From NCBI RefSeq assembly GCF_014844095.1, contig NZ_CP062163.1, positions 3,753,501-3,817,500 of the forward strand: DNA of 64,000 bases, read 5' to 3'. The notes beneath the pieces were generated by a model. That model saw only the letters and a program-made list of their open reading frames with translations, was not told the origin of the DNA and searched no databases. Of the stretch, positions 1 through 64,000 are shown in pieces; within the stretch, counting starts at the first letter, position 1, and each line of letters begins with the position of its first letter. Source of the stretch: Brevibacillus sp. JNUCC-41 (GTDB taxonomy: Bacteria; Bacillota; Bacilli; Bacillales; DSM-1321). The position numbers and the translations under genes were made by a program.

Positions 1-132
1 GCTTCATTGGATTTACGCTCTATTGGAGAGAAAAGAAACGCTCCTAGATTTAGCCTGATTAACGGTTTTGTGAAACAGAGAAAAATCCTTCCAAAAGGGT
101 TTTGGAGGGTTATTTGGCATGGCCAAAAATAG
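1..132 (+). CDS. Possible C-terminal end of a gene entering from the left edge
   Basis: A reading frame is open from the first base to a TAG at 130-132 (43 codons). The end is rich in basic and aromatic residues (LPKGFWRVIWHGQK). I do not recognise the family. It could be a real gene tail or a relic, since 133-400 holds no other gene and the neighbourhood is full of fragments. Confidence 0.2.
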   Translation, partial: ASLDLRSIGEKRNAPRFSLINGFVKQRKILPKGFWRVIWHGQK

Positions 133-315
133 TATATCATAAGGGAAATGAAAATTTTAGAGAAAGATATTGACATCCTATTAGCTGGTTAGTTCATTAA
201 GGATTAAACAGCTGTATTATTCTTATTTGAAGCCAGACACATTTAAATGGATAGAAATTAATCAACTTTAAAGAGCCTTACTTCAAAAAATGTAGCAAGG
301 CTTTTATATATTTGA

Positions 316-345
316 ATAACCCTGTATAAATTAATACAGGGTTAT
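316..345. terminator. Perfect 12-bp hairpin, likely transcription terminator
   Basis: ATAACCCTGTAT (316-327) pairs perfectly with 334-345 across a 6-base loop, and a T-rich stretch follows on the + side (CAGACTTTTTAT). It lies just beyond the end of the leftward HD-domain gene and could end transcription from either side. The remainder of 133-401 shows no gene. Confidence 0.55.
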
Positions 346-401
346 CAGACTTTTTATAAATGATCAAACTTTCTACCTCGTTACGTTGTCATTTCTGTTT
401 C

Positions 402-1040
402 TTATTCTGACCATGGTGAATGTAAAATACATTGACAGAAATTCTTATTTTTATATTCCGGTCTAAAATGTTTAATAACATCTTCTTTCATATTGCCAAA
501 AGTAGTTTCTGGCTTATGCTTAAAGCCATCATAAAACGCTGGAATAATTTCCTGTTTGAAATTGTTACGAGGGAAAGCTTTTATAATTTCTTCACGCAAG
601 TCGTTAGGGAATTGTTCAAAGCCATCTCCCATCACATCTAAACCAACACCTGAAAAGAGTAGTGCTACTTCAGACTCTTTATGTTCTGCAACACCGGGTG
701 TCGTATGCAATGCAATAGCATCCCATACAAGACGAATCGACTCATCTGGAATTTGATACTGCTGTAAAAAACTTCTTGCTGCATTTGCACCGTCTACTTC
801 AAACCGTAAATCTGGACTAATGTACTTTTTTGTTAAGCCTAAATCGTGGAATAAAGCACTGACATATAGCAATTCTAAATCATAATTCTGCTTCGCTTTT
901 TTTCCGTTGACTGCACCAAATAAAAAAACACGATTTGAATGGTTCCATAATAAATCATTTCCGTGTTCTCTCAAAATATCTCGTGCATCCTTTGCTAATA
1001 TAGAATCCGGAATTTTAATACCTGCTACTTCTTGAAACAT
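402..1040 (-). CDS. HD-domain phosphohydrolase-like protein, copy 1
   Basis: A 212-residue soluble protein with the HD-superfamily metal-site pattern: His34 (NHSNR), the His65-Asp66 pair (FHDLGL), His112 (LHTT) and Asp135 (GVGLDVMG). HD proteins are metal-dependent hydrolases or lyases; the general layout resembles the cyanamide-hydratase-like branch, but the substrate cannot be told from sequence. It follows the LysR-type gene on the same strand after a 114-bp gap, so the two probably form a unit. A near-identical copy of the same length lies at 6017-6655 on the opposite strand in the same arrangement. A hairpin at 316-345 probably ends the unit. The family call is fairly sure, the function open. 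Confidence 0.75.
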   Translation of the reverse strand: MFQEVAGIKIPDSILAKDARDILREHGNDLLWNHSNRVFLFGAVNGKKAKQNYDLELLYVSALFHDLGLTKKYISPDLRFEVDGANAARSFLQQYQIPDESIRLVWDAIALHTTPGVAEHKESEVALLFSGVGLDVMGDGFEQFPNDLREEIIKAFPRNNFKQEIIPAFYDGFKHKPETTFGNMKEDVIKHFRPEYKNKNFCQCILHSPWSE

Positions 1041-1154
1041 AATTACATCCCCTTTACAATTTAATAGTTCTCATTTACATGAACTTATATTCATTGTAAA
1101 GAGGAATTCACCATCGTTCAATCTGATTAATTCTATGATAACGATAGATAAAAC

Positions 1155-2048
1155 CTATAATATAGAACTTTGCAAAGAAGTAATCGAATCTTTATCTGTA
1201 TGAAAATGAAGCTTTTCGATTTCACGTACTAATAACTTAATATATTTACGTGCTGCATAATTAATAAAACAATTCTTTTTCATTGTAAGATAAACTTCTC
1301 CATTTAAAGATGGTTTTTCAATATGTTGGAAAAATATATCCTCTGTATTATAAAATTCATATAATGTACGCGAAACAACACTACGACCAACACCACTTCG
1401 AACTAGATTCAAAATAGATTCAATACTAGACGTTTCAACAATAGGCTCTAATTGTTTGCCAACCTGCTCGCTAGTCTTATCAAGTATTTTTCTACATTGA
1501 TGCATACTTGGAAATAAAATAAGAGGACTATCTAAAACAGAGGAAAATGAAACCCTCTGCTCTCCATTACTTTGATTACTAATTAGGTAAAACTCTTCAT
1601 CATACAACTTCGTCACTTGCAACAGATCATATTGATTAAGATGAAAACCAATACCAAAATCAGCACGATTTTCTAGAACGGCCTTTTCCACTTGATCAGT
1701 AGTTTGAATGAACACTTTAATGTTCGGATATAAATGGTTAAATTGAATACACAAAGTAGATACCAAATCAGTTATTTCCCCTGGTAACACAGCAATTTTC
1801 AATTCCCCGATTTCCAATTTCGTAAATGCTGCAATTTGAGAGGACATACTTTGTATGGAACCTTGAATATTCAATGCTTCTTGTTGCACAATTTCTCCTA
1901 CCTGAGTAAGCTCAATTTTCTTGCCAACACGGTTAAAAAGTGGATATCCTATTTCTTGTTCGAGCATCTTAATTTGATGACTTAAAGTGGGTTGCGAGAT
2001 TCCTAATTTTTCAGCTGCTTTTGTAAAATGTAGTTCTTTGCTCACCAT
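1155..2048 (-). CDS. LysR-family transcriptional regulator
   Basis: An N-terminal winged helix-turn-helix (HFTKAAEKLGISQPTLSHQI) is followed by a substrate-binding domain, the usual LysR layout. The ATG at 2046-2048 gives 297 residues, but the conserved LysR start (ELRHLEYFLMV) is encoded just upstream in the same frame. An AAGGA ribosome site (2089-2093) lies about 10 bases before codon 2078-2076, which is ATC; an in-frame TGA sits at 2085-2087. The natural start may therefore be a rare non-ATG codon at 2078, or the start has mutated. The gene probably controls the HD-domain gene downstream. A decayed copy lies at 5071-5902. Confidence 0.85.
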   Translation of the reverse strand: MVSKELHFTKAAEKLGISQPTLSHQIKMLEQEIGYPLFNRVGKKIELTQVGEIVQQEALNIQGSIQSMSSQIAAFTKLEIGELKIAVLPGEITDLVSTLCIQFNHLYPNIKVFIQTTDQVEKAVLENRADFGIGFHLNQYDLLQVTKLYDEEFYLISNQSNGEQRVSFSSVLDSPLILFPSMHQCRKILDKTSEQVGKQLEPIVETSSIESILNLVRSGVGRSVVSRTLYEFYNTEDIFFQHIEKPSLNGEVYLTMKKNCFINYAARKYIKLLVREIEKLHFHTDKDSITSLQSSIL

Positions 2049-2221
2049 TAAAAAATATTCTAAATGTCGTAATTCGATACTATTTCAATCCTTTCTAATG
2101 AAATATCTATCACTATTTACATACTTCTTTAATCAGATAATCTAGTTATTAAGTTACTTTATTTAAAGGAATTATTCCACAATTTGGCCTTTTTGTTGAA
2201 CAAGTAGGAAACAGAGTACTC

Positions 2222-2314
2222 TTAGATTTTTTTATAAACCTCTGCATAAGCAAATTTTAGTTGCTCACGTAGTTCTTTATTTTCTTCATCCAATTTCTTA
2301 ATTTTCCATTTTAA
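2222..2314 (-). pseudogene. Tail of a Tn554 TnpC-like protein (relic)
   Basis: The minus strand encodes a charged coiled-coil tail, with KKLDEENKELREQLKFAYAE near the end and a stop at 2224-2222. This pattern resembles the C-terminus of TnpC/DUF6262 proteins of Tn554-type transposons. No start or upstream body is present, so it is a fragment. The family assignment rests on a short match. Confidence 0.35.
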
Positions 2315-2367
2315 AGATGCTATAAAGATCGAGGAGAATTACCGAATGGTGCTGAACGTTTACCTGG

Positions 2368-2487
2368 ATGGTTCTCCTGTCACTTCTAACGTTGTCTGGT
2401 TGCATAGAATCGGGAGATAATCTAACTGATAAAGCAGAGATGATGAAGCAGGTGTTAATGAACAAAATAGCCTTACTACACAGTTAA
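2368..2487 (+). CDS. Small ORF with a lipobox-like N-terminus, possibly a relic
   Basis: A 39-residue frame begins MVLLSLLTLSGC, resembling a short lipoprotein signal with an LSGC lipobox, and then becomes polar (ESGDNLTDKAEMMKQ). No clear ribosome site precedes the ATG. It could be the front of a truncated lipoprotein gene or chance. The rest of 2090-2567 shows no other coding signal. Confidence 0.2.
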   Translation: MVLLSLLTLSGCIESGDNLTDKAEMMKQVLMNKIALLHS

Positions 2488-2567
2488 CAAAAGTAAAACG
2501 AATACTATACTAGATAAGTCCAGTACTATACTGAACTGTTTTAGAATAAGAGCCATCTTTTCTTAAC

Positions 2568-3107
2568 TTAAGGCAGTTTGTTAGCAATTAGCTCCCATAC
2601 ATCTTCAAAAGTCTCCTTATAAAACTCATTATCCCAACGGTCTGCAAAGTATGGATTATGGAAATATACAAATGCTGTAATAATAGCAGAGCCAGATTCT
2701 TTTAATCCACTAATGGATTCTGCTTTTTGCGCTAATAGTTTTAAGTGATCTTTAACGAGGATTTGAGTACCTTCTAAATAATCCGTATATAACCGAAACA
2801 TACGTTTATCATCATGATAAAGATTTTTCTTTGTAGTAGCCAGAAGCCAAAGCCAATCGTGAAGTGCAACAGCAGAACTTACACCGTTTGGGGCTTCCCA
2901 TTCTAATAATTCCTTTGAAGTAATTTTTAACCACCTTAGTGCAAGTTGCTGCAATAGGTCCTCTTTATTTTTGTAATGTTTATAAAATGCGGCATGAGTA
3001 ACTCCAAGTTCTTTTGCAATATCAGAAAGAGTGGTTTTTTGTACTCCCTTTCTCATTATGATTTCTTCTGTAACAGAAAAAATTTTCTCTTTTGTAAGTA
3101 TTGCCAT
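2568..3107 (-). CDS. TetR/AcrR-family transcriptional repressor
   Basis: A 179-residue protein with the typical N-terminal TetR helix-turn-helix (TTLSDIAKELGVTHAAFYKH, roughly residues 24-43) and an all-helical ligand domain. It is divergent from the two SDR genes at 3268 and 4043. A perfect palindrome at 3149-3196 lies between them and overlaps both promoters, so it very likely represses itself and the SDR pair until a small ligand is bound. The ligand is unknown. The start has a GGGGGATCC ribosome-site region just upstream. Confidence 0.9.
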   Translation of the reverse strand: MAILTKEKIFSVTEEIIMRKGVQKTTLSDIAKELGVTHAAFYKHYKNKEDLLQQLALRWLKITSKELLEWEAPNGVSSAVALHDWLWLLATTKKNLYHDDKRMFRLYTDYLEGTQILVKDHLKLLAQKAESISGLKESGSAIITAFVYFHNPYFADRWDNEFYKETFEDVWELIANKLP

Positions 3108-3148
3108 TGTGGATCCCCCTAGTTTTTTTCTAAGTTTTATTATACAGG

Positions 3149-3196
3149 ATACACCACTTAGTTACAAAGTGTTGATTTTGTAACTAAGTGGTGTAT
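3149..3196. promoter_or_regulatory. Perfect 20-bp inverted repeat: TetR operator with divergent promoters
   Basis: ATACACCACTTAGTTACAAA (3149-3168) is repeated exactly in reverse complement at 3177-3196 around an 8-base spacer. On the + strand TTGATT (3172-3177) and TATAAT (3194-3199) are spaced 16 bases and form a promoter embedded in the repeat. On the - strand a TATAAT at 3143-3138 can serve the tetR gene. The overlap of operator and promoters is what is expected for an autoregulated TetR pair. Confidence 0.8.
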
Positions 3197-3267
3197 AATG
3201 ATGTTGTCGAAAGGTTACAAAATAAAAAAATTGTAACTATATTATTTTATAACAAAGGAGAAATATC

Positions 3268-4020
3268 ATGACAAAAACAACTACTGAAACACTTGATTTG
3301 CGAGTTGCACTTGTTACAGGCGGTTCTGGCGGTATTGGACAAGCCATAGTAAAAAAATTAGCCGATAATGGATTTGCTGTTGCTGTACATTATTCTGGCA
3401 ATAAGCTTAGAGCAGATACTATAGTGAATGAGATTGTAAAGCAAGGCGGAAAAGCAATTAGTATAGGTGGAGATGTTGCAGATGAAAAAGTTATGCAAGA
3501 AGCTTTCGATATAATTGAAGAAAAATTTGGTGGTATTGATGTCGTAATCAATACAGCAGGTATTATGTTACTCAGCTCTATCGCAGAGATGAACTTAGCT
3601 GATTTAGATAAAATGCACCGCACAAATATACGAGGAACTTTTGTAATATCCCAACAAGCGGCGCGACGTGTTCGCAAAGGTGGTGCAATTATCAATTTTT
3701 CTACTTCTGTTACACGCACGCAATTTCCAACATACGGTGCTTACGTAGCAAGTAAAGCGGCGGTTGAATCAATGACAATGATATTGGCTCGCGAATTGCG
3801 TGGTAAAGATATCACCGTTAATGCAGTGGCTCCAGGCCCAACTGCAACACCATTATTCTTAGATGGAAAAGATGAAGAAACAATCGATAATCTCTCTAAA
3901 GCAACACCACTTGAACGTTTAGGTACACCAGAAGATATTGCCGAAACAGTAATATATTTAGCAACTTCCGGACGTTGGATTAATGGACAGGTTATATTTT
4001 CAAATGGTGGCCTTGCATAG
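3268..4020 (+). CDS. Short-chain dehydrogenase/reductase (classical SDR)
   Basis: A 250-residue classical SDR with the Rossmann cofactor motif TGGSGGIG (residues 17-24), the NTAG element (residues 95-98), a serine-rich catalytic strand (NFSTS, 143-147) and the Tyr159-X3-Lys163 catalytic pair (YVASK). It is a cytosolic NAD(P)-dependent oxidoreductase; the substrate is not identifiable. An AAAGGAGAAAT ribosome site precedes the ATG. A second SDR follows after 22 bp, so the two are one operon under the palindromic operator at 3149-3196 and probably controlled by the divergent TetR protein. Confidence 0.88.
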   Translation: MTKTTTETLDLRVALVTGGSGGIGQAIVKKLADNGFAVAVHYSGNKLRADTIVNEIVKQGGKAISIGGDVADEKVMQEAFDIIEEKFGGIDVVINTAGIMLLSSIAEMNLADLDKMHRTNIRGTFVISQQAARRVRKGGAIINFSTSVTRTQFPTYGAYVASKAAVESMTMILARELRGKDITVNAVAPGPTATPLFLDGKDEETIDNLSKATPLERLGTPEDIAETVIYLATSGRWINGQVIFSNGGLA

Positions 4021-4042
4021 TTTAAATTAGGAGGAATGGATA

Positions 4043-4966
4043 ATGAATAGTGAAGAAAAAAAAGTCATAGTTATAACAGGAGCTTCAAGTGGATTTGGTG
4101 CTCTTACCGCTCGAACACTTTCAAGAGCTGGACATATTGTATATGCGGGTATGCGGGAAACAGATGGACGCAATGCTCCTCAAGTAAAAGCGGTTAACGA
4201 TTATGCGTCCGATCATATGGTAAATATTAAAGGGATTGAAATGGATGTGAATTCACAGGATTCTGTTGATTCTGCAGTGAGAGATATTTTAGCAGAACAC
4301 AATCATATTGATGTCTTGATCCATAATGCAGGACATATGGTCGTTGGTCCAGCAGAGGCATTTACGCCTGAACAACTAGCCGATATGTACAATATTAATG
4401 TGTTATCGACTCAACGTGTTAATCGTTCTGTGCTTCCTAACATGCGGAAACGTGGACAAGGCTTGATTATTTGGGTGTCTAGCTCAAGTGTAAAAGGTGG
4501 AACACCACCTTACTTAGCGCCTTATTTTGCTGCAAAGGCTGGTATGGAATCATTAGCAGTATCATATGCGGCTGAATTGGCCCGTTTTGGAATAGAAACT
4601 TCAATCGTAGTACCAGGTTCATTTACTAGTGGAACGAATCATTTTCTTAACGCTGGTCAGCCACAAGACAAACATATACAAGAAGAATATGATGCTAAGT
4701 ACAGTGGTTTAATAGATCAAATAAGTGAAAAGCTCGCTGCTATTTCTCCAGAGGACGCTGATGTATCCATGGTATCTGATGAAATTGCACGTATTGTTTC
4801 TCTACCAAAAGGTGAAAGACCATATCGAGTACACATTGATCCAGCGGATGATGGCTCAGAAGAGGTCTCAATAGTTGCTGATCGAATTCGAACAGAATTC
4901 CTCACTAGAGTAGGATTAGATGATCTACTTCCAAAAACGAGTGAACGAGCTGCTGATATAAAATAA
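4043..4966 (+). CDS. SDR-family oxidoreductase, second gene of the TetR-controlled pair
   Basis: A 307-residue SDR with TGASSGFG near the N-terminus (residues 12-19), NAG in the fourth strand region, a serine-rich catalytic strand (WVSSSSVKGG) and a YFAAK active-site segment. The protein is about 50 residues longer than a minimal SDR because of a C-terminal extension rich in acidic residues. A TAGGAGGAATGG ribosome site lies before the ATG. It is 22 bp downstream of the first SDR. The two SDRs differ clearly in sequence and are unlikely to be a recent duplication. Substrate unknown. Confidence 0.85.
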   Translation: MNSEEKKVIVITGASSGFGALTARTLSRAGHIVYAGMRETDGRNAPQVKAVNDYASDHMVNIKGIEMDVNSQDSVDSAVRDILAEHNHIDVLIHNAGHMVVGPAEAFTPEQLADMYNINVLSTQRVNRSVLPNMRKRGQGLIIWVSSSSVKGGTPPYLAPYFAAKAGMESLAVSYAAELARFGIETSIVVPGSFTSGTNHFLNAGQPQDKHIQEEYDAKYSGLIDQISEKLAAISPEDADVSMVSDEIARIVSLPKGERPYRVHIDPADDGSEEVSIVADRIRTEFLTRVGLDDLLPKTSERAADIK

Positions 4967-5070
4967 TTAGAATTGTAGGTTGGAACGAGAAAATAGTACC
5001 AAATAATGAGCAGAATAAATCAAAACAACATTTGCAATACTATTGAGAGAAGAATTACCTCCCTTGAAAG

Positions 5071-5902
5071 GAACGGTATATATTGAATTACGACATTTAA
5101 AATACTTTTTATTGGTGAGCAACGAACTACATTAAGCTGCAGAAAAATTAGGGATTACACAACCAACTCTAAGTCATCAAATCAAGATTCTTGAACAAGA
5201 TTTGAACAGAGACTTTAATGTTTGGATATAAATGGTTCAATTTAATACACAAAGATTTTTACTTTAGTAAATGCTTCAATCTGTGAGGATATATTTTGTA
5301 AGGAAATTTGAATATTCACAGTTTCTTGTTGTACAATTTCTCCAACCTTAGTAAGTAGTACTGACCAAGTGGAGAAGGCTGTTTTAGAAAATCAAGCTGT
5401 TCTTGGTATTGGTTTTCACTTTAAACAACTCGATTTGTTGCAAGTTATTAAATTATATTAAGAGTTTTATCTGATTAGTAATAGTAAAGGTAGTCACAAG
5501 AGTATTTCATTCACTACTGTATTAGATAGACCTCTTATCCTATTTCCAAAAATGCATCAATGTAGAAAAATACTTGATAAGACTAGCGAGCAGATTGGTA
5601 AACCTTTAGAACCTATTATTGAAACGTCTAGTATTGAATCTATTTTGAATCTAGTTCGAAGGGGTGTTGATCGTAGTGTTGTTTCACGTACACTATACGA
5701 ATTTCATGAGACAGGTGATTTATATTTTCAACGAATTGAAAAGCCATCTTTAAATGGGGAAGTTTATCTTACAATGAAAAAGAACAGTTTTATAAATTAT
5801 GCAACACGTGGTTTTATGGAGTTGTTAATAAATGAAATAGAGAAGCTGCAATTTAATGTAGAAAAGTATTCCATCGATACTTTAAAAAGCCTCATTAGAT
5901 AG
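5071..5902 (+). pseudogene. Decayed LysR-family regulator with an internal inverted segment
   Basis: This is the mirror copy of the LysR gene at 1155-2078. The front (5074-5205) encodes the helix-turn-helix region but carries stops. The piece at about 5207-5357 matches the intact gene in the opposite orientation, so it is inverted within the gene and has also lost an internal stretch. From about 5360 the frame returns to forward orientation (TDQVEKAVLENQ-like) and, after a stop near 5459, the last 116 codons (5552-5902) are open and very similar to the intact copy. It cannot make a full regulator. The HD-domain gene follows at 6017 with the same 114-bp gap as in the intact pair. Confidence 0.8.
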
Positions 5903-6016
5903 ATAATATCTATAATTATTATAGATATAATTCGATAGATGAATGATAAATACTATTTTACAATAAAGAAATCCTTTTGTACAAAGGACTTTTAAATAAG
6001 AAAGGTGTTTTAGATT

Positions 6017-6655
6017 ATGCTTAATGAAGTAGCGGGTATTAAAATTCCGGATTCTATATTAGCAAAGAATGCAAGAGATATTTTGAGGGAGCACGGAAAT
6101 GATTTATTATGGAATCATTCAAATCGTGCATTTCTATTTGGTGCCATTGCGGGAAAAAAGGCAAATAAGAAATATGATTTAGAGTTACTATATATCAGTG
6201 CATTATTCCATGATTTAGGGTTAACAAAAGAGTATAGCAGTCCAGATTTACGATTTGAAGTAGATGGAGCAAATGCTGCAAGAAGCTTTTTGCAACAATA
6301 TCACGTTCCAGATGAGTCGATTCGTCTTGTATGGGATGCAGTAGCATTGCATACAACAGTTGGTATAGCAGAACATAAAGAATCTGAAGTATCATTACTG
6401 AACTCAGGTGTTTCTTTAGATGTTATAGGGAAAGGTTTTGAACAATTTCCAGCTGACTTGAGAGAAGAAATTGTAAAAGCATTCCCACGTAATAATTTCA
6501 AACAGGATATTATTCCAGCTTTTAATGAAGGTTTTAAGCACAAACCAGAAACTACTTTTGGCAATATGAACGAAGATGTTATTAAACATTATAGGCCGGA
6601 ATATAAAAATAAGAATTTCTGTGAGTGTATATTACATTCACCTTGGAAAAATTAA
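6017..6655 (+). CDS. HD-domain phosphohydrolase-like protein, copy 2
   Basis: 212 residues, same length as the gene at 402-1040 and nearly the same sequence. It keeps His34, the HD pair at 65-66 (FHDLGL), His112 and Asp135 (GVSLDVIG), so it is probably active. Its former partner LysR gene just upstream is broken, hence its regulation must differ from copy 1 or depend on the intact regulator acting in trans. An AAAGGTGTTTTAGATT ribosome-site region precedes the ATG. Substrate unknown. Confidence 0.75.
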   Translation: MLNEVAGIKIPDSILAKNARDILREHGNDLLWNHSNRAFLFGAIAGKKANKKYDLELLYISALFHDLGLTKEYSSPDLRFEVDGANAARSFLQQYHVPDESIRLVWDAVALHTTVGIAEHKESEVSLLNSGVSLDVIGKGFEQFPADLREEIVKAFPRNNFKQDIIPAFNEGFKHKPETTFGNMNEDVIKHYRPEYKNKNFCECILHSPWKN

Positions 6656-6684
6656 TCAAACAATAAAACACAATTGTTTGATTA
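6653..6684 (+). terminator. 12-bp hairpin after HD-domain copy 2
   Basis: TAATCAAACAAT (6653-6664) pairs exactly with 6673-6684 over an 8-base loop and overlaps the stop codon region of the HD gene. A long U-run is missing, so termination efficiency is uncertain. Confidence 0.5.
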
Positions 6685-6790
6685 TCTAGGTTAATACCAC
6701 CAGTTTTAATCCAAGGGAGATATTAAAGGAATTCTTTTAATAAGTTAATTAAATAAACATTTAAAGAATTATAGTGCATAACCATTTTGT

Positions 6791-6831
6791 TTAGTTTGTC
6801 TTGCTTTTGACATAAAAGCAAGACAAACTAA
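6791..6831. repeat. Perfect 18-bp inverted repeat
   Basis: TTAGTTTGTCTTGCTTTT (6791-6808) is followed after 5 bases by its exact reverse complement (6814-6831). It lies alone in the gap 6685-7008 between convergent genes. It may be a bidirectional terminator or a small palindromic element. The rest of that gap shows nothing coding. Confidence 0.6.
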
Positions 6832-7008
6832 CAATTATTAAAGTAAAAACACACACAAATTTGTGGATAAGAGTCAATATTTTGAACACTAATAAGTTAA
6901 ATCACAAGCTGGTCAAGTTAGTTAAACGGCTGATCGCTTGTGGGGCTAGGCACTCAACCCCTTATTTAATATAAAATGTCGGACTTCCTTATCTTTTTGA
7001 CAAAGAAA

Positions 7009-8493
7009 TCATTCCTGATTACTGAAATCAGCTTCTTGCAATGGAATCATTTTTGTTCGCTTTACGATTTTATAGCCTAGAAAAGCCAGGAGAAATAAAG
7101 GAAGCCCGATATAAGAAATTAAAATTCCATACCAGTCAATCTCAGGGCCGAAAAAAGCAGAGTAATTTTGTCCCAGGATAGCCGTAGCACATAAAATTGT
7201 GGCTAATATCGGACCGAATGGATACCATTTTGATACATAAGGCAAATCTTTCAAATCTCTTCCTTGTGCAATAAAAGCCTTCCGGAAACGATAATGTGTA
7301 ATCGAAATTCCTAACCAGGATATAAAACCGGATAATCCTGCAGCGTTTAATAACCAGGTATAAATACTGCCTGCACCGAAAAGAGAGGTTAAAAAAGCTG
7401 CCATCCCAACGACGGTAGAAAAATACACAGCGTTCACTGGAATGCCGCCTGCATTCACTCTTTTTAGAAACGAAGGGGCTTTTCCTTCTTTCGCCAGCAC
7501 CCAAAGGACGCGAGAAGCTCCGTACATGGCGGAATTGCCTGCTGAAAGAACAGAAGTAAGAATGACCACATTCATAACGGAGGCAGCAAAGGCAAGCCCT
7601 GCGTTTTGAAAAACTAGAGTGAAAGGGCTTACCGCAATATCGTCAATATCCGAGTTTAACAAACGCGGATCGTCATAGCTGATTAAAAATCCAATCACAA
7701 TGATCGCCAATACATAAAACAAGAGGAGTCTCCAGAAGATTTGCTTAATAGCCTTGGGAATATTTTTTCTCGGGTTTTCACTCTCCCCGGCTGCAATTCC
7801 TACTAACTCGGTGCCTTGAAAAGCAAATCCAACCACCATAAAGACACTTATAATGGATAAAAAGCCACCTTTAAACGGTGCTTCCCCTTTGGTGAAATTT
7901 TCAAAACCTACAGCATGACCGCCCATTATTCCAAAAATCATTGATAATCCTAGTGCTATAAAAATGATAATCGTCAAAACCTTGATAATGGCAAACCAGA
8001 ATTCTGATTCTCCATACCCTTTTACCGATAAAATATTCAGGCCAAATATGAGCGCAAGAAATAATGCGCTCCAAATGATACCAGGGACAGACGGCAGCCA
8101 AAATTTCATGATCAGGGAGGAAGCTGCTAATTCCAGGGCGACTACGATTGCATTGGTATACCAATAGTTCCATCCGATCGCAAATCCCAAAGCCGGATCG
8201 ACAAACCTTGATGTATAGGTGCTAAAAGAGCCTGTAATAGGAATAAAGGCGGCCATCTCCGCTAAGCTTGTCATCAGAAAGAAAACCATGATTCCGGCAA
8301 TTATATAGGCAGCTACAGCTCCTCCAGGACCCGCAGTATGAATGATGGAACCGCTCGCTAGAAATAGTCCCGTTCCGATGGTTCCGCCGATTGCAATCAT
8401 GGAAAGATGCCTTGGTTTGAGCTTGCGCTCCAGTTGTTTTCCATCAGAAGCTGCTTGGACATCTGTTTGTGATGCGAGTGCGGTATTTTTCAT
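7009..8493 (-). CDS. lysP: Amino acid permease, lysine-specific permease (LysP) type
   Basis: An APC-superfamily permease of 494 residues with about 12 membrane segments. The start region MIAIGGTIGTGLFLASG, the segment GFAFQGTELVGIAAGESENP and PYVSKWYPFGP near the end follow the LysP/RocE/GabP branch closely, with the overall pattern nearest to LysP. It should import a cationic amino acid with protons across the cytoplasmic membrane. The ATG at 8493 is chosen over the longer frame because AGAGGTG lies directly before it. It stands alone on its strand; no lysine riboswitch was found upstream. Base composition is richer in G+C than the flanking relics. Confidence 0.8.
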   Translation of the reverse strand: MKNTALASQTDVQAASDGKQLERKLKPRHLSMIAIGGTIGTGLFLASGSIIHTAGPGGAVAAYIIAGIMVFFLMTSLAEMAAFIPITGSFSTYTSRFVDPALGFAIGWNYWYTNAIVVALELAASSLIMKFWLPSVPGIIWSALFLALIFGLNILSVKGYGESEFWFAIIKVLTIIIFIALGLSMIFGIMGGHAVGFENFTKGEAPFKGGFLSIISVFMVVGFAFQGTELVGIAAGESENPRKNIPKAIKQIFWRLLLFYVLAIIVIGFLISYDDPRLLNSDIDDIAVSPFTLVFQNAGLAFAASVMNVVILTSVLSAGNSAMYGASRVLWVLAKEGKAPSFLKRVNAGGIPVNAVYFSTVVGMAAFLTSLFGAGSIYTWLLNAAGLSGFISWLGISITHYRFRKAFIAQGRDLKDLPYVSKWYPFGPILATILCATAILGQNYSAFFGPEIDWYGILISYIGLPLFLLAFLGYKIVKRTKMIPLQEADFSNQE

Positions 8494-8670
8494 GAAACAC
8501 CTCTTCATTAGATTTTTTACTGAAAGTTTACATTGCATGTAGCACACTGGTGATATAAGCCTTAAAGATGATTCTCATTGCTTCGCTATAGAGAGTGACT
8601 TCGCTTATTATTTTTATAGTTTTAAGGAAGAATCGAGAAATTTTCAAACGCACAGTACGACTTAGTTGCA

Positions 8671-8698
8671 TAAAGAAAAAGCTGCCTTAAAGACAGCT
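8671..8698 (-). terminator. Terminator of the Spo0E-like gene
   Basis: On the minus strand AGCTGTCTT-TTAAGGCAGCT forms a GC-rich hairpin followed by TTTTTCTTT. It lies 46 bp past the stop of the Spo0E-like gene and insulates it from lysP. Confidence 0.65.
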
Positions 8699-8743
8699 CC
8701 GTTCTTCAGCTAACGCACCCGTGTTAGTTAATTTAGGATTAAT

Positions 8744-8902
8744 CTATTTTGATATGTTCATTTGAAATTTGTACAACAACTTATCTAACTCTTGACTAGA
8801 TTTAATAGTTTCGGGGTGAGAAAGGCCTAGTAACATACCGATTTCAATTAAACGAGTTCTCAAGTAATCAATCTTACTTATCATTTCGTTAAGTGATAAC
8901 AT
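8744..8902 (-). CDS. Spo0E-like aspartyl-phosphate phosphatase
   Basis: A 52-residue protein matching the Spo0E family: an N-terminal helix (ISKIDYLRTRLIEIG), the GLSHPETIKSSQELDKLL segment with the signature Ser-Gln-Glu-Leu-Asp. Members dephosphorylate Spo0A~P or related response regulators and delay sporulation. The start has an AAGGATA sequence some bases upstream. It is monocistronic, with its own terminator. Too short to be found by length filters, but the family pattern is clear. Confidence 0.8.
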   Translation of the reverse strand: MLSLNEMISKIDYLRTRLIEIGMLLGLSHPETIKSSQELDKLLYKFQMNISK

Positions 8903-8972
8903 TAATATTCATATCCTTTTTCTTGTTAATTTAAAAATTTGCTTAATAAGTAACATTTTATTCAGGGATAGC

Positions 8973-9028
8973 GTTTAATGCTGAGGAATTGGGCTTTTAA
9001 TATTGTAATTTTCCTTAACGTTGTAATA
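8973..9028. repeat. Dispersed ~55-bp repeat, copy 1
   Basis: The stretch starting TTTAATGCTGAGGAATTGGG matches 60751-60803 with few differences. At the second site it forms the right arm of a perfect terminator hairpin; here the left arm is lost. Probably the end of a mobile or duplicated segment. The gap 8903-9171 shows no coding signal otherwise. Confidence 0.5.
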
Positions 9029-9171
9029 TACCAGAAGCATAAACACCAAAATGATTATTTATTTCTTTTACATCTGTTTATGCAAGGTGGAATCTCACTC
9101 CGCAATTTCGCGATTAACGGTAATAATCATACATCTTTTAAAATGCCTTTTTGATTCTATTTCCAAACAAT

Positions 9172-9864
9172 CTATTCAACTGTTAGTAGCTGCTCGAAGA
9201 AAGCACCGATTTCCAGTTCCCGATCAATAAAATGTATCTCCAGAATCCAATCTCGCGGTTGTCCGTTCTTATCAGGTTCTCTCATCGAAACATTATTGTC
9301 AGGATGAATATAGTTTTCAACTTCTTCTCCTTGGACTCGTTCGTGAGGAAACTCACCAATCAGATGACCAGCATGTGGACCTCCATATTCCCATCCATAT
9401 TTTTTGGCAAGATCACAAGCAAATGAGAAGAGTTCACTGCCTGTGATAGTAGGATTGGATTGAAAGAAGGCTTTTCCCTCTTCCCAAGCCTGTTCAATAT
9501 CATTACGTAGTTTTAATTTGACTGGATCTCCTCCAAGGACGTATGTCCGGCCAAAATCAGCTTCCCAATCTTCAAAGATGGGACCAAAGTCAAGAAAGAT
9601 TATATCTTCATCCGACACGGTTAAATCTGGTGGATTTTCTCTATAAGGATATAATGTATTCCTTCCAGCTCGCACAATGCGTTTATGCCAATATTTCTTG
9701 ATTCCATACATTTGAAAGGCCAATTCATAAATTTCTCGATTGATTTGTTTTTCAGTTACACCACCACGTAGTATCCCTTTTTCTTCAATGGCTCTGAATA
9801 GTTCTTCAGCCTTCCTTTCAGCTTTTCGTAATGCTAAATGTCTCTTATCTAGGGAATGATTCAA
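9172..9864 (-). CDS. M24-family metallopeptidase (Xaa-Pro aminopeptidase-like)
   Basis: 230 residues, just the pita-bread catalytic domain without the N-terminal domain of full-length aminopeptidase P. The five metal ligands are in place: Asp92 (FLDFGP), Asp103 (EADFGRTY), His167 (HAGHLIGEFPHE), Glu209 (WILEIHF) and Glu224 (GAFFEQLL). It should bind two metal ions and could cleave a peptide bond near proline or a creatine-like amide, but members of this short form are often uncharacterised. It is the third gene of a leftward set with ferredoxin reductase and ferredoxin, 40 bp after the ferredoxin gene. Confidence 0.8.
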   Translation of the reverse strand: MNHSLDKRHLALRKAERKAEELFRAIEEKGILRGGVTEKQINREIYELAFQMYGIKKYWHKRIVRAGRNTLYPYRENPPDLTVSDEDIIFLDFGPIFEDWEADFGRTYVLGGDPVKLKLRNDIEQAWEEGKAFFQSNPTITGSELFSFACDLAKKYGWEYGGPHAGHLIGEFPHERVQGEEVENYIHPDNNVSMREPDKNGQPRDWILEIHFIDRELEIGAFFEQLLTVE

Positions 9865-9904
9865 AACAATCTCTCACCTTTCATAATAATATCTTGTGAA
9901 ATTA

Positions 9905-11207
<1,303 letters not shown>

Positions 11208-11544
11208 CTCATTTCACCTCTGCTCATTTTGGATCCCGTAAATAATTACTTTTTATTCGCAACTGCCTCTTTTTTAACCGGTACCTGATAATACAAATAA
11301 AGCTCTTTTCTATTGGAGAAGATACCACTGCTTTCATATGCATATTGTTCAACTTATAAAGATCTAGACTCCATTTTTGTGGGATTAAAATAATTAGATG
11401 ATGCATTTCATATCAACTCACTCCTTTTTTGCCACTTGCTTTTTTTCTATTAACTTGACTATAATGCTTATAATCAAATTAGTAAAACGCATGTTTTTCA
11501 TTATATTAATTAGAATCTTTCATGAAAAGAGAGTGAATAGTAAT
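11208..11544. promoter_or_regulatory. Divergent intergenic region between the reductase and a LysR gene
   Basis: This AT-rich 337-bp stretch separates two outward genes and must hold both promoters. I see no perfect LysR-type T-N11-A palindrome that stands out, and no convincing small gene. Confidence 0.35.
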
Positions 11545-12450
11545 ATGATTATTACTCAATACGAAGCCTTTTTGAAAACCATAGAGTTGAAAAGCTTAAC
11601 AAGGGCAGCCGAGGTACTAGGTTATACCCAATCTGGTATCAGCCATATGCTCAACGCCTTAGAAACAAGTTGTGGTTTTAAATTACTTACCCGTGACCGT
11701 TCAGGGGTTCGCATCACCTCAGAAGGACAGCAATTATTTCCGTATTTTCAGTCAGTTTGTAATAGTCATAAAATTCTATCTGAAAAAATTAATGAAATGC
11801 ACAGACTGGAATCAGGGCTCATCAGAATTGGTACGTTCACAAGCGTGTCGGTACAATGGCTGCCCAGTATTATCAAGAAGTTCAGGACCGATTATCCTAA
11901 AATACAATTCGAATTATTACACGGCACTAACGAGGAAATTGAAGAATGGATTATTCAAGGACGTGTTGATTGTGCTTTTATACTGCTACCTTCAACCAAG
12001 CAATTAGAAACTATATTCCTTAAGAGAGATCCTTTTGTCGCTGTTTTACCAGAAAATCACCCACATGCCAAAAATGCCTTTTTCCCCATTTCATCATTAT
12101 CAAAATATCCGTATATTAAGATAGATGAAAGAGATGATGATAAAATTTCAGAGATATTTAAAATTCATCAAATTAATCCAGATGTTCATTTTGTTGAAGA
12201 TGATGTTTACGCAATCATTGCAATGGTTGAAAACGGATTGGGAATAAGTATATTACCGGAATTAGTACTGAAAAATACATCACAAAAAATAATCAGCAAG
12301 GAATTGGAAAACCCCGCATACAGAGACTTAGCGATTGCATTTAAGGACAAAAGTTTAATTTCGGACTCAGCACAGAAATTCTTAACGTATATACAATTAT
12401 GGATTTCCGAAGAGTATGGATTGCAAACCTTATCTGATAATAATCTTTAA
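11545..12450 (+). CDS. LysR-family transcriptional regulator
   Basis: About 301 residues: a LysR helix-turn-helix (SLTRAAEVLGYTQSGISHML) followed by a two-lobed ligand domain ending in a GLGISILPELV segment, typical of this family. The ATG at 11545 is chosen because the conserved family start (ITQYEAFLKTIELKSLT) begins there, preceded by an AGAGAGTG element; the longer frame upstream is a hydrophobic out-of-family extension. It is divergent from the ferredoxin reductase, ferredoxin and M24 peptidase genes and is the likely regulator of that set. Inducer unknown. Confidence 0.88.
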   Translation: MIITQYEAFLKTIELKSLTRAAEVLGYTQSGISHMLNALETSCGFKLLTRDRSGVRITSEGQQLFPYFQSVCNSHKILSEKINEMHRLESGLIRIGTFTSVSVQWLPSIIKKFRTDYPKIQFELLHGTNEEIEEWIIQGRVDCAFILLPSTKQLETIFLKRDPFVAVLPENHPHAKNAFFPISSLSKYPYIKIDERDDDKISEIFKIHQINPDVHFVEDDVYAIIAMVENGLGISILPELVLKNTSQKIISKELENPAYRDLAIAFKDKSLISDSAQKFLTYIQLWISEEYGLQTLSDNNL

Positions 12451-12625
12451 CTATATTGACTGTTAAATAAGATTATAGTAACTACTCAAATAAACAAATC
12501 GATTTAAATAGGATATTTGACACCAGCTGAGGTCATGCTAAAAAAGTAGAATTAATAATAAATTGAAAAAGAGAAAAATGAACCTCCATGTGAAGTGAAC
12601 CCAAAAAGGTAGAGACTTTATATAC

Positions 12626-12720
12626 TTAGGCAGCCTTGAGGGCATGAACCCGGTAATTTACCGGGCTCATGCCTTTCTTACGATTAGTCAATGTCTTTGT
12701 TTGGATTAATTTATTAGTAT
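12626..12720 (-). pseudogene. C-terminal relic of an IS3-family transposase (OrfB)
   Basis: The minus strand encodes KKGMSPVNYRVHALKAA followed by a stop at 12628-12626, the usual end of IS3/IS150-type OrfB proteins. The rest of the protein is missing here. A matching upstream piece lies at 13405-13470, on the far side of an IS110 fragment. The remainder of 12451-12824 is non-coding. Confidence 0.6.
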
Positions 12721-12824
12721 TTAGAATGTACAGAGTGTTCAGGGTTACTAATAAGAATTGGGTGACGAATTTTACAACTTGGATTTTTTTACTAGGTCAT
12801 TTGATTATGTTATTATTTATAAAA

Positions 12825-13388
12825 CTATGATTTGGAGGCCAACCCGTAATCATAGTTCATATTGTGTGAAATAAGAAAGAAGATGTTCTTCAAAAGCTTA
12901 TTCACACAGGCGATGGACGCATCTTTATGACATTTGTTATAGGGTTGCGTTTTTAATTTGTCGTAATACTCAACGATATGATTCTGTCCGTAACGTCTCT
13001 GCTTAATCATGTTCTGAATTATTAGGAACAACAGTTTTCGTAAGTGTTTATTACCACGCTTATTAATTTTGTCCTTAAAATAGGTTTTTCCTGATTGGAA
13101 TCGGCGTATGTCAATACCCGCATAAGCATTTAATTGTTTGTTATTCTCAAAACGGTGGTTGTCTCCGATTTCTGCTATTAAGCGAACGGCTGTATTGGGG
13201 CCAATGCCAGGAAAACTCAAGATCACCTTGTATTCGCTGCGTTTTTCTGCTAATTGGACCATATCATTAATACATTGTTTCTTCTGTTGGAGAAGTTCTT
13301 GATAACGTCTAGCATATGACCGTAGTTGCTCGCACAAAACATTCGATGAAGAAACAGCTGGATAGGACTGCAATGCCTTGGTCCGCAC
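12825..13388 (-). pseudogene. IS110-family transposase, C-terminal fragment
   Basis: 187 codons matching the C-terminal half of IS110/IS1111 transposases: the helix-hairpin-helix segment LSFPGIGPNTAVRLIAEIGD, QLNAYAGID and the KRGNKHLRKLLF motif. The N-terminal RuvC-like DEDD catalytic domain is absent, so the element cannot move by itself. It appears to sit within an IS3 transposase gene, parts of which flank it. Confidence 0.75.
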
Positions 13389-13404
13389 TACTAATCTTAG
13401 TATG

Positions 13405-13470
13405 TTTTAATTTTACCTTGATTCGTTGATGATTGTAGTAATGGATATATTCTTCTAGTTTTGCCCTCTT
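13405..13470 (-). pseudogene. IS3-family OrfB fragment
   Basis: The minus strand reads KLEEYIHYYNHQRIKVKLK, the conserved stretch just before the C-terminal PVNYR motif of IS3 OrfB proteins. Together with 12626-12720 it makes one interrupted gene. The rest of 13471-13714 has no coding signal; a weak hairpin lies at 13595-13628. Confidence 0.55.
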
Positions 13471-13714
13471 GGGTAAAGGGAATCAATTAAAAAAAAAGAG
13501 AAAATCAACATAAAGCTCTAGAAAAAATTACAAAATACTAAAATGTAATTATAATCATATTATTCAGTTAATTTTTTCACACTCACCCTGAATTGCTACG
13601 GGCATTGGTTATCGTCTATGAACGTAGCAACGGACCGTGGAAACATTTTTAAAAAGTATTGAACTTGGGGAAAGCAGTCTATAAAAGGCCTTAATCCCTT
13701 AAGGAGGAGAAAAA

Positions 13715-14533
13715 GTGAGTCGAACGAAAAGCATCATTTCACTTAAAAACATTATCTGGAGACGAAATGGAAAGCTGTTATTGAATGGGGTTTCATGGGA
13801 GGTCCAAAAAGGGGAACATTGGGCTCTTCTAGGACTAAATGGATCAGGGAAAACATCTCTTTTAAAAATGATTACAGGTTATCAATGGCCGAATAGTGGT
13901 GAAGTGTCCGTTTTAGGAAATCTTTTTGGAAAAACGAATATTCCTGAACTGCGGAAATCCATCGGCTGGGTCAGTTCCTCATTAGATCAGGAATATCAGT
14001 CACGCCCAAATGATACAGCACTTGAAGTAGTCCTAAGCGGAAAATTTGCTTCAATTGGATTATATGAGGAAATTACAGAGGAAGATGTAAAGAAAGCAAA
14101 AGCATTACTTGACCAATTCAGAATCAAACTTTTATCTAACCAATTTATCCACACACTCTCTCAAGGTGAAAAAAGAAAAGTAATGATTGCAAGGGCCCTC
14201 ATGTCTTCACCGCAATTATTAATCTTAGATGAGCCTTGCAATGGACTGGATATTTACTCTAAAGAAGAGCTATTAACATCTATTGAAGATATGACTGCTG
14301 TACCAAACGGCCCAACCATTTTATATGTTACACATCATATTGAAGAAATTGTACCATCTATAACCCATGCTATGTTAATCAATTCGGGGAACGTTATGGA
14401 TAAAGGAGAAAAAAGGGACGTATTAACCGAATCATTATTGGAAAAGACCTTTCATGTCCCAGTCAAAGTAGAATGGGAGAATGAGCGTCCCTGGATCCGG
14501 ATAAAATCCCTGTTATTAAATGAAAAAAAATAA
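13715..14533 (+). CDS. ABC transporter ATP-binding protein, stand-alone
   Basis: A 272-residue ABC ATPase with Walker A GLNGSGKT (40-47), signature LSQGE (148-152) and Walker B LLILDEP (168-174) followed by the switch His in THHIEE. The GTG start has a strong AAGGAGGAG ribosome site. It resembles the YlmA/ModF-like group of single ATPases. No membrane permease or binding protein is adjacent, so its partner is unknown. The final 390 bp plus about 120 bp of downstream DNA are duplicated at 39203-39709 as a pseudogene. Confidence 0.8.
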   Translation: MSRTKSIISLKNIIWRRNGKLLLNGVSWEVQKGEHWALLGLNGSGKTSLLKMITGYQWPNSGEVSVLGNLFGKTNIPELRKSIGWVSSSLDQEYQSRPNDTALEVVLSGKFASIGLYEEITEEDVKKAKALLDQFRIKLLSNQFIHTLSQGEKRKVMIARALMSSPQLLILDEPCNGLDIYSKEELLTSIEDMTAVPNGPTILYVTHHIEEIVPSITHAMLINSGNVMDKGEKRDVLTESLLEKTFHVPVKVEWENERPWIRIKSLLLNEKK

Positions 14534-14653
14534 ACCTATTATGTTGAAGAGTAAAGTAAAGCAATCGTAATACTAAAACTTCAAGATGAATATAGATTAC
14601 TTTCCATTGGAGGGCCTAATTAAATAACTTAATTTAGTGAGTCATAATCATAC
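14141..14653 (+). repeat. ~510-bp duplicated segment, copy 1 (ABC gene end and flank)
   Basis: From within the ABC gene (around codon 143) to the AT-rich flank ending near GTCATAAT, this stretch is nearly identical to 39203-39709. Homology starts and stops abruptly on both sides. Confidence 0.75.
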
Positions 14654-14740
14654 TCGTTAGGACATCATTTATCACAATAATGGTAGGTATCTCTATAAGG
14701 GAGTACTATACTTGGCATTGTTATGTGCTCTCAAACTAAA

Positions 14741-14770
14741 AGGCGAAGACTAGAAATCTTCTCCTTTTTT
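14741..14770 (-). terminator. Terminator after XerS-like relic 1
   Basis: The arms AGGCGAAGA (14741-14749) and TCTTCTCCT (14757-14765) pair with minor mismatch around CTAGAAA, and T/A tracts flank the stem. The same structure follows the second XerS relic at 31230-31258. Confidence 0.5.
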
Positions 14771-15276
14771 TAATCCTTTTCACGATAATTGGTTCTTCTC
14801 TCTCCCAGCAGTTTCGCAGCCTTTTTAGCCTTCTCCTGTTCAGGGTTTGTATAGAGGGCAGCCGTTGTGGTTGAAGTATGACCGAGTTGAGTCATCAGCA
14901 AATGAATATCTCCTGATGCTCCATTAAGTTCGCCCCATAGGTATGCCTCAGTTTGTGTGGGGAATGGATTTATTGGACTTAAAGGCCTTCGTGTATTTCT
15001 TTACTAAAGCCTCAATGGCGCGGTTGGAAAGGGGGGCTCCATCATTCACCCTCGTCAAGAATACATAGGCCGCATCATCGTTTGATCCCCTATAACGTTC
15101 CAATCGCACAGCTAGGTAATCTTTTATGTCCTGCATGGACGGAGGAGAGACTTCCACTACATCCTTTTTTCCACCCTTACGTAATACATGTATCTGTTTT
15201 TCCTCGAAATCCAAGTCTCGTAGCCTTAAGTCGGATAAATCATTCACCCGATGACGGATATTCTGTTTAACCAAAG
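14770..15276 (-). pseudogene. XerS-like tyrosine recombinase, C-terminal half (relic 1)
   Basis: On the minus strand the catalytic half of a XerS-type recombinase is recognisable: LRLRDLDFEEKQIHVLRKGG, then SNRAIEALVKKYTKAF, then after a small frameshift near 14955 the box LRHTYG, MTQLGHTSTTTAALYTNPEQ and a lysine-rich end. The N-terminal DNA-binding half and the first catalytic Arg region are missing, and the frame is shifted, so it is dead. Longer and shorter relics of the same gene lie at 31257-32082 and 40007-40107. Confidence 0.75.
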
Positions 15277-15296
15277 CTAGCAGAGAATGACATTAA

Positions 15297-15875
15297 CCGG
15301 AAATCGTTGATTTAAGGGATAATGTGTAGCCTAACACTGAATTAGCGGCAAAAGAAATGGATGTAACTTATTCCGGCATGTTTCTTATATGAAGGAATTA
15401 AATCGAAACAAAAATGCCGAACTTGTACCAGTGGAACCAATCTATTTTGCCAATTATGGTGTATATTCCAAAGAATACAATCGATAAATTTTCAGAGAGT
15501 GCCGCCATTGCGATTGCAAATGATGTATCGAACATTGATCGTTCATTATCATTGCTGGCAAAGCATAAAATGATCACGCTAAAGGAAAAAAAGAGTCCAT
15601 ACTATACAATATATGATATTACGGAGAACCCTAAAAATTATAAATTTAAAGAAGTGGATTTTTTATGCTGGAGAGAACGTATGATGAAGCAGATGCTATC
15701 GTGATAATCCTGCTTACGTGCACCAGTGGGTTTGACAAAAAAATGACGCTCTTCTCATAAAGGATGATGAAAATCAATGGTAGCGCGCTAGGATAACGTT
15801 GATTCTGGGCCAGTTCAAAAGCTGGCAAAGGCTCTGACAAGCCCAGAGGTACGCAAATATTCAGAAGAAAAGTGA
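15297..15875 (+). pseudogene. Decayed MetQ/NlpA-type substrate-binding lipoprotein
   Basis: Pieces of a methionine-ABC-type binding protein can be followed through several frames: PNTELAAKEMDV, then NAELVPVEPIYFANYGVYSK, then the open stretch ESAAIAIANDVSNIDRSLSL and TIYDITENPKNYKFKEVDF, then KLAKALTSPEVRKYSEEK. These match the NlpA-family order, but there are at least three frameshifts or stops and the lipoprotein N-terminus is gone. The partner MetN and MetP genes are not nearby. The gap 15876-16145 shows nothing I can identify. Confidence 0.65.
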
Positions 15876-16145
15876 AAGGGCCATGTTAACATGACAGCCT
15901 GCGAAAATTCAACCAAGACTAACTCTGAATAGAAGCAGGAGCCGAAAATCCAATATCCACCTATCAATTGAAAACTATACAAAGGCTGAATGCGGTACAG
16001 TAGGGGAGATCTGTTTAGTTGACAAGATCATAAGCTCCTCGGGCAGGTACGTTCTACCCCGGCTACCGTAATTATATTTGGATAATTAAAAATGGTCAAC
16101 CAGACATTAAAAAAAGGTTGTTAACCTATAGTGATTAAATCATAT

Positions 16146-17144
16146 TTAGCACCCACAGGATTTTCTAATCATTAGTGATGCAGGAATTTGAATGTGTCTG
16201 GAGTAAGATGGGTTATTTATTTTATTTAAGAGTACATCAAAGGCGGTTTGACCAACTGTTTCTGAAGACATACTAATATTAGTAATCGGAGGGCAAGTGA
16301 TATTTGCTGCTGGAAAATCTCCAAAACCTATTAGAGCTATATCCTCAGGGCATTTAAGTGAAAGGGCCGTTAATCCTTGTATAGCACCAACTGTCATTAA
16401 GTCGTTTAATATAAATAATGAGGTAATTTGTTTTTCACGATTAATTAAATATTTAGTTGCTTTCAGCCCGCCTTCCACCGTAGCATTTCCAAGTTCTAGG
16501 TAACTTTCATTATAAGTAAAATTGTAATCCTTTAAGGCAGCCTTATAGCCTTCAATTCTTCCAGTAGTAGAAGTGACATCTGCTTTGGCATAGATTAACC
16601 CTATATGGTGATGACCGTGTTGTAATAAATGAACAGTTGCATCATACCCAGCTTGAAAATCATCCATCGTCACTTTTGGGATTAGCGGCAAATTTGGATC
16701 ATATCGAAGCACTTGAATAATTGGAATATTTTGTTCTATGTACTTTTTTAAATATTGTGAGTCCATCTTAGAAGGAGTGATAATAATCCCATCTACCATA
16801 TGGGAGCTGAGAAGTTTAATTGTTTCCTTCTCGTATTCTTGATCTTCAATTGTGTTGATAAAAAGCATCTGATAGCCTAATTCCCGAGCTCGTTTTCCTA
16901 CTCCATTCACAATTCCTGATACATGAGAGTCCGGAAATGATGAAACAACTAAACCAGCCGTTTTAGTTTTTAGATTTCTTAAGTTCTTCGCTCTGATATC
17001 AGGGACATAATTATATTTATCAATTATTCCTTTGATTAGTTTAGTCTTATCTTCCGAGATATTCTTTGTCCCATTCATGACATGGGACACTGTAGCGGTA
17101 GAAACCCCAGCTTCTCTTGCAATATCTTTTATTGTTATTTTCAT
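16146..17144 (-). CDS. LacI/GalR-family transcriptional regulator
   Basis: 332 residues with the LacI N-terminal helix-turn-helix (TIKDIAREAGVSTATVSHVM), hinge, and a periplasmic-binding-protein-like ligand domain (GLVVSSFPDSHVSGIVNGVG). It is divergent from the island starting with the MHS transporter. Two copies of GTTAATCGTTT lie in the divergent region, one just before its own start (17171) and one at 17339, suggesting autoregulation and control of the transporter operon. The effector is unknown; LacI regulators normally sense sugars or sugar derivatives. Confidence 0.9.
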   Translation of the reverse strand: MKITIKDIAREAGVSTATVSHVMNGTKNISEDKTKLIKGIIDKYNYVPDIRAKNLRNLKTKTAGLVVSSFPDSHVSGIVNGVGKRARELGYQMLFINTIEDQEYEKETIKLLSSHMVDGIIITPSKMDSQYLKKYIEQNIPIIQVLRYDPNLPLIPKVTMDDFQAGYDATVHLLQHGHHHIGLIYAKADVTSTTGRIEGYKAALKDYNFTYNESYLELGNATVEGGLKATKYLINREKQITSLFILNDLMTVGAIQGLTALSLKCPEDIALIGFGDFPAANITCPPITNISMSSETVGQTAFDVLLNKINNPSYSRHIQIPASLMIRKSCGC

Positions 17145-17170
17145 TTAATCTCCCTACCATCTTCCATAAA

Positions 17171-17184
17171 GTTAATCGTTTTTC
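17171..17184. promoter_or_regulatory. Candidate LacI-type operator near the lacI-like gene start
   Basis: GTTAATCGTTTTTC keeps the central CG with flanking AA/TT pattern of LacI-family sites and shares GTTAATCGTTT with the second site at 17339. It lies 27 bp before the regulator's start codon. Confidence 0.45.
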
Positions 17185-17338
17185 TCTGTAGACAATTATT
17201 AATTAGTAATTTACCATATATTTTTTGGGAAAACAACGAAACGATCAATAAAATACAGTTATTCGTATAAAATTTTCAATAAAATGAAATATTTGTATTG
17301 AATTATCCGAATATTTTTGTTATTTTTTTATAAATAAG

Positions 17339-17352
17339 GTTAATCGTTTAAC
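17339..17352. promoter_or_regulatory. Candidate LacI-type operator, second copy
   Basis: GTTAATCGTTTAAC is an almost perfect palindrome centred on CG. It lies in the 570-bp divergent region between the LacI gene and the MHS transporter operon. Confidence 0.5.
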
Positions 17353-17563
17353 TTTATCAACAAATTTAGGGATTTATTTTCGATTTGAGGAGCTTTTATT
17401 AAATATATAGAAAAATAATTGAAATCAATGTTTATTTGTTAAATTTGAAAGAAGGTTTCTTAGTTTATCATTTTGAGTTGAAGTATTGTGATTCTTCAGA
17501 AAAATAGTGTGAATATTTAGAAAATATATTGTTTCGAAAAAGGAAGTGTGGTTTAATATAATT

Positions 17564-17586
17564 ATTGGTTGGGTCACCCAACCAAT
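17564..17586. promoter_or_regulatory. Island operator site 1 (GntR-type palindrome)
   Basis: ATTGGTTGGGT (17564-17574), one C, then ACCCAACCAAT (17576-17586) form a perfect 23-bp palindrome. Related sites lie at 22670, 26224, 27496 and 27646, in front of the other units of the island. The size and symmetry fit a FadR/GntR dimer; the GntR gene at 25474-26160 is the obvious candidate. Confidence 0.75.
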
Positions 17587-17657
17587 CAAGGGGGTGGAAG
17601 CTGATTTTGATAATAATATTTAATGATTGAAATAGTGATTGGTTTTCTTTTCGCAAT

Positions 17658-17671
17658 TGTAAGCGCTTTAA
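17658..17671. promoter_or_regulatory. cre site (carbon catabolite control)
   Basis: TGTAAGCGCTTTAA fits the CcpA-binding cre consensus with one mismatch. It lies 45 bp before the MHS transporter start, so the island is probably repressed by preferred carbon sources. Confidence 0.65.
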
Positions 17672-17715
17672 ATGGTAGGGGGAGTAAACATCAATAGTAT
17701 AAGGAGAATGATGTG

Positions 17716-19047
17716 ATGAGTAGTAATGAAACCTCGATGAAGAGGGTAGCAGGTGCTAGCTTTGTAGGTGCATTGATGGAATGGTACGACTTCTTCCTTT
17801 ATGGGACTGCTTCGGCAATTGTATTAAACAAGTTATTTTTCCCGGATTTAGATCCAACGGTTGGTACTATAGCCGCTTTTGCATCATTTGCTATTGGTTT
17901 CTTAGCAAGGCCTCTTGGAGGACTAGTGTTTGGGCACTTTGGCGATAAAATAGGAAGGAAATCTATTCTTGTTATTACCCTTTTAATGATGGGCGGATCT
18001 ACATTTGCAATAGGTTTATTACCAACGTATGATTCAATCGGAGTATGGGCGCCAATCTTGTTAGTAGCCCTGCGTCTATTTCAAGGGTTTGCGCTCGGTG
18101 GAGAGTATGGAGGAGCTTCCTTGTTAATGATAGAACATGCCCCAAGAAATCAAAGAGGATTTTGGGGAGCATTATTACAATCCGCTACTCCTCTAGGTTT
18201 GTTGTTAGCTTCCGGTACTTTTACATTAGTAACTTTATTACCTGAAGCACAATTTCTAGCTTGGGGATGGCGGATTCCATTCGTCATCAGCATTATACTT
18301 TTGGGTGTAGGTACATTTATACGATTTAGCGTAAAGGAGACTCCTGCTTTTCAAGAACTAAAAGAGACTGGCAAGGAAGTAAAACTGCCAATAGTAGAAT
18401 TGTTTAGGGCATATCCGAAAAGTATTTTAATTGCATTTGGGGCAAGGATAGGTGAAACCGTAAGTTTTAATTTGTTCAACGTTTTTGTCATCTCTTATGT
18501 TAACACAAAATTAGGACTTTCAAGCAATGTAGCATTAACAGGAGTATTCGTAGCATCAGCAGTTGCAGTAGTCGTTTCACCCTTATTTGGTGCTTTATCT
18601 GATCGAATAGGTAGGAAACCAGTATATCTATTTGGGACATCCTTTTTAGTACTCTTCGCTTTCCCATTTTTCTCCTTAGTCAACTCAGGGGTTGCGGTTA
18701 TCATTTATCTAGCTATTACGCTAGGTTACGTTCTTGGTACAACAGCTTTATTTAGTATCCAATCGGTCTTTTTTACAGAAATGTTTGGTACCCATGTACG
18801 TTATAGTGGCTTGTCATTCGTATATCAAGTATCAGGTATTATTGGAGGGTTTACACCTCTAATTGCTTCATCATTATTGCTATGGGAAGGCGGAGTTTTA
18901 TACATTTCACTTTTCTTAGTATGTGCTTCGCTTATTTCTTTGATAGCTACTCTCTTTTCAAAAGAAACATTTAAAAAAGATATTTCAGAAATTGAAAAAC
19001 TAAAAAGTGAAGTTCATATAGAAGATGAAATTAAAATTTTAAAGTGA
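17716..19047 (+). CDS. MFS importer, metabolite:H+ symporter (MHS) family
   Basis: 443 residues with about 12 membrane segments and MHS signatures: EWYDFFLYG near the start, GDKIGRKSIL in the loop after the second segment, and LRLFQGFALGGEYGG in the fourth segment region. Relatives (ShiA, KgtP, ProP) import organic acids and zwitterions with protons. AAGGAG precedes the ATG at 17716; a GTG at 17713 is also possible. It is the first gene after the LacI-type site, the palindromic operator and the cre site, and leads the operon with the aldehyde and 3-hydroxyisobutyrate-type dehydrogenases. The context suggests uptake of a C3 sulfonate. Confidence 0.85.
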   Translation: MSSNETSMKRVAGASFVGALMEWYDFFLYGTASAIVLNKLFFPDLDPTVGTIAAFASFAIGFLARPLGGLVFGHFGDKIGRKSILVITLLMMGGSTFAIGLLPTYDSIGVWAPILLVALRLFQGFALGGEYGGASLLMIEHAPRNQRGFWGALLQSATPLGLLLASGTFTLVTLLPEAQFLAWGWRIPFVISIILLGVGTFIRFSVKETPAFQELKETGKEVKLPIVELFRAYPKSILIAFGARIGETVSFNLFNVFVISYVNTKLGLSSNVALTGVFVASAVAVVVSPLFGALSDRIGRKPVYLFGTSFLVLFAFPFFSLVNSGVAVIIYLAITLGYVLGTTALFSIQSVFFTEMFGTHVRYSGLSFVYQVSGIIGGFTPLIASSLLLWEGGVLYISLFLVCASLISLIATLFSKETFKKDISEIEKLKSEVHIEDEIKILK

Positions 19048-19098
19048 AAAATTATTTGAATATTCTACCATTAACTTTATTTAAAGGGGCGGAAAATC

Positions 19099-20544
19099 TT
19101 GAACAATAGTATAAAAACAAAAGCAAAAAAACTTTTTATCAATGGCGAGTGGACTGAAGCTTTTTCTGGTAAAACGTTTGATGTTTTGAATCCTGCTACT
19201 AAAAAAGTTGTAGCAACAGTTTTTTACGGTTCTACAGAAGAAGCTAGGCTGGCAATTAAATCTGCGAATGACGCTTTTCCAAAATGGGCTGCATTAACTG
19301 CTAAAGAACGTGGGGACTATTTAACGAAGTTATATGAATTAATGCTTAAAGAAAAAGAAAGTTTAGCTGAATTGATCACACTTGAAATGGGCAAGCCGAT
19401 TAAAGAAGCTAGGGGAGAAATTGAGTTAGCGGCAGAATACTTATTATGGAACGCGGAAGAAGGAAAACGAATATACGGTGAAAGCATACCTGCAACAAGT
19501 CCGTCTAAACGCTTGCAGGTATTAAAACAACCCATTGGACCAGTAGGAGCAATCACGCCATGGAATTTTCCTGTTTCGATGTTAACAAGAAAACTGGGGC
19601 CAGCATTGGCTGCAGGTTGTACATTTGTTGTAAAGCCAGCCAGTAAAACTCCTAGCAGTGCTATTCGTCTTTTTGAACTGATTGAACAAGTTAAATTTCC
19701 GAAAGGCGTACTCAATTTAGTCATTGGAAGTTCTAAACATATCGGAAATGAAATGATGGAAAATCCAGCTATCAAAAAAATTACATTTACTGGATCAACC
19801 GCTGTTGGGAAAAAGCTTATTGAAGGATCAGCTCAGCAAGTTAAGAAGGTATCAATGGAATTGGGAGGACATGCTCCATTTATTGTTTTTGAAGATGCAA
19901 ACCTTGAGGAAGCAGCTGAAGGAGTTATCATAAGTAAATATAGAAATAGCGGTCAGACTTGTATCTGTTTAAACCGTCTCTATGTGCAAAAATCTGTAAA
20001 AAGTCAATTTGAAGTTCTGTTAACTGAAAAGGTGAAAAGTTTAAAAATGGGAAATGGTATCGAGGAATCAACCGAAGTAGGACCACTTGTAGATGAAGAA
20101 GCTTTAAAAAGGGTAGAATTTCAAGTGGAAGATGCCTTGGAAAAAGGGGCGATCATCCTAACTGGGGGAAAGCGGAAGGCTGTTAATGAATTATTTTTTG
20201 AACCAACACTCTTATCAAATGCCACTTCAGATATGGAGATATCTTATGAAGAAACTTTCGGTCCCGTTGCACCAATTTATACTTTTGAGTCAGAAGAAGA
20301 AGTGATCGAGGCGGCAAATAAAACTGATTATGGACTCGCAGCATATTTTTACACAAATGATTTAGGAAGAAGCATCAGGGTAGCTGAAAAATTAGAGTAT
20401 GGAATAGTTGGCGTGAATGATGCCACACCAACTGTGGTTCAAGCACCCTTTGGAGGAGTAAAACAAAGTGGCCTCGGAAGAGAAGGTGGACATCAGGGAG
20501 TAGAGGAATATCTTGAGACTAAATTTATTTCTATTAAAATCTAA
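19099..20544 (+). CDS. Aldehyde dehydrogenase, GabD-like; candidate sulfolactaldehyde dehydrogenase
   Basis: 481 residues. Active-site elements are the general base Glu in MELGGHAP and the nucleophile Cys in [21 protein letters not shown] and FTGSTAVGKK bind cofactor. The GQTCxCxNR pattern is the succinate-semialdehyde dehydrogenase type, where the Arg holds an anionic end of the aldehyde; a sulfonate could take that place. GabD-like enzymes oxidise 3-sulfolactaldehyde to sulfolactate in known sulfoquinovose pathways. A TTG start with AAAGGGG upstream is likely. It lies between the importer and a YihU-like enzyme. Plain succinate semialdehyde dehydrogenase remains possible. Confidence 0.8.
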   Translation: MNNSIKTKAKKLFINGEWTEAFSGKTFDVLNPATKKVVATVFYGSTEEARLAIKSANDAFPKWAALTAKERGDYLTKLYELMLKEKESLAELITLEMGKPIKEARGEIELAAEYLLWNAEEGKRIYGESIPATSPSKRLQVLKQPIGPVGAITPWNFPVSMLTRKLGPALAAGCTFVVKPASKTPSSAIRLFELIEQVKFPKGVLNLVIGSSKHIGNEMMENPAIKKITFTGSTAVGKKLIEGSAQQVKKVSMELGGHAPFIVFEDANLEEAAEGVIISKYRNSGQTCICLNRLYVQKSVKSQFEVLLTEKVKSLKMGNGIEESTEVGPLVDEEALKRVEFQVEDALEKGAIILTGGKRKAVNELFFEPTLLSNATSDMEISYEETFGPVAPIYTFESEEEVIEAANKTDYGLAAYFYTNDLGRSIRVAEKLEYGIVGVNDATPTVVQAPFGGVKQSGLGREGGHQGVEEYLETKFISIKI

Positions 20545-20558
20545 GGGGGAAAAATGAT

Positions 20559-21437
20559 ATGAAAATCGGGTTTATTGGACTAGGCAAAATGGGGAGTGGA
20601 CTTGCAAAGAATCTTATTCGTTCAGGTTTCGAAGTAATGTTATTCGATATTAACCATGAAGCTATAAAAGCAGTAACGAAATTAGGGGGCAGAAGTGCTT
20701 CTTCTCCGATTGAAATAGCTTCAAATGCAGATGTAGTTTTTACAAGTTTGCCTTTGCCAAAACATTTACTTCAATTGTTAATTGAAAACGATAAACTTCT
20801 CCAAGAGATGAAACCAGGGTCTGTACTGATTGACGTTAGTACCATTGACCCTAATACGGCAAGAGTGATTGCGGATGAGGCAGAAAAAAATAGTGTGGAA
20901 TTTTTAGCCTGTCCTCTAGGCAAGGGGCCTGCTCAAGCGGAAGAAGGTACAGAACCCATTTTTGCTGGGGGCAAAGAAGTTGTTTTTAACTGTTACAAAG
21001 AAATGTTAGAACAAATTGGGCGACCTGTTTCATACTTGGGAGATGTTGAACAATCAACGGCTTTTAAACTGATCAGTAATATGGTAGGAATGGCAAATTT
21101 ATCAGTAATGAGTGAAGGGTTTCAATTGGCTATCCAAGCAGGAATCGATCCATCACAATTCAAAGAGTTATTGCATGATACTGGGGCAAATTCAGCCCAA
21201 TTAAATTTGAGAGGGCCGTTAATTTTGGAAAATGATTATACGCCAATGTTTTCTGTAGATTTGGCCGAAAAAGATGTACGACTTGGTGTAGAGATGGCAG
21301 AAACCATAAATTATACTGCCCAGTTTAGTAAATTGGCCTTGGATCATCTTCAAGAAGCACAAAATATGGATTTAGGAAACAAAGATGCTGCAGCCGTATA
21401 TCAGACATTTCAAAAAAGAGTAGAGTCAAAGTCGTAA
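20559..21437 (+). CDS. Beta-hydroxyacid dehydrogenase, 3-HIBDH family (YihU-like)
   Basis: 292 residues: N-terminal Rossmann motif GFIGLGKMGSGLA, a helical C-terminal domain with the catalytic Lys in AFKLISNM. The substrate loop reads CPLGKGPAQAEEG where ordinary 3-hydroxyisobutyrate dehydrogenases have APVSGG; the related E. coli sulfolactaldehyde reductase YihU also departs from SGG at this place. In this context it may oxidise 2,3-dihydroxypropane-1-sulfonate to sulfolactaldehyde (reverse of YihU), handing the product to the aldehyde dehydrogenase encoded 14 bp upstream. Tartronate-semialdehyde reductase is the main alternative. Confidence 0.8.
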   Translation: MKIGFIGLGKMGSGLAKNLIRSGFEVMLFDINHEAIKAVTKLGGRSASSPIEIASNADVVFTSLPLPKHLLQLLIENDKLLQEMKPGSVLIDVSTIDPNTARVIADEAEKNSVEFLACPLGKGPAQAEEGTEPIFAGGKEVVFNCYKEMLEQIGRPVSYLGDVEQSTAFKLISNMVGMANLSVMSEGFQLAIQAGIDPSQFKELLHDTGANSAQLNLRGPLILENDYTPMFSVDLAEKDVRLGVEMAETINYTAQFSKLALDHLQEAQNMDLGNKDAAAVYQTFQKRVESKS

Positions 21438-21615
21438 GGGGACGAAAAGGGGGCGAGGTGAGTGAAGCTGTCGTTTTTATGAAAAGCCATATTATAAGGT
21501 TGTTTGTTTCTATCTTAATATTTATAAGAGTTATTTGTAGTAATACGATCTATAAATTAAGAGATATTTAAGTTATGTACAAGCCTTTGGAACACATATA
21601 AGAGAGGGGTTAGTT

Positions 21616-22566
21616 ATGAAAATATTAATTACAGAACTGATTTGGGAAGAAGGAATAAAGAAACTGGCGGACAAAGGTTTTGAGATTGAATATGATGAAA
21701 CCTTATGGAGTAAGAGGGAACAATTACTTGAGATTATTCCTCGTTTCGATGCTGTGATTGTAAGAAACCAAACAAATGTAGATCACGATTTATTGACTTC
21801 GGGAATTAATTTAAAAGCAGTAGGTAGACTTGGTGTGGGCCTGGATAATATAGATTTAAAAATAGCTAAAGAAAAAAACATAAAAGTTGTTTATGCTAAA
21901 CATGCCAATGCAACATCTGTGGCTGAATACGTTATCACTGCAATGTTAAACGTTCAGAGACCTCTTCATTTAGCTGAATTAGATGTAAGAGAAGGAAATT
22001 GGAACAGAAAGAAGTATACTTGCGGGGAATTGTATCAGAAAACAATTGGTTTAGTTGGCTTGGGTGAGATTTCTCATCGGGTGTCAAAAAGGGCTAAAGC
22101 TTTTGGAATGAATGTGATAGGCTATGATCCGTTTGTGACCGAATATGACCATATTTTATCTGAGACAGGTGTTGAAATCAAATCATTGCTTAATGACGTA
22201 TTGTCTAAATCAGATTTTGTTTCACTTCATGTTCCATTGACACCTCAAACTTATTCTTTGATTGGACAAAATGAGCTGAAATTAATGAAGCCAACCTCTT
22301 ATATTATTAATACTGCCCGAGGAGGAATCATAGATGAAAATGCTCTTGCAGAAGCATTAAATCACAACATGATATCCGGTGCTTTTTTGGATGTTCTTGA
22401 AGTAGAACCTCTTGATCTTGGACACCCACTACTTGAGTGTAAAAATGCTTTTATCACACCACACATCGCTGGCCTAACTAATGAGTCTCAAATCCGTACT
22501 TCTTCATTAGTGGCTAAAGAAATAATTAAAGTACTGAGTGGAAAAGTGTCCTTATGCGTTGTTTAA
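21616..22566 (+). CDS. D-2-hydroxyacid dehydrogenase (PGDH-like; candidate SlcC)
   Basis: 316 residues with the D-isomer 2-hydroxyacid dehydrogenase layout: GRLGVGLDNID, NAD-binding GLVGLGEIS, catalytic Arg in NTARGGIIDE, Glu in the VLEVEP segment and His in ITPHIAGLTNES. The length is that of short PGDH-like enzymes lacking the ACT domain. SlcC, a known (S)-sulfolactate dehydrogenase, belongs to this group and works with ComC and SuyAB to invert and cleave sulfolactate. SuyA- and SuyB-like genes follow immediately, which favours that role; a generic hydroxyacid is the alternative. Ribosome site GAGAGGGG before the ATG. Confidence 0.8.
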   Translation: MKILITELIWEEGIKKLADKGFEIEYDETLWSKREQLLEIIPRFDAVIVRNQTNVDHDLLTSGINLKAVGRLGVGLDNIDLKIAKEKNIKVVYAKHANATSVAEYVITAMLNVQRPLHLAELDVREGNWNRKKYTCGELYQKTIGLVGLGEISHRVSKRAKAFGMNVIGYDPFVTEYDHILSETGVEIKSLLNDVLSKSDFVSLHVPLTPQTYSLIGQNELKLMKPTSYIINTARGGIIDENALAEALNHNMISGAFLDVLEVEPLDLGHPLLECKNAFITPHIAGLTNESQIRTSSLVAKEIIKVLSGKVSLCVV

Positions 22567-22669
22567 TCATGAATTAAATTTTAAAAGTGAAAAGATAAAG
22601 ATAAAATTCAGAAAATTTAAAAATGTTATTGACTATACCATTTATTGGTGGTTAAATAAGTATATAAAT

Positions 22670-22692
22670 ATTGGTTGGGTCACCATACCAAT
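22670..22692. promoter_or_regulatory. Island operator site 2, before the SuyA-like gene
   Basis: ATTGGTTGGGT-C-ACCATACCAAT has the same left arm as site 1 and two changes in the right arm. It lies 18 bp before the SuyA-like ATG, overlapping or just before the ribosome site, so it could act as a roadblock or mark an internal promoter. Confidence 0.65.
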
Positions 22693-22709
22693 TCAAAGGA
22701 GGAAAATTA

Positions 22710-23054
22710 ATGAGCAAGAATAGTCATACGGAAACACCCGTGAAAAATAATGCTGAAGCTCAACCATTGTTATCCACTCACAAATTTCTGATTCACCACC
22801 AAGGTGATCATGTAGGTGTGGCTACAACTCCGATTCAAAAAGGGGAGAAAGTAGTTGGTATCTATATGGATGATAATACGGAGGTGGAAGTGGAAGCACT
22901 AGATGATATCCCCCTAGGGCACAAAATCTCTCTTGTTAAGCTAAATGCAGCAGAACCTGTACTGAAATATGGTGTTCAAATTGGGCTAACAACGAAATCA
23001 TGTATGGTGGGCGATTACGTCCATACTCACAATATTAAAACGGCGAGGTGGTAA
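22710..23054 (+). CDS. suyA: UxaA N-terminal (SAF) domain protein; candidate SuyA
   Basis: 114 residues forming a single SAF domain: [38 protein letters not shown] and a [14 protein letters not shown] end. This small subunit is separate from the large one, as in (2R)-sulfolactate sulfo-lyase SuyAB and some altronate dehydratases; the NIKTARW ending resembles SuyA. The ATG at 22710 follows AAAGGAGG. Its stop overlaps the ribosome site of the large-subunit gene, so the two are translationally coupled. The product with SuyB would split sulfolactate into pyruvate and sulfite. Confidence 0.75.
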
Positions 23055-23056
23055 AG

Positions 23057-24214
23057 ATGGAACAACAAATTTATGGATATCGAAGAGAAAACGGTAAAGT
23101 AGGCGTTCGTAATCATGTAATTCTTCTACCTGTAGACGACATTTCGAATGCAGCATGTGAAGCAGTAGCAAATCAAATTCAAGGAACTTTAGCTCTTCCA
23201 CATGCTTATGGAAGATTGCAGTATGGTCCGGATTTGGACCTGCATTTTAGAACAATGATTGGAATCGGATCTAATCCAAATGTTGCAGCTGTTATAGTAA
23301 TTGGTATCGAAGAAAATTGGTCCAAGAAAATCGCAGATGGTATTGCTGAAACAGGAAAGCCTGTATCATACTTTTCTATAGAAGGTAATGGAGATTTAGA
23401 GACCATTCGTAAAGCTTCTTGGAAAGCCAAAGAGTATTCACAGTGGGCTTCTGAGCTTCAAAGAGTACCAGTTGAATTAAAAGATTTGACTATCAGTATC
23501 AAATGCGGTGAGTCAGATACCACAACAGGATTAGGATCTTGTCCAACCGTTTCACAAGCAGTTGATCGCCTTGTGGATGCCGGAGCTACAGTATTCTTTG
23601 GTGAAACATCGGAGCTAACTGGAGGAGAGCACATCATTTATAATCGGATGGCCACTCCTGAATTGAAAGAAAAGTTCACATCCATTTATGAGGATTACGT
23701 AGGGGAAATTGAATCAAAAGGTGTAGATCTTCTAGGCTCACAGCCAACACAAGGAAATATCGCTGGCGGCCTATCCACAATTGAGGAAAAAGCTCTTGGC
23801 AATATTGCTAAAACGGGAACAAAGCAAATAATAGGAGTACTTGAACCAGCTGAAAGCCCTGAGAATGGAAATGGATTATACTTCATGGATACTTCATCTG
23901 CAGCAGCTGAATGTATTACTCTAATGGCCGCTGGCGGAGCTGTCCTTCATCTTTTCCCAACCGGGCAGGGAAATATTATTGGTAATCCAGTTGAACCAGT
24001 AGTGAAAATCACAGCAAATCCAATTACGGCAGGTACCATGAGTGAACATATTGATGTAGATGTACAAGGTTTACTATCTCGCCAAATTTCACTTGAAGAA
24101 GCGGGTGACCAATTGATGGAAATGATTTGCAGAACTGTGAATGGACGACTGACAAGTGCAGAAGCACTTGGACATAAAGAGTTTGTAATGACAAAACTAT
24201 ATCGAAGTGCATAA
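23057..24214 (+). CDS. suyB: UxaA-family lyase large subunit; candidate sulfolactate sulfo-lyase SuyB
   Basis: 385 residues of the altronate/galactarate dehydratase superfamily: [68 protein letters not shown] and [16 protein letters not shown], with conserved Cys residues probably holding iron. [16 protein letters not shown] is the kind of segment I associate with SuyB rather than UxaA or GarD. The reaction would be (R)-sulfolactate to pyruvate plus sulfite in the cytosol. The ATG at 23057 is chosen over a GTG at 23048 because GAGGTGG precedes it. A terminator follows at 24225. Confidence 0.75.
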
Positions 24215-24224
24215 CTTAAAGCAG

Positions 24225-24257
24225 TCTCCCTACACATTTCTAGTAGGGAGATTCTTT
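24225..24257 (+). terminator. Terminator after the lyase genes
   Basis: TCTCCCTAC (24225-24233) and GTAGGGAGA (24243-24251) form a perfect 9-bp stem followed by TTCTTTTTA, a standard intrinsic terminator that separates SuyAB-like genes from the ComC-like gene. Confidence 0.8.
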
Positions 24258-24303
24258 TTAGAAGATTGAGATAAATAAAAGTCGATTTCAGAGGAGGATC
24301 TTA

Positions 24304-25374
24304 ATGAAAAGGTATAATGAATCAGCGTTAAAGAGTTTTTGTGAAGAACTATTGGGGAAAATAGGAATGTCAACATTGGATTCTGGTGTAGTGGCAGATT
24401 CGTTAGTTACAGCGAATATGGAAGGGGTAGACAGCCATGGCATTAGTAGACTTCCAATTTATTCTAAAAGATTTTTAGATAACAGAATAAATATAACACC
24501 TAATATTCACCTTCAGGAAAAAGGCCCTTCTGTATTGGTAGTTGATGGAGACAATGGTCTCGGGCACGTAATCAGTTACCATTCTATTTTAAAAGGTATT
24601 GAAATGGCTAAAAGTACAGGTACAGCTGCCATCGCTATTAAAAATAGTAATCATTTTGGTACAGCTTCATATTTTTGTAAGTTAGCGGCTGAGCAAAACC
24701 TAGTATGTATCGGATTTACTAATTCACCTCCAGGCATTGCTCCTTGGGGAGGAAAAAAAGCATTTTTTGGTACAAACCCTATCGCTTTTGGATTTCCAAC
24801 AGATGATGATAAGCCGGTAATCATTGATTTATCTACAAGTATAGTAGCAAGGGGAAAAATTATCTTAGCTGCCAATCAAGGAAAGGAAATACCTGAAGGC
24901 TGGGCAATAGATAGTGAAGGTCAGCCGACTACTAGCGCAGAAGCTGCTCTTGATGGGTCGGTATTACCTCTGGGCGGAGCTAAAGGAGCGGCTTTAGCCT
25001 TAGCTGTAGAGATTTTGACAGGTGTACTATCAGGGGCTGCCTTTGGGCCAAAAGTAAAAAATTTATATGATGAAAAAGAGATTGAACCTGCAAATGTCGG
25101 GCACTTTTTTATTTTATTGGACATTGAAAAATTTATTGACCTTGAGGTATTTTTTCTATCTATTAATATGCTATTAAAAGAAATGAAAGCGGTTCCTAAA
25201 GCGTTGGGAAGTAGTGAGATACGATATCCTGGGGAACGAAGGAGACAGGAGGCTCTAAATAGTTTAAAAGAAGGAATTCAATTGCCGGACAGTGTTTTAG
25301 GAGAACTGGTTAGATTGGGTGAACAGTTTGACATCCCTTTTCCACACCCCATGAAAACAGACCTTCTGACTTAA
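24304..25374 (+). CDS. Malate/L-lactate dehydrogenase family; candidate sulfolactate dehydrogenase ComC
   Basis: 356 residues of the LDH2/MDG2 family: GVDSHGISRLP, NSNHFGTASYF with the catalytic His, GTNPIAFGFP, and a GGAKGAALALAVEILTG segment. These are NAD-dependent 2-hydroxyacid dehydrogenases unrelated to the classical lactate dehydrogenases. ComC, the (R)-sulfolactate dehydrogenase, is a member. Paired with the SlcC-like enzyme, it could convert (S)- to (R)-sulfolactate through sulfopyruvate. AGAGGAGG precedes the ATG. It has its own transcription start region between two terminators. Other hydroxyacids cannot be excluded. Confidence 0.75.
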   Translation: MKRYNESALKSFCEELLGKIGMSTLDSGVVADSLVTANMEGVDSHGISRLPIYSKRFLDNRINITPNIHLQEKGPSVLVVDGDNGLGHVISYHSILKGIEMAKSTGTAAIAIKNSNHFGTASYFCKLAAEQNLVCIGFTNSPPGIAPWGGKKAFFGTNPIAFGFPTDDDKPVIIDLSTSIVARGKIILAANQGKEIPEGWAIDSEGQPTTSAEAALDGSVLPLGGAKGAALALAVEILTGVLSGAAFGPKVKNLYDEKEIEPANVGHFFILLDIEKFIDLEVFFLSINMLLKEMKAVPKALGSSEIRYPGERRRQEALNSLKEGIQLPDSVLGELVRLGEQFDIPFPHPMKTDLLT

Positions 25375-25382
25375 TAATATAA

Positions 25383-25467
25383 AGGCTGTTCATTTAAAAC
25401 CTTTACCATGCTTTTAATGACGTACATGTCATAATCCAATGATCAAGTGTCTTAAAATGAACAGCCT
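25383..25467. terminator. Long-loop inverted repeat between convergent genes
   Basis: AGGCTGTTCATTT (25383-25395) pairs with AAATGAACAGCCT (25455-25467) across a loop of about 59 bases. It fills the gap between the rightward ComC-like gene and the leftward GntR gene and probably ends both transcripts. Confidence 0.6.
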
Positions 25468-25473
25468 ATTAAA

Positions 25474-26160
25474 TTAATTGTTCTCGGTAATGGACTTCTC
25501 AACACTTTCTAAATGCTCTTTCATGTACCTTTGTGCCAATACGATATCCTTTTGCTTAATGGCTTCAAGGATTTTGCTATGTTCCTGTACGGATTGTATA
25601 GCACGTCCTGGGATCTGAATCGTTTTCATTCGAGATTCAGACAATAAGTCGATGAGAAAATGCATAATCCTAATAAGTACCATATTTTTAGAGTTATTGG
25701 CCAGAGTTAAGTGGAATTTATGGTCCAATTCTGCTAGCCTTTCAAAGTTTGTGTTAGTTTTTGCGACTTCTTTTGCTTCATTAATAATTCGATCTAATTG
25801 ATCAACTTGTTCTAAATCAGAGTTTTCAATGGACCACTTTACTGTGGATTCTTCTAAAACTTTTCGAACTGAAAAAAAATCTTTTACCTGATCGGAAGAT
25901 ACAAAAAAAGCCTCTGTCATTTTTTGTATTTGATATTCTGGTGAAGAAATAAAAACACCTGTGCCATGTTTGACAGTCAAGTACCCATAAGCTTCAAGAA
26001 TTTTATAAGCTTCTCTAACCGTGTTTCTACTTACTTGAAGTTCTAAGGCCATATCTCTTTCACCCAGGATTTTTTCACCTTCTTTATATACCCCATCTTG
26101 GATTCTTTTTTTTATATTATCTGCAACCTGTTCCGAGACCCCTTTTCTATTGACAATCAT
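25474..26160 (-). CDS. GntR-family regulator, FadR/FCD subfamily
   Basis: 228 residues: N-terminal GntR winged helix (GERDMALELQVSRNTVREAY) and an all-helical FCD ligand domain containing the metal-binding type pattern ELDHKFHLTLA and VQEHSKILEAI. FCD regulators usually bind a carboxylated or phosphorylated intermediate through a metal ion. It lies in the centre of the island, and five related palindromic sites sit before the island's transcription units, including its own, so it is the probable local repressor or activator. The inducer is likely a pathway acid such as sulfolactate. Confidence 0.88.
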   Translation of the reverse strand: MIVNRKGVSEQVADNIKKRIQDGVYKEGEKILGERDMALELQVSRNTVREAYKILEAYGYLTVKHGTGVFISSPEYQIQKMTEAFFVSSDQVKDFFSVRKVLEESTVKWSIENSDLEQVDQLDRIINEAKEVAKTNTNFERLAELDHKFHLTLANNSKNMVLIRIMHFLIDLLSESRMKTIQIPGRAIQSVQEHSKILEAIKQKDIVLAQRYMKEHLESVEKSITENN

Positions 26161-26223
26161 TGCATATCTCTCCTATCTTTTTTGATACAGACAGTATTTG
26201 CCTATATAAAGGTGGTTAAAGAG

Positions 26224-26243
26224 ATTCCATGACCCAACCTTTA
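26224..26243. promoter_or_regulatory. Island operator site 3, before the GntR gene
   Basis: ATTCCATGACCCAACCTTTA contains the TGACCCAACC half found in the other sites, with a degenerate second half. It lies about 64 bp before the GntR start on the minus strand and points to autoregulation. The rest of 26161-26400 shows no gene. Confidence 0.5.
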
Positions 26244-26400
26244 TTTTATTTAAACATGCCCTTATTTAGTAAGCAATCCATATTTCGGCTCGCATTATGG
26301 GAAACGCATTAATTTATCGTTGTGATATAAAAAATGCTCGCAGAAATCTCTTTGTTAAAGAATCATCTGCAAGCTGAATTGTTCCCAACTCATACTCATA

Positions 26401-27459
26401 TTAAATTTTGGTAAGAAAAAATCCTAAAATGATTAAGGCAAGAGAGCCAATTGAGCCTGTTAGTAAAACATTGCGATTCAACTTTTTAAATTCTTTGAAG
26501 TTGACACTTAAACCAAGACCAGCCATAGCCATGGATAATAGATAAATGCTTAAAGTAATTAAAATTTTTGTAATGGACTCTGAAAAAAACCCCCATGTAT
26601 TCAAAATACACATTGCTAAAAAGCCAAAAATGAACCAAGGTATGGGTAATTCCTTCAAGCCTCTTTTCTTAATATTTACAGGGTGACTTTTTTTGAAAAA
26701 AATACCGAAAAGAATCGCTACAGGAATTAGAAGGGTTACTCGCCCTAGCTTTACAAGAATCGCTGTATCACTGCTTGCATCTCCACCTGGAGCTGCAGCG
26801 GCAATTACATGAGCTAACTCATGAAGAGTTGAGCCAGCTAATACACCATATTTATAACTAGTTAAATCAAGGACAGGATATATAAAAGTGTATACAATCG
26901 TTACTACTGTTCCTAGAATTGCGATAAAGGCAACAGATATGGCCGTCGTTTCTTTCTTAGCTCCTATTAATGGTGCGATAGCGACAATGGCTGCTGCTCC
27001 ACATACTGCAGTTCCGACTGCGATTAGGGCTGATAAATGCCGGTCAATAGAAAGCAGTTTTCCTAAATACAACATAAAACCCAGTGTAAAAGAAATTACT
27101 ATTACATCAATCAAAACTATGGAAAAGCCTGCTGAAATAATCTGTTGTAGATCTAATCTTAAACCCATTAAAATAATTCCGGCACGCAGTAATATTTTAC
27201 TGCTAAATGTTATCCCAGTTGTTGAACCTTGTGGAACATCTATTGTTGCTTTCCATGCCATACCCAAAATGATCGATATAATCATGCTCCCCATTACCGA
27301 AAAAAAAGGAATCTTTATAACAAACCCAGCGATAAAGGCAATTGCAGCTGTTAATAAAAGTCCCTTTATAAAACCTCTATATTTTAAGTAAGGTTTGGGG
27401 TTAGGACTAGGAGGCGGTATGGACTTTTCATTTACTTTTCCCCTTGCTAAGCTACTCAA
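26401..27459 (-). CDS. YeiH-family putative sulfate/sulfite exporter
   Basis: 352 residues, around ten membrane segments, of the conserved YeiH/UPF0324 family: GSMIISIILGMAW, GIILMGLRLDLQQI, AVGTAVCGAAAIVAIAP and GVLAGSTLHELAHVIAAA. The family is annotated as putative sulfate exporters and members recur next to sulfonate catabolic genes, where sulfite or sulfate must leave the cell. A TTG start at 27459 is chosen because AAAGGAGGAG lies directly before it; the longer ATG frame begins upstream of this site. It is transcribed from the operator region shared with the TRAP operon. Confidence 0.8.
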   Translation of the reverse strand: MSSLARGKVNEKSIPPPSPNPKPYLKYRGFIKGLLLTAAIAFIAGFVIKIPFFSVMGSMIISIILGMAWKATIDVPQGSTTGITFSSKILLRAGIILMGLRLDLQQIISAGFSIVLIDVIVISFTLGFMLYLGKLLSIDRHLSALIAVGTAVCGAAAIVAIAPLIGAKKETTAISVAFIAILGTVVTIVYTFIYPVLDLTSYKYGVLAGSTLHELAHVIAAAAPGGDASSDTAILVKLGRVTLLIPVAILFGIFFKKSHPVNIKKRGLKELPIPWFIFGFLAMCILNTWGFFSESITKILITLSIYLLSMAMAGLGLSVNFKEFKKLNRNVLLTGSIGSLALIILGFFLTKI

Positions 27460-27495
27460 ATTTTCTCCTCCTTTAAATTGGAAATTTAGCAACCA

Positions 27496-27518
27496 TGTGG
27501 CTCAGTGACCCAACCAAT
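27496..27518. promoter_or_regulatory. Island operator site 4, before the exporter gene
   Basis: The right arm ACCCAACCAAT (27508-27518) is identical to site 1, the left arm is degenerate (6 of 11 match). It lies about 40 bp upstream of the TTG start of the exporter gene. Confidence 0.55.
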
Positions 27519-27645
27519 AATATAATTAAATCATTTTCTGCAATCTTTATCAACGAATTTTTTGAAAAATTTATTATTTTTTGAAAATTCAATAAATGGT
27601 TAAAAAGTTATTGATTTATTTGGAAATTATCAATAAAATGAGTTT

Positions 27646-27668
27646 AATGGTTGGGTGACCGAACAACT
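27646..27668. promoter_or_regulatory. Island operator site 5, before the TRAP transporter operon
   Basis: AATGGTTGGGT-G-ACCGAACAACT keeps 10 of 11 left-arm and 8 of 11 right-arm positions of site 1. It lies roughly 95 bp before the DctP start. The stretch 27519-27645 between sites 4 and 5 is very AT-rich and must carry the two divergent promoters. Confidence 0.6.
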
Positions 27669-27760
27669 TGATTGGAATGATATTTTAGTTTTACATGTAC
27701 GGAATTAGGCAAGTCAAGCTTATTAATGAAAGGGCTTACAAAATGTTAGGAGGATGTTAC

Positions 27761-28753
27761 ATGAAGAGATATGCTTCCATTCTTATTGTTTTAATTTTCA
27801 TTCTTGGTGGTTGCTCCAATGCTGTAACAAGTAAGGAGAAAGGTGCCGAATATGTGTTAAGGTTAGGACATTTACAGACTGAGGTTCACCCTTATCACAA
27901 AGGTGCCTTAAAGTTCAAAGAGGAAGTAGAAAAAAGATCTGAAGGGAGAATAAAAGTTGACATTTTTCCTAGTAGTCAATTAGGAAATGGAAGGGATCAG
28001 ATCGAAGGAGCTCAAATAGGGTCCATTCATTTCCACATTGGTTCAGTGGCTCCTGTTACAAACTTTGCCCCTAAGTTTAATCTACTTAATTTACCTTATT
28101 TATTTGAAAGTCGTGAACATGCTTTCAGAGTTTTAGATGGGGAGATTGGAAAAGAAATTGCAGCCGATTTGGAAAATAGAGGTTTAATCAATTTAGGTTA
28201 TATGGAAAACGGTTGGAGACATATGACAAACAATAAAAAGCCAATAAAAACAAGTAACGATGCCTCCAATTTAAAACTAAGAGTACAGGAATCCCCACCA
28301 TATCTTTCTTTTATTAAGGCTCTCGACTCTAATCCAGTACCTGTACCATTTGGGGAACTTTATACTGCATTAGAACAAAAGGTTGTGGACGGGCAGGAGA
28401 ATCCACTCGCACAAATTTATTTGAATAAATTGAATGAAGTTCAAAAATATCTAACATTAACTTCTCATAATTATGATGCAGCTGTTTTTATCATGAGTAA
28501 AACCACGTTTGATACCTTACCCCTGGATTTACAAGAAATCGTAAAAGAATCTTCACAAGAGGCTATCCAATATGAGAGAAAAGTAGCGATAAAGGATGAA
28601 AAAAAGATATTGGGAGAGTTAAGAAAAAGCGGAATTCAAATTGAAGAAAACCCTGATTTAAAGTCTTTTAGGGAGGCAGTTAAGCCTGTTTATAAGGAAT
28701 TTGAGTCTTCTTTAGGCAAAGACTTATATTCGAAAGTTGAAAGGCTTAAATAA
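27761..28753 (+). CDS. TRAP transporter substrate-binding lipoprotein (DctP type)
   Basis: 330 residues with a signal peptide ending in the lipobox ILGGC (Cys18), then a DctP fold: RLGHLQTEVHPYHKGALKF, FPSSQLGNGRDQIEGAQIG, and LRVQESPPYLSFIKALDSNP carrying the Arg that binds the substrate's acid group. The ATG at 27761 follows TTAGGAGG. It captures an organic acid outside the membrane and passes it to the DctQM pair encoded downstream. Tripartite importers of this type (SlcHFG) are known for sulfolactate, which fits this island, although the ligand cannot be read from sequence. Confidence 0.88.
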   Translation: MKRYASILIVLIFILGGCSNAVTSKEKGAEYVLRLGHLQTEVHPYHKGALKFKEEVEKRSEGRIKVDIFPSSQLGNGRDQIEGAQIGSIHFHIGSVAPVTNFAPKFNLLNLPYLFESREHAFRVLDGEIGKEIAADLENRGLINLGYMENGWRHMTNNKKPIKTSNDASNLKLRVQESPPYLSFIKALDSNPVPVPFGELYTALEQKVVDGQENPLAQIYLNKLNEVQKYLTLTSHNYDAAVFIMSKTTFDTLPLDLQEIVKESSQEAIQYERKVAIKDEKKILGELRKSGIQIEENPDLKSFREAVKPVYKEFESSLGKDLYSKVERLK

Positions 28754-28771
28754 AGTTAAGGGGGATTTAGA

Positions 28772-29344
28772 TTGAAAGTACTAATGTGGAATTTGAGTGA
28801 GAAAATTAATCAAACAAGTCGTTTTTTTCTAATTTTTTTCTTTGTCATTGCCTTTATATCGACAGTTTATCAAGTGATTTCACGTTTTATTTTACAGAGT
28901 ATGATGATGAAAAAAGCACTTCCTATGGTCGATTTTTCTGTATTTAATTTAACCTGGATCGAAGAGCTCATTCGATATTTGTTTGTTTGGATTGTCTTTT
29001 TAGGAATTGGGATAGTTTACAAGAACAAAGGGCACGCACAAGTGGAAATATTACACCATTATTTACCGGAAGTATTCAAAAATAAGTTATTGGCGTTTAT
29101 TGAAATAGTAAATTCGGTCCTGTTTCTATTTTTAATTGTATATGGATGGAGTATATTGAAGTTTACTAGTCAACAAATTTCACCGTCGTTAGGAATAAAT
29201 ATGACTTTTATTTACGGAGCTGTCCTAATCTGTTCCTTGACCTGTCTGATTCACTCTTCGGTTCATTTACTTGATTTGGTATCGATGAAAAATGTAATAA
29301 AAGAAGATGTTTATGAAGAAACCCATAAAAATACCAATATATGA
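28772..29344 (+). CDS. TRAP transporter small membrane subunit (DctQ type)
   Basis: 190 residues with four hydrophobic segments and the DctQ pattern LTWIEELIRYLFVWIVFLG in the second segment and KGHAQVEIL after it. It links the binding protein to the large DctM subunit in a Na+-driven importer. A TTG start at 28772 with AAGGGGG upstream gives the expected length; an ATG six codons later family-wise is less likely. It lies 18 bp after dctP and 18 bp before dctM. Confidence 0.85.
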   Translation: MKVLMWNLSEKINQTSRFFLIFFFVIAFISTVYQVISRFILQSMMMKKALPMVDFSVFNLTWIEELIRYLFVWIVFLGIGIVYKNKGHAQVEILHHYLPEVFKNKLLAFIEIVNSVLFLFLIVYGWSILKFTSQQISPSLGINMTFIYGAVLICSLTCLIHSSVHLLDLVSMKNVIKEDVYEETHKNTNI

Positions 29345-29362
29345 AATTGAGGTGAAGTATCA

Positions 29363-30643
29363 ATGACAGTAGCTATTATCGTCCTTTTTGTATTATTCTT
29401 CTTAATGATCATCGGCGTTCCCATTGCCATTTCCCTTATTTTGGCTTCAGTTGCCGGGTTTATGTCCAGCATCTATTATATTCCATTAGAAGTAATTCCT
29501 CAAAGACTGATAACTTCAGTAGATTCATTTCCACTACTAGCCATTCCTTTTTTCATGCTCACAGGTGAATTCATGATGTCAGGTAGCATGGGGCGTAGAA
29601 TAGCAGGCTTTGCATTTGCCACCGTTGGTTGGGTAAGAGCTGGATTGGCGCAAGTTTCTACGCTAACCAGTATGTTTTTTGCCGGTATTTCAGGTTCAGG
29701 GGCAGCTGACACAGCGGCTGTTGGGAAAATGATGATTCCAATGATGGAGGAGAAAGGATATGATAAAGGTTTTGCAGCTGCTACCGTTGCGAGTGCAGGG
29801 ACGATTGCGGTAGTTATTCCACCCTCCATACCAATGATTGTTTATGGAGTAACTGCGGGAGTCTCTATTGGGGATTTATTTACTGCAGGAATAATCCCTG
29901 GGATATTAATCGGAATGTCTATAATGATGTTAAACTATTGGCTCACAAAAAAGAATGGGTATTCTGAAGAGGTAGGTTCATTTGAATTTGCCTCCTTCAA
30001 AAAAACCTTTTTTGAAGGAATATTGGCTTTAGTTTTACCTCTAATTATTATTTTTGGGATACGTGGAGGGATTTTCACCCCGACTGAAGCTGCTGCTATA
30101 GCTGCAGCGTATGCTTTTATAATAAATAAATTTGTCTACAAAGATATGGACTGGAAAGACATTCCGATTGCATTTCTTAATGCAGGGAAAATGACAGCGA
30201 TGGTTGTCTTCATCATAGCAGGTGCCAACTTATTTGGTTGGCTTTTAACAGCAGAGCAAATCCCACAACTTCTGACCCAGCTTGTTACAAGCTTTTCTGA
30301 AAACAAATATATTTTACTAATTATGTTTAATATTATTTTCTTTATCGCTGGATGCTTTTTGAACGCATCTGCCGCTATTACTATTCTAACGCCTTTACTT
30401 CTACCTATCGCAGTGGGGGTTGGAATCGATCCAATATTTTTTGGTTTGATTATGGTTGTCAATCTTTCAATAGGTCTTATAACTCCCCCAGTAGGGTTAG
30501 ATCTTTTTATTGTAAAAGGGATAGCCAATGTATCATATGATAATTTAGTTCAATCAATTGTGCCTTTCATTATTGTAATGGTCTGTGATCTATTAATTAT
30601 TACTTATTTTCCAGCACTCTCAATGTTCTTAACTACCTTATAA
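29363..30643 (+). CDS. TRAP transporter large permease subunit (DctM type)
   Basis: 426 residues, about 12 membrane segments. Typical DctM segments are GVPIAISLILASVAGF, PFFMLTGEFMMSG, FFAGISGSGAADTAAVG, VIPPSIPMIVYG and the PPVGLDLFIVKG motif near the end. It forms the sodium-coupled transport channel of the tripartite importer. The ATG follows TTGAGGTGAAG. It is the last gene of the island. With the MHS protein it gives the island two unrelated importers. Confidence 0.9.
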   Translation: MTVAIIVLFVLFFLMIIGVPIAISLILASVAGFMSSIYYIPLEVIPQRLITSVDSFPLLAIPFFMLTGEFMMSGSMGRRIAGFAFATVGWVRAGLAQVSTLTSMFFAGISGSGAADTAAVGKMMIPMMEEKGYDKGFAAATVASAGTIAVVIPPSIPMIVYGVTAGVSIGDLFTAGIIPGILIGMSIMMLNYWLTKKNGYSEEVGSFEFASFKKTFFEGILALVLPLIIIFGIRGGIFTPTEAAAIAAAYAFIINKFVYKDMDWKDIPIAFLNAGKMTAMVVFIIAGANLFGWLLTAEQIPQLLTQLVTSFSENKYILLIMFNIIFFIAGCFLNASAAITILTPLLLPIAVGVGIDPIFFGLIMVVNLSIGLITPPVGLDLFIVKGIANVSYDNLVQSIVPFIIVMVCDLLIITYFPALSMFLTTL

Positions 30644-31229
30644 CTTCCTCAGATGTATAATAAAAGTCTTCGGTTGTGCGTGTTCATCCTCTGATTTGAC
30701 ATTCATCTTTGCCGTTCTTAACTTTTTTCACCATGAAATCCTCGTCGAATACCTGGACACACAAAGAAAGGAAAAGCAAGAGCCTGGTATTATAGAAGAA
30801 AGCAATGAAATATGAGGTGTTTTTTAATAAAAATTGCTTCTCCTGACTTTACAACCGGGCGCTATTGTAGAGTAACAATTAGATTTAATCATCTTTATTG
30901 TTGGGATTCCACCGACATTTTGACATAAACATACGAAATGATATTTTTTGAAATTGAAAAGATGATTTTCCCTAAATTAAGAAATTGTCTCTAACTAAAT
31001 AAATACTCTAGTTGAATAACTTTAAAAATATAATTTGCTTAAACAGTGTTAATTTCTCCATTTCACCAAGTTACACTTCTAATCCATTTGGACGATTGAT
31101 AGCGCATTTTTAAAAGTATTGCTCTGAAATAATTGTCTAGTACAATGGCAACCCCTTTAATGTTTTTCTTCTTGCTTTTACTCAACCTTGTTTGGATTTT
31201 TCAAGAGAAGTTATAGCTAACCAATAAAA
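30644..31229. other. 586-bp gap without recognisable genes
   Basis: Both strands are AT-rich with frequent stops; I see no conserved protein fragment, RNA gene or strong hairpin. It separates the sulfonate-type island from the XerS relic and may be decayed DNA. Confidence 0.4.
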
Positions 31230-31258
31230 AAGAGAAGACTAGAAACATCTTCTCTTTT
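31230..31258 (-). terminator. Terminator after XerS-like relic 2
   Basis: AAGAGAAGA and TCTTCTCTT pair around CTAGAAACA, with A/T runs on the outside. This is the same structure that follows relic 1 at 14741. Confidence 0.55.
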
Positions 31259-32082
31259 AATCCTTTTCACGATAATTGGTTCTTCTCTCACCCAGCTTTT
31301 TCGCAGCCTTTTTAGCCTTCTCCTGTTCAGGGTTTGTATAGAGGGCGGCCGTTGCCGTAGACGTATGACCCAGTTGAGTCATCAGCAAATGAATATCTCC
31401 TGACTACTCCATTAAATTCGTCCAATAGGTATGCCTCAGTTTATGTGGAGACATGGATTTATTGGACTTAAAGGCCTTCGTGTATTTCTTTACGAAAGTC
31501 GATGGCGCGGTTGGAGTGGGGGGTGGCTCCATCATTTACCCTCGTCAAGAATACATAGGCCGCATCATCGTTTGATCCCCTATAACGTTACGTTCGTACG
31601 GCTAGGTAATCTTTTATGTCCTGCATGGACGGAGGAGAGACTGCCACAACATCCTTTTTTCCACCCTTACGTAAAACGTGTATTTGTTTTTCTTCGAAAT
31701 CCAAGTCACGTAGCCTTAAGTTGGATAACTCGTTCACCCGGATACCGCTTCCTAAGAAGAGGGATAAGATTGCAAAATCACGTTCCTTGTCCATTTTAAA
31801 ATAAATGAGTTTCCTGACCTTTTCAGGTAGCTCCTTTTCATAGTCATGCTTCACGAATTCAAGAAACCGAGCATCCTCATCATAGTGGAAAATCTTTGTC
31901 GATATTCTGAATGCACGCGATCCCAATGTTTCTTTCACTTTATTCACTTCAATTTTCAACATGACGTTTCGATAGAAGTAAGGTTCACCATCTTCATTTT
32001 CGGTCTGGGTCGTTAAATACTTGAAAAGGGAACGTAATGCTGAAATTTTCTGATTGACAGATACCTTTTCCGCTTTTTTCAA
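31257..32082 (-). pseudogene. XerS-like tyrosine recombinase, longest relic (relic 2)
   Basis: Most of a XerS-type recombinase is present on the minus strand: the N-terminal SAM-like piece (KISALRSLFKYLTTQTENED), the catalytic region LFLGSGIRVNELSNLRLRDL with the first Arg, the Lys strand QIHVLRKGGKKD, then after a frameshift near 31590 SNRAID, and the box SPHKLRHTY and LGHTST. An in-frame TAG around 31404 and the missing first 70-80 codons make it inactive. XerS enzymes resolve chromosome dimers; a working copy must lie elsewhere or this is a paralogue from a mobile element. Confidence 0.75.
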
Positions 32083-32084
32083 TG

Positions 32085-32150
32085 AAATCGGACAAATCGA
32101 AAGAGGAATTCAAAAAGTTTCTTAGAGACAAGTCGGATGGAAATGAATAG
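32085..32150 (+). pseudogene. 21-codon tail of an unidentified gene
   Basis: The forward frame KSDKSKEEFKKFLRDKSDGN ends in a stop at 32148-32150 and is followed 17 bp later by a strong terminator. It abuts the truncated front of the XerS relic, so the junction near 32084 is a recombination break. I do not recognise the parent gene. Confidence 0.35.
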
Positions 32151-32166
32151 AGCTAAACAATTCTTT

Positions 32167-32201
32167 AAAAAAGGGGTGCAACCATTGCACCCCTTTTTTT
32201 T
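32167..32201 (+). terminator. Strong intrinsic terminator
   Basis: GGGGTGCA (32173-32180), loop ACCAT, TGCACCCC (32186-32193) and eight T residues. It closes the gene tail at 32085-32150. Confidence 0.85.
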
Positions 32202-32300
32202 GTAGATACCATGCTCATGTCCCTTCCCAAGGGAGCTATTCGATTGATGGCATCCTGGAATCTTTCTTAAGATTTGTGAGTTAATATCTCATAAAGAATA

Positions 32301-32322
32301 AAAAGAGGGTTTCTCCTCTTTT
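32301..32322. terminator. Short A/T-flanked hairpin
   Basis: AAAAGAGG (32301-32308) and CCTCTTTT (32315-32322) with a 6-base loop, followed by more T. A second terminator before the LysR gene at 32597; the remaining sequence to 32590 has no gene. Confidence 0.55.
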
Positions 32323-32596
32323 TTTCAATATAGAAATATTACATAATACGTGTGATAAAAAATTGCACTAGTAAAAGGTTTACACGATTTCAATTAAAAG
32401 GATATATTCGACTTGAAATAACGAAGAACCTTTTATAGAAATGTAAAATAAAAAAAAGTGGAGGAACTTTCTTGATTGATTTGACAAGGAAATAATTAAA
32501 TGGAGCAATATGTTGTAATATATAGCATAAAGAGCTAAATAAATGCTGTGTTCTTGTTGAGATCACATGAAGGCTTAAGTAACTAGGAGGGGTTTG

Positions 32597-33478
32597 GTGA
32601 ACGAAAAGGACTGCATGATGCTTCAATACATATTGGAAGAACAGAATATTACCAAAGCAGCAGAACGCCTTTATATAACACAGCCTGCGCTGACCTATCG
32701 GCTTCGACAAATAGAGAAAGAATTCGGAGTACCCGTTATAATGAAAAGCGGAAAAGGTATAAAGCTTACTCAAGAAGGTGAGTACTTGGTTTCTTACTCA
32801 CAAAAAGTACTCTTAGATTTGAGAAAAACAAAAGATTATGTCGTTAACATGAAAAATGAAGTAGAAGGCCATCTAAGAATAGGAGTTTCCAGCTATTACG
32901 GACTATATAAACTTCCTCCCATTTTAAAATGTTTTATTAGTACCTACCCGAAAGTGCAGATTAACGTTGACACTGGGTGGAGTAGTGAGATTTATGAATT
33001 GCTACTCCATGAGGATATACACGTGGGGATTGTTAAAGGAGATTATCAATGGTATGACCAGAAATATCTGATTAATGAAGAGAGCATATGCATTATCTCT
33101 CAAGAGGAAATAACTTTGGACAGTTTGCCAAAGATACCGAGAATCAACTTCAAGATTTCCAAACAAGCAGGAAGTTATCGTTACTCATCGTTGAGTCAAA
33201 CCATTGATTATTGGTGGTATGAGAGATTTAATGAGTCACCTCTGATAACCATGCAAGTTGACAGCTATGAAACCTGTAAAGAGATGGTGAAAAATGGGTT
33301 GGGATACGCAATTATTCCTAGTAGCTTTTTGAACCCTAGTGATGAACTGTATAGGATAGATATGATTCGAAAAAATGGCCAAGCAATTAAAAGGAATACA
33401 TGGATGTTATATAAAGAAACGTCATTGCAATTCACGATCGTTGAGAGGTTTGTTAATTACATAAAAAGCCTGAAATAA
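32597..33478 (+). CDS. LysR-family transcriptional regulator
   Basis: 293 residues with the LysR helix-turn-helix (NITKAAERLYITQPALTYRL) and a ligand domain containing LRIGVSSYYGLYKLPPIL and GLGYAIIPSSFL. A GTG start at 32597 is preferred over the TTG at 32594 because AGGAGG (32585-32590) is then 6 bases away. It is codirectional with, and 172 bp upstream of, the M20 hydrolase / YfcC pair and is their probable regulator. Inducer unknown. Confidence 0.88.
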   Translation: MNEKDCMMLQYILEEQNITKAAERLYITQPALTYRLRQIEKEFGVPVIMKSGKGIKLTQEGEYLVSYSQKVLLDLRKTKDYVVNMKNEVEGHLRIGVSSYYGLYKLPPILKCFISTYPKVQINVDTGWSSEIYELLLHEDIHVGIVKGDYQWYDQKYLINEESICIISQEEITLDSLPKIPRINFKISKQAGSYRYSSLSQTIDYWWYERFNESPLITMQVDSYETCKEMVKNGLGYAIIPSSFLNPSDELYRIDMIRKNGQAIKRNTWMLYKETSLQFTIVERFVNYIKSLK

Positions 33479-33649
33479 ATAAAGTAAAGGGGGATTCCGG
33501 TTATAGGGGTACCCCTTACTATTTGGATTAATGATAAAAATTTTTTATTAAAATATATTAAATTAATTAATTTCACTTATTGATATATGTTATATAAAAT
33601 AAATTCAGAAGATACAAAAAATATTTTAATCTAAAAGGAGAATTTCAAA

Positions 33650-34846
33650 ATGATTAGTGAAAAGCTAAATCAAAAAGAACGAATAGAACAGGCTATTGAG
33701 GAACGTGATGCAGAGCTGGGCGAAATAGCTTTGAAGATACATGCTAACCCAGAGTTGAGTTTTCAGGAACAAAAGGCTGTTGAATGGTTAACAGCTCCTC
33801 TTATTCAAGCAGGCTTTCAGGTTGAAAAAGGTATTGTTAACCTTGAAACCGCTTTCCGTGCTACATGGGAGGGAACCCAGGGTGGCCCTACCATTGCTCT
33901 ATTGGCGGAGTATGACGCTCTCCCTGAAATCGGACATGCTTGTGGACACAATCTTATCGGAACGGCAGCAGTTGGTGCTGCACTTGCTCTAAAAGATTCC
34001 TGTCCTGATCTGCCAGGACGGATTGTCGTACTTGGTACTCCAGCGGAAGAGGATGGTGGTGGGAAGATCATCATGTGTCAAAAGGGAATCTTTGATGACA
34101 TAGATGCTGTTATGCTTTGCCATCCGCATAAGAAGACGATGGTACTTCGTGGAGGATTAGCCTGCGTTGATACAACCTTCCAATTTTTCGGAAAAGAGTC
34201 CCATGCTTCCTCGGCGCCAGAAAAAGGGATTAGTGCACTCGATGCGTTAATTAACTCCTTCGTAGCGATTAATACTCTACGGCAGTTTTTCAAAGAAGAT
34301 GTAAAAATTCACGGAATTATCAGCCAAGGTGGGGGTGCTCCAAATGTTGTTCCAGGATACTGTGAAGCAAAATTTATATTACGCGCTTCAACAGTGAAAG
34401 AACTTGATGTAGTACGAGATAAGGTGTTTACGGCTGTGAGGCATTCGGCGGAGGCAGTAGGGGCACGAGTTGAAGTGAGCGAGGGTCTTATTTATGCAGA
34501 ACGAAACAACAACAAAGAAATGGCAATGTTGTTTCAAAGAAATTTAGAGTTAATGGGAATCGAAGTCAGTGATCCTCCAAAGAAAGGCGGTATTGGATCT
34601 TCTGATATAGGTAACGTAGGACAGGTGACCGCAACAATACATCCTTATATTGAAATTGGAGATGTTTCCGCACATACGGCTGAGTTTTGTCAAGCTGCTG
34701 GTTCGGAGAAAGGGTTAAAGGCTCTAAATCATGCAGCGAAAGCTTTGGCCATGACAGCGTTTGATTTATGTGTTGATTCCGATGCATTGCAAAGAGTTCG
34801 TGAAGAGTTCGAAAACTGGAAGAAAAAACGAAACGTGGAGGTATGA
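33650..34846 (+). CDS. M20-family amidohydrolase/peptidase
   Basis: 398 residues of the M20D/AbgB-like group. Metal-binding and catalytic elements: HACGHNLIG (Cys98, His100), TPAEEDGGGK with the catalytic Glu around 133, CHPHKKT (His158-His160) and the lid-domain segment FFGKESHASSAPEKG. Members hydrolyse N-acyl or peptide bonds of amino-acid conjugates such as aminobenzoyl-glutamate. Its stop overlaps the start of the YfcC-type transporter gene by four bases, so uptake and hydrolysis of a conjugate are coupled. The exact substrate is not readable. Confidence 0.87.
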   Translation: MISEKLNQKERIEQAIEERDAELGEIALKIHANPELSFQEQKAVEWLTAPLIQAGFQVEKGIVNLETAFRATWEGTQGGPTIALLAEYDALPEIGHACGHNLIGTAAVGAALALKDSCPDLPGRIVVLGTPAEEDGGGKIIMCQKGIFDDIDAVMLCHPHKKTMVLRGGLACVDTTFQFFGKESHASSAPEKGISALDALINSFVAINTLRQFFKEDVKIHGIISQGGGAPNVVPGYCEAKFILRASTVKELDVVRDKVFTAVRHSAEAVGARVEVSEGLIYAERNNNKEMAMLFQRNLELMGIEVSDPPKKGGIGSSDIGNVGQVTATIHPYIEIGDVSAHTAEFCQAAGSEKGLKALNHAAKALAMTAFDLCVDSDALQRVREEFENWKKKRNVEV

Positions 34847-36291
34847 TGATGCATGATGTTCAAGAAAGGCCCGACATGCAGCAAGATAGGAAGCGAGCTT
34901 TCCGCCTGAAACAAGTACTTAAAATGCCCCATACTTTTGTCATACTGGTCATGCTAATTTTCTTTGCCGCTGCTTTAACATACTTAATTCCTGCAGGCGA
35001 ATTGGACCGAATAGAGGATAAAACCACCGGGAAAGAACTCGTGGTTGAAGGGTCTTATCATCATGTTGAAAAGAATCCTGTTGGAATTTTTGACATTCCG
35101 TTGGCAATCGTTCATGGGTTAATAGATGCTAGTGACGTTATATTCTCTATATTAATTGTTGGAGGAGCATTTCAGGTTATTATGGCCACCGGAACCGTTG
35201 AAGCTGCAACTGCAAGAGTGGCGAGGCGGTTCTCAAAAAATGAAAAATGGGTTATCCCAATTTTTCTTTCCCTTTTTTCCATTGGTGGATTTACGATGGG
35301 GATGGCTACAGAGGGCATAGTATTTGTCCCAATAGGCATAGCCATTGCAAGATCTCTTGGATATGACGCCATAACTGGAACCGCAATGGTCGCACTAGGG
35401 GCTTCTTGTGGATTTACAGCGGGTCTGCTAAATCCCTTCAATGTAGGAATTGCACAAGCGATTGCTGGAGTTCCTCTGTTTTCTGGGTTGTGGCTAAGGG
35501 CTATTTTACTGGTCGTTTTCCTAGTTATTACAAGCATATACCTCATTCGTTATGCGACCAGGGTGAAAGAAGACCCCTCCAAGAGCGTTGTTTATGACTT
35601 GGAAAAAAATTCCGCAGAAAAGAAGGTCGATTTTTCGCATTTACCTTCCATGGAGATTAAACACTACCTTACAATCTTGACAATGATACTTAGTTTTTCC
35701 CTTTTAATCTGGGGTGTTTCTAATAAAAACTGGGGAATAGAAGAAATATCTGCACTTTTTTTGACGATGGGCGTTGCATCAGGGCTTTGCGGAGGATTTG
35801 GTCCGAGCAAAATCTCAAACGAATTAGTAAAGGGAGCTACTGCAATTACATTTGGAGCGCTCATTATTGGCGTAGCAAGAGCTATCGTTGTTGTATTGGA
35901 ACAGGGAGATATTATCGACACTATTGTAAGTAGCTTAGCAATGATAGTGGGGGAGTTACCTAGTTCTATGCAAGTTCTAGGAATGTATGCCTTCCAGACC
36001 CTTATGAATGTGATGATAACATCGGGATCAGGGATAGCAGCTACAACAATGCCAATCATGGCACCTCTTTCTGATCTGCTTGGCATATCAAGACAAACTG
36101 CTATTCTGGCCTATCAATTAGGAGATGGTATTTCTAACCTTATCTTACCCGTATCCGCTACACTAATGGGAACCCTTGCTGTTGCTGGTATCCCCTATCA
36201 AAAATGGGTGAAATTCATGTGGCCGTTAATGTTGATTTGGATGGGCACGGGAGCCGTCTTTCTGTTGTTTGCGAATATTATAGACTATTGA
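34843..36291 (+). CDS. YfcC/DcuC-type membrane transporter
   Basis: 482 residues, around 12 membrane segments, of the YfcC/ArsB-NhaD-like basic-amino-acid and C4-transporter group: FAAALTYLIPAGELDR near the start, GGFTMGMATEGIVFVPIG, SCGFTAGLLNPFNVGIAQ and a C-terminal ILAYQLGDGISNLILPVSAT. It begins at overlapping ATG codons within the end of the M20 gene, indicating translational coupling. It is likely to import the conjugate or peptide that the M20 enzyme splits. Confidence 0.85.
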   Translation: MMMHDVQERPDMQQDRKRAFRLKQVLKMPHTFVILVMLIFFAAALTYLIPAGELDRIEDKTTGKELVVEGSYHHVEKNPVGIFDIPLAIVHGLIDASDVIFSILIVGGAFQVIMATGTVEAATARVARRFSKNEKWVIPIFLSLFSIGGFTMGMATEGIVFVPIGIAIARSLGYDAITGTAMVALGASCGFTAGLLNPFNVGIAQAIAGVPLFSGLWLRAILLVVFLVITSIYLIRYATRVKEDPSKSVVYDLEKNSAEKKVDFSHLPSMEIKHYLTILTMILSFSLLIWGVSNKNWGIEEISALFLTMGVASGLCGGFGPSKISNELVKGATAITFGALIIGVARAIVVVLEQGDIIDTIVSSLAMIVGELPSSMQVLGMYAFQTLMNVMITSGSGIAATTMPIMAPLSDLLGISRQTAILAYQLGDGISNLILPVSATLMGTLAVAGIPYQKWVKFMWPLMLIWMGTGAVFLLFANIIDY

Positions 36292-36317
36292 TATTGCAAT
36301 AGGGGAGGGGAACAACC

Positions 36318-36710
36318 ATGGATAGAAATGAGTCCCGCAATGAAATGGATTATAAATTGTTAACACGATAAAAGACTGGAGTGGAGGAACATCTAAAAGT
36401 CTTTTGCCAGATGAACCGACTAACCGGAGAAAAAGAAAAAAAGAAGCAGAAGTACCCGTCGATTATATCGTTAAAAAGCTTGAAGAATACGGTTACGTAT
36501 CATGAGGGGATCAAACTGATGGAACAGGCGGTTGCTGACCAATTGAAAGTGGTAATGACAACGAAACTGAATATAGGGATTAAACATGTAAGTTTACCCG
36601 TTGCTTATTTACCAGGTGATACCGAAGAATTTATATTGTTGTCTGGTCATAACCACTCGTGGTACAAGGGAGCCACAGACAATGCGGGTGGCAATAGAAA
36701 TATAGTATAA
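36318..36710 (+). pseudogene. Decayed M28-family aminopeptidase
   Basis: After a good ribosome site (GGGAGGGG) an ATG frame ends after 17 codons, but the following frames give VDYIVKKLEEYGYVS and then VSLPVAYLPGDTEEFILLSG followed by GATDNAGGN. The last part corresponds to the first metal-ligand region of M28 peptidases. Frameshifts and a large missing portion make it inactive. Its place behind the M20/YfcC pair suggests it was a third gene of that peptide or conjugate operon. Confidence 0.55.
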
Positions 36711-37024
36711 ATACCGATCCTTTTAGATAGTTTTTATCATAAAAGTTTACCATAATAAATTAAATTCAGAATAAAACAGAAGTGCTCATAATTTAATGTT
36801 CATAAGATTTTAACCTATTAATTAGTAGCAATTCTTATCAAAGTTGTCCTACTGGCAAGAATAATTGTGAAGAGCTATGTTTAAAAAATTATGGAGTGCC
36901 TATTGTTAAGGTCGTTTATATAGTAACAGTATTATTTCTCTATTACAAAGAGAAAGTTATATAAATTCAATTTGGTTTTCTACATGTCTTTAAATAGGTT
37001 TGATGCTCTTGAAGGAGGTTAACG
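36711..37024. other. 314-bp AT-rich gap
   Basis: No protein fragment or strong hairpin was found. The promoter of the Sda-like gene should lie in its right part. Confidence 0.35.
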
Positions 37025-37189
37025 ATGATTCATATGTTAAGTAATCAATTTTTGATAGATACTTATGTTAAAGTAAAGGGGTTCAACCTTGATTCTGGCT
37101 TTATTTCTTTATTAGAGGAAGAAATGCAAAGAAGAAATTTAACATTAATTGGCATGAGCCAAATTAATGTCAACATGTCATTTGAATGA
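37025..37189 (+). CDS. Sda-like sporulation histidine kinase inhibitor
   Basis: 54 residues. LSNQFLIDTYVKVKGFNLDS and FISLLEEEMQRRNL follow the Sda pattern (LSDELLIESY... DFIELIENEIKRR...), which forms a helical hairpin that binds the kinase KinA or its relatives and blocks autophosphorylation. The N-terminus has four and the C-terminus about 14 extra residues compared with typical Sda. GAAGGAGG is placed well before the ATG. Monocistronic. Confidence 0.65.
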   Translation: MIHMLSNQFLIDTYVKVKGFNLDSGFISLLEEEMQRRNLTLIGMSQINVNMSFE

Positions 37190-37445
37190 TTTCATGTCCG
37201 AATTAATAAACTGAATTTATATAATACTCAGAAATTTTTATAGGTAGATAGAATAATATTGATTTTTGAAGGCTGTCCATCAGAAAAACTAATCCTCAGC
37301 TTGTTGATTCACTCACTTTACAAAAAGCAAAGATATTATGGAAAATTTAGAAGGTGAAAGGAAATGGGAAAACGATGAGTATTGCAATCAACAGCTAGAA
37401 GATATTTGTAATATTTAGTATCGATTATGGAATGCAAAATATAGT

Positions 37446-37652
37446 TTAACTATGTAGTTTATCGGAGACGTTCAGAACATAAATAATACTTACTTGTTCC
37501 TCAGATTTATGATGAGGATTAATTTTTGATGCCATGATTGCAGTAATACCATCAATGGTAGTTAATTTTAAATGATTTGTCAGAAGAGGTAAATAAGGTT
37601 CTGGTTCGTTGATAAAGCATTCAAACTTGGATATGCTGATACAATTACTCAA
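37446..37652 (-). CDS. Small hypothetical ORF, possibly a relic
   Basis: A 68-codon frame (start ATG, no good ribosome site) with PYLPLLTNHLKLTTIDGITA and a mixed hydrophobic end. I cannot assign a family. The surroundings (37190-37806) have no other coding signal, so it may be a fragment. Confidence 0.2.
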   Translation of the reverse strand: MSNCISISKFECFINEPEPYLPLLTNHLKLTTIDGITAIMASKINPHHKSEEQVSIIYVLNVSDKLHS

Positions 37653-37806
37653 AGGGGTGTACAGTGTAGAAAACCAACATTTGTTATAATCATTATCAAC
37701 CTGACCTTATTTACCCAAATAAGTTTACTTTATCGTATTTAATCCCGTTGCACGTAAATAACATGGATTTTATGGTGTCAAATTTAACCGATTGCAGGAG
37801 GCTCAA

Positions 37807-38673
37807 ATGTTTAAAGGTTTAAAGGTCACAAATGTCTTTTTTATATTGATTGGTTCAGCTATTTTTGCCTTCGGGCTAATTAATTTTAATATGCAAAATA
37901 ACTTAGCAGAAGGCGGCTTTACAGGGATCACTTTGCTTTTATATTTTTTATTTACTTTTGATCCTTCCATTACAAACCTAGTCTTAAACATTCCGCTGTT
38001 TTTGGTCGGCTGGAAGCTGCTTGGACGCATATCTTTTTTCTATACGATGTTCGGTGTATTCAATTTATCCCTATTTATGTCAATATTCCAGCGCTACCCG
38101 TTGAAAATGTCATTACAAGACGATATGATACTTGCTTCGTTGTTTGCAGGCCTGTTTATCGGCATCGGTTTAGGGATTATTTTTCGAAACGGTGGTACAA
38201 CAGGCGGTGTTGACATAATTGCTCGTCTAGTACAAAAGTACATGGGATGGAAAATAGGAAAAACTATATTTTTATTTGACCTTGCTGTCATAGGCCTTTC
38301 TTGGATATTATATCTCGACTATAGAGAAGCAATGTATACACTTTTGGCTGTATTTGTGGGGGCCAAGGTAATCGACTTTATGCAAGAAGGGGCATATTCT
38401 GCTAAAGGTGCTACGATTATGTCGAACCGAAATTCTGAAATTGCTGAAAATATTATGAAAGAGATGGAGAGAGGAGTGACCATTTTAAAAGGGAAAGGCT
38501 CTTTCTCTAAACAAGAGTTGGACGTCTTGTACTGTGTGGTAAGTCGGAACGAAATCTTTCATTTAAAACAAGCAATAACTTCTATTGATCCCCATGCTTT
38601 TGTATCTGTAAGTGATGTACATGATGTGATGGGAGAAGGTTTTACACTAGATGAAAATAAAATGCCCATTTGA
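37807..38673 (+). CDS. YitT-family membrane protein
   Basis: 288 residues: about five or six N-terminal membrane segments of the YitT (DUF161) type, with NNLAEGGFTGITLLLYFLF and FRNGGTTGGVDIIARLVQ, and a C-terminal DUF2179 domain (VTILKGKGSFSKQELDVLYC, VSDVHDVMGEGF). Bacillus genomes carry several paralogues whose function is not known. The ATG at 37807 is preceded directly by GCAGGAGG; the longer frame begins inside this site. A terminator follows. Confidence 0.88.
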   Translation: MFKGLKVTNVFFILIGSAIFAFGLINFNMQNNLAEGGFTGITLLLYFLFTFDPSITNLVLNIPLFLVGWKLLGRISFFYTMFGVFNLSLFMSIFQRYPLKMSLQDDMILASLFAGLFIGIGLGIIFRNGGTTGGVDIIARLVQKYMGWKIGKTIFLFDLAVIGLSWILYLDYREAMYTLLAVFVGAKVIDFMQEGAYSAKGATIMSNRNSEIAENIMKEMERGVTILKGKGSFSKQELDVLYCVVSRNEIFHLKQAITSIDPHAFVSVSDVHDVMGEGFTLDENKMPI

Positions 38674-38691
38674 AAGAAAAAAACTAAAGTA

Positions 38692-38735
38692 AAAGCGGGA
38701 AACCCTGAATTATCAATGTTTTTCCCGCTTTTTAT
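38692..38735. terminator. Terminator after the YitT gene
   Basis: AAAGCGGGAAA (38692-38702) and TTTCCCGCTTT (38721-38731) form a perfect stem with T-rich and A-rich flanks; it can serve both the YitT gene and the leftward small gene. Confidence 0.8.
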
Positions 38736-38750
38736 CATTTTATATTTGAG

Positions 38751-38897
38751 TTACATATAATCATAAACAGAGTCATCAAAATAGAGCCAGTGATAATATT
38801 CAATCTGTGAATCTGTCATCCTGGAAATTTCTTTCTCATTGAATTTTTGTTGCTCAATTAATTTCTGCAATTTGGAATTTCTTTCTACTTGGCTCAT
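38751..38897 (-). CDS. Small conserved-type protein (BH0509-like)
   Basis: 48 residues, starting MSQVERNSKLQKLIEQQKF with ERKEI-M-D-QI spacing similar to the short BH0509-family proteins of Bacillaceae and ending in tyrosines. TAAGGAGG precedes the ATG by a proper distance, and a terminator follows. A perfect cre site lies at 38944-38957. Function unknown. Confidence 0.6.
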   Translation of the reverse strand: MSQVERNSKLQKLIEQQKFNEKEISRMTDSQIEYYHWLYFDDSVYDYM

Positions 38898-38943
38898 CTT
38901 AAATCCTCCTTATAGTATGAGAAGTAACGAAGTATTTAAATAT

Positions 38944-38957
38944 TGAAAACGCTTTCT
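38944..38957. promoter_or_regulatory. Perfect cre site
   Basis: TGAAAACGCTTTCT satisfies every position of the CcpA cre consensus. It lies 47 bp before the small leftward gene at 38751-38897 and so probably represses it in rich carbon. Confidence 0.65.
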
Positions 38958-39202
38958 TTTCTTATTTTTATTATATATCTCAATGTGAGATTAAACAAAT
39001 ATCAAATATAGATGAATTTTCAGGAAATAATATAGAAATGTTATTTATCTATCTACTTTGAAGCAGTTAAAGAGGCAAGGTCTAATTGCCGAAGCCTGAG
39101 TTTTGTTAAGGATTAGGGATTTGATTCAATAAGTTGGACACAAAAAAGTGGGGATTATGCTGCTTTTAGAGTTTGACCAGCGAAAGCTTAGGGAGTCAGC
39201 GT

Positions 39203-39594
39203 AATTCATCCACACACTCTCTCAAGGTAAAAATAGAAAAGTAATGATTGCAAGGGCCCTCATGTCTTCACCACAATTATTAATCTTAGATGAGCCTTGC
39301 AATGGAATGGATATTTATTCTAAAGAAGAGCTGTTAACATCTGTTGAAGAGATGTTTGCTGCACCGAACGGCCCAACCATTTTATAAGTTACTCATCATA
39401 TTGAAGAAATTGTACCATCTATAACCCATGCTATGTTAATCAATTCGGGGAACGTTATGGATAAAGGAGAAAAAAGGGACGTATTAACCGAATCATTATT
39501 GGAAAAGACCTTTCGTGTCCCAGTCAAAGTAGTATGGGAGAATGAGCGTCCCTGGATCCGTTTTAAATCCCTGTTATTAACTGAAAAAAAATAA
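39203..39594 (+). pseudogene. Truncated copy of the orphan ABC ATPase gene
   Basis: Almost identical to codons 143-272 of the ABC gene at 13715-14533, from HTLSQG to the end, but without Walker A. A TAT-to-TAA change at 39385-39387 creates a stop, and GGTGAAAAAAGA reads GGTAAAAATAGA at the signature. About 115 bp of downstream DNA are also duplicated. Dead copy. Confidence 0.85.
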
Positions 39595-39709
39595 ACCTAG
39601 TATGTTGAAAAGTAAAGCAGAGCAGTCGTAATGGTCTACAAGATGGATATAGATTGCTTTCCATTGGAGGGCTTAATTAAATAACTTAATATAGCTAGTC
39701 ATAATACTG
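39203..39709 (+). repeat. ~510-bp duplicated segment, copy 2
   Basis: Matches 14141-14653, including the noncoding flank with CTTTCCATTGGAGGGC. A fragment at 39130-39200 before it resembles the end of an insertion sequence but is too short to assign. Confidence 0.75.
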
Positions 39710-39850
39710 ATAGCAACAGTAAACAAATTATCACGAACTAACCTAATGAATAATTTGAAAATTATTTATAACCAAAAAATATAGCATTTAAATAAAGTAG
39801 GGAACTTGGCGATGGATGTATAGATTATAGATGAGGGTGATGCTTCAATA

Positions 39851-40006
39851 ATGGTAAAAAATATTCGTTGTGCAGTTTTAGGGTTAGATTAGGTTAGGTG
39901 CATGCAAAAAATATTGCGACACAAGTAGAGGGAGCTTCTTTAACTAGTGTAGTTGATCCAATCCCTGGTCTAGAAAACAAGTAGCAAGAGAATTTGAGGT
40001 TGAGAA
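39851..40006 (+). pseudogene. N-terminal relic of a Gfo/Idh/MocA-type dehydrogenase
   Basis: After ATG the frame reads VKNIRCAVLGLD, where an intact gene would have a GLGRLG Rossmann motif, then in another frame HAKNIATQVEGASLTSVVD and KQVAREFEVE. This is the first quarter of an inositol-dehydrogenase-like protein with stops and a small deletion. Confidence 0.5.
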
Positions 40007-40107
40007 TACGCAAAACGTGTATTTGCTTTTCCTCAAAACCCCCTTAGCCTTAAGTTGGATAACTTTTAACCTGGATTCCGCTTCCTAAGAAGAGCGATAA
40101 GAGTTAA
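40007..40107 (-). pseudogene. XerS-like recombinase fragment (relic 3)
   Basis: About 100 bp matching 31668-31770 of relic 2, the region of IRVNELSNLRLRDLDFEEKQ. The same order ABC fragment then XerS fragment occurs at 13715-15276, so both belong to one duplicated block. Confidence 0.6.
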
Positions 40108-40187
40108 ATTCTTTTTCTGATTTCACACCCTTTTATCCTATTAATTCGATAACATTGGAGGAGAATGGATGTAAAGGGGGTGAGTTT

Positions 40188-40286
40188 ATGACAGCTATTA
40201 TACGCCTTATTTTTTTATTTATGCAGGTTTTTATACACTTTGATTTAGCAAGCTTTGTTCTATTCTCCACTATAAAAAGTGCATAA
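40188..40286 (+). CDS. Tiny hydrophobic ORF, possible holin-like type I toxin relic
   Basis: 32 codons: MTAIIRLIFLFMQVFIHFDL then ASFVLFSTIKSA. The start is preceded by GGGGGTGAGTTT, the typical leader of short holin-like toxin genes of Bacillus, and the ATGACAGC start is also typical, but the body departs from the family and may be frameshifted. A perfect terminator palindrome overlaps its end. Function unproven. Confidence 0.3.
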   Translation: MTAIIRLIFLFMQVFIHFDLASFVLFSTIKSA

Positions 40287-40310
40287 GAGCTATAGCTCTT
40301 ATGCACTTTT
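40275..40310. terminator. Perfect 36-bp palindrome terminator
   Basis: AAAAGTGCATAAGAGCTA is followed immediately by its reverse complement. A/T runs on both sides allow termination in both directions, serving the tiny ORF and the leftward aldehyde dehydrogenase gene. Confidence 0.75.
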
Positions 40311-40420
40311 CTAAGTATCAATTATAAGTTTTTGAGAGTACGTTTTTTAATTAGGTTTAGTTCATGAGAACATCATTAATAGCTAGAACATATCTGGTAT
40401 ATACTCTTCTAAACATTCAT

Positions 40421-41845
40421 TTATGCCTTTACAAAAACGGTTTTAATAGAAGTGAAAAACTCAATTGCAGCTTCTCCTTGCTCACGAGAGTGGGAGCTAG
40501 ATTGTTTCATTCCCCCGAATGGGGCTTGCAGTTCAACTCCCGCAGATTCAGCATTAATACGTACGAGACCAGCATCCATCTCATTAATAAAAGAGAGCAT
40601 GTGACCAATATTTTTAGTGAAAATAGAAGCACTTAGTCCAAATTTCACGTCGTTTGCAATTTGTAATGCTTCTTCTAAAGTCTCAACTTTGATAAGGGCA
40701 AGCACTGGTCCGAAAATTTCCTCTTGGGCAATAGACATTCTATTACTTACATTTTCAAAGACAGTAGGTTCCATAAAGAATCCATTGACTAATTCATCTT
40801 CCTCCAAACGTTTACCGCCATAAATCAATGTCGCGCCCTCTTCAATTCCTTTCTTTACGTAAGAAAGTACTGTATTCAACTGGTTCTCACTTGCACATGG
40901 CCCCATCCATACATCTTCTTTTAAACCATTCCCAATTTTTATTTCCTTTATCTTTTCAATAAGTTTATTTTTGAACTGCTCGTAAACTTTACTTTGTACG
41001 ATTACACGACTTGTAGCTGTACATTTCTGACCCGTAGAACGGAGGCCTCCACTAATAGTTGCTTCTACTGCCTCTTCTAAATCGGCGTCATTGGCTACAA
41101 TGACAGGATTCTTCCCACCCATTTCTAACTGATATTTAGCACCACGCTTTAGAGCTCCTAGTCCAATTAATTTACCAACCGCATCAGATCCAGTGAATGT
41201 AATTCCATGAATATCCGGGTGATTAGTAATCGCTTGACCAATGACAGACCCAGGGCCTGTCACCATATTAATAGTACCCATTGGAAGCCCTGCCTCGTCA
41301 AAGCATTCTATTACTTTGGCTGCGGTTACTGCGGCTTCTTGAGCTGGTTTAAGAATAACAGTATTTCCATAGATGAGTGCCGGCGCTATTTTCCAGATGG
41401 GGATTGCCACTGGGAAATTCCAAGGGGTGATAACACCTACAACTCCAAGGGGAGTACGAGTAGTGAACATTAGTGCTTCGGAATCCGATGAAGGAATCAC
41501 ATCACCTATTTTTCTCATTCCTTCTCCTGCATAATAACGAAGGATAGCGACACCTCTAGCTGTTTCCCCTTTTGCTTCCAGAAATGTTTTTCCCATTTCA
41601 CGAGTCATCGTTTCCGCAATTTCATCAATACGTTGCTCGAGTGCATTCGCGACCTTATACAAATACTCTCCACGGGCAGCACCAGATAGCTTCCCCCAGA
41701 AAAATTGAGCATCCTTCGCAGCAAGAACAGCGTTATTTAAATCTTCTTTTTCAGACTGTTGTACATAACCGATGATTTCATGACGATTGGCTGGATTGAT
41801 ACTAGTATCTTTTTGCATGATTAGTGTGTTATCGGTTTTACTCAA
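40421..41845 (-). CDS. Aldehyde dehydrogenase; candidate 2-oxoglutarate semialdehyde dehydrogenase
   Basis: 474 residues with [29 protein letters not shown], general-base Glu in QLEMGGKNP and nucleophile Cys in [11 protein letters not shown]. This KCTATSR pattern is that of the alpha-ketoglutaric semialdehyde dehydrogenases in pentonate and glucarate routes. The TTG start overlaps the stop of the FAH-family gene, so the two are co-translated; an ATG at 41818 is the alternative. It would oxidise 2,5-dioxopentanoate to 2-oxoglutarate as last step of the pathway. Confidence 0.85.
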
Positions 41846-42735
41846 ACTAATATGTGTTTTGGTAACTTTACACTATTTTTTAAGACACCAATATTAGAGA
41901 CTTCAATTTCAATCTCATCGCCATCTAATAAGGTAAAGTCATTTGGTGGAATTATACATGTACCAGTCAATAATACAGTACCGTCAATAATTTCATTGTC
42001 GCGTATGAGGAAAGATATTAATTCATCAAATTTTCTTTTTAATTGGTTAGTATTCGCTTTTCCCTCTACTTTAAGCTCGTCATTGCGGTAGATTCGACAT
42101 GTGATGTCAAAATTGTAGGGGTCTTCCACGGACTCTGCAAGGAGAATGGCAGGTCCAATGGAACAAGAATTTTTCCACATTTTTGCTTGTGGTAGATAAA
42201 GAGGGTTCTCTCCTTCAATGTCACGACAACTCATATCATTTCCAATCGTATATCCAAGGATTTGACCATCTCGATTAATAACAATGCCCACTTCTGGCTC
42301 AGGAATTTGCCAATTAGAATCACTACGTATGTAAACGTCCTGTCCTGGACCAACCGTACGGGCAGCCGTAGACTTAAAGAAAATTTCTGGCCGTTCAGCC
42401 TCATATATCTTGTCATAGAAAGTGGTTGCATCAAGCTTTCCACCCGTTGCTTCATAGTTACGTGCATCGCGACTACGCTCATATGTAACACCGGAAGCCC
42501 ATACTTCTTCAGCTACGATAGGAACAAGTAACGATAAATCTTCTACAGAGTATGGAATGGGCTTTGAATTGGAAATAGTAAATTCTACAAAAGAGAGGGG
42601 AGATACATTTTGTTCGTTTGCCTGTTGGATTAATTCAATCAATCCTTCTTGAGGAAGAGGGTATACTTTTCCCTCATTTGTAACAGCTGCTAGAGTTGCT
42701 TTTGAATGCTCATTTAAATATCGGATAATACGCAT
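41842..42735 (-). CDS. Fumarylacetoacetate hydrolase-family dehydratase (2-keto-3-deoxypentonate type)
   Basis: 297 residues of the FAH superfamily: metal-binding [33 protein letters not shown] and [20 protein letters not shown]. The pattern with [16 protein letters not shown] is that of 2-keto-3-deoxy-D-xylonate/L-arabonate dehydratases (XylX-like), which make 2-oxoglutarate semialdehyde. The ATG at 42735 is used because AGGAGG lies just upstream; the longer frame runs through the operator. It overlaps the following aldehyde dehydrogenase gene by four bases and is preceded by an IclR-type motif. Confidence 0.82.
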
Positions 42736-42752
42736 AAAAATAGCCTCCTGGT

Positions 42753-42778
42753 GTTTTATATTATAAAACTGAGTTTTT
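42753..42778. promoter_or_regulatory. IclR-linked motif, site A
   Basis: GTTTTATATTATAAAACTGA plus GTTTTT. The same 24-bp sequence occurs in reverse orientation at 43991-44014. It lies 18 bp before the FAH-family start codon and contains the TATAAT-like promoter element. Confidence 0.65.
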
Positions 42779-42808
42779 ATATATAGACAAAAGAGAAGGG
42801 AACCATCT

Positions 42809-43576
42809 CTATGAAATTGGTATCCCATTTCCCATTTGTTCTGATAATTGGAAAGCTGCCTGTTTCAGTTGTTCAATAAAAATGTCTAGCTGAGCCTCAT
42901 CTATACGAGCTATAAGTGTAGAAAGGCTAATAGCGGCAACAACTTTGTTCTCATGATTTCGAATGGGTGCTGCAATACATCGAACACCTGGCTCGTTTTC
43001 CTGATTATCAACTGCGTACCCTTGAGATTGAACTTGTTGAAGCTCACGCAAAAATTCAGATTCACCTGAAATGGTAGATTCAGTTTGTTTAAAATAGACA
43101 TATCCATTTAGAATTTTTTTAATTTCTTCTTGATCTTTAAAAGCTATTAAAGCTTTACCAACAGCGGAGCAGTGAAGTGGGATTCGTTTCCCTATTTTTG
43201 AATAAAGAATAACAGCCATAGGACCTTCAACTTTATCAATATAAACTCCCTCTTTGCCGTCTAGTATAACCAAGTGGGCAGTCTGTCCGGTTTTTACCGA
43301 TAAATCCATTAAGAATTTTTTTGATAACTCTCTAACGTCTAAAGACTGAATGACATAGTTTCCTCTTTCAAAGAGCTTCATTCCCAATCCATATTTCCCA
43401 TTCTCAGGATTTTGACTGATATAGCCATGAATTAAAAGCGTTTTCAATAAAGAATGAACAGTGCTTTTGTGAAGTCCTAACTGATTACTTATATCTGTTA
43501 TTTTCAATTCTGCTGTATGTTCGTCAAACAAATCAAGAATACGAATAGCACGATCTACTGATTGAATAACAGGCAT
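42809..43576 (-). CDS. IclR-family transcriptional regulator
   Basis: 255 residues: N-terminal winged helix (LKITDISNQLGLHKSTVHSL) and a GAF-like IclR effector domain (GKRIPLHCSAVGKALIAF, GVRCIAAPIRNHENKVVAAI). The ATG at 43576 is chosen since AGTAGGTGA precedes it; the GTG at 43585 lies within that site. It sits between the leftward FAH/ALDH pair and the rightward dehydratase, and a shared AT-rich motif lies before all three units. It probably senses the aldonate or its keto-deoxy product. Confidence 0.9.
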   Translation of the reverse strand: MPVIQSVDRAIRILDLFDEHTAELKITDISNQLGLHKSTVHSLLKTLLIHGYISQNPENGKYGLGMKLFERGNYVIQSLDVRELSKKFLMDLSVKTGQTAHLVILDGKEGVYIDKVEGPMAVILYSKIGKRIPLHCSAVGKALIAFKDQEEIKKILNGYVYFKQTESTISGESEFLRELQQVQSQGYAVDNQENEPGVRCIAAPIRNHENKVVAAISLSTLIARIDEAQLDIFIEQLKQAAFQLSEQMGNGIPIS

Positions 43577-43591
43577 GAATTTCACCTACTT

Positions 43592-43616
43592 GTTTTAAAT
43601 TATAAAATCCGTTTTT
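43592..43616. promoter_or_regulatory. IclR-linked motif, site B
   Basis: GTTTTAAATTATAAAATCCG plus TTTTT, a variant of sites A and C, placed 16 bp before the iclR-like start codon. It suggests autoregulation. Confidence 0.55.
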
Positions 43617-43990
43617 ACTATTACAAACATTCTTACAATTCAAATATAATACTAGTTTTTTTAAAATGTCAAGAAACATATAAATACATGGATATCTTTT
43701 GTCCAAAGATAAATTATAAAGAATTTATTTATCATTCTCATTCTACAAAGCGAAGTTATTAAGTCATACAATTATCTACGTAAGATTTATAGGAGTTAAT
43801 ATCTTGTACAAAAACTAGTATTTTTTTAGAATTATACCCTCTGTTTAGATTCCTTACGTAGATATAAGTAAAATATAGAGGTTTCTTGTATATAACATGA
43901 AATCCTACTCTAAAATTGGCTTTGGAAAGTTGATTGACTTTTCAGAAAAAATATGATTATTTTAAATGGCAACCAAAGTTCAATATAGAT
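43617..43990. other. 374-bp AT-rich gap
   Basis: No coding signal or strong hairpin is visible between IclR-linked sites B and C. Promoter elements for the rightward operon are expected near its right end. Confidence 0.35.
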
Positions 43991-44014
43991 AAACTCAGTT
44001 TTATAATATAAAAC
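43991..44014. promoter_or_regulatory. IclR-linked motif, site C
   Basis: AAACTCAGTTTTATAATATA plus AAAC is the exact reverse complement of site A. A ribosome-site-like AGGAGG and a five-codon frame (44034-44051) follow at once; the dehydratase gene begins 200 bp further on. Confidence 0.65.
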
Positions 44015-44221
44015 TATAGGAGGGATTTTTATAGTGAGTATTCAAAGATAAACAGTCCTAAAAATATTCAATATTTCAGATGATAAAAATTGAAATAGCA
44101 ATAAGCAAGCATGATAGTAATTGCTATAAATTCAGGTCAAAAATTAGCAGTTAATTATGTGAGCAACATAATTATATTTCTTTTTTTGAAATAAAAAAAT
44201 CTTATTAACGGAGGAATACAT

Positions 44222-46210
44222 ATGTCATTGCAATCGATATTTGGCGAAGAGGATGTATCTTTTTACAAAGTTCAAACTCATTCAAAAGGGGCAGATGGTT
44301 CACTCCCACTTACATCAGAAATGTTGCTAGATTCACCAAGTGGTGACCTTTTTGGATTATCCCAAAATGTTGGAATGGGATGGGCACCTTCAAACCTCCT
44401 TGGAAAACAAGTTCTAATCCTCGGTACTCAAGGTGGAATTAGGAATCATGATGGTACTCCCATTGCATTAGGCTATCATACTGGCCATTGGGAAATAGGT
44501 TTATTAATGAAGGCGTCAGCTGAAGAGATTAGTAGACAAGGAGGGGTTCCTTTTGCAGGATTCGTAAGTGATCCATGTGATGGTCGTTCTCAAGGAACTA
44601 CCGGTATGTTTGATTCCCTTCCTTTTCGAAACGATGCAGCTATAGTTTATCGAAGATTAATTCGATCATTGCCTACGCGTCGTGCAATTATTGGGGTAGC
44701 TACGTGTGATAAGGGTCTTCCAGCAATGATGGTAGCTCTAGCGTCAATGCACAACTTGCCAACTATCATTGTCCCTGGAGGTGTTACTCTTCCACCTACA
44801 AATGGAGAAGACGCAGGAAAGATTCAAACAATAGGGGCAAGATACGCAAACAACGAAATTACTTTACAAGAAGCTGCTGATCTCGGATGTCGTGCTTGTG
44901 CTACACCGGGAGGAGGATGTCAATTTCTTGGTACAGCTGGCACCTCCCAAGTAGTTGCTGAAGCCATTGGAATGGCCTTACCTCATTCGGCACTAGCACC
45001 TTCAGGTCAGCCAATATGGATGGAGATGGCTAGGCAATCAGCACGTGCAGCTTTAGAGTTGGAGAAGAAAAAGATATATACCAAAGATATTATTACGGAT
45101 AAAGCGATAGAAAATGCTATGGTGATTCACGCAGCTTTCGGAGGTTCAACAAATTTATTACTTCATATCCCAGCAATTGCTCATGCAGCTAATTGTAAGA
45201 TACCCACTGTTGAAGATTGGACTAGAATCAATAAGAAAGTTCCTCGCTTAGTCGATGTACTACCAAATGGTCCTGTTGGTCACACAACCGTTAAGGTATT
45301 CCTAGCAGGTGGGGTTCCAGAGGTTATGCTTCATCTAAGAAAATTAGGTGTCTTGCATGAAGATGTACTAACCGTTACCGGAGAAACCCTTGGTGCAAAC
45401 CTCGATTGGTGGGAAAAATCAGAAAGACGTACAATGATGAAAAAGCAATTGTTGGAAATCGATGGAATTAATCCTGATGATATTATCATGGATCCAGTCA
45501 AAGCAAAAGAAAAAGGTCTAACTTCTACTGTTACATTCCCGAAAGGAAATATTGCTCCTGAAGGATCAGTAATAAAATCAACCTCCATTGATTCATCTGT
45601 AGTAGGAGAAGACGGAGTGTATCGACATACAGGAAAAGCTAAAGTCTTCACTTCAGAAAAGACAGCTATAAAAGCTATTAAAACAGGGGGCATTGAAGCA
45701 GGAGATATAATGGTTGTTATGGGCGGTGGTCCTTCAGGAACCGGGATGGAGGAAACATATCAACTAACATCGGCTTTAAAACATTTGTCTTTTGGCAAAC
45801 ATGTCTCCCTGATTACAGATGCGCGTTTTTCGGGTGTTTCTACTGGCGCATGCATTGGACATATTGGACCTGAGGCATTGGCTGGGGGAGCAATTGGGAA
45901 ATTGCGTGATGGAGACGTTATTGAAATCATTGTTGATCGCAATCAGTTAGTGGGTTCCGTTAATTTTGTTGGAACTGAGAATGAAAGACTTTCTTTAGAA
46001 AAGGCAACTAAAGTCTTGAATGAACGTGACCTTCATCCAGACCTCAAACCGGATCCTGGTCTTCCAGATGATACTCGTTTATGGGCTGCGCTTCAATCAG
46101 TAAGTGGAGGAACCTGGCGCGGAAATATCTATGATACAGATCGAATTATTGAAGTTCTAAATGCGGGAGTAAAAGCATTAGGTGAAGAAAAAACACTAGT
46201 TCAAAATTAA
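44222..46210 (+). CDS. YjhG/YagF-type sugar-acid dehydratase (D-xylonate dehydratase)
   Basis: 662 residues of the IlvD/EDD family, in the long YjhG/YagF group (about 655 residues in E. coli). Landmarks: [65 protein letters not shown] with Cys residues for the iron-sulfur cluster, and [20 protein letters not shown]. YjhG and YagF dehydrate D-xylonate to 2-keto-3-deoxy-D-xylonate. The neighbours (FAH dehydratase, semialdehyde dehydrogenase, GntP permease) give the oxidative continuation to 2-oxoglutarate. Start ATG after GGAGGAATAC. Confidence 0.87.
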
Positions 46211-46323
46211 TCTATAATTGTACAACTTTAAAGCACATTTATGACCTTACTTTTTAAACTTAATCGTTTATTCTCCCATTTTATTAAATAGTAGTGCACG
46301 CTAAATTTTGTAATTGCTTCAAA

Positions 46324-46337
46324 TGAAAGCGATTACT
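46324..46337. promoter_or_regulatory. cre-like site before the GntP permease gene
   Basis: TGAAAGCGATTACT has one mismatch to the cre consensus. It lies about 150 bp before the permease start, in a 277-bp gap that could hold a separate promoter. Confidence 0.45.
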
Positions 46338-46487
46338 ATATTTCGTTTTTTCAAATATCTACACTTTATGACTAGTAAACAAAATAGCATAAGCATCCTA
46401 GAGTTACTTACTAATTAAAATATAGGTTCGGTATTTTTGTGAGTTGAGCAAATAGAAATATTTTAATTATTTTTTTGGAGGTTTATT

Positions 46488-47939
46488 ATGCCATTACTTA
46501 TCGTAGCGATTGGGATTATCCTGTTGCTAATTTTGATTACTGGATTCAAATTAAATACATTTGTTTCATTAATTATTGTATCTTTTATTGTATCTTTAGC
46601 ACTAGGAATGCCACTTGAAAATGTTGTTGCATCAATTGAAGGTGGATTAGGAGGTACACTTGGTCATATAGCTTTAATATTTGGACTTGGTGCAATGCTT
46701 GGTAGGTTAATTGCTGATGCAGGGGGGGCCCAGCGTATTGCAATGACCTTAATTAATAAATTTGGAGAAAAAAGAATTCAGTGGGCTGTTGTAGTTGCTT
46801 CGTTTATTGTGGGCATAGCACTATTTTTCGAAGTAGGGTTAGTTTTATTAATTCCAATTGTATTTTCAATTGCGAAAGAATTAAGAGTTTCTATTTTGCA
46901 CCTAGGTATTCCTATGGCTGCAGCCTTATTAGCAACTCATAGTTTCTTACCCCCACATCCAGGGCCAACAGTAATAGCTGGTGAATATGGTGCAGATATT
47001 GGATTAGTTTTACTTTACGGTATTATTGTCGCAATACCAACCGTCATTATAGCAGGCCCTCTATATACTAAGCTGGCTAAAAAAGTTGTACCTGATGCAT
47101 TCAACAAAACAGGTAATATAGCTTCTTTAGGAGAACAAAAAACATTCCAGCTTGAAGAAACACCAGCTTTCGGTATAAGTGTATTGACTGCAATGTTCCC
47201 CGTTTTATTAATGGCTATATCTACAATTGTTGATATGATTCAAAAATCAATTGGATTTGAAGGGAATACATTATTAGAAATTGTTCGTCTTATAGGAAAC
47301 CCTTCGTCTGCAATGTTAATATCTTTATTGCTTGCATTCTATACAATGGGAATAGCAAGAAATACTCCAATAAAAGAAGTGATGGATTCTTGTACGTCAT
47401 CAATTGCTGCAATTGGTATGATGCTATTAATTATTGGAGGTGGGGGTGCTTTCAAGCAAGTACTAATTGATGGTGGTGTTGGGGATTATGTAGCAGAATT
47501 ATTTACAGGAACTTCGATGTCACCTATCATACTTGCTTGGTTAGTTGCTGCGATTTTACGGATATCTTTAGGATCAGCCACAGTTGCAGCTATGTCCACT
47601 GCAGGATTAGTTATTCCAATGTTGGCTCAATACGATGCAAACTTAGCCTTAGTAACTCTTGCAACTGGAGCAGGCAGCTCTATTTGCTCGCATGTTAATG
47701 ATGCAGGATTTTGGATGATTAAAGAATATTTTGGGTTAAGCATGAAGGAAACATTTTCAACATGGACAATACTTTCCACTATTACTTCTGTAGCAGGATT
47801 AGGGTTTATTTTATTATTAGATGCATCCTTAATTATCTCGGGAGCAGTAATAATTCTTATTAGTTTAGTAGCAATATATCTCAGTATGTTTGACCGATCT
47901 AAGGATAAAAGAAACGCTTTGGGGGATATAAAGGCATAA
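46488..47939 (+). CDS. GntP-family gluconate-type permease
   Basis: 483 residues, about 12-14 membrane segments. GntP features: [74 protein letters not shown] and [20 protein letters not shown]. These are proton symporters for gluconate and related sugar acids; E. coli places a GntP member beside yjhG as well. It should import the aldonate used by the dehydratase just upstream. Good ribosome site TTTGGAGG. Confidence 0.9.
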
Positions 47940-48403
47940 AACCTTCTGGAAAACTGGGGAGGGTTTGAGACCAGTGATACAGTCTATTTAATTAAGAAAG
48001 GGAAGTTGATAACCTACGATAATAATGTAAGATGGGGGAGGAAATGCTCGTAGTGATTGAAGAACAGCGAAATAAATTTATAAAGCTCGTCCAATAAGAT
48101 CTGCTCGATGAACAATTTCCGGGAGATTTACATAAGAGTAGTTTTTTCGAGGCCTTCATTGTGAGGGCTTTTTTTGTTGCAAATAAAACGCTCAATTCTA
48201 GGAATTTTGGACGAAATGAGCGTAATAGGGCGCATATTCGGAATAAGGATTAGCGTCCTTTTTTGCATGAAGGGGCAGATTATTGAATAACACTGGGTTA
48301 TATTTATGTGAAAAACGTAATCCCGCTTCCCCGTTTTTTTGATAGTTTTCTAATACAAATAAGGAATGCTTAGTTTAATGGGCCTTTTTGAAAATTATTA
48401 AAG
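47940..48403. other. Gap after the GntP gene
   Basis: No intact gene. A frame around 48029-48150 with one stop (DLLDEQFPGDLHKSSFFEAF) might be a relic of unknown origin. A terminator lies at 48151-48175, and 48190-48275 has an inverted-repeat-rich stretch ending in CCTTTTTTGC resembling a dispersed palindromic element. Confidence 0.35.
48151..48175 (+). terminator. Intrinsic terminator
   Basis: GCCTTCA-TTG-TGAGGGC followed by seven T residues. It may end the GntP transcript or the relic frame before it. Confidence 0.65.
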
Positions 48404-48429
48404 AAAAAAGGGGGCTTTTAAACAGCCCC
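48404..48429 (-). terminator. Terminator for the UspA-like relic
   Basis: GGGGCT and AGCCCC pair around TTTAAA, followed on the minus strand by CTTTTTTC. Confidence 0.6.
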
Positions 48430-48446
48430 ATGGATTGGAAAAGGTA

Positions 48447-48563
48447 TTAATTTTGATATTTCCATTTAGGTCCAACCTTTTTGGCTGATTTAGCTGCATG
48501 ATGAAGGGCAGCATGGGACGAAGTCGTTGAGCCATCAAATGCTACTAAGATTAAAATACATAT
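48447..48563 (-). pseudogene. N-terminal relic of a universal stress protein (UspA type)
   Basis: The minus strand reads ILILVAFDGSTTSSHAALHH then AAKSAKKVGPKWKYQN and stop. The first strand and the AFDGS motif belong to UspA proteins, but only about 35 of 140 codons remain and the start codon is out of frame. Confidence 0.5.
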
Positions 48564-48624
48564 CTTCCTTTCATGTGTAGTTTACCTAGGCAACTCGCCC
48601 TTATTGTTATTCAACATTGAGAAG

Positions 48625-48655
48625 TGTATAAGTTTTGTTTGCTATACCCATATTA
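48625..48655 (+). promoter_or_regulatory. Candidate sigma-G promoter of the ger operon
   Basis: TGTATA (48625-48630), an 18-base spacer and CATATTA (48649-48655) are each one base away from the sigma-G consensus elements. The site is 54 bp before the first ger gene, the expected forespore-expressed operon. Confidence 0.5.
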
Positions 48656-48709
48656 AAATTATTGAATTACTTTTCCCTAGAGTAATATCAAAGGGAGGTT
48701 AAATTTCCA

Positions 48710-50188
48710 ATGCGGAAAACAGATTCAGCTTTTCAAAAAAGCGAGCTTGCCAAGCTTTTAACAGCGTGCGGAGAGTCATCAGACTTTCTTACTTTCAGGC
48801 TTCATGAAAACTCTCCCTTTTTCATTGCCTATTTTAAAACTTTAGTTAAACAAGAGATTATTCACCACGATATTCTCCCTGCAGTTAAAGAAGGTGAGCT
48901 TTATACTTTAGGAGAAATAAAAGAAAAGCTATCAATCGAGGATCTTTCAATTACGGACAATATACCGGATATTCAAGATAAATTAATGACCGGAAATTTG
49001 ATTTTTTACAAGAAAGAAGGGCAGCCTGTCTGCCTGCCAGTTCCGGCACTAGCCGTCGAAAAGCGGCAAGTAGCTAGTCCGGAAACGGAATACTCAGTGG
49101 TTGGGCCGAAGGAAGCTTTTGTTGAATCACTCGATACAAATTTAAATCTTGTGCGTAAACGCCTGCCGATTCTCGAGCTGCAGGTAAAAGAACTGATGGT
49201 CGGAAAGTTATCAAAAACCCGGGTCGCGGTCGTCTACGTGAATGGAATCGCTGACCCGGAAAACGTGAATACGGTCATCCAGCGGATTCAAGGGATTGAA
49301 TACGATGAAGTTGCCGACAGTTCGTTTCTCAGCCAAATGATCACCGATAATAAAAACTCGCCATTCCCACAGTTACTTGACACAGAGAGGCCTGATCGGC
49401 TTGCCGCAGTACTAGCTGAAGGGAAAGTTGCCATCTTTTCGGACGGATCGCCCACAGCGATATCAGGTCCCGTATCATTAGTTACATATTTCGCGGCATT
49501 TGAAGACTATCTTTCCATTTGGAATGTCGCATCCGCTTTCCGGCTTCTCCGGCTCTTTTCGGTTATTTTCTCTGTTTTAGCCTCATCTACTTATGTAGCC
49601 GTTTTAACTTATCATTATGAAATGATCCCCCGGGATGTCCTGAGCTTGCTGATTACATCAAGGGGCAGTATTCCGTTTCCACCCTTTTTGGAAGCTATTC
49701 TTCTTGAATTGGCGATTGAGCTTTTGCGGGAGGCAGGCGCTCGGCTGCCGACAAAGATTGGCCAAACGATTGGGATTGTAGGCGGAATTGTGCTCGGAAC
49801 AGCAGCTGTTCAAGCAGGTTTGACAAGTAATGTACTTCTTATTGTCGTGGCCACAGGCGCGCTTGCTTCTTTCACTACGCCAATTTACCAGCTCAGCAAC
49901 GCGATCCGCTTGATTCGCTTTCCATTTATCCTGCTTGCCCAGCTGCTAGGCCTTGTTGGAGTCGCCGTCTGCTTTGCTTTTCTTATGTCTCATTTATTAA
50001 AGCTGACTTCTCTCGGTCGTCCTTTTCTTGAGCCGATCTATCCTTTGCGCGTGGAGGATTTCAAAGACTCTATTATTCGACTGCCGTTCAGTAAGCAAGC
50101 ACTACGTCCCCTCCAAATAAGAGCAAAAGACCGTGTGAGATTTCAGCAGGAGGCTCCGCAAAAAAAAGAATGGGATATTGACGACTAA
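48710..50188 (+). CDS. Spore germination protein, GerA/GerKA family (A subunit)
   Basis: 492 residues: a cytosolic N-terminal region, then the conserved SKTRVAVVYVNGIADPENV segment, and five or so C-terminal membrane helices with LLITSRGSIPFPPFLEAILL and GGIVLGTAAVQAGLTSNVLL. The A subunits assemble the germinant receptor in the spore inner membrane. It is the first of three genes (A, B, C) spaced by 20 bp and a 4-bp overlap. The block is visibly richer in G+C than the flanking relics. The germinant cannot be told. Confidence 0.93.
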   Translation: MRKTDSAFQKSELAKLLTACGESSDFLTFRLHENSPFFIAYFKTLVKQEIIHHDILPAVKEGELYTLGEIKEKLSIEDLSITDNIPDIQDKLMTGNLIFYKKEGQPVCLPVPALAVEKRQVASPETEYSVVGPKEAFVESLDTNLNLVRKRLPILELQVKELMVGKLSKTRVAVVYVNGIADPENVNTVIQRIQGIEYDEVADSSFLSQMITDNKNSPFPQLLDTERPDRLAAVLAEGKVAIFSDGSPTAISGPVSLVTYFAAFEDYLSIWNVASAFRLLRLFSVIFSVLASSTYVAVLTYHYEMIPRDVLSLLITSRGSIPFPPFLEAILLELAIELLREAGARLPTKIGQTIGIVGGIVLGTAAVQAGLTSNVLLIVVATGALASFTTPIYQLSNAIRLIRFPFILLAQLLGLVGVAVCFAFLMSHLLKLTSLGRPFLEPIYPLRVEDFKDSIIRLPFSKQALRPLQIRAKDRVRFQQEAPQKKEWDIDD

Positions 50189-50208
50189 TTTGCATATGGA
50201 GGTGCTGT

Positions 50209-51303
50209 ATGCTGCCTTTACCGCCGGAGAGCCGGAAAGTCTCTCCTTTCTTTGTTTTTTATCTTATCGTCGCGGCGCAATTTGGCTTGAGCGTTTTCAG
50301 CTTTCAACGGTATATTGTTCAAGCCGTGGGCAATGATGCCTGGATTGCTGTTATTATCGCCGGTCTCTCGATTCACATTGTCTTGTGGATGATTTATCAA
50401 ATATTAAATAAAGGATCGAATGATATTACTGTTATCCACAAGGAACTATTTGGGAAAGGGCTTGGAGGGCTCCTCAGTTTGGCTTTGATTGTTTATTTGC
50501 TGACTTTGGCCGTCTCTGTGTTCCGTAATTATATCGAATTGATTCAAGTCTGGATCTTTCCGCAATTGGAAACGTGGTATATGGCCCTGATTCTCTCTTC
50601 GCTCGTTTATGTATATGTAATCGGAGGCTTTAGAGTCGTTGTTGGGATTTGCATCCTCAGTTTCATCTTAACGACTCCTATATTTTTTATAATGTTAGAG
50701 TTCCCTTTACGGCACGTGAAGTTTTCTCATCTTTTGCCTATTTTGGATCATACCGCAGTTGAGTTCTTATCCGCCTCTAAAAAGATGACGTATAGTTTAA
50801 CGGGATTTGAAACACTTTTTTTCTTTTATCCTTTTATAAAAAATGCTCCACGATCGCAAAAGTGGGTACATTATGGAGCGGCGTTCAGTACTTTTAGTTA
50901 TTTAGTAATAATGGTTGTTTCCCTTATGTACTTTACTAAGGCTCAATTACTTGAGTCGATTTGGCCGACATTAACTTTTTGGAAAATTGCTGATTTTCCT
51001 TTTCTTGAAAGGTTTGAGTATATGGGGCTTTCCCTTTGGCTGTTTAACGTTCTTAATAGTGTTTGTTTGCTTATTTGGGCCGGCACAAGAGGACTGAAGC
51101 AGCTGTTTACAGTGAAGCAAAAACATAGCCTTATTGTAGTACTCATCATAACAGCTGTGGTGGCTGTTCTCCTGAAAAACCGTGAGCAGATCGAGCAGCT
51201 AAATACAATTTTAACCTTCGTGAGTTTTTACGTCATTTATGCCTACATTCCATTTCTCTTCTTTTATCAAATGATTAAAAGTAAAATGAGGCGAACGTCA
51301 TGA
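50209..51303 (+). CDS. Spore germination protein, GerB family (B subunit, permease-like)
   Basis: 364 residues with about ten membrane segments of the GerB/APC type (FFVFYLIVAAQFGLSVFSF at the start, LTGFETLFFFYPFI in the middle). The B subunit binds the amino acid or sugar germinant. The ATG follows ATGGAGGTGCTGT. Its last codons overlap the C-subunit start. Confidence 0.92.
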   Translation: MLPLPPESRKVSPFFVFYLIVAAQFGLSVFSFQRYIVQAVGNDAWIAVIIAGLSIHIVLWMIYQILNKGSNDITVIHKELFGKGLGGLLSLALIVYLLTLAVSVFRNYIELIQVWIFPQLETWYMALILSSLVYVYVIGGFRVVVGICILSFILTTPIFFIMLEFPLRHVKFSHLLPILDHTAVEFLSASKKMTYSLTGFETLFFFYPFIKNAPRSQKWVHYGAAFSTFSYLVIMVVSLMYFTKAQLLESIWPTLTFWKIADFPFLERFEYMGLSLWLFNVLNSVCLLIWAGTRGLKQLFTVKQKHSLIVVLIITAVVAVLLKNREQIEQLNTILTFVSFYVIYAYIPFLFFYQMIKSKMRRTS

Positions 51304-52376
51304 AAAGGTACCTCTTTTGGAGCATTTTTACGCTCATCTTGCTGTTCAATTATTCCCTTGAAACAAAGATACTTGAAGATATCCAGCACGTTTCCGCCAT
51401 TGGTTATGACTATGTGGATGGGGACCGGATGAAGGGAACAGCCGCCGCTCCTTTTTATCCTGCGGGGATGGATGTTAAGCCACTCAATGCCTTCTTTACG
51501 GCGGTCGGACATACCATTCTAGACATCTTACAAAAGCAGCAGATGGAGGCCCAAAGAAAGCTCGCCACGGGACGTTTGCAAAATTTTTTGATTAGTAAAG
51601 AGCTGGCAAAACACGGAGTATCCGAGCTTATTGATCCGCTTGGACGCTCTACAAATATTGGCAGAGATGTTTACATGGCGGTCGTCGACGGCAGTGTAGA
51701 GGAGCTGTTAACTTTTGAGTATCCTAATGCGCCGACATCTGCTGAATATCTTTCCGATTTCATGGAGAGAAATCTGAAGGATATTATTCCTCAGCCAACT
51801 GTTCATGCTTTCCTGAATCAATATGACGGGTTCGAACAAGATCCTTTTCTACCTATTATCGGGAAAAAAGACGATCATATTCAATATAAGGGTCTCGCTC
51901 TTTTTAAGGATGATCTCTACGTAGGAGAGCTTTCCAATAAGGACAGTTATGCATTTAAACTCTTTTACGAAAAGACTAAGACAGGCACATATGAAATAAG
52001 CTTCAAAAATAAAAAGTACATTGCTACTGAAAATATTCGGTCCAAAGTGAAATATAAAGTGTCCGGCAGCCAAGACAACCCGCGGGTGTCGGTTCATGTC
52101 TCGGTGATAGGAGAGGTTAAAGATTCTTCCAGAGTGTTGAAGAAAGGGATCACCATGAAAGAAGTGGAGCAGGAATGGAGCAAAGAGACGACGAAAAGGG
52201 CGGAAAAAATGATGAGAAAATTTCAGGAGCTAAAGATTGATCCGCTCGGAATCGGCGAAAAAGTCCGGAGCCATTTTCGGAACTTTGATAAAAAAGCATG
52301 GGAAGGCCACTACCCAACCGTTCCAGTTGAATTTGATATGAAGGTACGTATTGTGGACACCGGCATCACAGAATAG
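51300..52376 (+). CDS. Spore germination protein, GerC family, lacking the lipobox cysteine
   Basis: 358 residues with an N-terminal hydrophobic segment, the ILEDIQHVSAIGYDYVDG region and a C-terminal GerC domain (YKVSGSQDNPRVSVHVSVIG). Normal GerC proteins are lipoproteins with a Cys directly after the hydrophobic stretch. Here the sequence runs LILLFNYSLETKILEDIQ without any Cys, so it would be a membrane-anchored protein with an uncut signal rather than a lipoprotein, if functional. It starts within the end of the B gene. A terminator-like repeat follows at 52389. Confidence 0.9.
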   Translation: MKRYLFWSIFTLILLFNYSLETKILEDIQHVSAIGYDYVDGDRMKGTAAAPFYPAGMDVKPLNAFFTAVGHTILDILQKQQMEAQRKLATGRLQNFLISKELAKHGVSELIDPLGRSTNIGRDVYMAVVDGSVEELLTFEYPNAPTSAEYLSDFMERNLKDIIPQPTVHAFLNQYDGFEQDPFLPIIGKKDDHIQYKGLALFKDDLYVGELSNKDSYAFKLFYEKTKTGTYEISFKNKKYIATENIRSKVKYKVSGSQDNPRVSVHVSVIGEVKDSSRVLKKGITMKEVEQEWSKETTKRAEKMMRKFQELKIDPLGIGEKVRSHFRNFDKKAWEGHYPTVPVEFDMKVRIVDTGITE

Positions 52377-52388
52377 AGTGACGTCAAA

Positions 52389-52446
52389 AAAGGGAGCGAC
52401 TCAAAAGGATCTAAAATCGTCCCATTGAGGCGCTCCTCTTTTTCCC
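52389..52446 (+). terminator. Terminator of the ger operon
   Basis: GGGAGCGACTC and GAGGCGCTCC form a stem with one unpaired base and a loop of some 25 bases, followed by TCTTTTTCCC. The stretch 52447-52890 after it contains no gene; a short minus-strand frame near 52535 resembles a transposase end but is too short. Confidence 0.6.
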
Positions 52447-52926
52447 TCACTTACAATTTAGTTCAAAATCATTTCCTTGGAATCGTTCATTGTTATACCG
52501 CCTAGTATATTATTTTTAGGTTCTTAATTGTTCAAATTTACTAAGAAGTTCTTTGTTATCAGCGATATGGCTTTTCCCTTAGTTTTCCCCTTGTTTTATT
52601 GTTTGATTTATCTGTAAATAAGTAAAATCCTAAGCACCTTCTATATAAATTTGATGCAAATCAAAAAACACAAAAATTGTCCATAAACTGGAGCTTGGGC
52701 AGCTGATCCAGCCCAGGGTAACATGATCAAACGTGCTCATAAGATAATATTGGCTATACCGGTTTATACTAAATAATTGGAAGGATAATGGAGGATGTTC
52801 AGCTTGTAGAAATTGGGCCATTTTAGGGTCTGAATTTGCAAGTTTTTTTGTGATCAAAAATAACAGATTAAGTTAATAGTTGGAGTTAGTATAGTTTCAT
52901 GGACACATTTTAGTTAAGTCCTTACA

Positions 52927-53995
52927 ATGATTTTGATTGTGTCAGTCTTGGAACGTAAGAATACAGGTGAAAAATATAATAATGAATTCAAGAAGACTAT
53001 TGTAGATCTTTATCACTCGGGTAATTCGGTCAAAGAATTATGCGGCGAGTATGGCGATTCAGAAGACAATTATAAATGGATTAAAGAATTTACTCCAATC
53101 GGTTTAGTCCATGACTCCAAAGGAACTAGCCGCCAACGGGATATTGTTTCTTGTGTTCCTCAATAAACTCGGTAAGATCTGTTTCGGTTACTTTTTCCGA
53201 ATATGGCCATAGTCTTTTTTAAGATTCATAAGATGTGTGAAATGCTAGAAATCCCAAGAAGCAGCCATTATCAGTCCCTCCAAATAGTCGTATCAAATCG
53301 CGAACAGGAAAACCAAGAACTCACGAAGGAAATTGATCTCATTTACCTGGAAAGCAAGGGACGATACGGGGCTCCAAAGATTCATGAAAGCTTATTAACC
53401 AAATGGTTTTCCCTAAGTCTAAAGCGTGTTCAACGCTTAATGAGCAAGTCGAGAATTCGTTCTATTACTAAGAAAAAATACCGTCCCATCCATCTAAAGA
53501 AAAGGTTATTCAATTGGATAATTTGTTAAAACAAGACTTCACTACTCAGACCATTAATGAGAAATGGGTAACTGACATTACATGTTTGATTTTTAATAGA
53601 CAGAGACTTTTTCTATCCGCCATAAAAGACCTCTATAACAATGAAATCATTTCTTATCAAGTCAGCTGGAGAAACGACTTAAAACTTGTAATAGATAACA
53701 ATAGAAAAAAAAACGGAATGTTTAAGGAACTCTACTACACCTCCCACTAATACAATAACCTATTTGAAAAAATATAAAATGCAATCCAGTATGTCAAGAA
53801 AGGGAAACTGCTGGGATAACGCTTGTATGGAGAATTTCATAAGTCATTTAAAATCGGAGTCTTTCTAAAAGAACTCTTTCGGTACCTCTAGAAGTTAGAG
53901 GTGCTGTAAGTATGTATATTCGATTCTATAACCATCATGGCTTCCAGAAAAAATTAAACAACCTGAGTCCATATCAATATAGAACTCAGGTTGCT
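52927..53995 (+). mobile_element. Degenerate IS3-family (IS150-type) element
   Basis: The order OrfA then OrfB is clear. OrfA: KYNNEFKKTIVDLYHSGNSV and YKWIKEFTPIGLV. OrfB: RSSHYQSL, GRYGAPKIHESL, then the DDE region NEKWVTDIT, a shifted frame with RKGNCWDNACMENF, and YNHHGFQKKLNNLSPYQYRT near 53995. At least four frameshifts or stops are present, so neither protein can be made. No clear terminal repeats remain. It separates the ger operon from the SDR / hxl block. Confidence 0.8.
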
Positions 53996-54170
53996 TAATT
54001 GGTCTTTTTTATTTCTGTCTATTTGATTGGGGTCACTCCACAATACAGAGATCATCTTCTTTAGGCTGCCTAATCACTTTTTTTAAAATGTCCTTTACAA
54101 AGGGTACACTTTACAACTAGGTTCCCACTTCTTAACCAATATAGACAAGAAGGGTCGATCGCTTCTCAAA

Positions 54171-54887
54171 TTAAGGATTAGTTGACCATAATCCTGAAGT
54201 CTTTACTAGGACTCTTGGATGAAGCTTTAACCCGGCTACGAGCAGCTCTGCTAAATCCTCTGATTGCATAACATTTTCAGGATTTCCACTAATAAGATTG
54301 GTTTCAATGGCCAAATCAGTTGCAACTGTACTTGGTGTTAAAGCCGTTACACGGATATTATGCTTTCTTACCTCTAGCATGAGTGATTCCGTTAGTCCTA
54401 AAACTGCAAATTTAGAAGCACTGTAAGCACTTGTAACAGGTGCTCCTTTTTGGCCCGCAGTTGAGGAGATATTCACAATATCTCCTGATTTTCTTTCAAT
54501 CATATCAGGTAAAACGGCTCTTGTTACATTATATACACCCATCAAGTTTACTCGGATGATGTTTTCCCATTCTTCAGGAGTTAAATCAAGAAAACCGCCA
54601 AATTTAGCTATACCTGCATTGTTGATTAAAATATCAATAGAACCTAGGTCTGATTTGATGTGTTCGACAGCTTGATGAACTGCTTCAAGATCGGCTACAT
54701 CTGCTGTTGCTGCTGAAACGTTCACATCATATTGCTCTAGTTCCGCGGTTACCTTTTCAAGATTTGACATCGTTAATCCAATCAATCCTAAATGAACTCC
54801 TTCTTTTGCTAAAGCAATCGCAGTAGCACGCCCGATTCCTCTGCCTGCCCCAGTAATTAAAGCAGTTTTTCCTTTTAATGAAATCAT
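54171..54887 (-). CDS. SDR oxidoreductase, 3-ketoacyl-ACP reductase-like
   Basis: 238 residues, classical [11 protein letters not shown] (residues 10-17), NNAG, catalytic Ser in [10 protein letters not shown] and the YSASK pair. The FabG-like pattern is general and does not fix the substrate. It is the last gene on the minus strand before the hxlB terminator region at 54957, hence a separate unit. A typical Bacillaceae paralogue. Confidence 0.87.
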
Positions 54888-54956
54888 GCTATCATTCCTT
54901 TTTAAAAAATTTTAGAACAATTGTTATTAATAACAAAATAATGTTTTAAAGACTAA

Positions 54957-55000
54957 CCAAAAGACCGCAAAGTTTCTTTAGTATGTCTGCGGTCTTTTGG
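54957..55000. terminator. Terminator of the hxl operon
   Basis: CCAAAAGACCGCA (54957-54969) pairs perfectly with 54988-55000. It lies 25 bp past the hxlB stop on the minus strand. Confidence 0.75.
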
Positions 55001-55024
55001 TTATTACATTCTTAGAACTATGTT

Positions 55025-55582
55025 TTATTCAAGGTTGGCATGTCTGCCATACATCTTATTGGTATCTAATCCCTTTTTCTCCATGAATCTCAAGATGACG
55101 GCATCATAAAAAAGTAAAAGGGTCTGCTCAAATAGTGAGCCCATTGGTTGGATGGTTTTATAATCGCCCTCTGATTGGTCTTTCGGGGATCCAGGCAATT
55201 TAATGGTGATATCGGCTAACTGTCCAATAGTGGATTCAGGAAATATCGTGACAGTTGCAATTTTACCACCAATGCTTTTTGCTTTTTCAGCCATGGAGAC
55301 TAAGCTTTTTGTTTCCCCGGATCCGGATCCGATGATTAAGATATCCTCTTTTTCAAAGTTGGGAGCTACAGTTTCACCGATTACATAAGAATCAATTCCC
55401 ATATGCATCATCCGCATGGCGAAGGATTTGGCCATGAATCCTGATCTGCCTGCACCGGCGACAAAAACCTTTTTCGATTCAAGTATCCCGTTGACGAGTT
55501 TTTCAGCTTCTTCATCTGCGATTAAGTCAGCTGAATGATTAAGCTCTTTTAAGATTTCTGCTAAATATTGAGTCGTCTGCAT
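55025..55582 (-). CDS. hxlB: 6-phospho-3-hexuloisomerase
   Basis: 185 residues, the usual length, with one SIS domain: KVFVAGAGRSGFMAKSFAMR, IGETVAPNFEKEDILIIGSG, SGSGETKSL and QPMGSLFEQ. It converts D-arabino-3-hexulose 6-phosphate to fructose 6-phosphate, the second step of formaldehyde fixation by the ribulose monophosphate pathway. It follows hxlA with 7 bp between them. A fragment of a second hxlB gene lies at 60910-60978. Confidence 0.95.
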   Translation of the reverse strand: MQTTQYLAEILKELNHSADLIADEEAEKLVNGILESKKVFVAGAGRSGFMAKSFAMRMMHMGIDSYVIGETVAPNFEKEDILIIGSGSGETKSLVSMAEKAKSIGGKIATVTIFPESTIGQLADITIKLPGSPKDQSEGDYKTIQPMGSLFEQTLLLFYDAVILRFMEKKGLDTNKMYGRHANLE

Positions 55583-55589
55583 CTTAGGA

Positions 55590-56237
55590 TTAACCTGCTG
55601 TAACCATTTGTTCTTTGATCATTTGTTGCATTTTGGCAGCAGCAGCTTTTTTATCAGCTTGTCCAGTAATCCCGCCGCCTACAATGACAAGGTCTGGATT
55701 TACTTTAATGACTTCTGGAAGTGTTTCTAATTTAATGCCGCCTGCGATGGCCGTTTTAGCATTTTTAACCACACTTTTGATGGTTTGTAGATCTTCAAAA
55801 GAATTTTTTCCGACTGCTTGAAGATCGTAGCCCGTGTGAACACAAATATAATCCACGCCCATAGTGTCCACTTCTTTAGCACGTCCAGCAAGGTCTTTTA
55901 CCGCAATCATATCGACAAGGACTTTTTTACCCTGTTTTTTCGCTTCTTCTACAGCACCTTTAATCGACATATCTTCAGCCGTTCCAAGAATAGTGATGAT
56001 ATCAGCACCTGCTTCGGAAGCTTTCATCACTTCATATCCAGCAGCATCCATAATTTTCAGGTCTGCTAATACTTTTAAGTTAGGGAATGCTTCTTTTACT
56101 GCCTTTACAGCATGGAGACCTTCGTTGATTACAACCGGTGTTCCGATTTCTACGATATCAATATGCTCCTCTACTTCTTTTACCAATTCGATTGCTTCTG
56201 GAATGTTGACTAAATCTAATGCTAATTGTAATTCCAT
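55590..56237 (-). CDS. hxlA: 3-hexulose-6-phosphate synthase
   Basis: 215 residues of the orotidine-phosphate-decarboxylase-like barrel: MELQLALDLVNIPEAIELVK, LADLKIMDAAGYE with the catalytic DxK(x)xD set, and AGGIKLETLPEV. It condenses formaldehyde with ribulose 5-phosphate. With hxlB it detoxifies formaldehyde in Bacillus. Transcription is from the region shared with the divergent hxlR gene. Confidence 0.95.
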   Translation of the reverse strand: MELQLALDLVNIPEAIELVKEVEEHIDIVEIGTPVVINEGLHAVKAVKEAFPNLKVLADLKIMDAAGYEVMKASEAGADIITILGTAEDMSIKGAVEEAKKQGKKVLVDMIAVKDLAGRAKEVDTMGVDYICVHTGYDLQAVGKNSFEDLQTIKSVVKNAKTAIAGGIKLETLPEVIKVNPDLVIVGGGITGQADKKAAAAKMQQMIKEQMVTAG

Positions 56238-56382
56238 CTATGTTTCACTCCTCAGAATTTTTTAAGTTTGTTGCACAGTAGTAATTATGCTCATTGCTCA
56301 CTTTCGTTTCTCCTGGCAACTGTAACCAATGCTCTTGTTAACAATGGTACAGTGTTAGTATAATGTGTATATTAAAAGTGTG

Positions 56383-56434
56383 AAAGTACGCACTTTATTG
56401 TTACATAGTGTTAAAAAGTATACTATGTGTTATT
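56383..56434. promoter_or_regulatory. Candidate HxlR-binding region
   Basis: Two similar stretches beginning AAAGTACGCACTTTATTG (56383) and AAAGTATACTATGTG (56415) stand 32 bp apart in the hxlA-hxlR gap. In B. subtilis HxlR binds two 25-bp direct elements in the same place. The match here is by position and repeat structure, not exact sequence. Confidence 0.4.
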
Positions 56435-56459
56435 CTATATATAAGTGGAGGTAAAACAA

Positions 56460-56825
56460 ATGTCACGTATCCAGGAAAAAATGTTTAACTGTGAAAAAGA
56501 ATTAACGCTATATGTTATTGGCGGTAAATGGAAAATGCTGATTTTGTGGCATTTAGGAAAAGAGGGAACGAAGCGATTTGGTGAGCTGAAGGCTCTTATG
56601 CCGGGCATTACCCAACGAATGCTTGTTAACCAATTACGCGAGCTAGAAGAAGACCTCATTGTTGAACGAAAAGTCTATCCTGTTGTTCCGCCAAAAGTGG
56701 AATATTCATTGACCGAACAAGGAAAAAGCTTAATGCCAATACTCGATTCCATGTATGAATGGGGTAAAAACTATATGGAGAATGTGATGGATACTCCTGC
56801 CAATAAAAGTGCACCTATTAAATAG
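56460..56825 (+). CDS. hxlR: HxlR-type winged-helix activator
   Basis: 121 residues of the HxlR family: [44 protein letters not shown] and a wing with [13 protein letters not shown]. It activates hxlAB in response to formaldehyde; a Cys near the N-terminus (FNCEKE) is the conserved sensor. The ATG at 56460 follows GTGGAGG; the GTG at 56445 lies in that site. Divergent from hxlAB, and a terminator follows. Confidence 0.92.
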
Positions 56826-56850
56826 CAATCGTTCTAAAAAGAGGGGATTA

Positions 56851-56896
56851 AAAACCACAAGTAGACTTTTAATAAGTCAAGACTTGTGGTCTTTTT
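56851..56896 (+). terminator. Terminator of hxlR
   Basis: ACCACAAGT (56854-56862) and ACTTGTGGT (56882-56890), then CTTTTTATTT. Confidence 0.8.
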
Positions 56897-57045
56897 ATTT
56901 GCAATGATCCAGTTCATAAAGGAAATTAAGGAGTACATTCTGGAAAAAGGTAAATAATATTCCTGTGTTGTAAAGGATTTTAGCTGAACTGTTTTATAGT
57001 AAGGAATCAAGAATAATACATATTGTCAGGTGAGATGATGAAAAA

Positions 57046-57224
57046 ATGCCATTAACAGTAAAGGAATTTGGTGTGGGAGAAGCAGAATTTGAAAAACACC
57101 TGAACCAGATGGCAGCAGGAGCTTTTGAGGATCCTTGTACTCCGTCCAATCCACGAGAAGTATCGTGGAGGATATGAAAAAAATCTATATTGCGGCTTAC
57201 AACGGAGATAAAATCAACTTCTAA
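57046..57224 (+). pseudogene. C-terminal relic of an iron-type alcohol dehydrogenase
   Basis: MPLTVKEFGVGEAEFEKHLN then AGAFEDPCTPSNPREV, followed after a frameshift by EDMKKIYIAAYNGDKINF. This is the closing part of Fe-dependent alcohol dehydrogenases (AdhE-type C-terminal domain). All catalytic metal ligands are missing. Confidence 0.55.
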
Positions 57225-57298
57225 TGAAGATAATCAGAACATGGTACGAAAATGAATATTTTTACTTCTGTTCTATGATTTTAAGGAGGTTAATGGAC

Positions 57299-57708
57299 AT
57301 GAGCAAAAAAATCGCTACGCTTATAACAAACCTATTTGAAGATGTGGAGTACACTGAACCAGTACAAGCCTTTAAAGAAGCTGGTCATGAAGTTATCACG
57401 ATTGACAAACAATCAGGTAACGAAGTAACTGGTAAAAAAGGCACAACCGTAAAAATTGATAAATCCATTGATGAAGTTCATCCTGCAGATTTTGATGCGT
57501 TGCTTATCCCTGGTGGATCCTCTACCGATTTATTGCGTGAGAAGGTGTCGACATCACTGGCTATAAATCCATTCGCAACGATTTGAAAAATGATGGTGCA
57601 AATTATAAAGACGAAGAAGTTGTCATCAGCAAAAATATTGTAACAAGTCGAGAACCAAAAGATATTCCAGCATTCAATCGTGAAACACTAAAACTTTTAG
57701 CTAAATAA
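57299..57708 (+). pseudogene. PfpI/DJ-1 family protein with the active site deleted
   Basis: The front (MSKKIATLITNLFEDVEYTE through ALLIPGGSSTDLLR) and the back (GVDITGYKSIRNDLKNDGAN and KDIPAFNRETLKLLAK) of a PfpI-type glyoxalase/deglycase are intact, but the middle of about 45-50 codons, including the elbow with the nucleophile Cys, is missing and the frame is broken near 57543. AAGGAGG precedes the ATG at 57299. It is not functional unless a truncated protein has a use. Confidence 0.75.
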
Positions 57709-57738
57709 CAATGGTGATGAAAAAACTTAAATATATCT

Positions 57739-57772
57739 AACTTGCGGATGCTTTTATCAGAATCCGCAAGTT
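57739..57772. terminator. Hairpin between pfpI relic and SDR gene
   Basis: AACTTGCGGAT (57739-57749) pairs with ATCCGCAAGTT (57762-57772). There is no long T-run, so it could be a terminator or leader hairpin. Confidence 0.5.
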
Positions 57773-57807
57773 GGTTAAACAAACGTATGAATAAAGGAGG
57801 AATTGCG

Positions 57808-58548
57808 TTGTCATTAAAAGGTAAAAGAGTGGTTGTTTTAGGAGGTACATCTGGTATTGGTTTTGCCGCTGCCAAGGCGTTTATCGATGAATCCGCTCAA
57901 GTCATTATTGCTAGCCGTTCTGCTTCAAAATTATCTGACGCAGAAGTGAAGCTTGGTGGTGACGTAGAGGGCTATGAAATCGACTTTCGCAGCGAGGAAA
58001 AGGTTGCTGGCTTTTTCAAGAAGGTTGGAAAATTTGATCACCTAGTGGTCACTGCAGGTGAAGGCGCAATGGGTCACTTTAGCGAACTGCCTGTTGCAAC
58101 CGTAAGAGAGGCTTTTGATAGTAAGTTCTGGGGGCAGTATATTTCGGTTCGTGCTGCTCTTCCATACTTGAATAATGAAAGTTCTATTACATTAACTTCT
58201 GGTGTATATGGTGTGCGTCCTCCTCAAGGTGCAACGACTCTAGCTTCCATTAATTCAGCAATCGATGGATTAGTAAGAGGACTTTCAGTGGACCTGGCAC
58301 CTATCAGAGTAAACGTGGTATCACCTGGTATCGTTGACACTCCTCTTTACGGCGGAATGCCAGAAGATGAAAGACAAATTATGTACCATGGGATAGCTAA
58401 GCAATTACCTGTTGGACGTGTTGCTCAACCTAGAGATATAGCTGAAACCTATGTTTACCTAGCGAAAAATGGGTTTACAACTGGCACATCGGTTCTTATC
58501 GGCTCATTTGATCTAATCCATGGATATCAAAGTCGATTGATAAATTGA
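57808..58548 (+). CDS. SDR-family oxidoreductase
   Basis: 246 residues with VLGGTSGIG near the start, SGVYGVRPPQG in the place of the usual catalytic segment, and a C-terminal VLIGSFDLIHGYQSRLIN. The normal Tyr-X3-Lys pair is absent: after the serine strand the protein reads ATTLASINSAIDGLVRG, with no tyrosine at the expected site. TTG at 57808 is the likely start because AAAGGAGG is placed correctly. It may be a divergent SDR with altered chemistry, as seen in some known Bacillus paralogues. Confidence 0.8.
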   Translation: MSLKGKRVVVLGGTSGIGFAAAKAFIDESAQVIIASRSASKLSDAEVKLGGDVEGYEIDFRSEEKVAGFFKKVGKFDHLVVTAGEGAMGHFSELPVATVREAFDSKFWGQYISVRAALPYLNNESSITLTSGVYGVRPPQGATTLASINSAIDGLVRGLSVDLAPIRVNVVSPGIVDTPLYGGMPEDERQIMYHGIAKQLPVGRVAQPRDIAETYVYLAKNGFTTGTSVLIGSFDLIHGYQSRLIN

Positions 58549-58772
58549 TTTAGAATAGAAGTGGTGAGGTTGACTCAAAGTGTCCGACACTTACAGACCA
58601 TCCTCACTTTCTTTGTTTTTTTGCACAGACGGAAGCAGAAATGGCCATATCATGCAACAAAGAAGGATTTTTTTGGTTGCGTAAATTCTAAATATATGCG
58701 TACTTTATACGAAGAGACTTTAACATTTTGCTTCTATGATACCCAAATACATAAAAGAAAGGGTCGAGCCTA

Positions 58773-59663
58773 ATGGATGAAAAGAAAAGAGCGGAAATTA
58801 AAAGTGCATTAGCCAAACACGTGGTAACCCTGCCTGATGGCACTTCTTTACCTAGTTTAGGACAAGGAACATGGTACATGGGGGAAAATCCCCAAGTGAG
58901 AGACAAAGAAATAAAAGCCTTGCAGCTCGGCATAGAATTAGGCATGACACTTATTGACACTGCTGAAATGTACGGAAATGGCGATTCTGAACGCTTAGTT
59001 GGCGAAGCCATTAAAGGACGCAGAAATGAAGTCTTTTTAGTCTCAAAAGTGTATCCCCATCATGCAGGTTTAGATATGATTTCAAAAGCATGTGAAAACA
59101 GCCTAAAACGACTCGGAACAGACCAATTGGACTTATATCTTCTCCACTGGAGAGGACATGTTCCTTTAGAGGAAACAATTGAAGGAATGGAAAAACTACG
59201 TGAAGAAGGGAAAATTTTAAGATGGGGCGTCTCTAATTTTGACACGGCTGATATGGAAGAGCTATGGTACATTACGAATGGAAAAAATTGTGTGATGAAC
59301 CAAGTGCTATACCATTTAGGTTCAAGAGGAATCGACTTCGATCTCTTACCATGGCAACGTGAACATAACATGCCAATCATGGCCTACAGTCCCCTTGCCC
59401 AAGGAGGCTCTTTAAGAAGACAGCTATTAAACGATCCAACTATTCAGGATATTGCTGACAAATACAATGCCGAACCATTACAAATCGCTCTCGCTTGGAC
59501 CATCCGTTCGAATAACGTCATCTCTATTCCAAAAGCGGTTCAAGATGAACATGTTTTAGCAAATGCCGAAGCAGCAACAATTGAGTTAACTGAAGAAGAT
59601 CTCAGTAGAATTGATCAAGTGTTTCCTAAACCTACTAGGAAAATGCCATTGGATATTATTTGA
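58773..59663 (+). CDS. Aldo/keto reductase
   Basis: 296 residues, (alpha/beta)8 type. Catalytic tetrad: Asp in LIDTAEMYGNGDSE with Tyr four residues on, Lys in LVSKVYPHHAG and His in YLLHWRGHVP. The C-terminal NADPH segment reads IPKAVQDEHVLANAEA. It reduces aldehydes or ketones in the cytosol; substrate unknown. Its nearness to hxlAB and SDR genes suggests carbonyl detoxification. The sequence 58549-58772 before it has no convincing gene. Start after AAAGGGTCGAG. Confidence 0.9.
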   Translation: MDEKKRAEIKSALAKHVVTLPDGTSLPSLGQGTWYMGENPQVRDKEIKALQLGIELGMTLIDTAEMYGNGDSERLVGEAIKGRRNEVFLVSKVYPHHAGLDMISKACENSLKRLGTDQLDLYLLHWRGHVPLEETIEGMEKLREEGKILRWGVSNFDTADMEELWYITNGKNCVMNQVLYHLGSRGIDFDLLPWQREHNMPIMAYSPLAQGGSLRRQLLNDPTIQDIADKYNAEPLQIALAWTIRSNNVISIPKAVQDEHVLANAEAATIELTEEDLSRIDQVFPKPTRKMPLDII

Positions 59664-59724
59664 AAATTCACTTTAAAGAGGGAATATTGTTGGAGTTGCT
59701 GACAATCTAATAGGAATTTCAAAA

Positions 59725-59759
59725 AAACTGTGTAGAATTTATTCCATACAGTTTTTTTT
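59725..59759 (+). terminator. Terminator of the aldo/keto reductase gene
   Basis: AACTGTGTA and TACAGTT pair around an AT loop, followed by eight T residues. Confidence 0.7.
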
Positions 59760-59768
59760 CGGGGAAAT

Positions 59769-60068
59769 TTAATATCCTTTCCGAATTATTCTCGCATAAC
59801 GGAGTAGTGCTAATTGGACGGAAAAGCTTAATCGGTTGTAGTCCGGTCAATGACAATGAATGATTTCCAAATCATTTTGCGAGAAGGTATAGTAAGTAGC
59901 AAGTCCTCTTTCACCATTGGGAGGTACCATCCATTCTAATCGTTGGTCTGTTGTAAGAAGTTCTTTTCCACTTTGTTTATCAATGAAGATATAACGTTCT
60001 TCAATTCTAAGTTCATGAAATTTCTTAAGCTGTCGTTCTGGATTTTGATCCTTAGCTGAATCACGAAC
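59769..60068 (-). pseudogene. Tn3-family relic: resolvase N-terminus joined to transposase N-terminus
   Basis: On the minus strand RDSAKDQNPERQLKKFHELR and YIFIDKQSGK come from a serine resolvase of the TnpR type. Directly in frame follow LLTTDQRLEWMVPPNGERGL, YTFSQNDLEIIH and, after one stop, DYNRLSFSVQLALLRY, the beginning of a Tn3-family transposase. The resolvase lacks its first residues including the catalytic Ser and the rest of its body, and the transposase its catalytic part. Confidence 0.65.
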
Positions 60069-60209
60069 CTACCCAAATTCCAAAAATAGCCACGCCCTCC
60101 AAAATGCTCTTCTTGTCTTTTAACGAAGTGTTTTCGATACCCATCGAGTAAAAACATACGTGAATAGGCAAGATATATATGCATTTAATATATTGAAGGA
60201 GTGTTAATT

Positions 60210-60644
60210 ATGGCTGATATGAAAATAAATGTGAATGCAATTTGGGATGGTGGGGTAACAGGGAATGGAACCCTTAAAGCGGAGTATCTGGATACAAAAA
60301 TCGCTATTCCAACATCATTAGGAGGTAGTGGTAACGGAGCAAATCCAAAAGAGGTTCTCGTTGCTTCTGTAACAACTTGTTATGCAGCAACACTAACATT
60401 TGTGCTTGAAAGCAGAAAACTTCCTGTGGCGGAACTTACAGTGAACTCTGAGGCAAGTATATCTGATAATGAGTTTAAAATTATCCATTATCCTCACATC
60501 GTTTTATCTGCTGGCGCGACAGAAGAACAAACTCAATCTGCACAAAGAGCGACAGAAGAAGCAGATAAAGGGTGCGATGTCGGAAATATATTGAAAAAAG
60601 CAGATGTTAAAATTGAAGTTCAAGGTAAAGTTTCTGTGAAATGA
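60210..60644 (+). CDS. OsmC/Ohr-family peroxide-reducing protein
   Basis: 144 residues: VNAIWDGGVTGNGTLKAEYL, GGSGNGANPKEVLVASVTTC with the first reactive Cys, and ADKGCDVGNI with the second. These proteins reduce organic hydroperoxides through the Cys pair. The spacing is that of the Ohr/SACOL1771-like group. ATG at 60210 follows GAAGGAG; the GTG at 60201 is too near the site. Monocistronic, with a strong terminator region after it. Confidence 0.88.
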   Translation: MADMKINVNAIWDGGVTGNGTLKAEYLDTKIAIPTSLGGSGNGANPKEVLVASVTTCYAATLTFVLESRKLPVAELTVNSEASISDNEFKIIHYPHIVLSAGATEEQTQSAQRATEEADKGCDVGNILKKADVKIEVQGKVSVK

Positions 60645-60731
60645 TATGCTTCACCCAAAGATATAGAAATATTCACTTTTTTGTTCAAATTTATCGATCT
60701 TCCACAATCGAGGCATTATCTACAGTATGGA

Positions 60732-60776
60732 AAAAAGCCCAATTTCTCAATTTAATGCTGAGAAATTGGGCTTTTT
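60732..60776. terminator. Perfect 18-bp terminator hairpin, dispersed repeat copy 2
   Basis: AAAAAGCCCAATTTCTCA (60732-60749) and its reverse complement (60759-60776) make a perfect stem. The right arm and 30 bp beyond match the repeat at 8973-9028. Confidence 0.8.
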
Positions 60777-60909
60777 AATATTAGTATTTCCTTAAAGTTG
60801 TAAATTTGCGTTTTGCTGGTGGTACCCCTTTATAAAAAATAAAAAGGAGCTAGTGTTATACAGTTACCTGAAGACTTTAAAAATTTTTTAGGCATAAACC
60901 CAGCTACTA

Positions 60910-60978
60910 TCCCCATGTGCATCATTCGCATGGCAAAGGATTTACCATTTGGCCCGGATCTTCCTGCACCCGCTAGCT
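60910..60978 (-). pseudogene. hxlB fragment
   Basis: CCCCATGTGCATCATTCGCA and the following bases match 55395-55460 of hxlB (the GRSG...KSFAMRMMHMG segment) with a handful of changes. Only about 23 codons remain. The rest of 60777-61447 contains no gene I can support; a 63-codon minus-strand frame overlapping this piece is unlikely to be real. Confidence 0.6.
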
Positions 60979-61447
60979 TCTTCGTTGGCTTTTAAGTCTA
61001 ATCTACACTTGTTAATCCATTTTACAATATCATCCTGAGATGGTTTACTCTTTGACACAATAAAGACTGCTTCAAAACGTTGTTTACAAGGATTCCAAAC
61101 GAAGCAACAAATCCATAGACCTTGTATCGTCATCTATAACATCATCTTCATCAGAAGTTTCTTCACCTATCCTTTTAAAGTCTTGGTTTTCAAAGCTATA
61201 TTCCAACTCAAACCATTTAAAAGATGGGCAAAATAATCCTCATCTCTTTGCCACCTGTCCTCTAAGCTAATTTGTGTAGTTCCTTTAAAGCCGTTTCCTA
61301 GCCCTGTCTAAAGCATAAAATTTGATTTTGGGTATAAAGGAGAATAATATAGAGATATCGCAAATTATCAATTTCCTTTTGTTCGATTAGTTTATACGCA
61401 TTCCAAGCAAAATAGATTTTAATAAGATCAGAAAGGGGCGGGCACCG

Positions 61448-61789
61448 TTGAATCAGGAATCAAATATGATAAATGACGAACAGGCAGTTGAAATTTTCAA
61501 GGCTCTGTCAAATCAAATAAGGGTAAATATTCTGCAAATGTTGAAAGAACCTGATAATAACTTTTCCCCGCAGGCCCATGTCATCAAAGAAAAAGGCTTT
61601 GATGGCGGGATTTGTGTTAGTGATATTCGCAGCAAAGTAGGACTATCACAGTCCACTACCTCCCAGTATTTATCTATCCTATTGCAAAGCGGTCTGGTGG
61701 AAATGAAACGAATCGGACAATGGACTTATTATCGACGCAATGAGGAAACCATTAAACAGTTTGAAAAGTATATAGGCTTAAAAATATAA
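61448..61789 (+). CDS. ArsR-family winged-helix regulator
   Basis: 113 residues: EIFKALSNQIRVNILQMLKE at the N-terminus and the recognition helix in LSQSTTSQYLSILLQSGLVE. Cysteines for arsenic-type metal binding are not apparent beyond one (GICVSD), so a non-metal signal is more probable. A TTG start at 61448 follows GGGGCGGGCACC; ATG at 61466 is an alternative. It precedes two luciferase-like genes by 20 bp and most probably regulates that unit. Confidence 0.87.
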   Translation: MNQESNMINDEQAVEIFKALSNQIRVNILQMLKEPDNNFSPQAHVIKEKGFDGGICVSDIRSKVGLSQSTTSQYLSILLQSGLVEMKRIGQWTYYRRNEETIKQFEKYIGLKI

Positions 61790-61809
61790 CCTTTTAAGGA
61801 GGACCAAAA

Positions 61810-62775
61810 GTGAGTTTTCAAAATCATCGTGCCTATAACAGCATGTACCAGAAAGACAAAATGACACTCGGATTTGTCCTCCCGACTGCCAAGATGTCTA
61901 AAAATCCGATTATGGAGAATCAGCTGGAGCTTGCCCGTAAAATTGAGGAATATGGCTTTGCTTCATTATGGCTCCGTGATATTACGATGCAGAATTTGAA
62001 TATTGATGATAACGGCCAAAAATTCGATTTATGGATTTATTTGACGTATCTTGCTGCCTATACGAAGCACATTGCGTTAGTAACAGGAAGTGTAGTTCTC
62101 CCTTTGCGCCACCCCGTCAGGGTAGCTAAGGAAGCTGCATCAATAGACCAATTGTTTCCAGGTCGATTGATTATGGGAGTGGCATCAGGGGACAGGGAAA
62201 AAGATTTTACAGCTTTAGGGATATCTAAGCAAGAAAGCGGTCCGTTATTTAAAGAAAATTTCGAAATTCTCGACCGGCTGTTAAAAGAGGATCAGCCGAC
62301 AATCCACAGCCACGCCGGGCTTATCGATGGTACAGATATGAGGTTAATCCCAAAGCCTGTATCTTCGATTCCGACCATGGTGACTGGATTTAGCAATCAG
62401 TCTATCAATTGGATAGCCAGGAATGGTGATGGGTGGCTTCAATACCCAAGAAGCATTATTCAGCAGGCGCAGCTTATCCAGGATTATCGTGCTTTAACTG
62501 AAGTTCAAGCTCCAGAAGATTTTAAACCCTTCTCTCAAAGCTTGTTCATCAATTTATTGGAAAATCCCGATGAAATGCCTGTACCCATACCCTTAGGCTA
62601 TTCCGTGGGAAGAAACCGTTTAGTTGATCTACTTCATCAATTTCAAGAGATTGGTGTCAACCATTTGGCGTTTGTTCTGTATTTTTCCAAGCGCCCTCCA
62701 GAGGAAGTAATCCAGGAGCTTGGAGAATTTGTTTTACCCAACTTTCCAACCCATAAAGGTACAGGCCAGCTATAA
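61810..62775 (+). CDS. LLM-class flavin-dependent oxidoreductase (1)
   Basis: 321 residues of the bacterial luciferase-like superfamily: MTLGFVLPTA, LARKIEEYGFASLWLRDI, VTGSVVLPLRHPVRVAKEAA, SIDQLFPGRLIMGVASG and VTGFSNQSINWIARNGDGWL. These enzymes use FMN, usually from a separate reductase, to oxidise or cleave small substrates. GTG start with AGGAGG before it. It is the second gene of a set with the ArsR gene and the MsnO8-type gene; no flavin reductase is included in the visible part. Confidence 0.87.
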   Translation: MSFQNHRAYNSMYQKDKMTLGFVLPTAKMSKNPIMENQLELARKIEEYGFASLWLRDITMQNLNIDDNGQKFDLWIYLTYLAAYTKHIALVTGSVVLPLRHPVRVAKEAASIDQLFPGRLIMGVASGDREKDFTALGISKQESGPLFKENFEILDRLLKEDQPTIHSHAGLIDGTDMRLIPKPVSSIPTMVTGFSNQSINWIARNGDGWLQYPRSIIQQAQLIQDYRALTEVQAPEDFKPFSQSLFINLLENPDEMPVPIPLGYSVGRNRLVDLLHQFQEIGVNHLAFVLYFSKRPPEEVIQELGEFVLPNFPTHKGTGQL

Positions 62776-62804
62776 AAAATTCAATTGTATAAAGGGGAAG
62801 AATT

Positions 62805-63806
62805 ATGACAAAGAAAATAGAACTTTCAGTACTAGATCCCTCCCCAATAGTCGAGGGGGGATCAGCCGAACTTTCCCTTCAAAACACGCTTGATCTAGCA
62901 AAGAAAACAGAGCAGTGGGGATATAAACGGTTTTGGCTTGCTGAACATCATAATTGGGCAGGAATGGCGAGTTCAGCATCCCCAATCGTAATTGGACGAG
63001 TAGCCTCTGTCACGGAAAAAATGCGTATTGGATCAGGCGCAATGCTGCTTTCCCATCATTCTCCGCTTTCCGTGGCAGAGCAATTTGGAACATTAGAAAC
63101 CTTCTTCCCTGGCCGGATCGACCTTGGATTGGGGCGGGCACCTGGCACCGACCAATATACAGCAAATGTATTGCGGCAGCGGGTTGCTGGTGAACCTGAA
63201 TTTGATGCCCGGCTTGAGGAGCTTATCGCATATCTTTATGGTACAGGAACAGCCACTAAGAATGGTTCATTTAGCATTCACGCCATTCCCGGCGAAAAAA
63301 CAAATGTGCCAATTTGGCTGTTAGGTTCAGGGTTTTATAGTGCACAATTGTCTGGGATGCTTGGGTTACCATTCTCTTTCGCGGGACATTTTGCTCCAGG
63401 TAACATGATGGAGGCCATAAAACTATACCGGGATTATTTTCGTCCGTCTCAATTTTTGGAGGAGCCTTATGTACTGTTAGCCGTTCAAGTGGTGGCTGCT
63501 GATGAGAAACAGGAGGCACAAAGGCTTGCCACTTCGATGTATCAAAAATTTCTTTTGTTAACCCGTGGACAGCCTTCGCCCATTTTGCCACCAGTTGATA
63601 ATATGGACAAACTTTGGAACGATAATGAACGCAGGGCAGTTGAAGAACAGCTTTTCACTTCCATCATCGGGGACCCTGCAGGTGTGAAGCAGCAGCTCCA
63701 TGAGTTAATAGAAAAGACTGACGCTGATGAAGTTATGGCTCATACAGAGATCTTTGATCATAAGGCACGGCTGCGCTCTTATGAAATTTTGGCTCAGGCG
63801 CAGTAA
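62805..63806 (+). CDS. LLM-class flavin-dependent oxidoreductase (2), MsnO8 type
   Basis: 333 residues: IELSVLDPSPIVEGG, WLAEHHNWAGMASSASPIVI, GSGAMLLSHHSPLSVAEQFG and FPGRIDLGLGRAPGTDQYTA, the landmarks of the MsnO8/YvbT-like group. It follows the first LLM gene by 29 bp, yet the two are distant in sequence, so the pair is not a recent duplication. The alkanal-type luciferase chemistry requires reduced FMN. Substrate unknown. Confidence 0.88.
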   Translation: MTKKIELSVLDPSPIVEGGSAELSLQNTLDLAKKTEQWGYKRFWLAEHHNWAGMASSASPIVIGRVASVTEKMRIGSGAMLLSHHSPLSVAEQFGTLETFFPGRIDLGLGRAPGTDQYTANVLRQRVAGEPEFDARLEELIAYLYGTGTATKNGSFSIHAIPGEKTNVPIWLLGSGFYSAQLSGMLGLPFSFAGHFAPGNMMEAIKLYRDYFRPSQFLEEPYVLLAVQVVAADEKQEAQRLATSMYQKFLLLTRGQPSPILPPVDNMDKLWNDNERRAVEEQLFTSIIGDPAGVKQQLHELIEKTDADEVMAHTEIFDHKARLRSYEILAQAQ

Positions 63807-63907
63807 ATTAAACAGTGTCTAGTCTAATCAAGGATGTATTTTCTGCAGATATTAAATCAGTTAAATTAATGTGATTTAGATTGAAGCAGTAAAAGAGGAC
63901 AAAGAAT

Positions 63908-63934
63908 AAAACCTATAAATTCTTTTATAGGTTT
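63908..63934 (+). terminator. Terminator after the LLM genes
   Basis: AAACCTATAAA (63908-63918) and TTTATAGGTTT (63924-63934) form a perfect stem with a 5-base loop. Confidence 0.65.
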
Positions 63935-63967
63935 GAAGCGAAATTTTTAAAGAAAGAAGATGAGCAT

Positions 63968-64000
63968 ATGCCTGAAAATGATACAAAACAAATTACGGAT
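63968..64000 (+). CDS. Start of a gene running off the right edge
   Basis: ATG at 63968 after AAGAAAGAAGATGAG, with 11 codons (MPENDTKQITD) before the window ends. Family not identifiable. Confidence 0.4.
   Translation, partial: MPENDTKQITD

Follow-up and report, generated by a model that had tools for sequence, protein, structure and literature searches.

The route that carries two small sulfonates found in nature, dihydroxypropanesulfonate (DHPS) and sulfolactate, to pyruvate and sulfite is known mainly from Proteobacteria. DHPS and sulfolactate are described as end products of sulfoquinovose breakdown, and in the aerobic bacilli that have been studied sulfolactaldehyde (SLA) is reported to be oxidised to sulfolactate as the product (PMC12890257, PMC9594981). 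The passage from DHPS through SLA and sulfolactate to SuyAB has been demonstrated in Desulfovibrio sp. DF1 (DhpA-SlaB-SuyAB), in which dhpA/slaB and suyAB lie far apart by locus number and respiration converts sulfite to H2S; the same report, of 2018, counted 12 Firmicutes genomes with suyB (PMC6278857). In Paracoccus and, by description, in Chromohalobacter salexigens, two dehydrogenases have been put forward as converting (S)- into (R)-sulfolactate ahead of SuyAB (PMC9594981, PMC12421959).

Here we describe an island within a 64,000-nucleotide stretch of the Brevibacillus sp. JNUCC-41 genome (the window). Compared by enzyme family, it resembles DF1 in having a β-hydroxyacid dehydrogenase (beta-HAD, COG2084), here a candidate for DHPS, and an SSADH-like candidate SLA dehydrogenase, followed by SuyAB (PMC6278857), and it has the dehydrogenase pair proposed for C. 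salexigens and Paracoccus. It differs from DF1 in that SlcC/ComC, MFS and TRAP importers and an exporter are predicted to share a single regulon with these genes, and from the C. salexigens/Paracoccus module in its FCD-GntR operator regulon and TRAP importer. In the hps-suy cluster of Cupriavidus pinatubonensis HN-2 (L024), where suyAB adjoins annotated hpsN and hpsO, the LacI (25% identity), the neighbouring MFS (43%) and SuyB (61%) are shared with the island, whereas hpsN, hpsO and HpsP, which serve DHPS in that species (PMC9594981), are absent from it. Two plasmid clusters, of Rhodococcus koreensis and R. jostii RHA1 (L026, L174), share GntR, SuyA, SuyB, SlcC, ComC and an "LGK" beta-HAD with the island, but differ in gene order, in ALDH clade, in MFS and in showing 31–48% identity outside SuyB. 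The R. koreensis plasmid also carries an ALDH and an MFS, the latter not similar to that of the window at E≤1e-10.

Results

Layout of the island

An initial annotation had proposed a C3-sulfonate catabolic island here; every gene that it named was found as an open reading frame (ORF) at about the place given, and the family scans agree with the families assigned. The features are as follows.

14737..15250, minus strand: decayed Xer-type tyrosine recombinase remnant (PF00589) at the left edge of the island; over 520 nt it shares 90.4% identity with the remnant on the right
16146..17144, minus: LacI-family regulator, transcribed away from the MFS gene (ORF, family scan)
17565..17585, plus: operator 1, a perfect palindrome, before MFS-ALDH-betaHAD-SlcC (predicted, genome scan)
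17658..17671, plus: TGTAAGCGCTTTAA, which we take to be a LacI/cre-like box, of putative function (pattern search of the window)
17713..19047, plus: MFS metabolite:H+ symporter, candidate DHPS importer (family scan)
19099..20544, plus: GabD-like aldehyde dehydrogenase (ALDH, SSADH type), candidate SLA dehydrogenase (family scan)
20559..21437, plus: LGK-type beta-HAD (3-HIBDH/beta-HAD), candidate DHPS dehydrogenase (family scan, tree)
21616..22566, plus: SlcC-like PGDH-type 2-hydroxyacid dehydrogenase, candidate (S)-sulfolactate dehydrogenase (family scan, tree)
22671..22691, plus: operator 2, upstream of suyA and 2 mismatches away from the palindrome (predicted, genome scan)
22710..23054, plus: SuyA, predicted small subunit of (R)-sulfolactate sulfo-lyase (ORF, locus comparison)
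23048..24214, plus: SuyB, predicted large subunit of (R)-sulfolactate sulfo-lyase (family scan, tree)
24304..25374, plus: ComC-like Ldh_2 dehydrogenase, candidate (R)-sulfolactate dehydrogenase (family scan, tree)
25474..26160, minus: FCD-type GntR regulator, which would recognise the operators (family scan, operator co-occurrence)
26401..about 27459, minus: PF03601/YeiH-family membrane protein that may export sulfite (start codon not certain, with 27492 as another possible ORF start)
27497..27517, minus: operator 3, upstream of the exporter gene and differing from the 21-base palindrome at 4 positions (predicted, genome scan)
27647..27667, plus: operator 4, upstream of the TRAP genes, likewise differing from the 21-base palindrome at 4 positions (predicted, genome scan)
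27761..30643, plus: TRAP importer, with DctP 27761–28753 (the ORF can begin at 27695), DctQ 28772–29344 and DctM 29363–30643 (family scan)
31232..32079, minus: decayed Xer-type tyrosine recombinase remnant, right border

The GC profile gave no clear island signature. The core of the island consists of SlcC-SuyA-SuyB-ComC together with GntR, a YeiH-type exporter and a TRAP importer. Related genomes carry it too, among them Cytobacillus oceanisediminis 2691 (L032) and Sporosarcina globispora DSM 4 (L031), and it recurs as a gene set on the Rhodococcus plasmids; the clustering is for that reason not attributable to chance.

The lyase and its associated dehydrogenases

The tree of SuyB was built from 26 chosen SuyB loci and the window, with UxaA but not GarD of E. 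coli included. The window protein fell within a 27-row clade (support 100/100), alongside the SuyBs of Cupriavidus, Paracoccus and Rhodococcus. The motif CGESD is present in 27/27 rows of this clade, against CGGSD in all 21 UxaA-type rows, three of which are paralogs from the same genome as the window; the own-genome UxaA-type paralogs show 28–39% identity. By tree and motif, an altronate/galactarate-type sugar-acid dehydratase was ruled out as the identity of SuyAB. The protein pair is, as judged by sequence, of the (R)-sulfolactate sulfo-lyase type and not of the UxaA type, in agreement with the initial annotation, which had named this comparison as its refutation check, and would cleave its substrate to pyruvate and sulfite. 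A separate small SuyA lies directly upstream of SuyB; it matches no Pfam family at E≤1e-3, and a SuyA-like frame was found in 80/80 SuyB loci (the best 80 of 585). Its ORF could start at TTG 22671 or at ATG 22710, the latter being likelier because the predicted operator occupies 22671–22691.

SlcC and ComC were placed in trees of 27 chosen SuyAB-linked loci and references. Window SlcC falls within a seven-row set of Bacillaceae-type SuyAB-linked loci (96/90), in a tree that holds SerA and GhrB on branches over 4, with GhrB in an open fork, and that is without a characterised SlcC sequence; that its nearest homologues are SuyAB-linked is in line with an SlcC-type dehydrogenase. ComC groups within an 11-row clade of Bacillaceae-type loci (support 99/94), with deeper nodes lacking a clear order, and its best family is NCBIfam NF040650, at 282 bits against a cut-off of 500. 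Of the earlier ComC assignment, the conserved linkage to SuyAB stands, whereas the score is below the curated cut-off and the deep relation to proteobacterial ComC has no clear order. Identity to the proteobacterial and actinobacterial counterparts in these trees is 37–43% for SlcC and 34–39% for ComC, and the nearest relatives of window SuyB, SlcC and ComC are all Bacillaceae-type, which suggests that the organism belongs to the Bacillaceae. Matches to both SlcC and ComC lie within the fetched stretch in 40/80 SuyB loci (the best 80 of 585; 51/80 span at least 21 kb, so that absences near contig ends are weak). On the loci compared, SlcC, ComC and the exporter are conserved neighbours of SuyAB.

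The candidate exporter scores 272 bits on PF03601 (cut-off 24.5) and 179.6 bits on TIGR00698, below its cut-off of 232.6. In Paracoccus versutus an annotated putative sulfate exporter follows suyAB and is 25% identical to the window protein; YeiH/PF03601 exporters of this kind are named SuyZ. TRAP importer genes stand beside suyAB also in L027, L029 and L031–L033. The TRAP binding protein has many solved relatives.

A conserved palindrome in front of the island genes

The palindromic operator is a new element of this analysis. The palindrome TTGGTTGGGTSACCCAACCAA, or a near copy, precedes the MFS-ALDH-dehydrogenase genes, suyA, the exporter gene and the TRAP genes. At ≤2 mismatches the operator pattern TTGGTTGGGTNACCNNACC occurs at four places (six strand matches) in the 5.49-Mb genome, all within the island, and its reversed control gives 0 matches in 5.49 Mb; the 19-base form at ≤2 mismatches has no copy outside the island in the 5.49-Mb genome. 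Operators 3 and 4, with four mismatches each to the 21-base palindrome, were missed by a 3-mismatch scan. At a limit of 7 mismatches most loci had few more matches than shuffles and some had fewer, and the case for the operator therefore rests on the low-mismatch sites and on their places.

Among the fetched loci, the 200 bases ahead of suyA hold a copy (≤4 mismatches) in 16/16 loci with a GntR at least 55% identical, versus 1/80 others; the count covers 96 loci, of which L129 and L161 represent one locus of G216, and genomes may overlap. The single hit among the others, L124, is a short stretch without a GntR match, and no operator match was found in the R. koreensis suyAB locus. The regulator, with GntR HTH and FCD domains, co-occurs with the conserved palindrome and would be the protein that binds it. 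The central GT-AC gap of the operator is 1 nt; 3 nt is given as typical of FadR-type sites (PMC4494728). Since the operator also precedes the MFS-ALDH-dehydrogenase genes, the DHPS/SLA arm probably belongs to the same regulon as the lyase, which supports the initial annotation in joining the two in one pathway. No operator-like site was found before SlcC in the window, where the MFS-ALDH-betaHAD block occupies the position that operator-SlcC holds in related loci. The box TGTAAGCGCTTTAA has its only match in the window at the site listed, with 0 expected in shuffles, and no close LacI was found beside other Bacillaceae suyAB loci.

The upstream arm

The window beta-HAD had been identified with YihU. 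It is 26% identical to E. coli YihU, falls in a separate LGK clade (14-row tree of a chosen subset) and scores 143.7 bits on NF012005 (sulfolactaldehyde reductase), below the 348-bit cut-off, so that YihU orthology was rejected. Both are of the same family and carry a basic residue (R in YihU, K in the window) in a loop that is mostly SGG in the compared rows; their physiological directions are opposite, that of the window being proposed. A predicted fold reached a pLDDT of 39.1 from the single sequence and 85.9 with three sequences, and Foldseek ranked 9k2j, the nearest solved relative, first by E-value, with 1vpd and others giving higher TM-scores.

Members of the LGK clade are the window, G050, G216 and two Rhodococcus. 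Among 397 genomes of the order, with at most six candidates scored per genome, LGK beta-HADs at E≤1e-55 were found in three, all of them among the 14 SuyB-positive genomes (P=3.5e-5 if genomes are independent; 1e-3 without the own genome). In G050 the protein (57% identical) is on a contig other than that of suyAB and adjoins an enolase-superfamily gene, without the operator. In G216 the exporter, SlcC, GntR, ComC and SuyAB genes have as neighbours those for ALDH, MFS and beta-HAD, along with an operator-like site at 4 mismatches; this version of the block is rearranged and partly non-orthologous (ALDH 42%, MFS of another subfamily). G216 excepted, the MFS-ALDH-betaHAD-LacI block was not found beside the other fetched Bacillaceae suyAB loci.

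The closest relative of the ALDH is an own-genome GabD-type paralog (58% identical, 94/95), and the remaining SuyAB-linked ALDHs fall elsewhere in the tree (20 rows of a chosen subset). It has Arg at both positions of RlGabD Arg171/Arg289 and the catalytic Cys (mapped through human SSADH), as do the own-genome SSADH-type paralogs and E. coli GabD. The GabD-like family given in the initial annotation is thus upheld, while its SLA dehydrogenase function finds no diagnostic sequence feature separating it from succinate-semialdehyde dehydrogenases. For the MFS, plasmid matches up to 49% identical exist elsewhere.

Distribution and genomic context

SuyB is present in 14/397 genomes of the order, the own genome included, and the SuyB and beta-HAD searches covered 397 genomes each, with agreeing lists of genomes and with E-value limits (1e-150 and 1e-55) of our own choice. 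Among 35 congeners there were no SuyB-type matches (best 40% identity). The sulfolactate core is thus rare, but not unique, within the order. With regard to making sulfolactate for spores, the own genome contains ComB (PF04029), and a search for ComA (PF02679) found none there while its control recovered B. subtilis. PF00174 (sulfite oxidation) matches only two adjacent stretches of the genome, one of which has internal stops, so that the search showed no intact gene.

Discussion

We consider it likely that the island is a single GntR-controlled regulon for sulfonate catabolism, taking DHPS and sulfolactate to pyruvate and sulfite. DHPS would enter via the MFS symporter and be oxidised to SLA by the LGK-type beta-HAD, and SLA to sulfolactate by the GabD-like enzyme; sulfolactate itself would enter through the TRAP importer. 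SlcC would then oxidise (S)-sulfolactate to sulfopyruvate, ComC would reduce this to (R)-sulfolactate, SuyAB would release pyruvate and sulfite, and the YeiH-type protein may export the sulfite. We infer these substrates and directions, as well as operator binding and export, from a sequence-supported frame: the identity of SuyAB, the way in which SlcC, ComC, exporter and importer stay linked across loci, and an operator that is conserved and stands before the upstream arm as well.

It is unlikely that the sulfonate pathway is confined to SlcC-SuyAB-ComC-GntR-exporter-TRAP, fed by sulfolactate imported directly, with MFS-ALDH-betaHAD-LacI a chance neighbour acting on 3-hydroxyisobutyrate, a sugar acid or a like hydroxy acid. 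Such a neighbour would agree with the lack of the block in other fetched Bacillaceae loci, the kinship of the ALDH to the GabD-type paralog, the name of 9k2j (3-hydroxyisobutyrate dehydrogenase) and the setting of the beta-HAD in G050. However, the block begins behind a perfect operator copy and stands where related loci have operator-SlcC, leaving window SlcC without a site of its own; the same enzyme families recur in the suyAB clusters of G216 and R. koreensis, and LGK beta-HADs are confined to SuyB genomes among the 397.

There is a small probability that the arm serves another sulfonated alcohol or aldehyde ending in sulfolactate, such as SLA left from sulfosugar breakdown, with the beta-HAD acting as a reductase or on another C3–C4 sulfonate. 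The enzymes of this family are reversible and E. coli YihU is reported to run as a reductase (PMC6278857), the LGK clade is distinct from YihU, and one report places SuyAB after sulfofucose breakdown (PMC12421959). Against this, no known sulfosugar family appeared among the island proteins scanned, and DUF4867 (transaldolase-route sulfoquinovose breakdown) had no match in the own genome, although the controls were equally without a match. A sugar-acid island, with the SuyAB-like proteins as altronate- or galactarate-type dehydratases, is very improbable: Pfam does place SuyB under D-galactarate/altronate dehydratase domains, and homologues in public records bear the name UxaA family hydrolase, but the separate clade with its own motif and the additional UxaA-type paralogs in the genome refute it at the sequence level.

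Returning to the DHPS and sulfolactate regulon, the idea that LGK-type beta-HADs are a Gram-positive DHPS dehydrogenase lineage, distinct from YihU and HpsN/O and brought under a sulfonate-responsive GntR operator, which would enable one bacillus by itself to take DHPS to pyruvate and sulfite, seems to us evenly balanced between right and wrong. The initial annotation had held that a self-contained Gram-positive version would be noteworthy; the gene set is self-contained and its core rare in the order, and the route itself was known from DF1 and suyB from Firmicutes. With the LGK dehydrogenase the upstream arm as a whole can be tested on one protein, and the predicted operator offers a cheap and specific marker for further members. 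If the proposal is true, a Bacillaceae regulon reaching pyruvate and sulfite would let this group complete the breakdown.

Gene content and borders of the island

The island carries, in order, a LacI-type regulator (minus strand), an MFS transporter, an aldehyde dehydrogenase (ALDH), a β-hydroxyacid dehydrogenase (β-HAD), an SlcC-like protein, SuyA, SuyB, a ComC-like protein, a GntR regulator and a YeiH-type exporter (both minus strand) and the TRAP genes DctP, DctQ and DctM. ORF calls and family scans bore out the gene list of the initial annotation, each gene being an open reading frame of the family claimed. The genome is a single contig of 5.49 Mb, and the nearest rows in the SuyB, SlcC and ComC trees point to a host within the Bacillaceae. 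The border features (window coordinates) are:

12825-13388: IS110-family transposase frame, 187 aa, immediately left of the island (family scan)
14737-15250: remnant of a decayed Xer-type tyrosine recombinase, left border
31232-32079: second such remnant, right border, in direct orientation to the first and 90.4% identical to it over 520 nt

An intact recombinase copy lies elsewhere in the genome (contig G000:C1, about 4097755-4098882). A SuyB-type match was found in 0 of 35 congeners, where the best matches were 40% identical. This absence from the congeners sampled, with recombinase remnants at both borders, suggests that the island was acquired by transfer.

Proposed route and its precedents

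With substrates, stereochemistry and transport read from the named protein families, DHPS and sulfolactate would be imported, DHPS would be converted to sulfolactate by two oxidations, sulfolactate would be inverted via sulfopyruvate and cleaved at its C-S bond to pyruvate and sulfite, and the sulfite would be exported. In the accessible parts of the literature, Desulfovibrio DF1 is described as oxidising DHPS with the β-HAD DhpA and the SSADH-like SlaB and splitting sulfolactate with SuyAB, on the basis of heterologously produced enzymes; the same source counts suyB in 12 Firmicutes genomes, naming Desulfotomaculum, Desulfitobacterium and Desulfosporosinus (PMC6278857). Likewise, the available excerpts attribute SlcC/ComC inversion to Chromohalobacter, with proteomic detection of homologues in a Paracoccus (PMC9594981, PMC12421959), place SuyAB in sulfo-TAL clusters of Thermotogae and Chloroflexi (PMC9594981), and describe oxidation of sulfolactaldehyde to sulfolactate in aerobic bacilli (PMC12890257, PMC9594981). 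Among the matches listed from the open-licence literature on sulfolactate or SuyAB in Bacillus, spores and Bacillaceae, as far as those texts were accessible, no paper on SuyAB in Bacillaceae was found.

Elsewhere in the genome, a ComB-type phosphatase (PF04029) is encoded at G000:C1:3263662-3264345; a profile search for ComA (PF02679) gave no match in this genome. An Oxidored_molyb gene, present as two adjoining stretches with stops within the second (G000:C1:3678545-3678971), is possibly a decayed sulfite-oxidase-family gene.

The SuyAB lyase and the inversion pair

A maximum-likelihood tree of 48 rows placed SuyB in a clade of 27 (support 100/100, branch length 1.74), apart from 21 UxaA-type rows that include three paralogs from the same genome and E. 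coli UxaA; E. coli GarD was left out. Furthermore, the motif CGESD was present in 27/27 SuyB rows, against CGGSD at the same place in 21/21 UxaA-type rows. The comparison with UxaA proposed in the initial annotation thus came out in favour of SuyB, and the predicted identity of the lyase as SuyAB is well supported at the sequence level. A plasmid search found 13 records encoding SuyB homologues 60-68% identical to that of the window, the next among the matches listed being 38% identical. In one, from Cupriavidus pinatubonensis HN-2, the homologue adjoins annotated hpsN and hpsO; in another, from Paracoccus versutus, an annotated sulfate exporter follows it, with a sulfite oxidase further on.

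The SlcC-like protein falls in a seven-row group of SuyAB-linked homologues from Bacillaceae-type loci (support 96/90), with E. coli SerA and GhrB on branches more than 4 long. The ComC-like protein scores 282 bits against the 500-bit cut-off of the curated L-sulfolactate dehydrogenase family; it lies in an 11-row clade of Bacillaceae-type SuyAB loci (99/94), which does not settle the deep order relative to proteobacterial ComC, AllD and a paralog from the same genome. A functional link of both proteins to SuyAB is drawn from gene neighbourhood. Among the best 80 of 585 SuyB loci, 40 had an SlcC match, 59 a ComC match and 40 both.

Distribution of the core

A search of 397 genomes of the order found SuyB (E≤1e-150) in 14, this one included, spread over 10 of 135 genera. 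The full core (SlcC-SuyA-SuyB-ComC, GntR, exporter and TRAP) is present in Rossellomorea aquimaris (locus L029), Sporosarcina globispora (L031), Cytobacillus oceanisediminis (L032), Bacillus sp. EB106-08-02-XG196 (L033) and genome G050 (L027); the window's MFS, ALDH, β-HAD and LacI proteins are all without a match in the fetched stretches of these five loci.

Several loci vary around the core. Genome G255 has two SuyB genes about 5 kb apart (G255:C67:15612-16772 and 20523-21683), which share 89% and 92% identity with that of the window. In genome G077 (L028 6135-8663), the tripartite tricarboxylate transporter genes TctA and TctC lie near suyA in the usual place of TRAP. Here suyA follows the same operator, and one importer may have been exchanged for another inside a single regulon. 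In genome G216 (L161 14275-17210), three frames of 242, 124 and 581 aa, the first for an iron-sulfur protein and the last for a fumarate-reductase-type flavoprotein, diverge from suyA behind an operator-like site; frames of 245, 124 and 581 aa, known by their lengths, stand in the same relation to suyA in locus L030 (6345-9253).

The upstream arm

The β-HAD had been labelled YihU. It shares 26% identity with E. coli YihU, scores below the sulfolactaldehyde-reductase family cut-off and groups apart, in a clade (100/99) that also contains PDB 9k2j, proteins of G050 and G216 and two from Rhodococcus plasmids; the label was dropped. This clade shares LGK[G/T]PA where most other rows have PVSGG and YihU has VGRTSA, the arginine of which we take to bind the sulfonate. 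The LGK β-HAD (E≤1e-55) occurs in 3 of 397 genomes, all three among the 14 with SuyB and from different families (P=3.5e-5, or 1e-3 without this genome, both assuming independent genomes). In G216, ALDH-MFS-β-HAD adjoins the core genes and follows an operator-like site (4 mismatches), and in Rhodococcus koreensis suyAB is followed by ALDH-MFS-β-HAD-SlcC-ComC; the MFS proteins belong to different subfamilies. Against this stand two observations: the G050 LGK β-HAD lies on another contig than suyAB, where it neighbours an enolase-superfamily gene and the operator is absent, and 9k2j is named a 3-hydroxyisobutyrate dehydrogenase. An AlphaFold2 model of the β-HAD (three sequences; mean pLDDT 85.9) had 9k2j as its best match by E-value.

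That G050 locus (L162 4674-10920) is a second setting for the LGK β-HAD; it lacks the operator and comprises divergent ALDH, MFS and β-HAD, plus an enolase-superfamily protein and a regulator of the GntR/UTRA type. In Paracoccus sp. IB05, suyB has a β-HAD some 7.5 kb away (L086 18707-19564) that the tree groups with E. coli YihU (100/99); there, the β-HAD beside suyAB is a YihU-lineage enzyme.

The ALDH retains the catalytic cysteine and both arginines at positions matching Rhizobium SLA dehydrogenase (mapped through human SSADH), where, in the accessible text, the two arginines are proposed to bind the sulfonate (PMC10599462). Succinate-semialdehyde dehydrogenase paralogs of the same genome have the same three residues, and in the tree the ALDH lies nearest to a paralog from this genome and not to any enzyme linked to SuyAB. 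It is therefore from gene place and shared control alone that we infer a sulfolactaldehyde dehydrogenase.

A predicted shared operator

A repeat search found a palindrome upstream of the MFS gene and of suyA and at each end of the exporter/TRAP intergenic region. With up to 2 mismatches, TTGGTTGGGTNACCNNACC matches four sites genome-wide, every one inside the island (reversed-pattern control, 0); the full 21-base palindrome with up to 3 mismatches recovers the first two sites only, those of the exporter and TRAP having 4. In the five full-core loci, sites with 0-5 mismatches precede suyA and slcC as well as the genes for the exporter and for TRAP, and the shorter stretches L123-L128 have them before suyA and mostly slcC. 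At a loose limit of 7 mismatches the total was at most a few above shuffles, and weight is therefore placed on close matches and their positions. Of the loci whose GntR is 55% identical or more, 16/16 have a copy with no more than 4 mismatches in the 200 bases upstream of suyA, against 1/80 other loci, the lone positive being a short stretch that gave no GntR match.

GT and AC at the operator centre are 1 base apart, and not the 3 usual in FadR-type sites according to the accessible text (PMC4494728); assignment of the operator to the GntR protein therefore rests on co-occurrence. Among the matches listed from the open-licence literature, no paper was found on an operator or a GntR/SuyR regulator for sulfolactate. 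A box at 17658-17671, which we take to be LacI/cre-like, lies between the first operator and the MFS gene, hinting at double control in which the divergent LacI gene takes part.

In the window no such operator precedes slcC, and MFS-ALDH-β-HAD sits between the two. Read most simply, the upstream arm came to be inserted behind an operator that was already there, with slcC beyond it. Common control of the island genes is, from these sites, a strong prediction.
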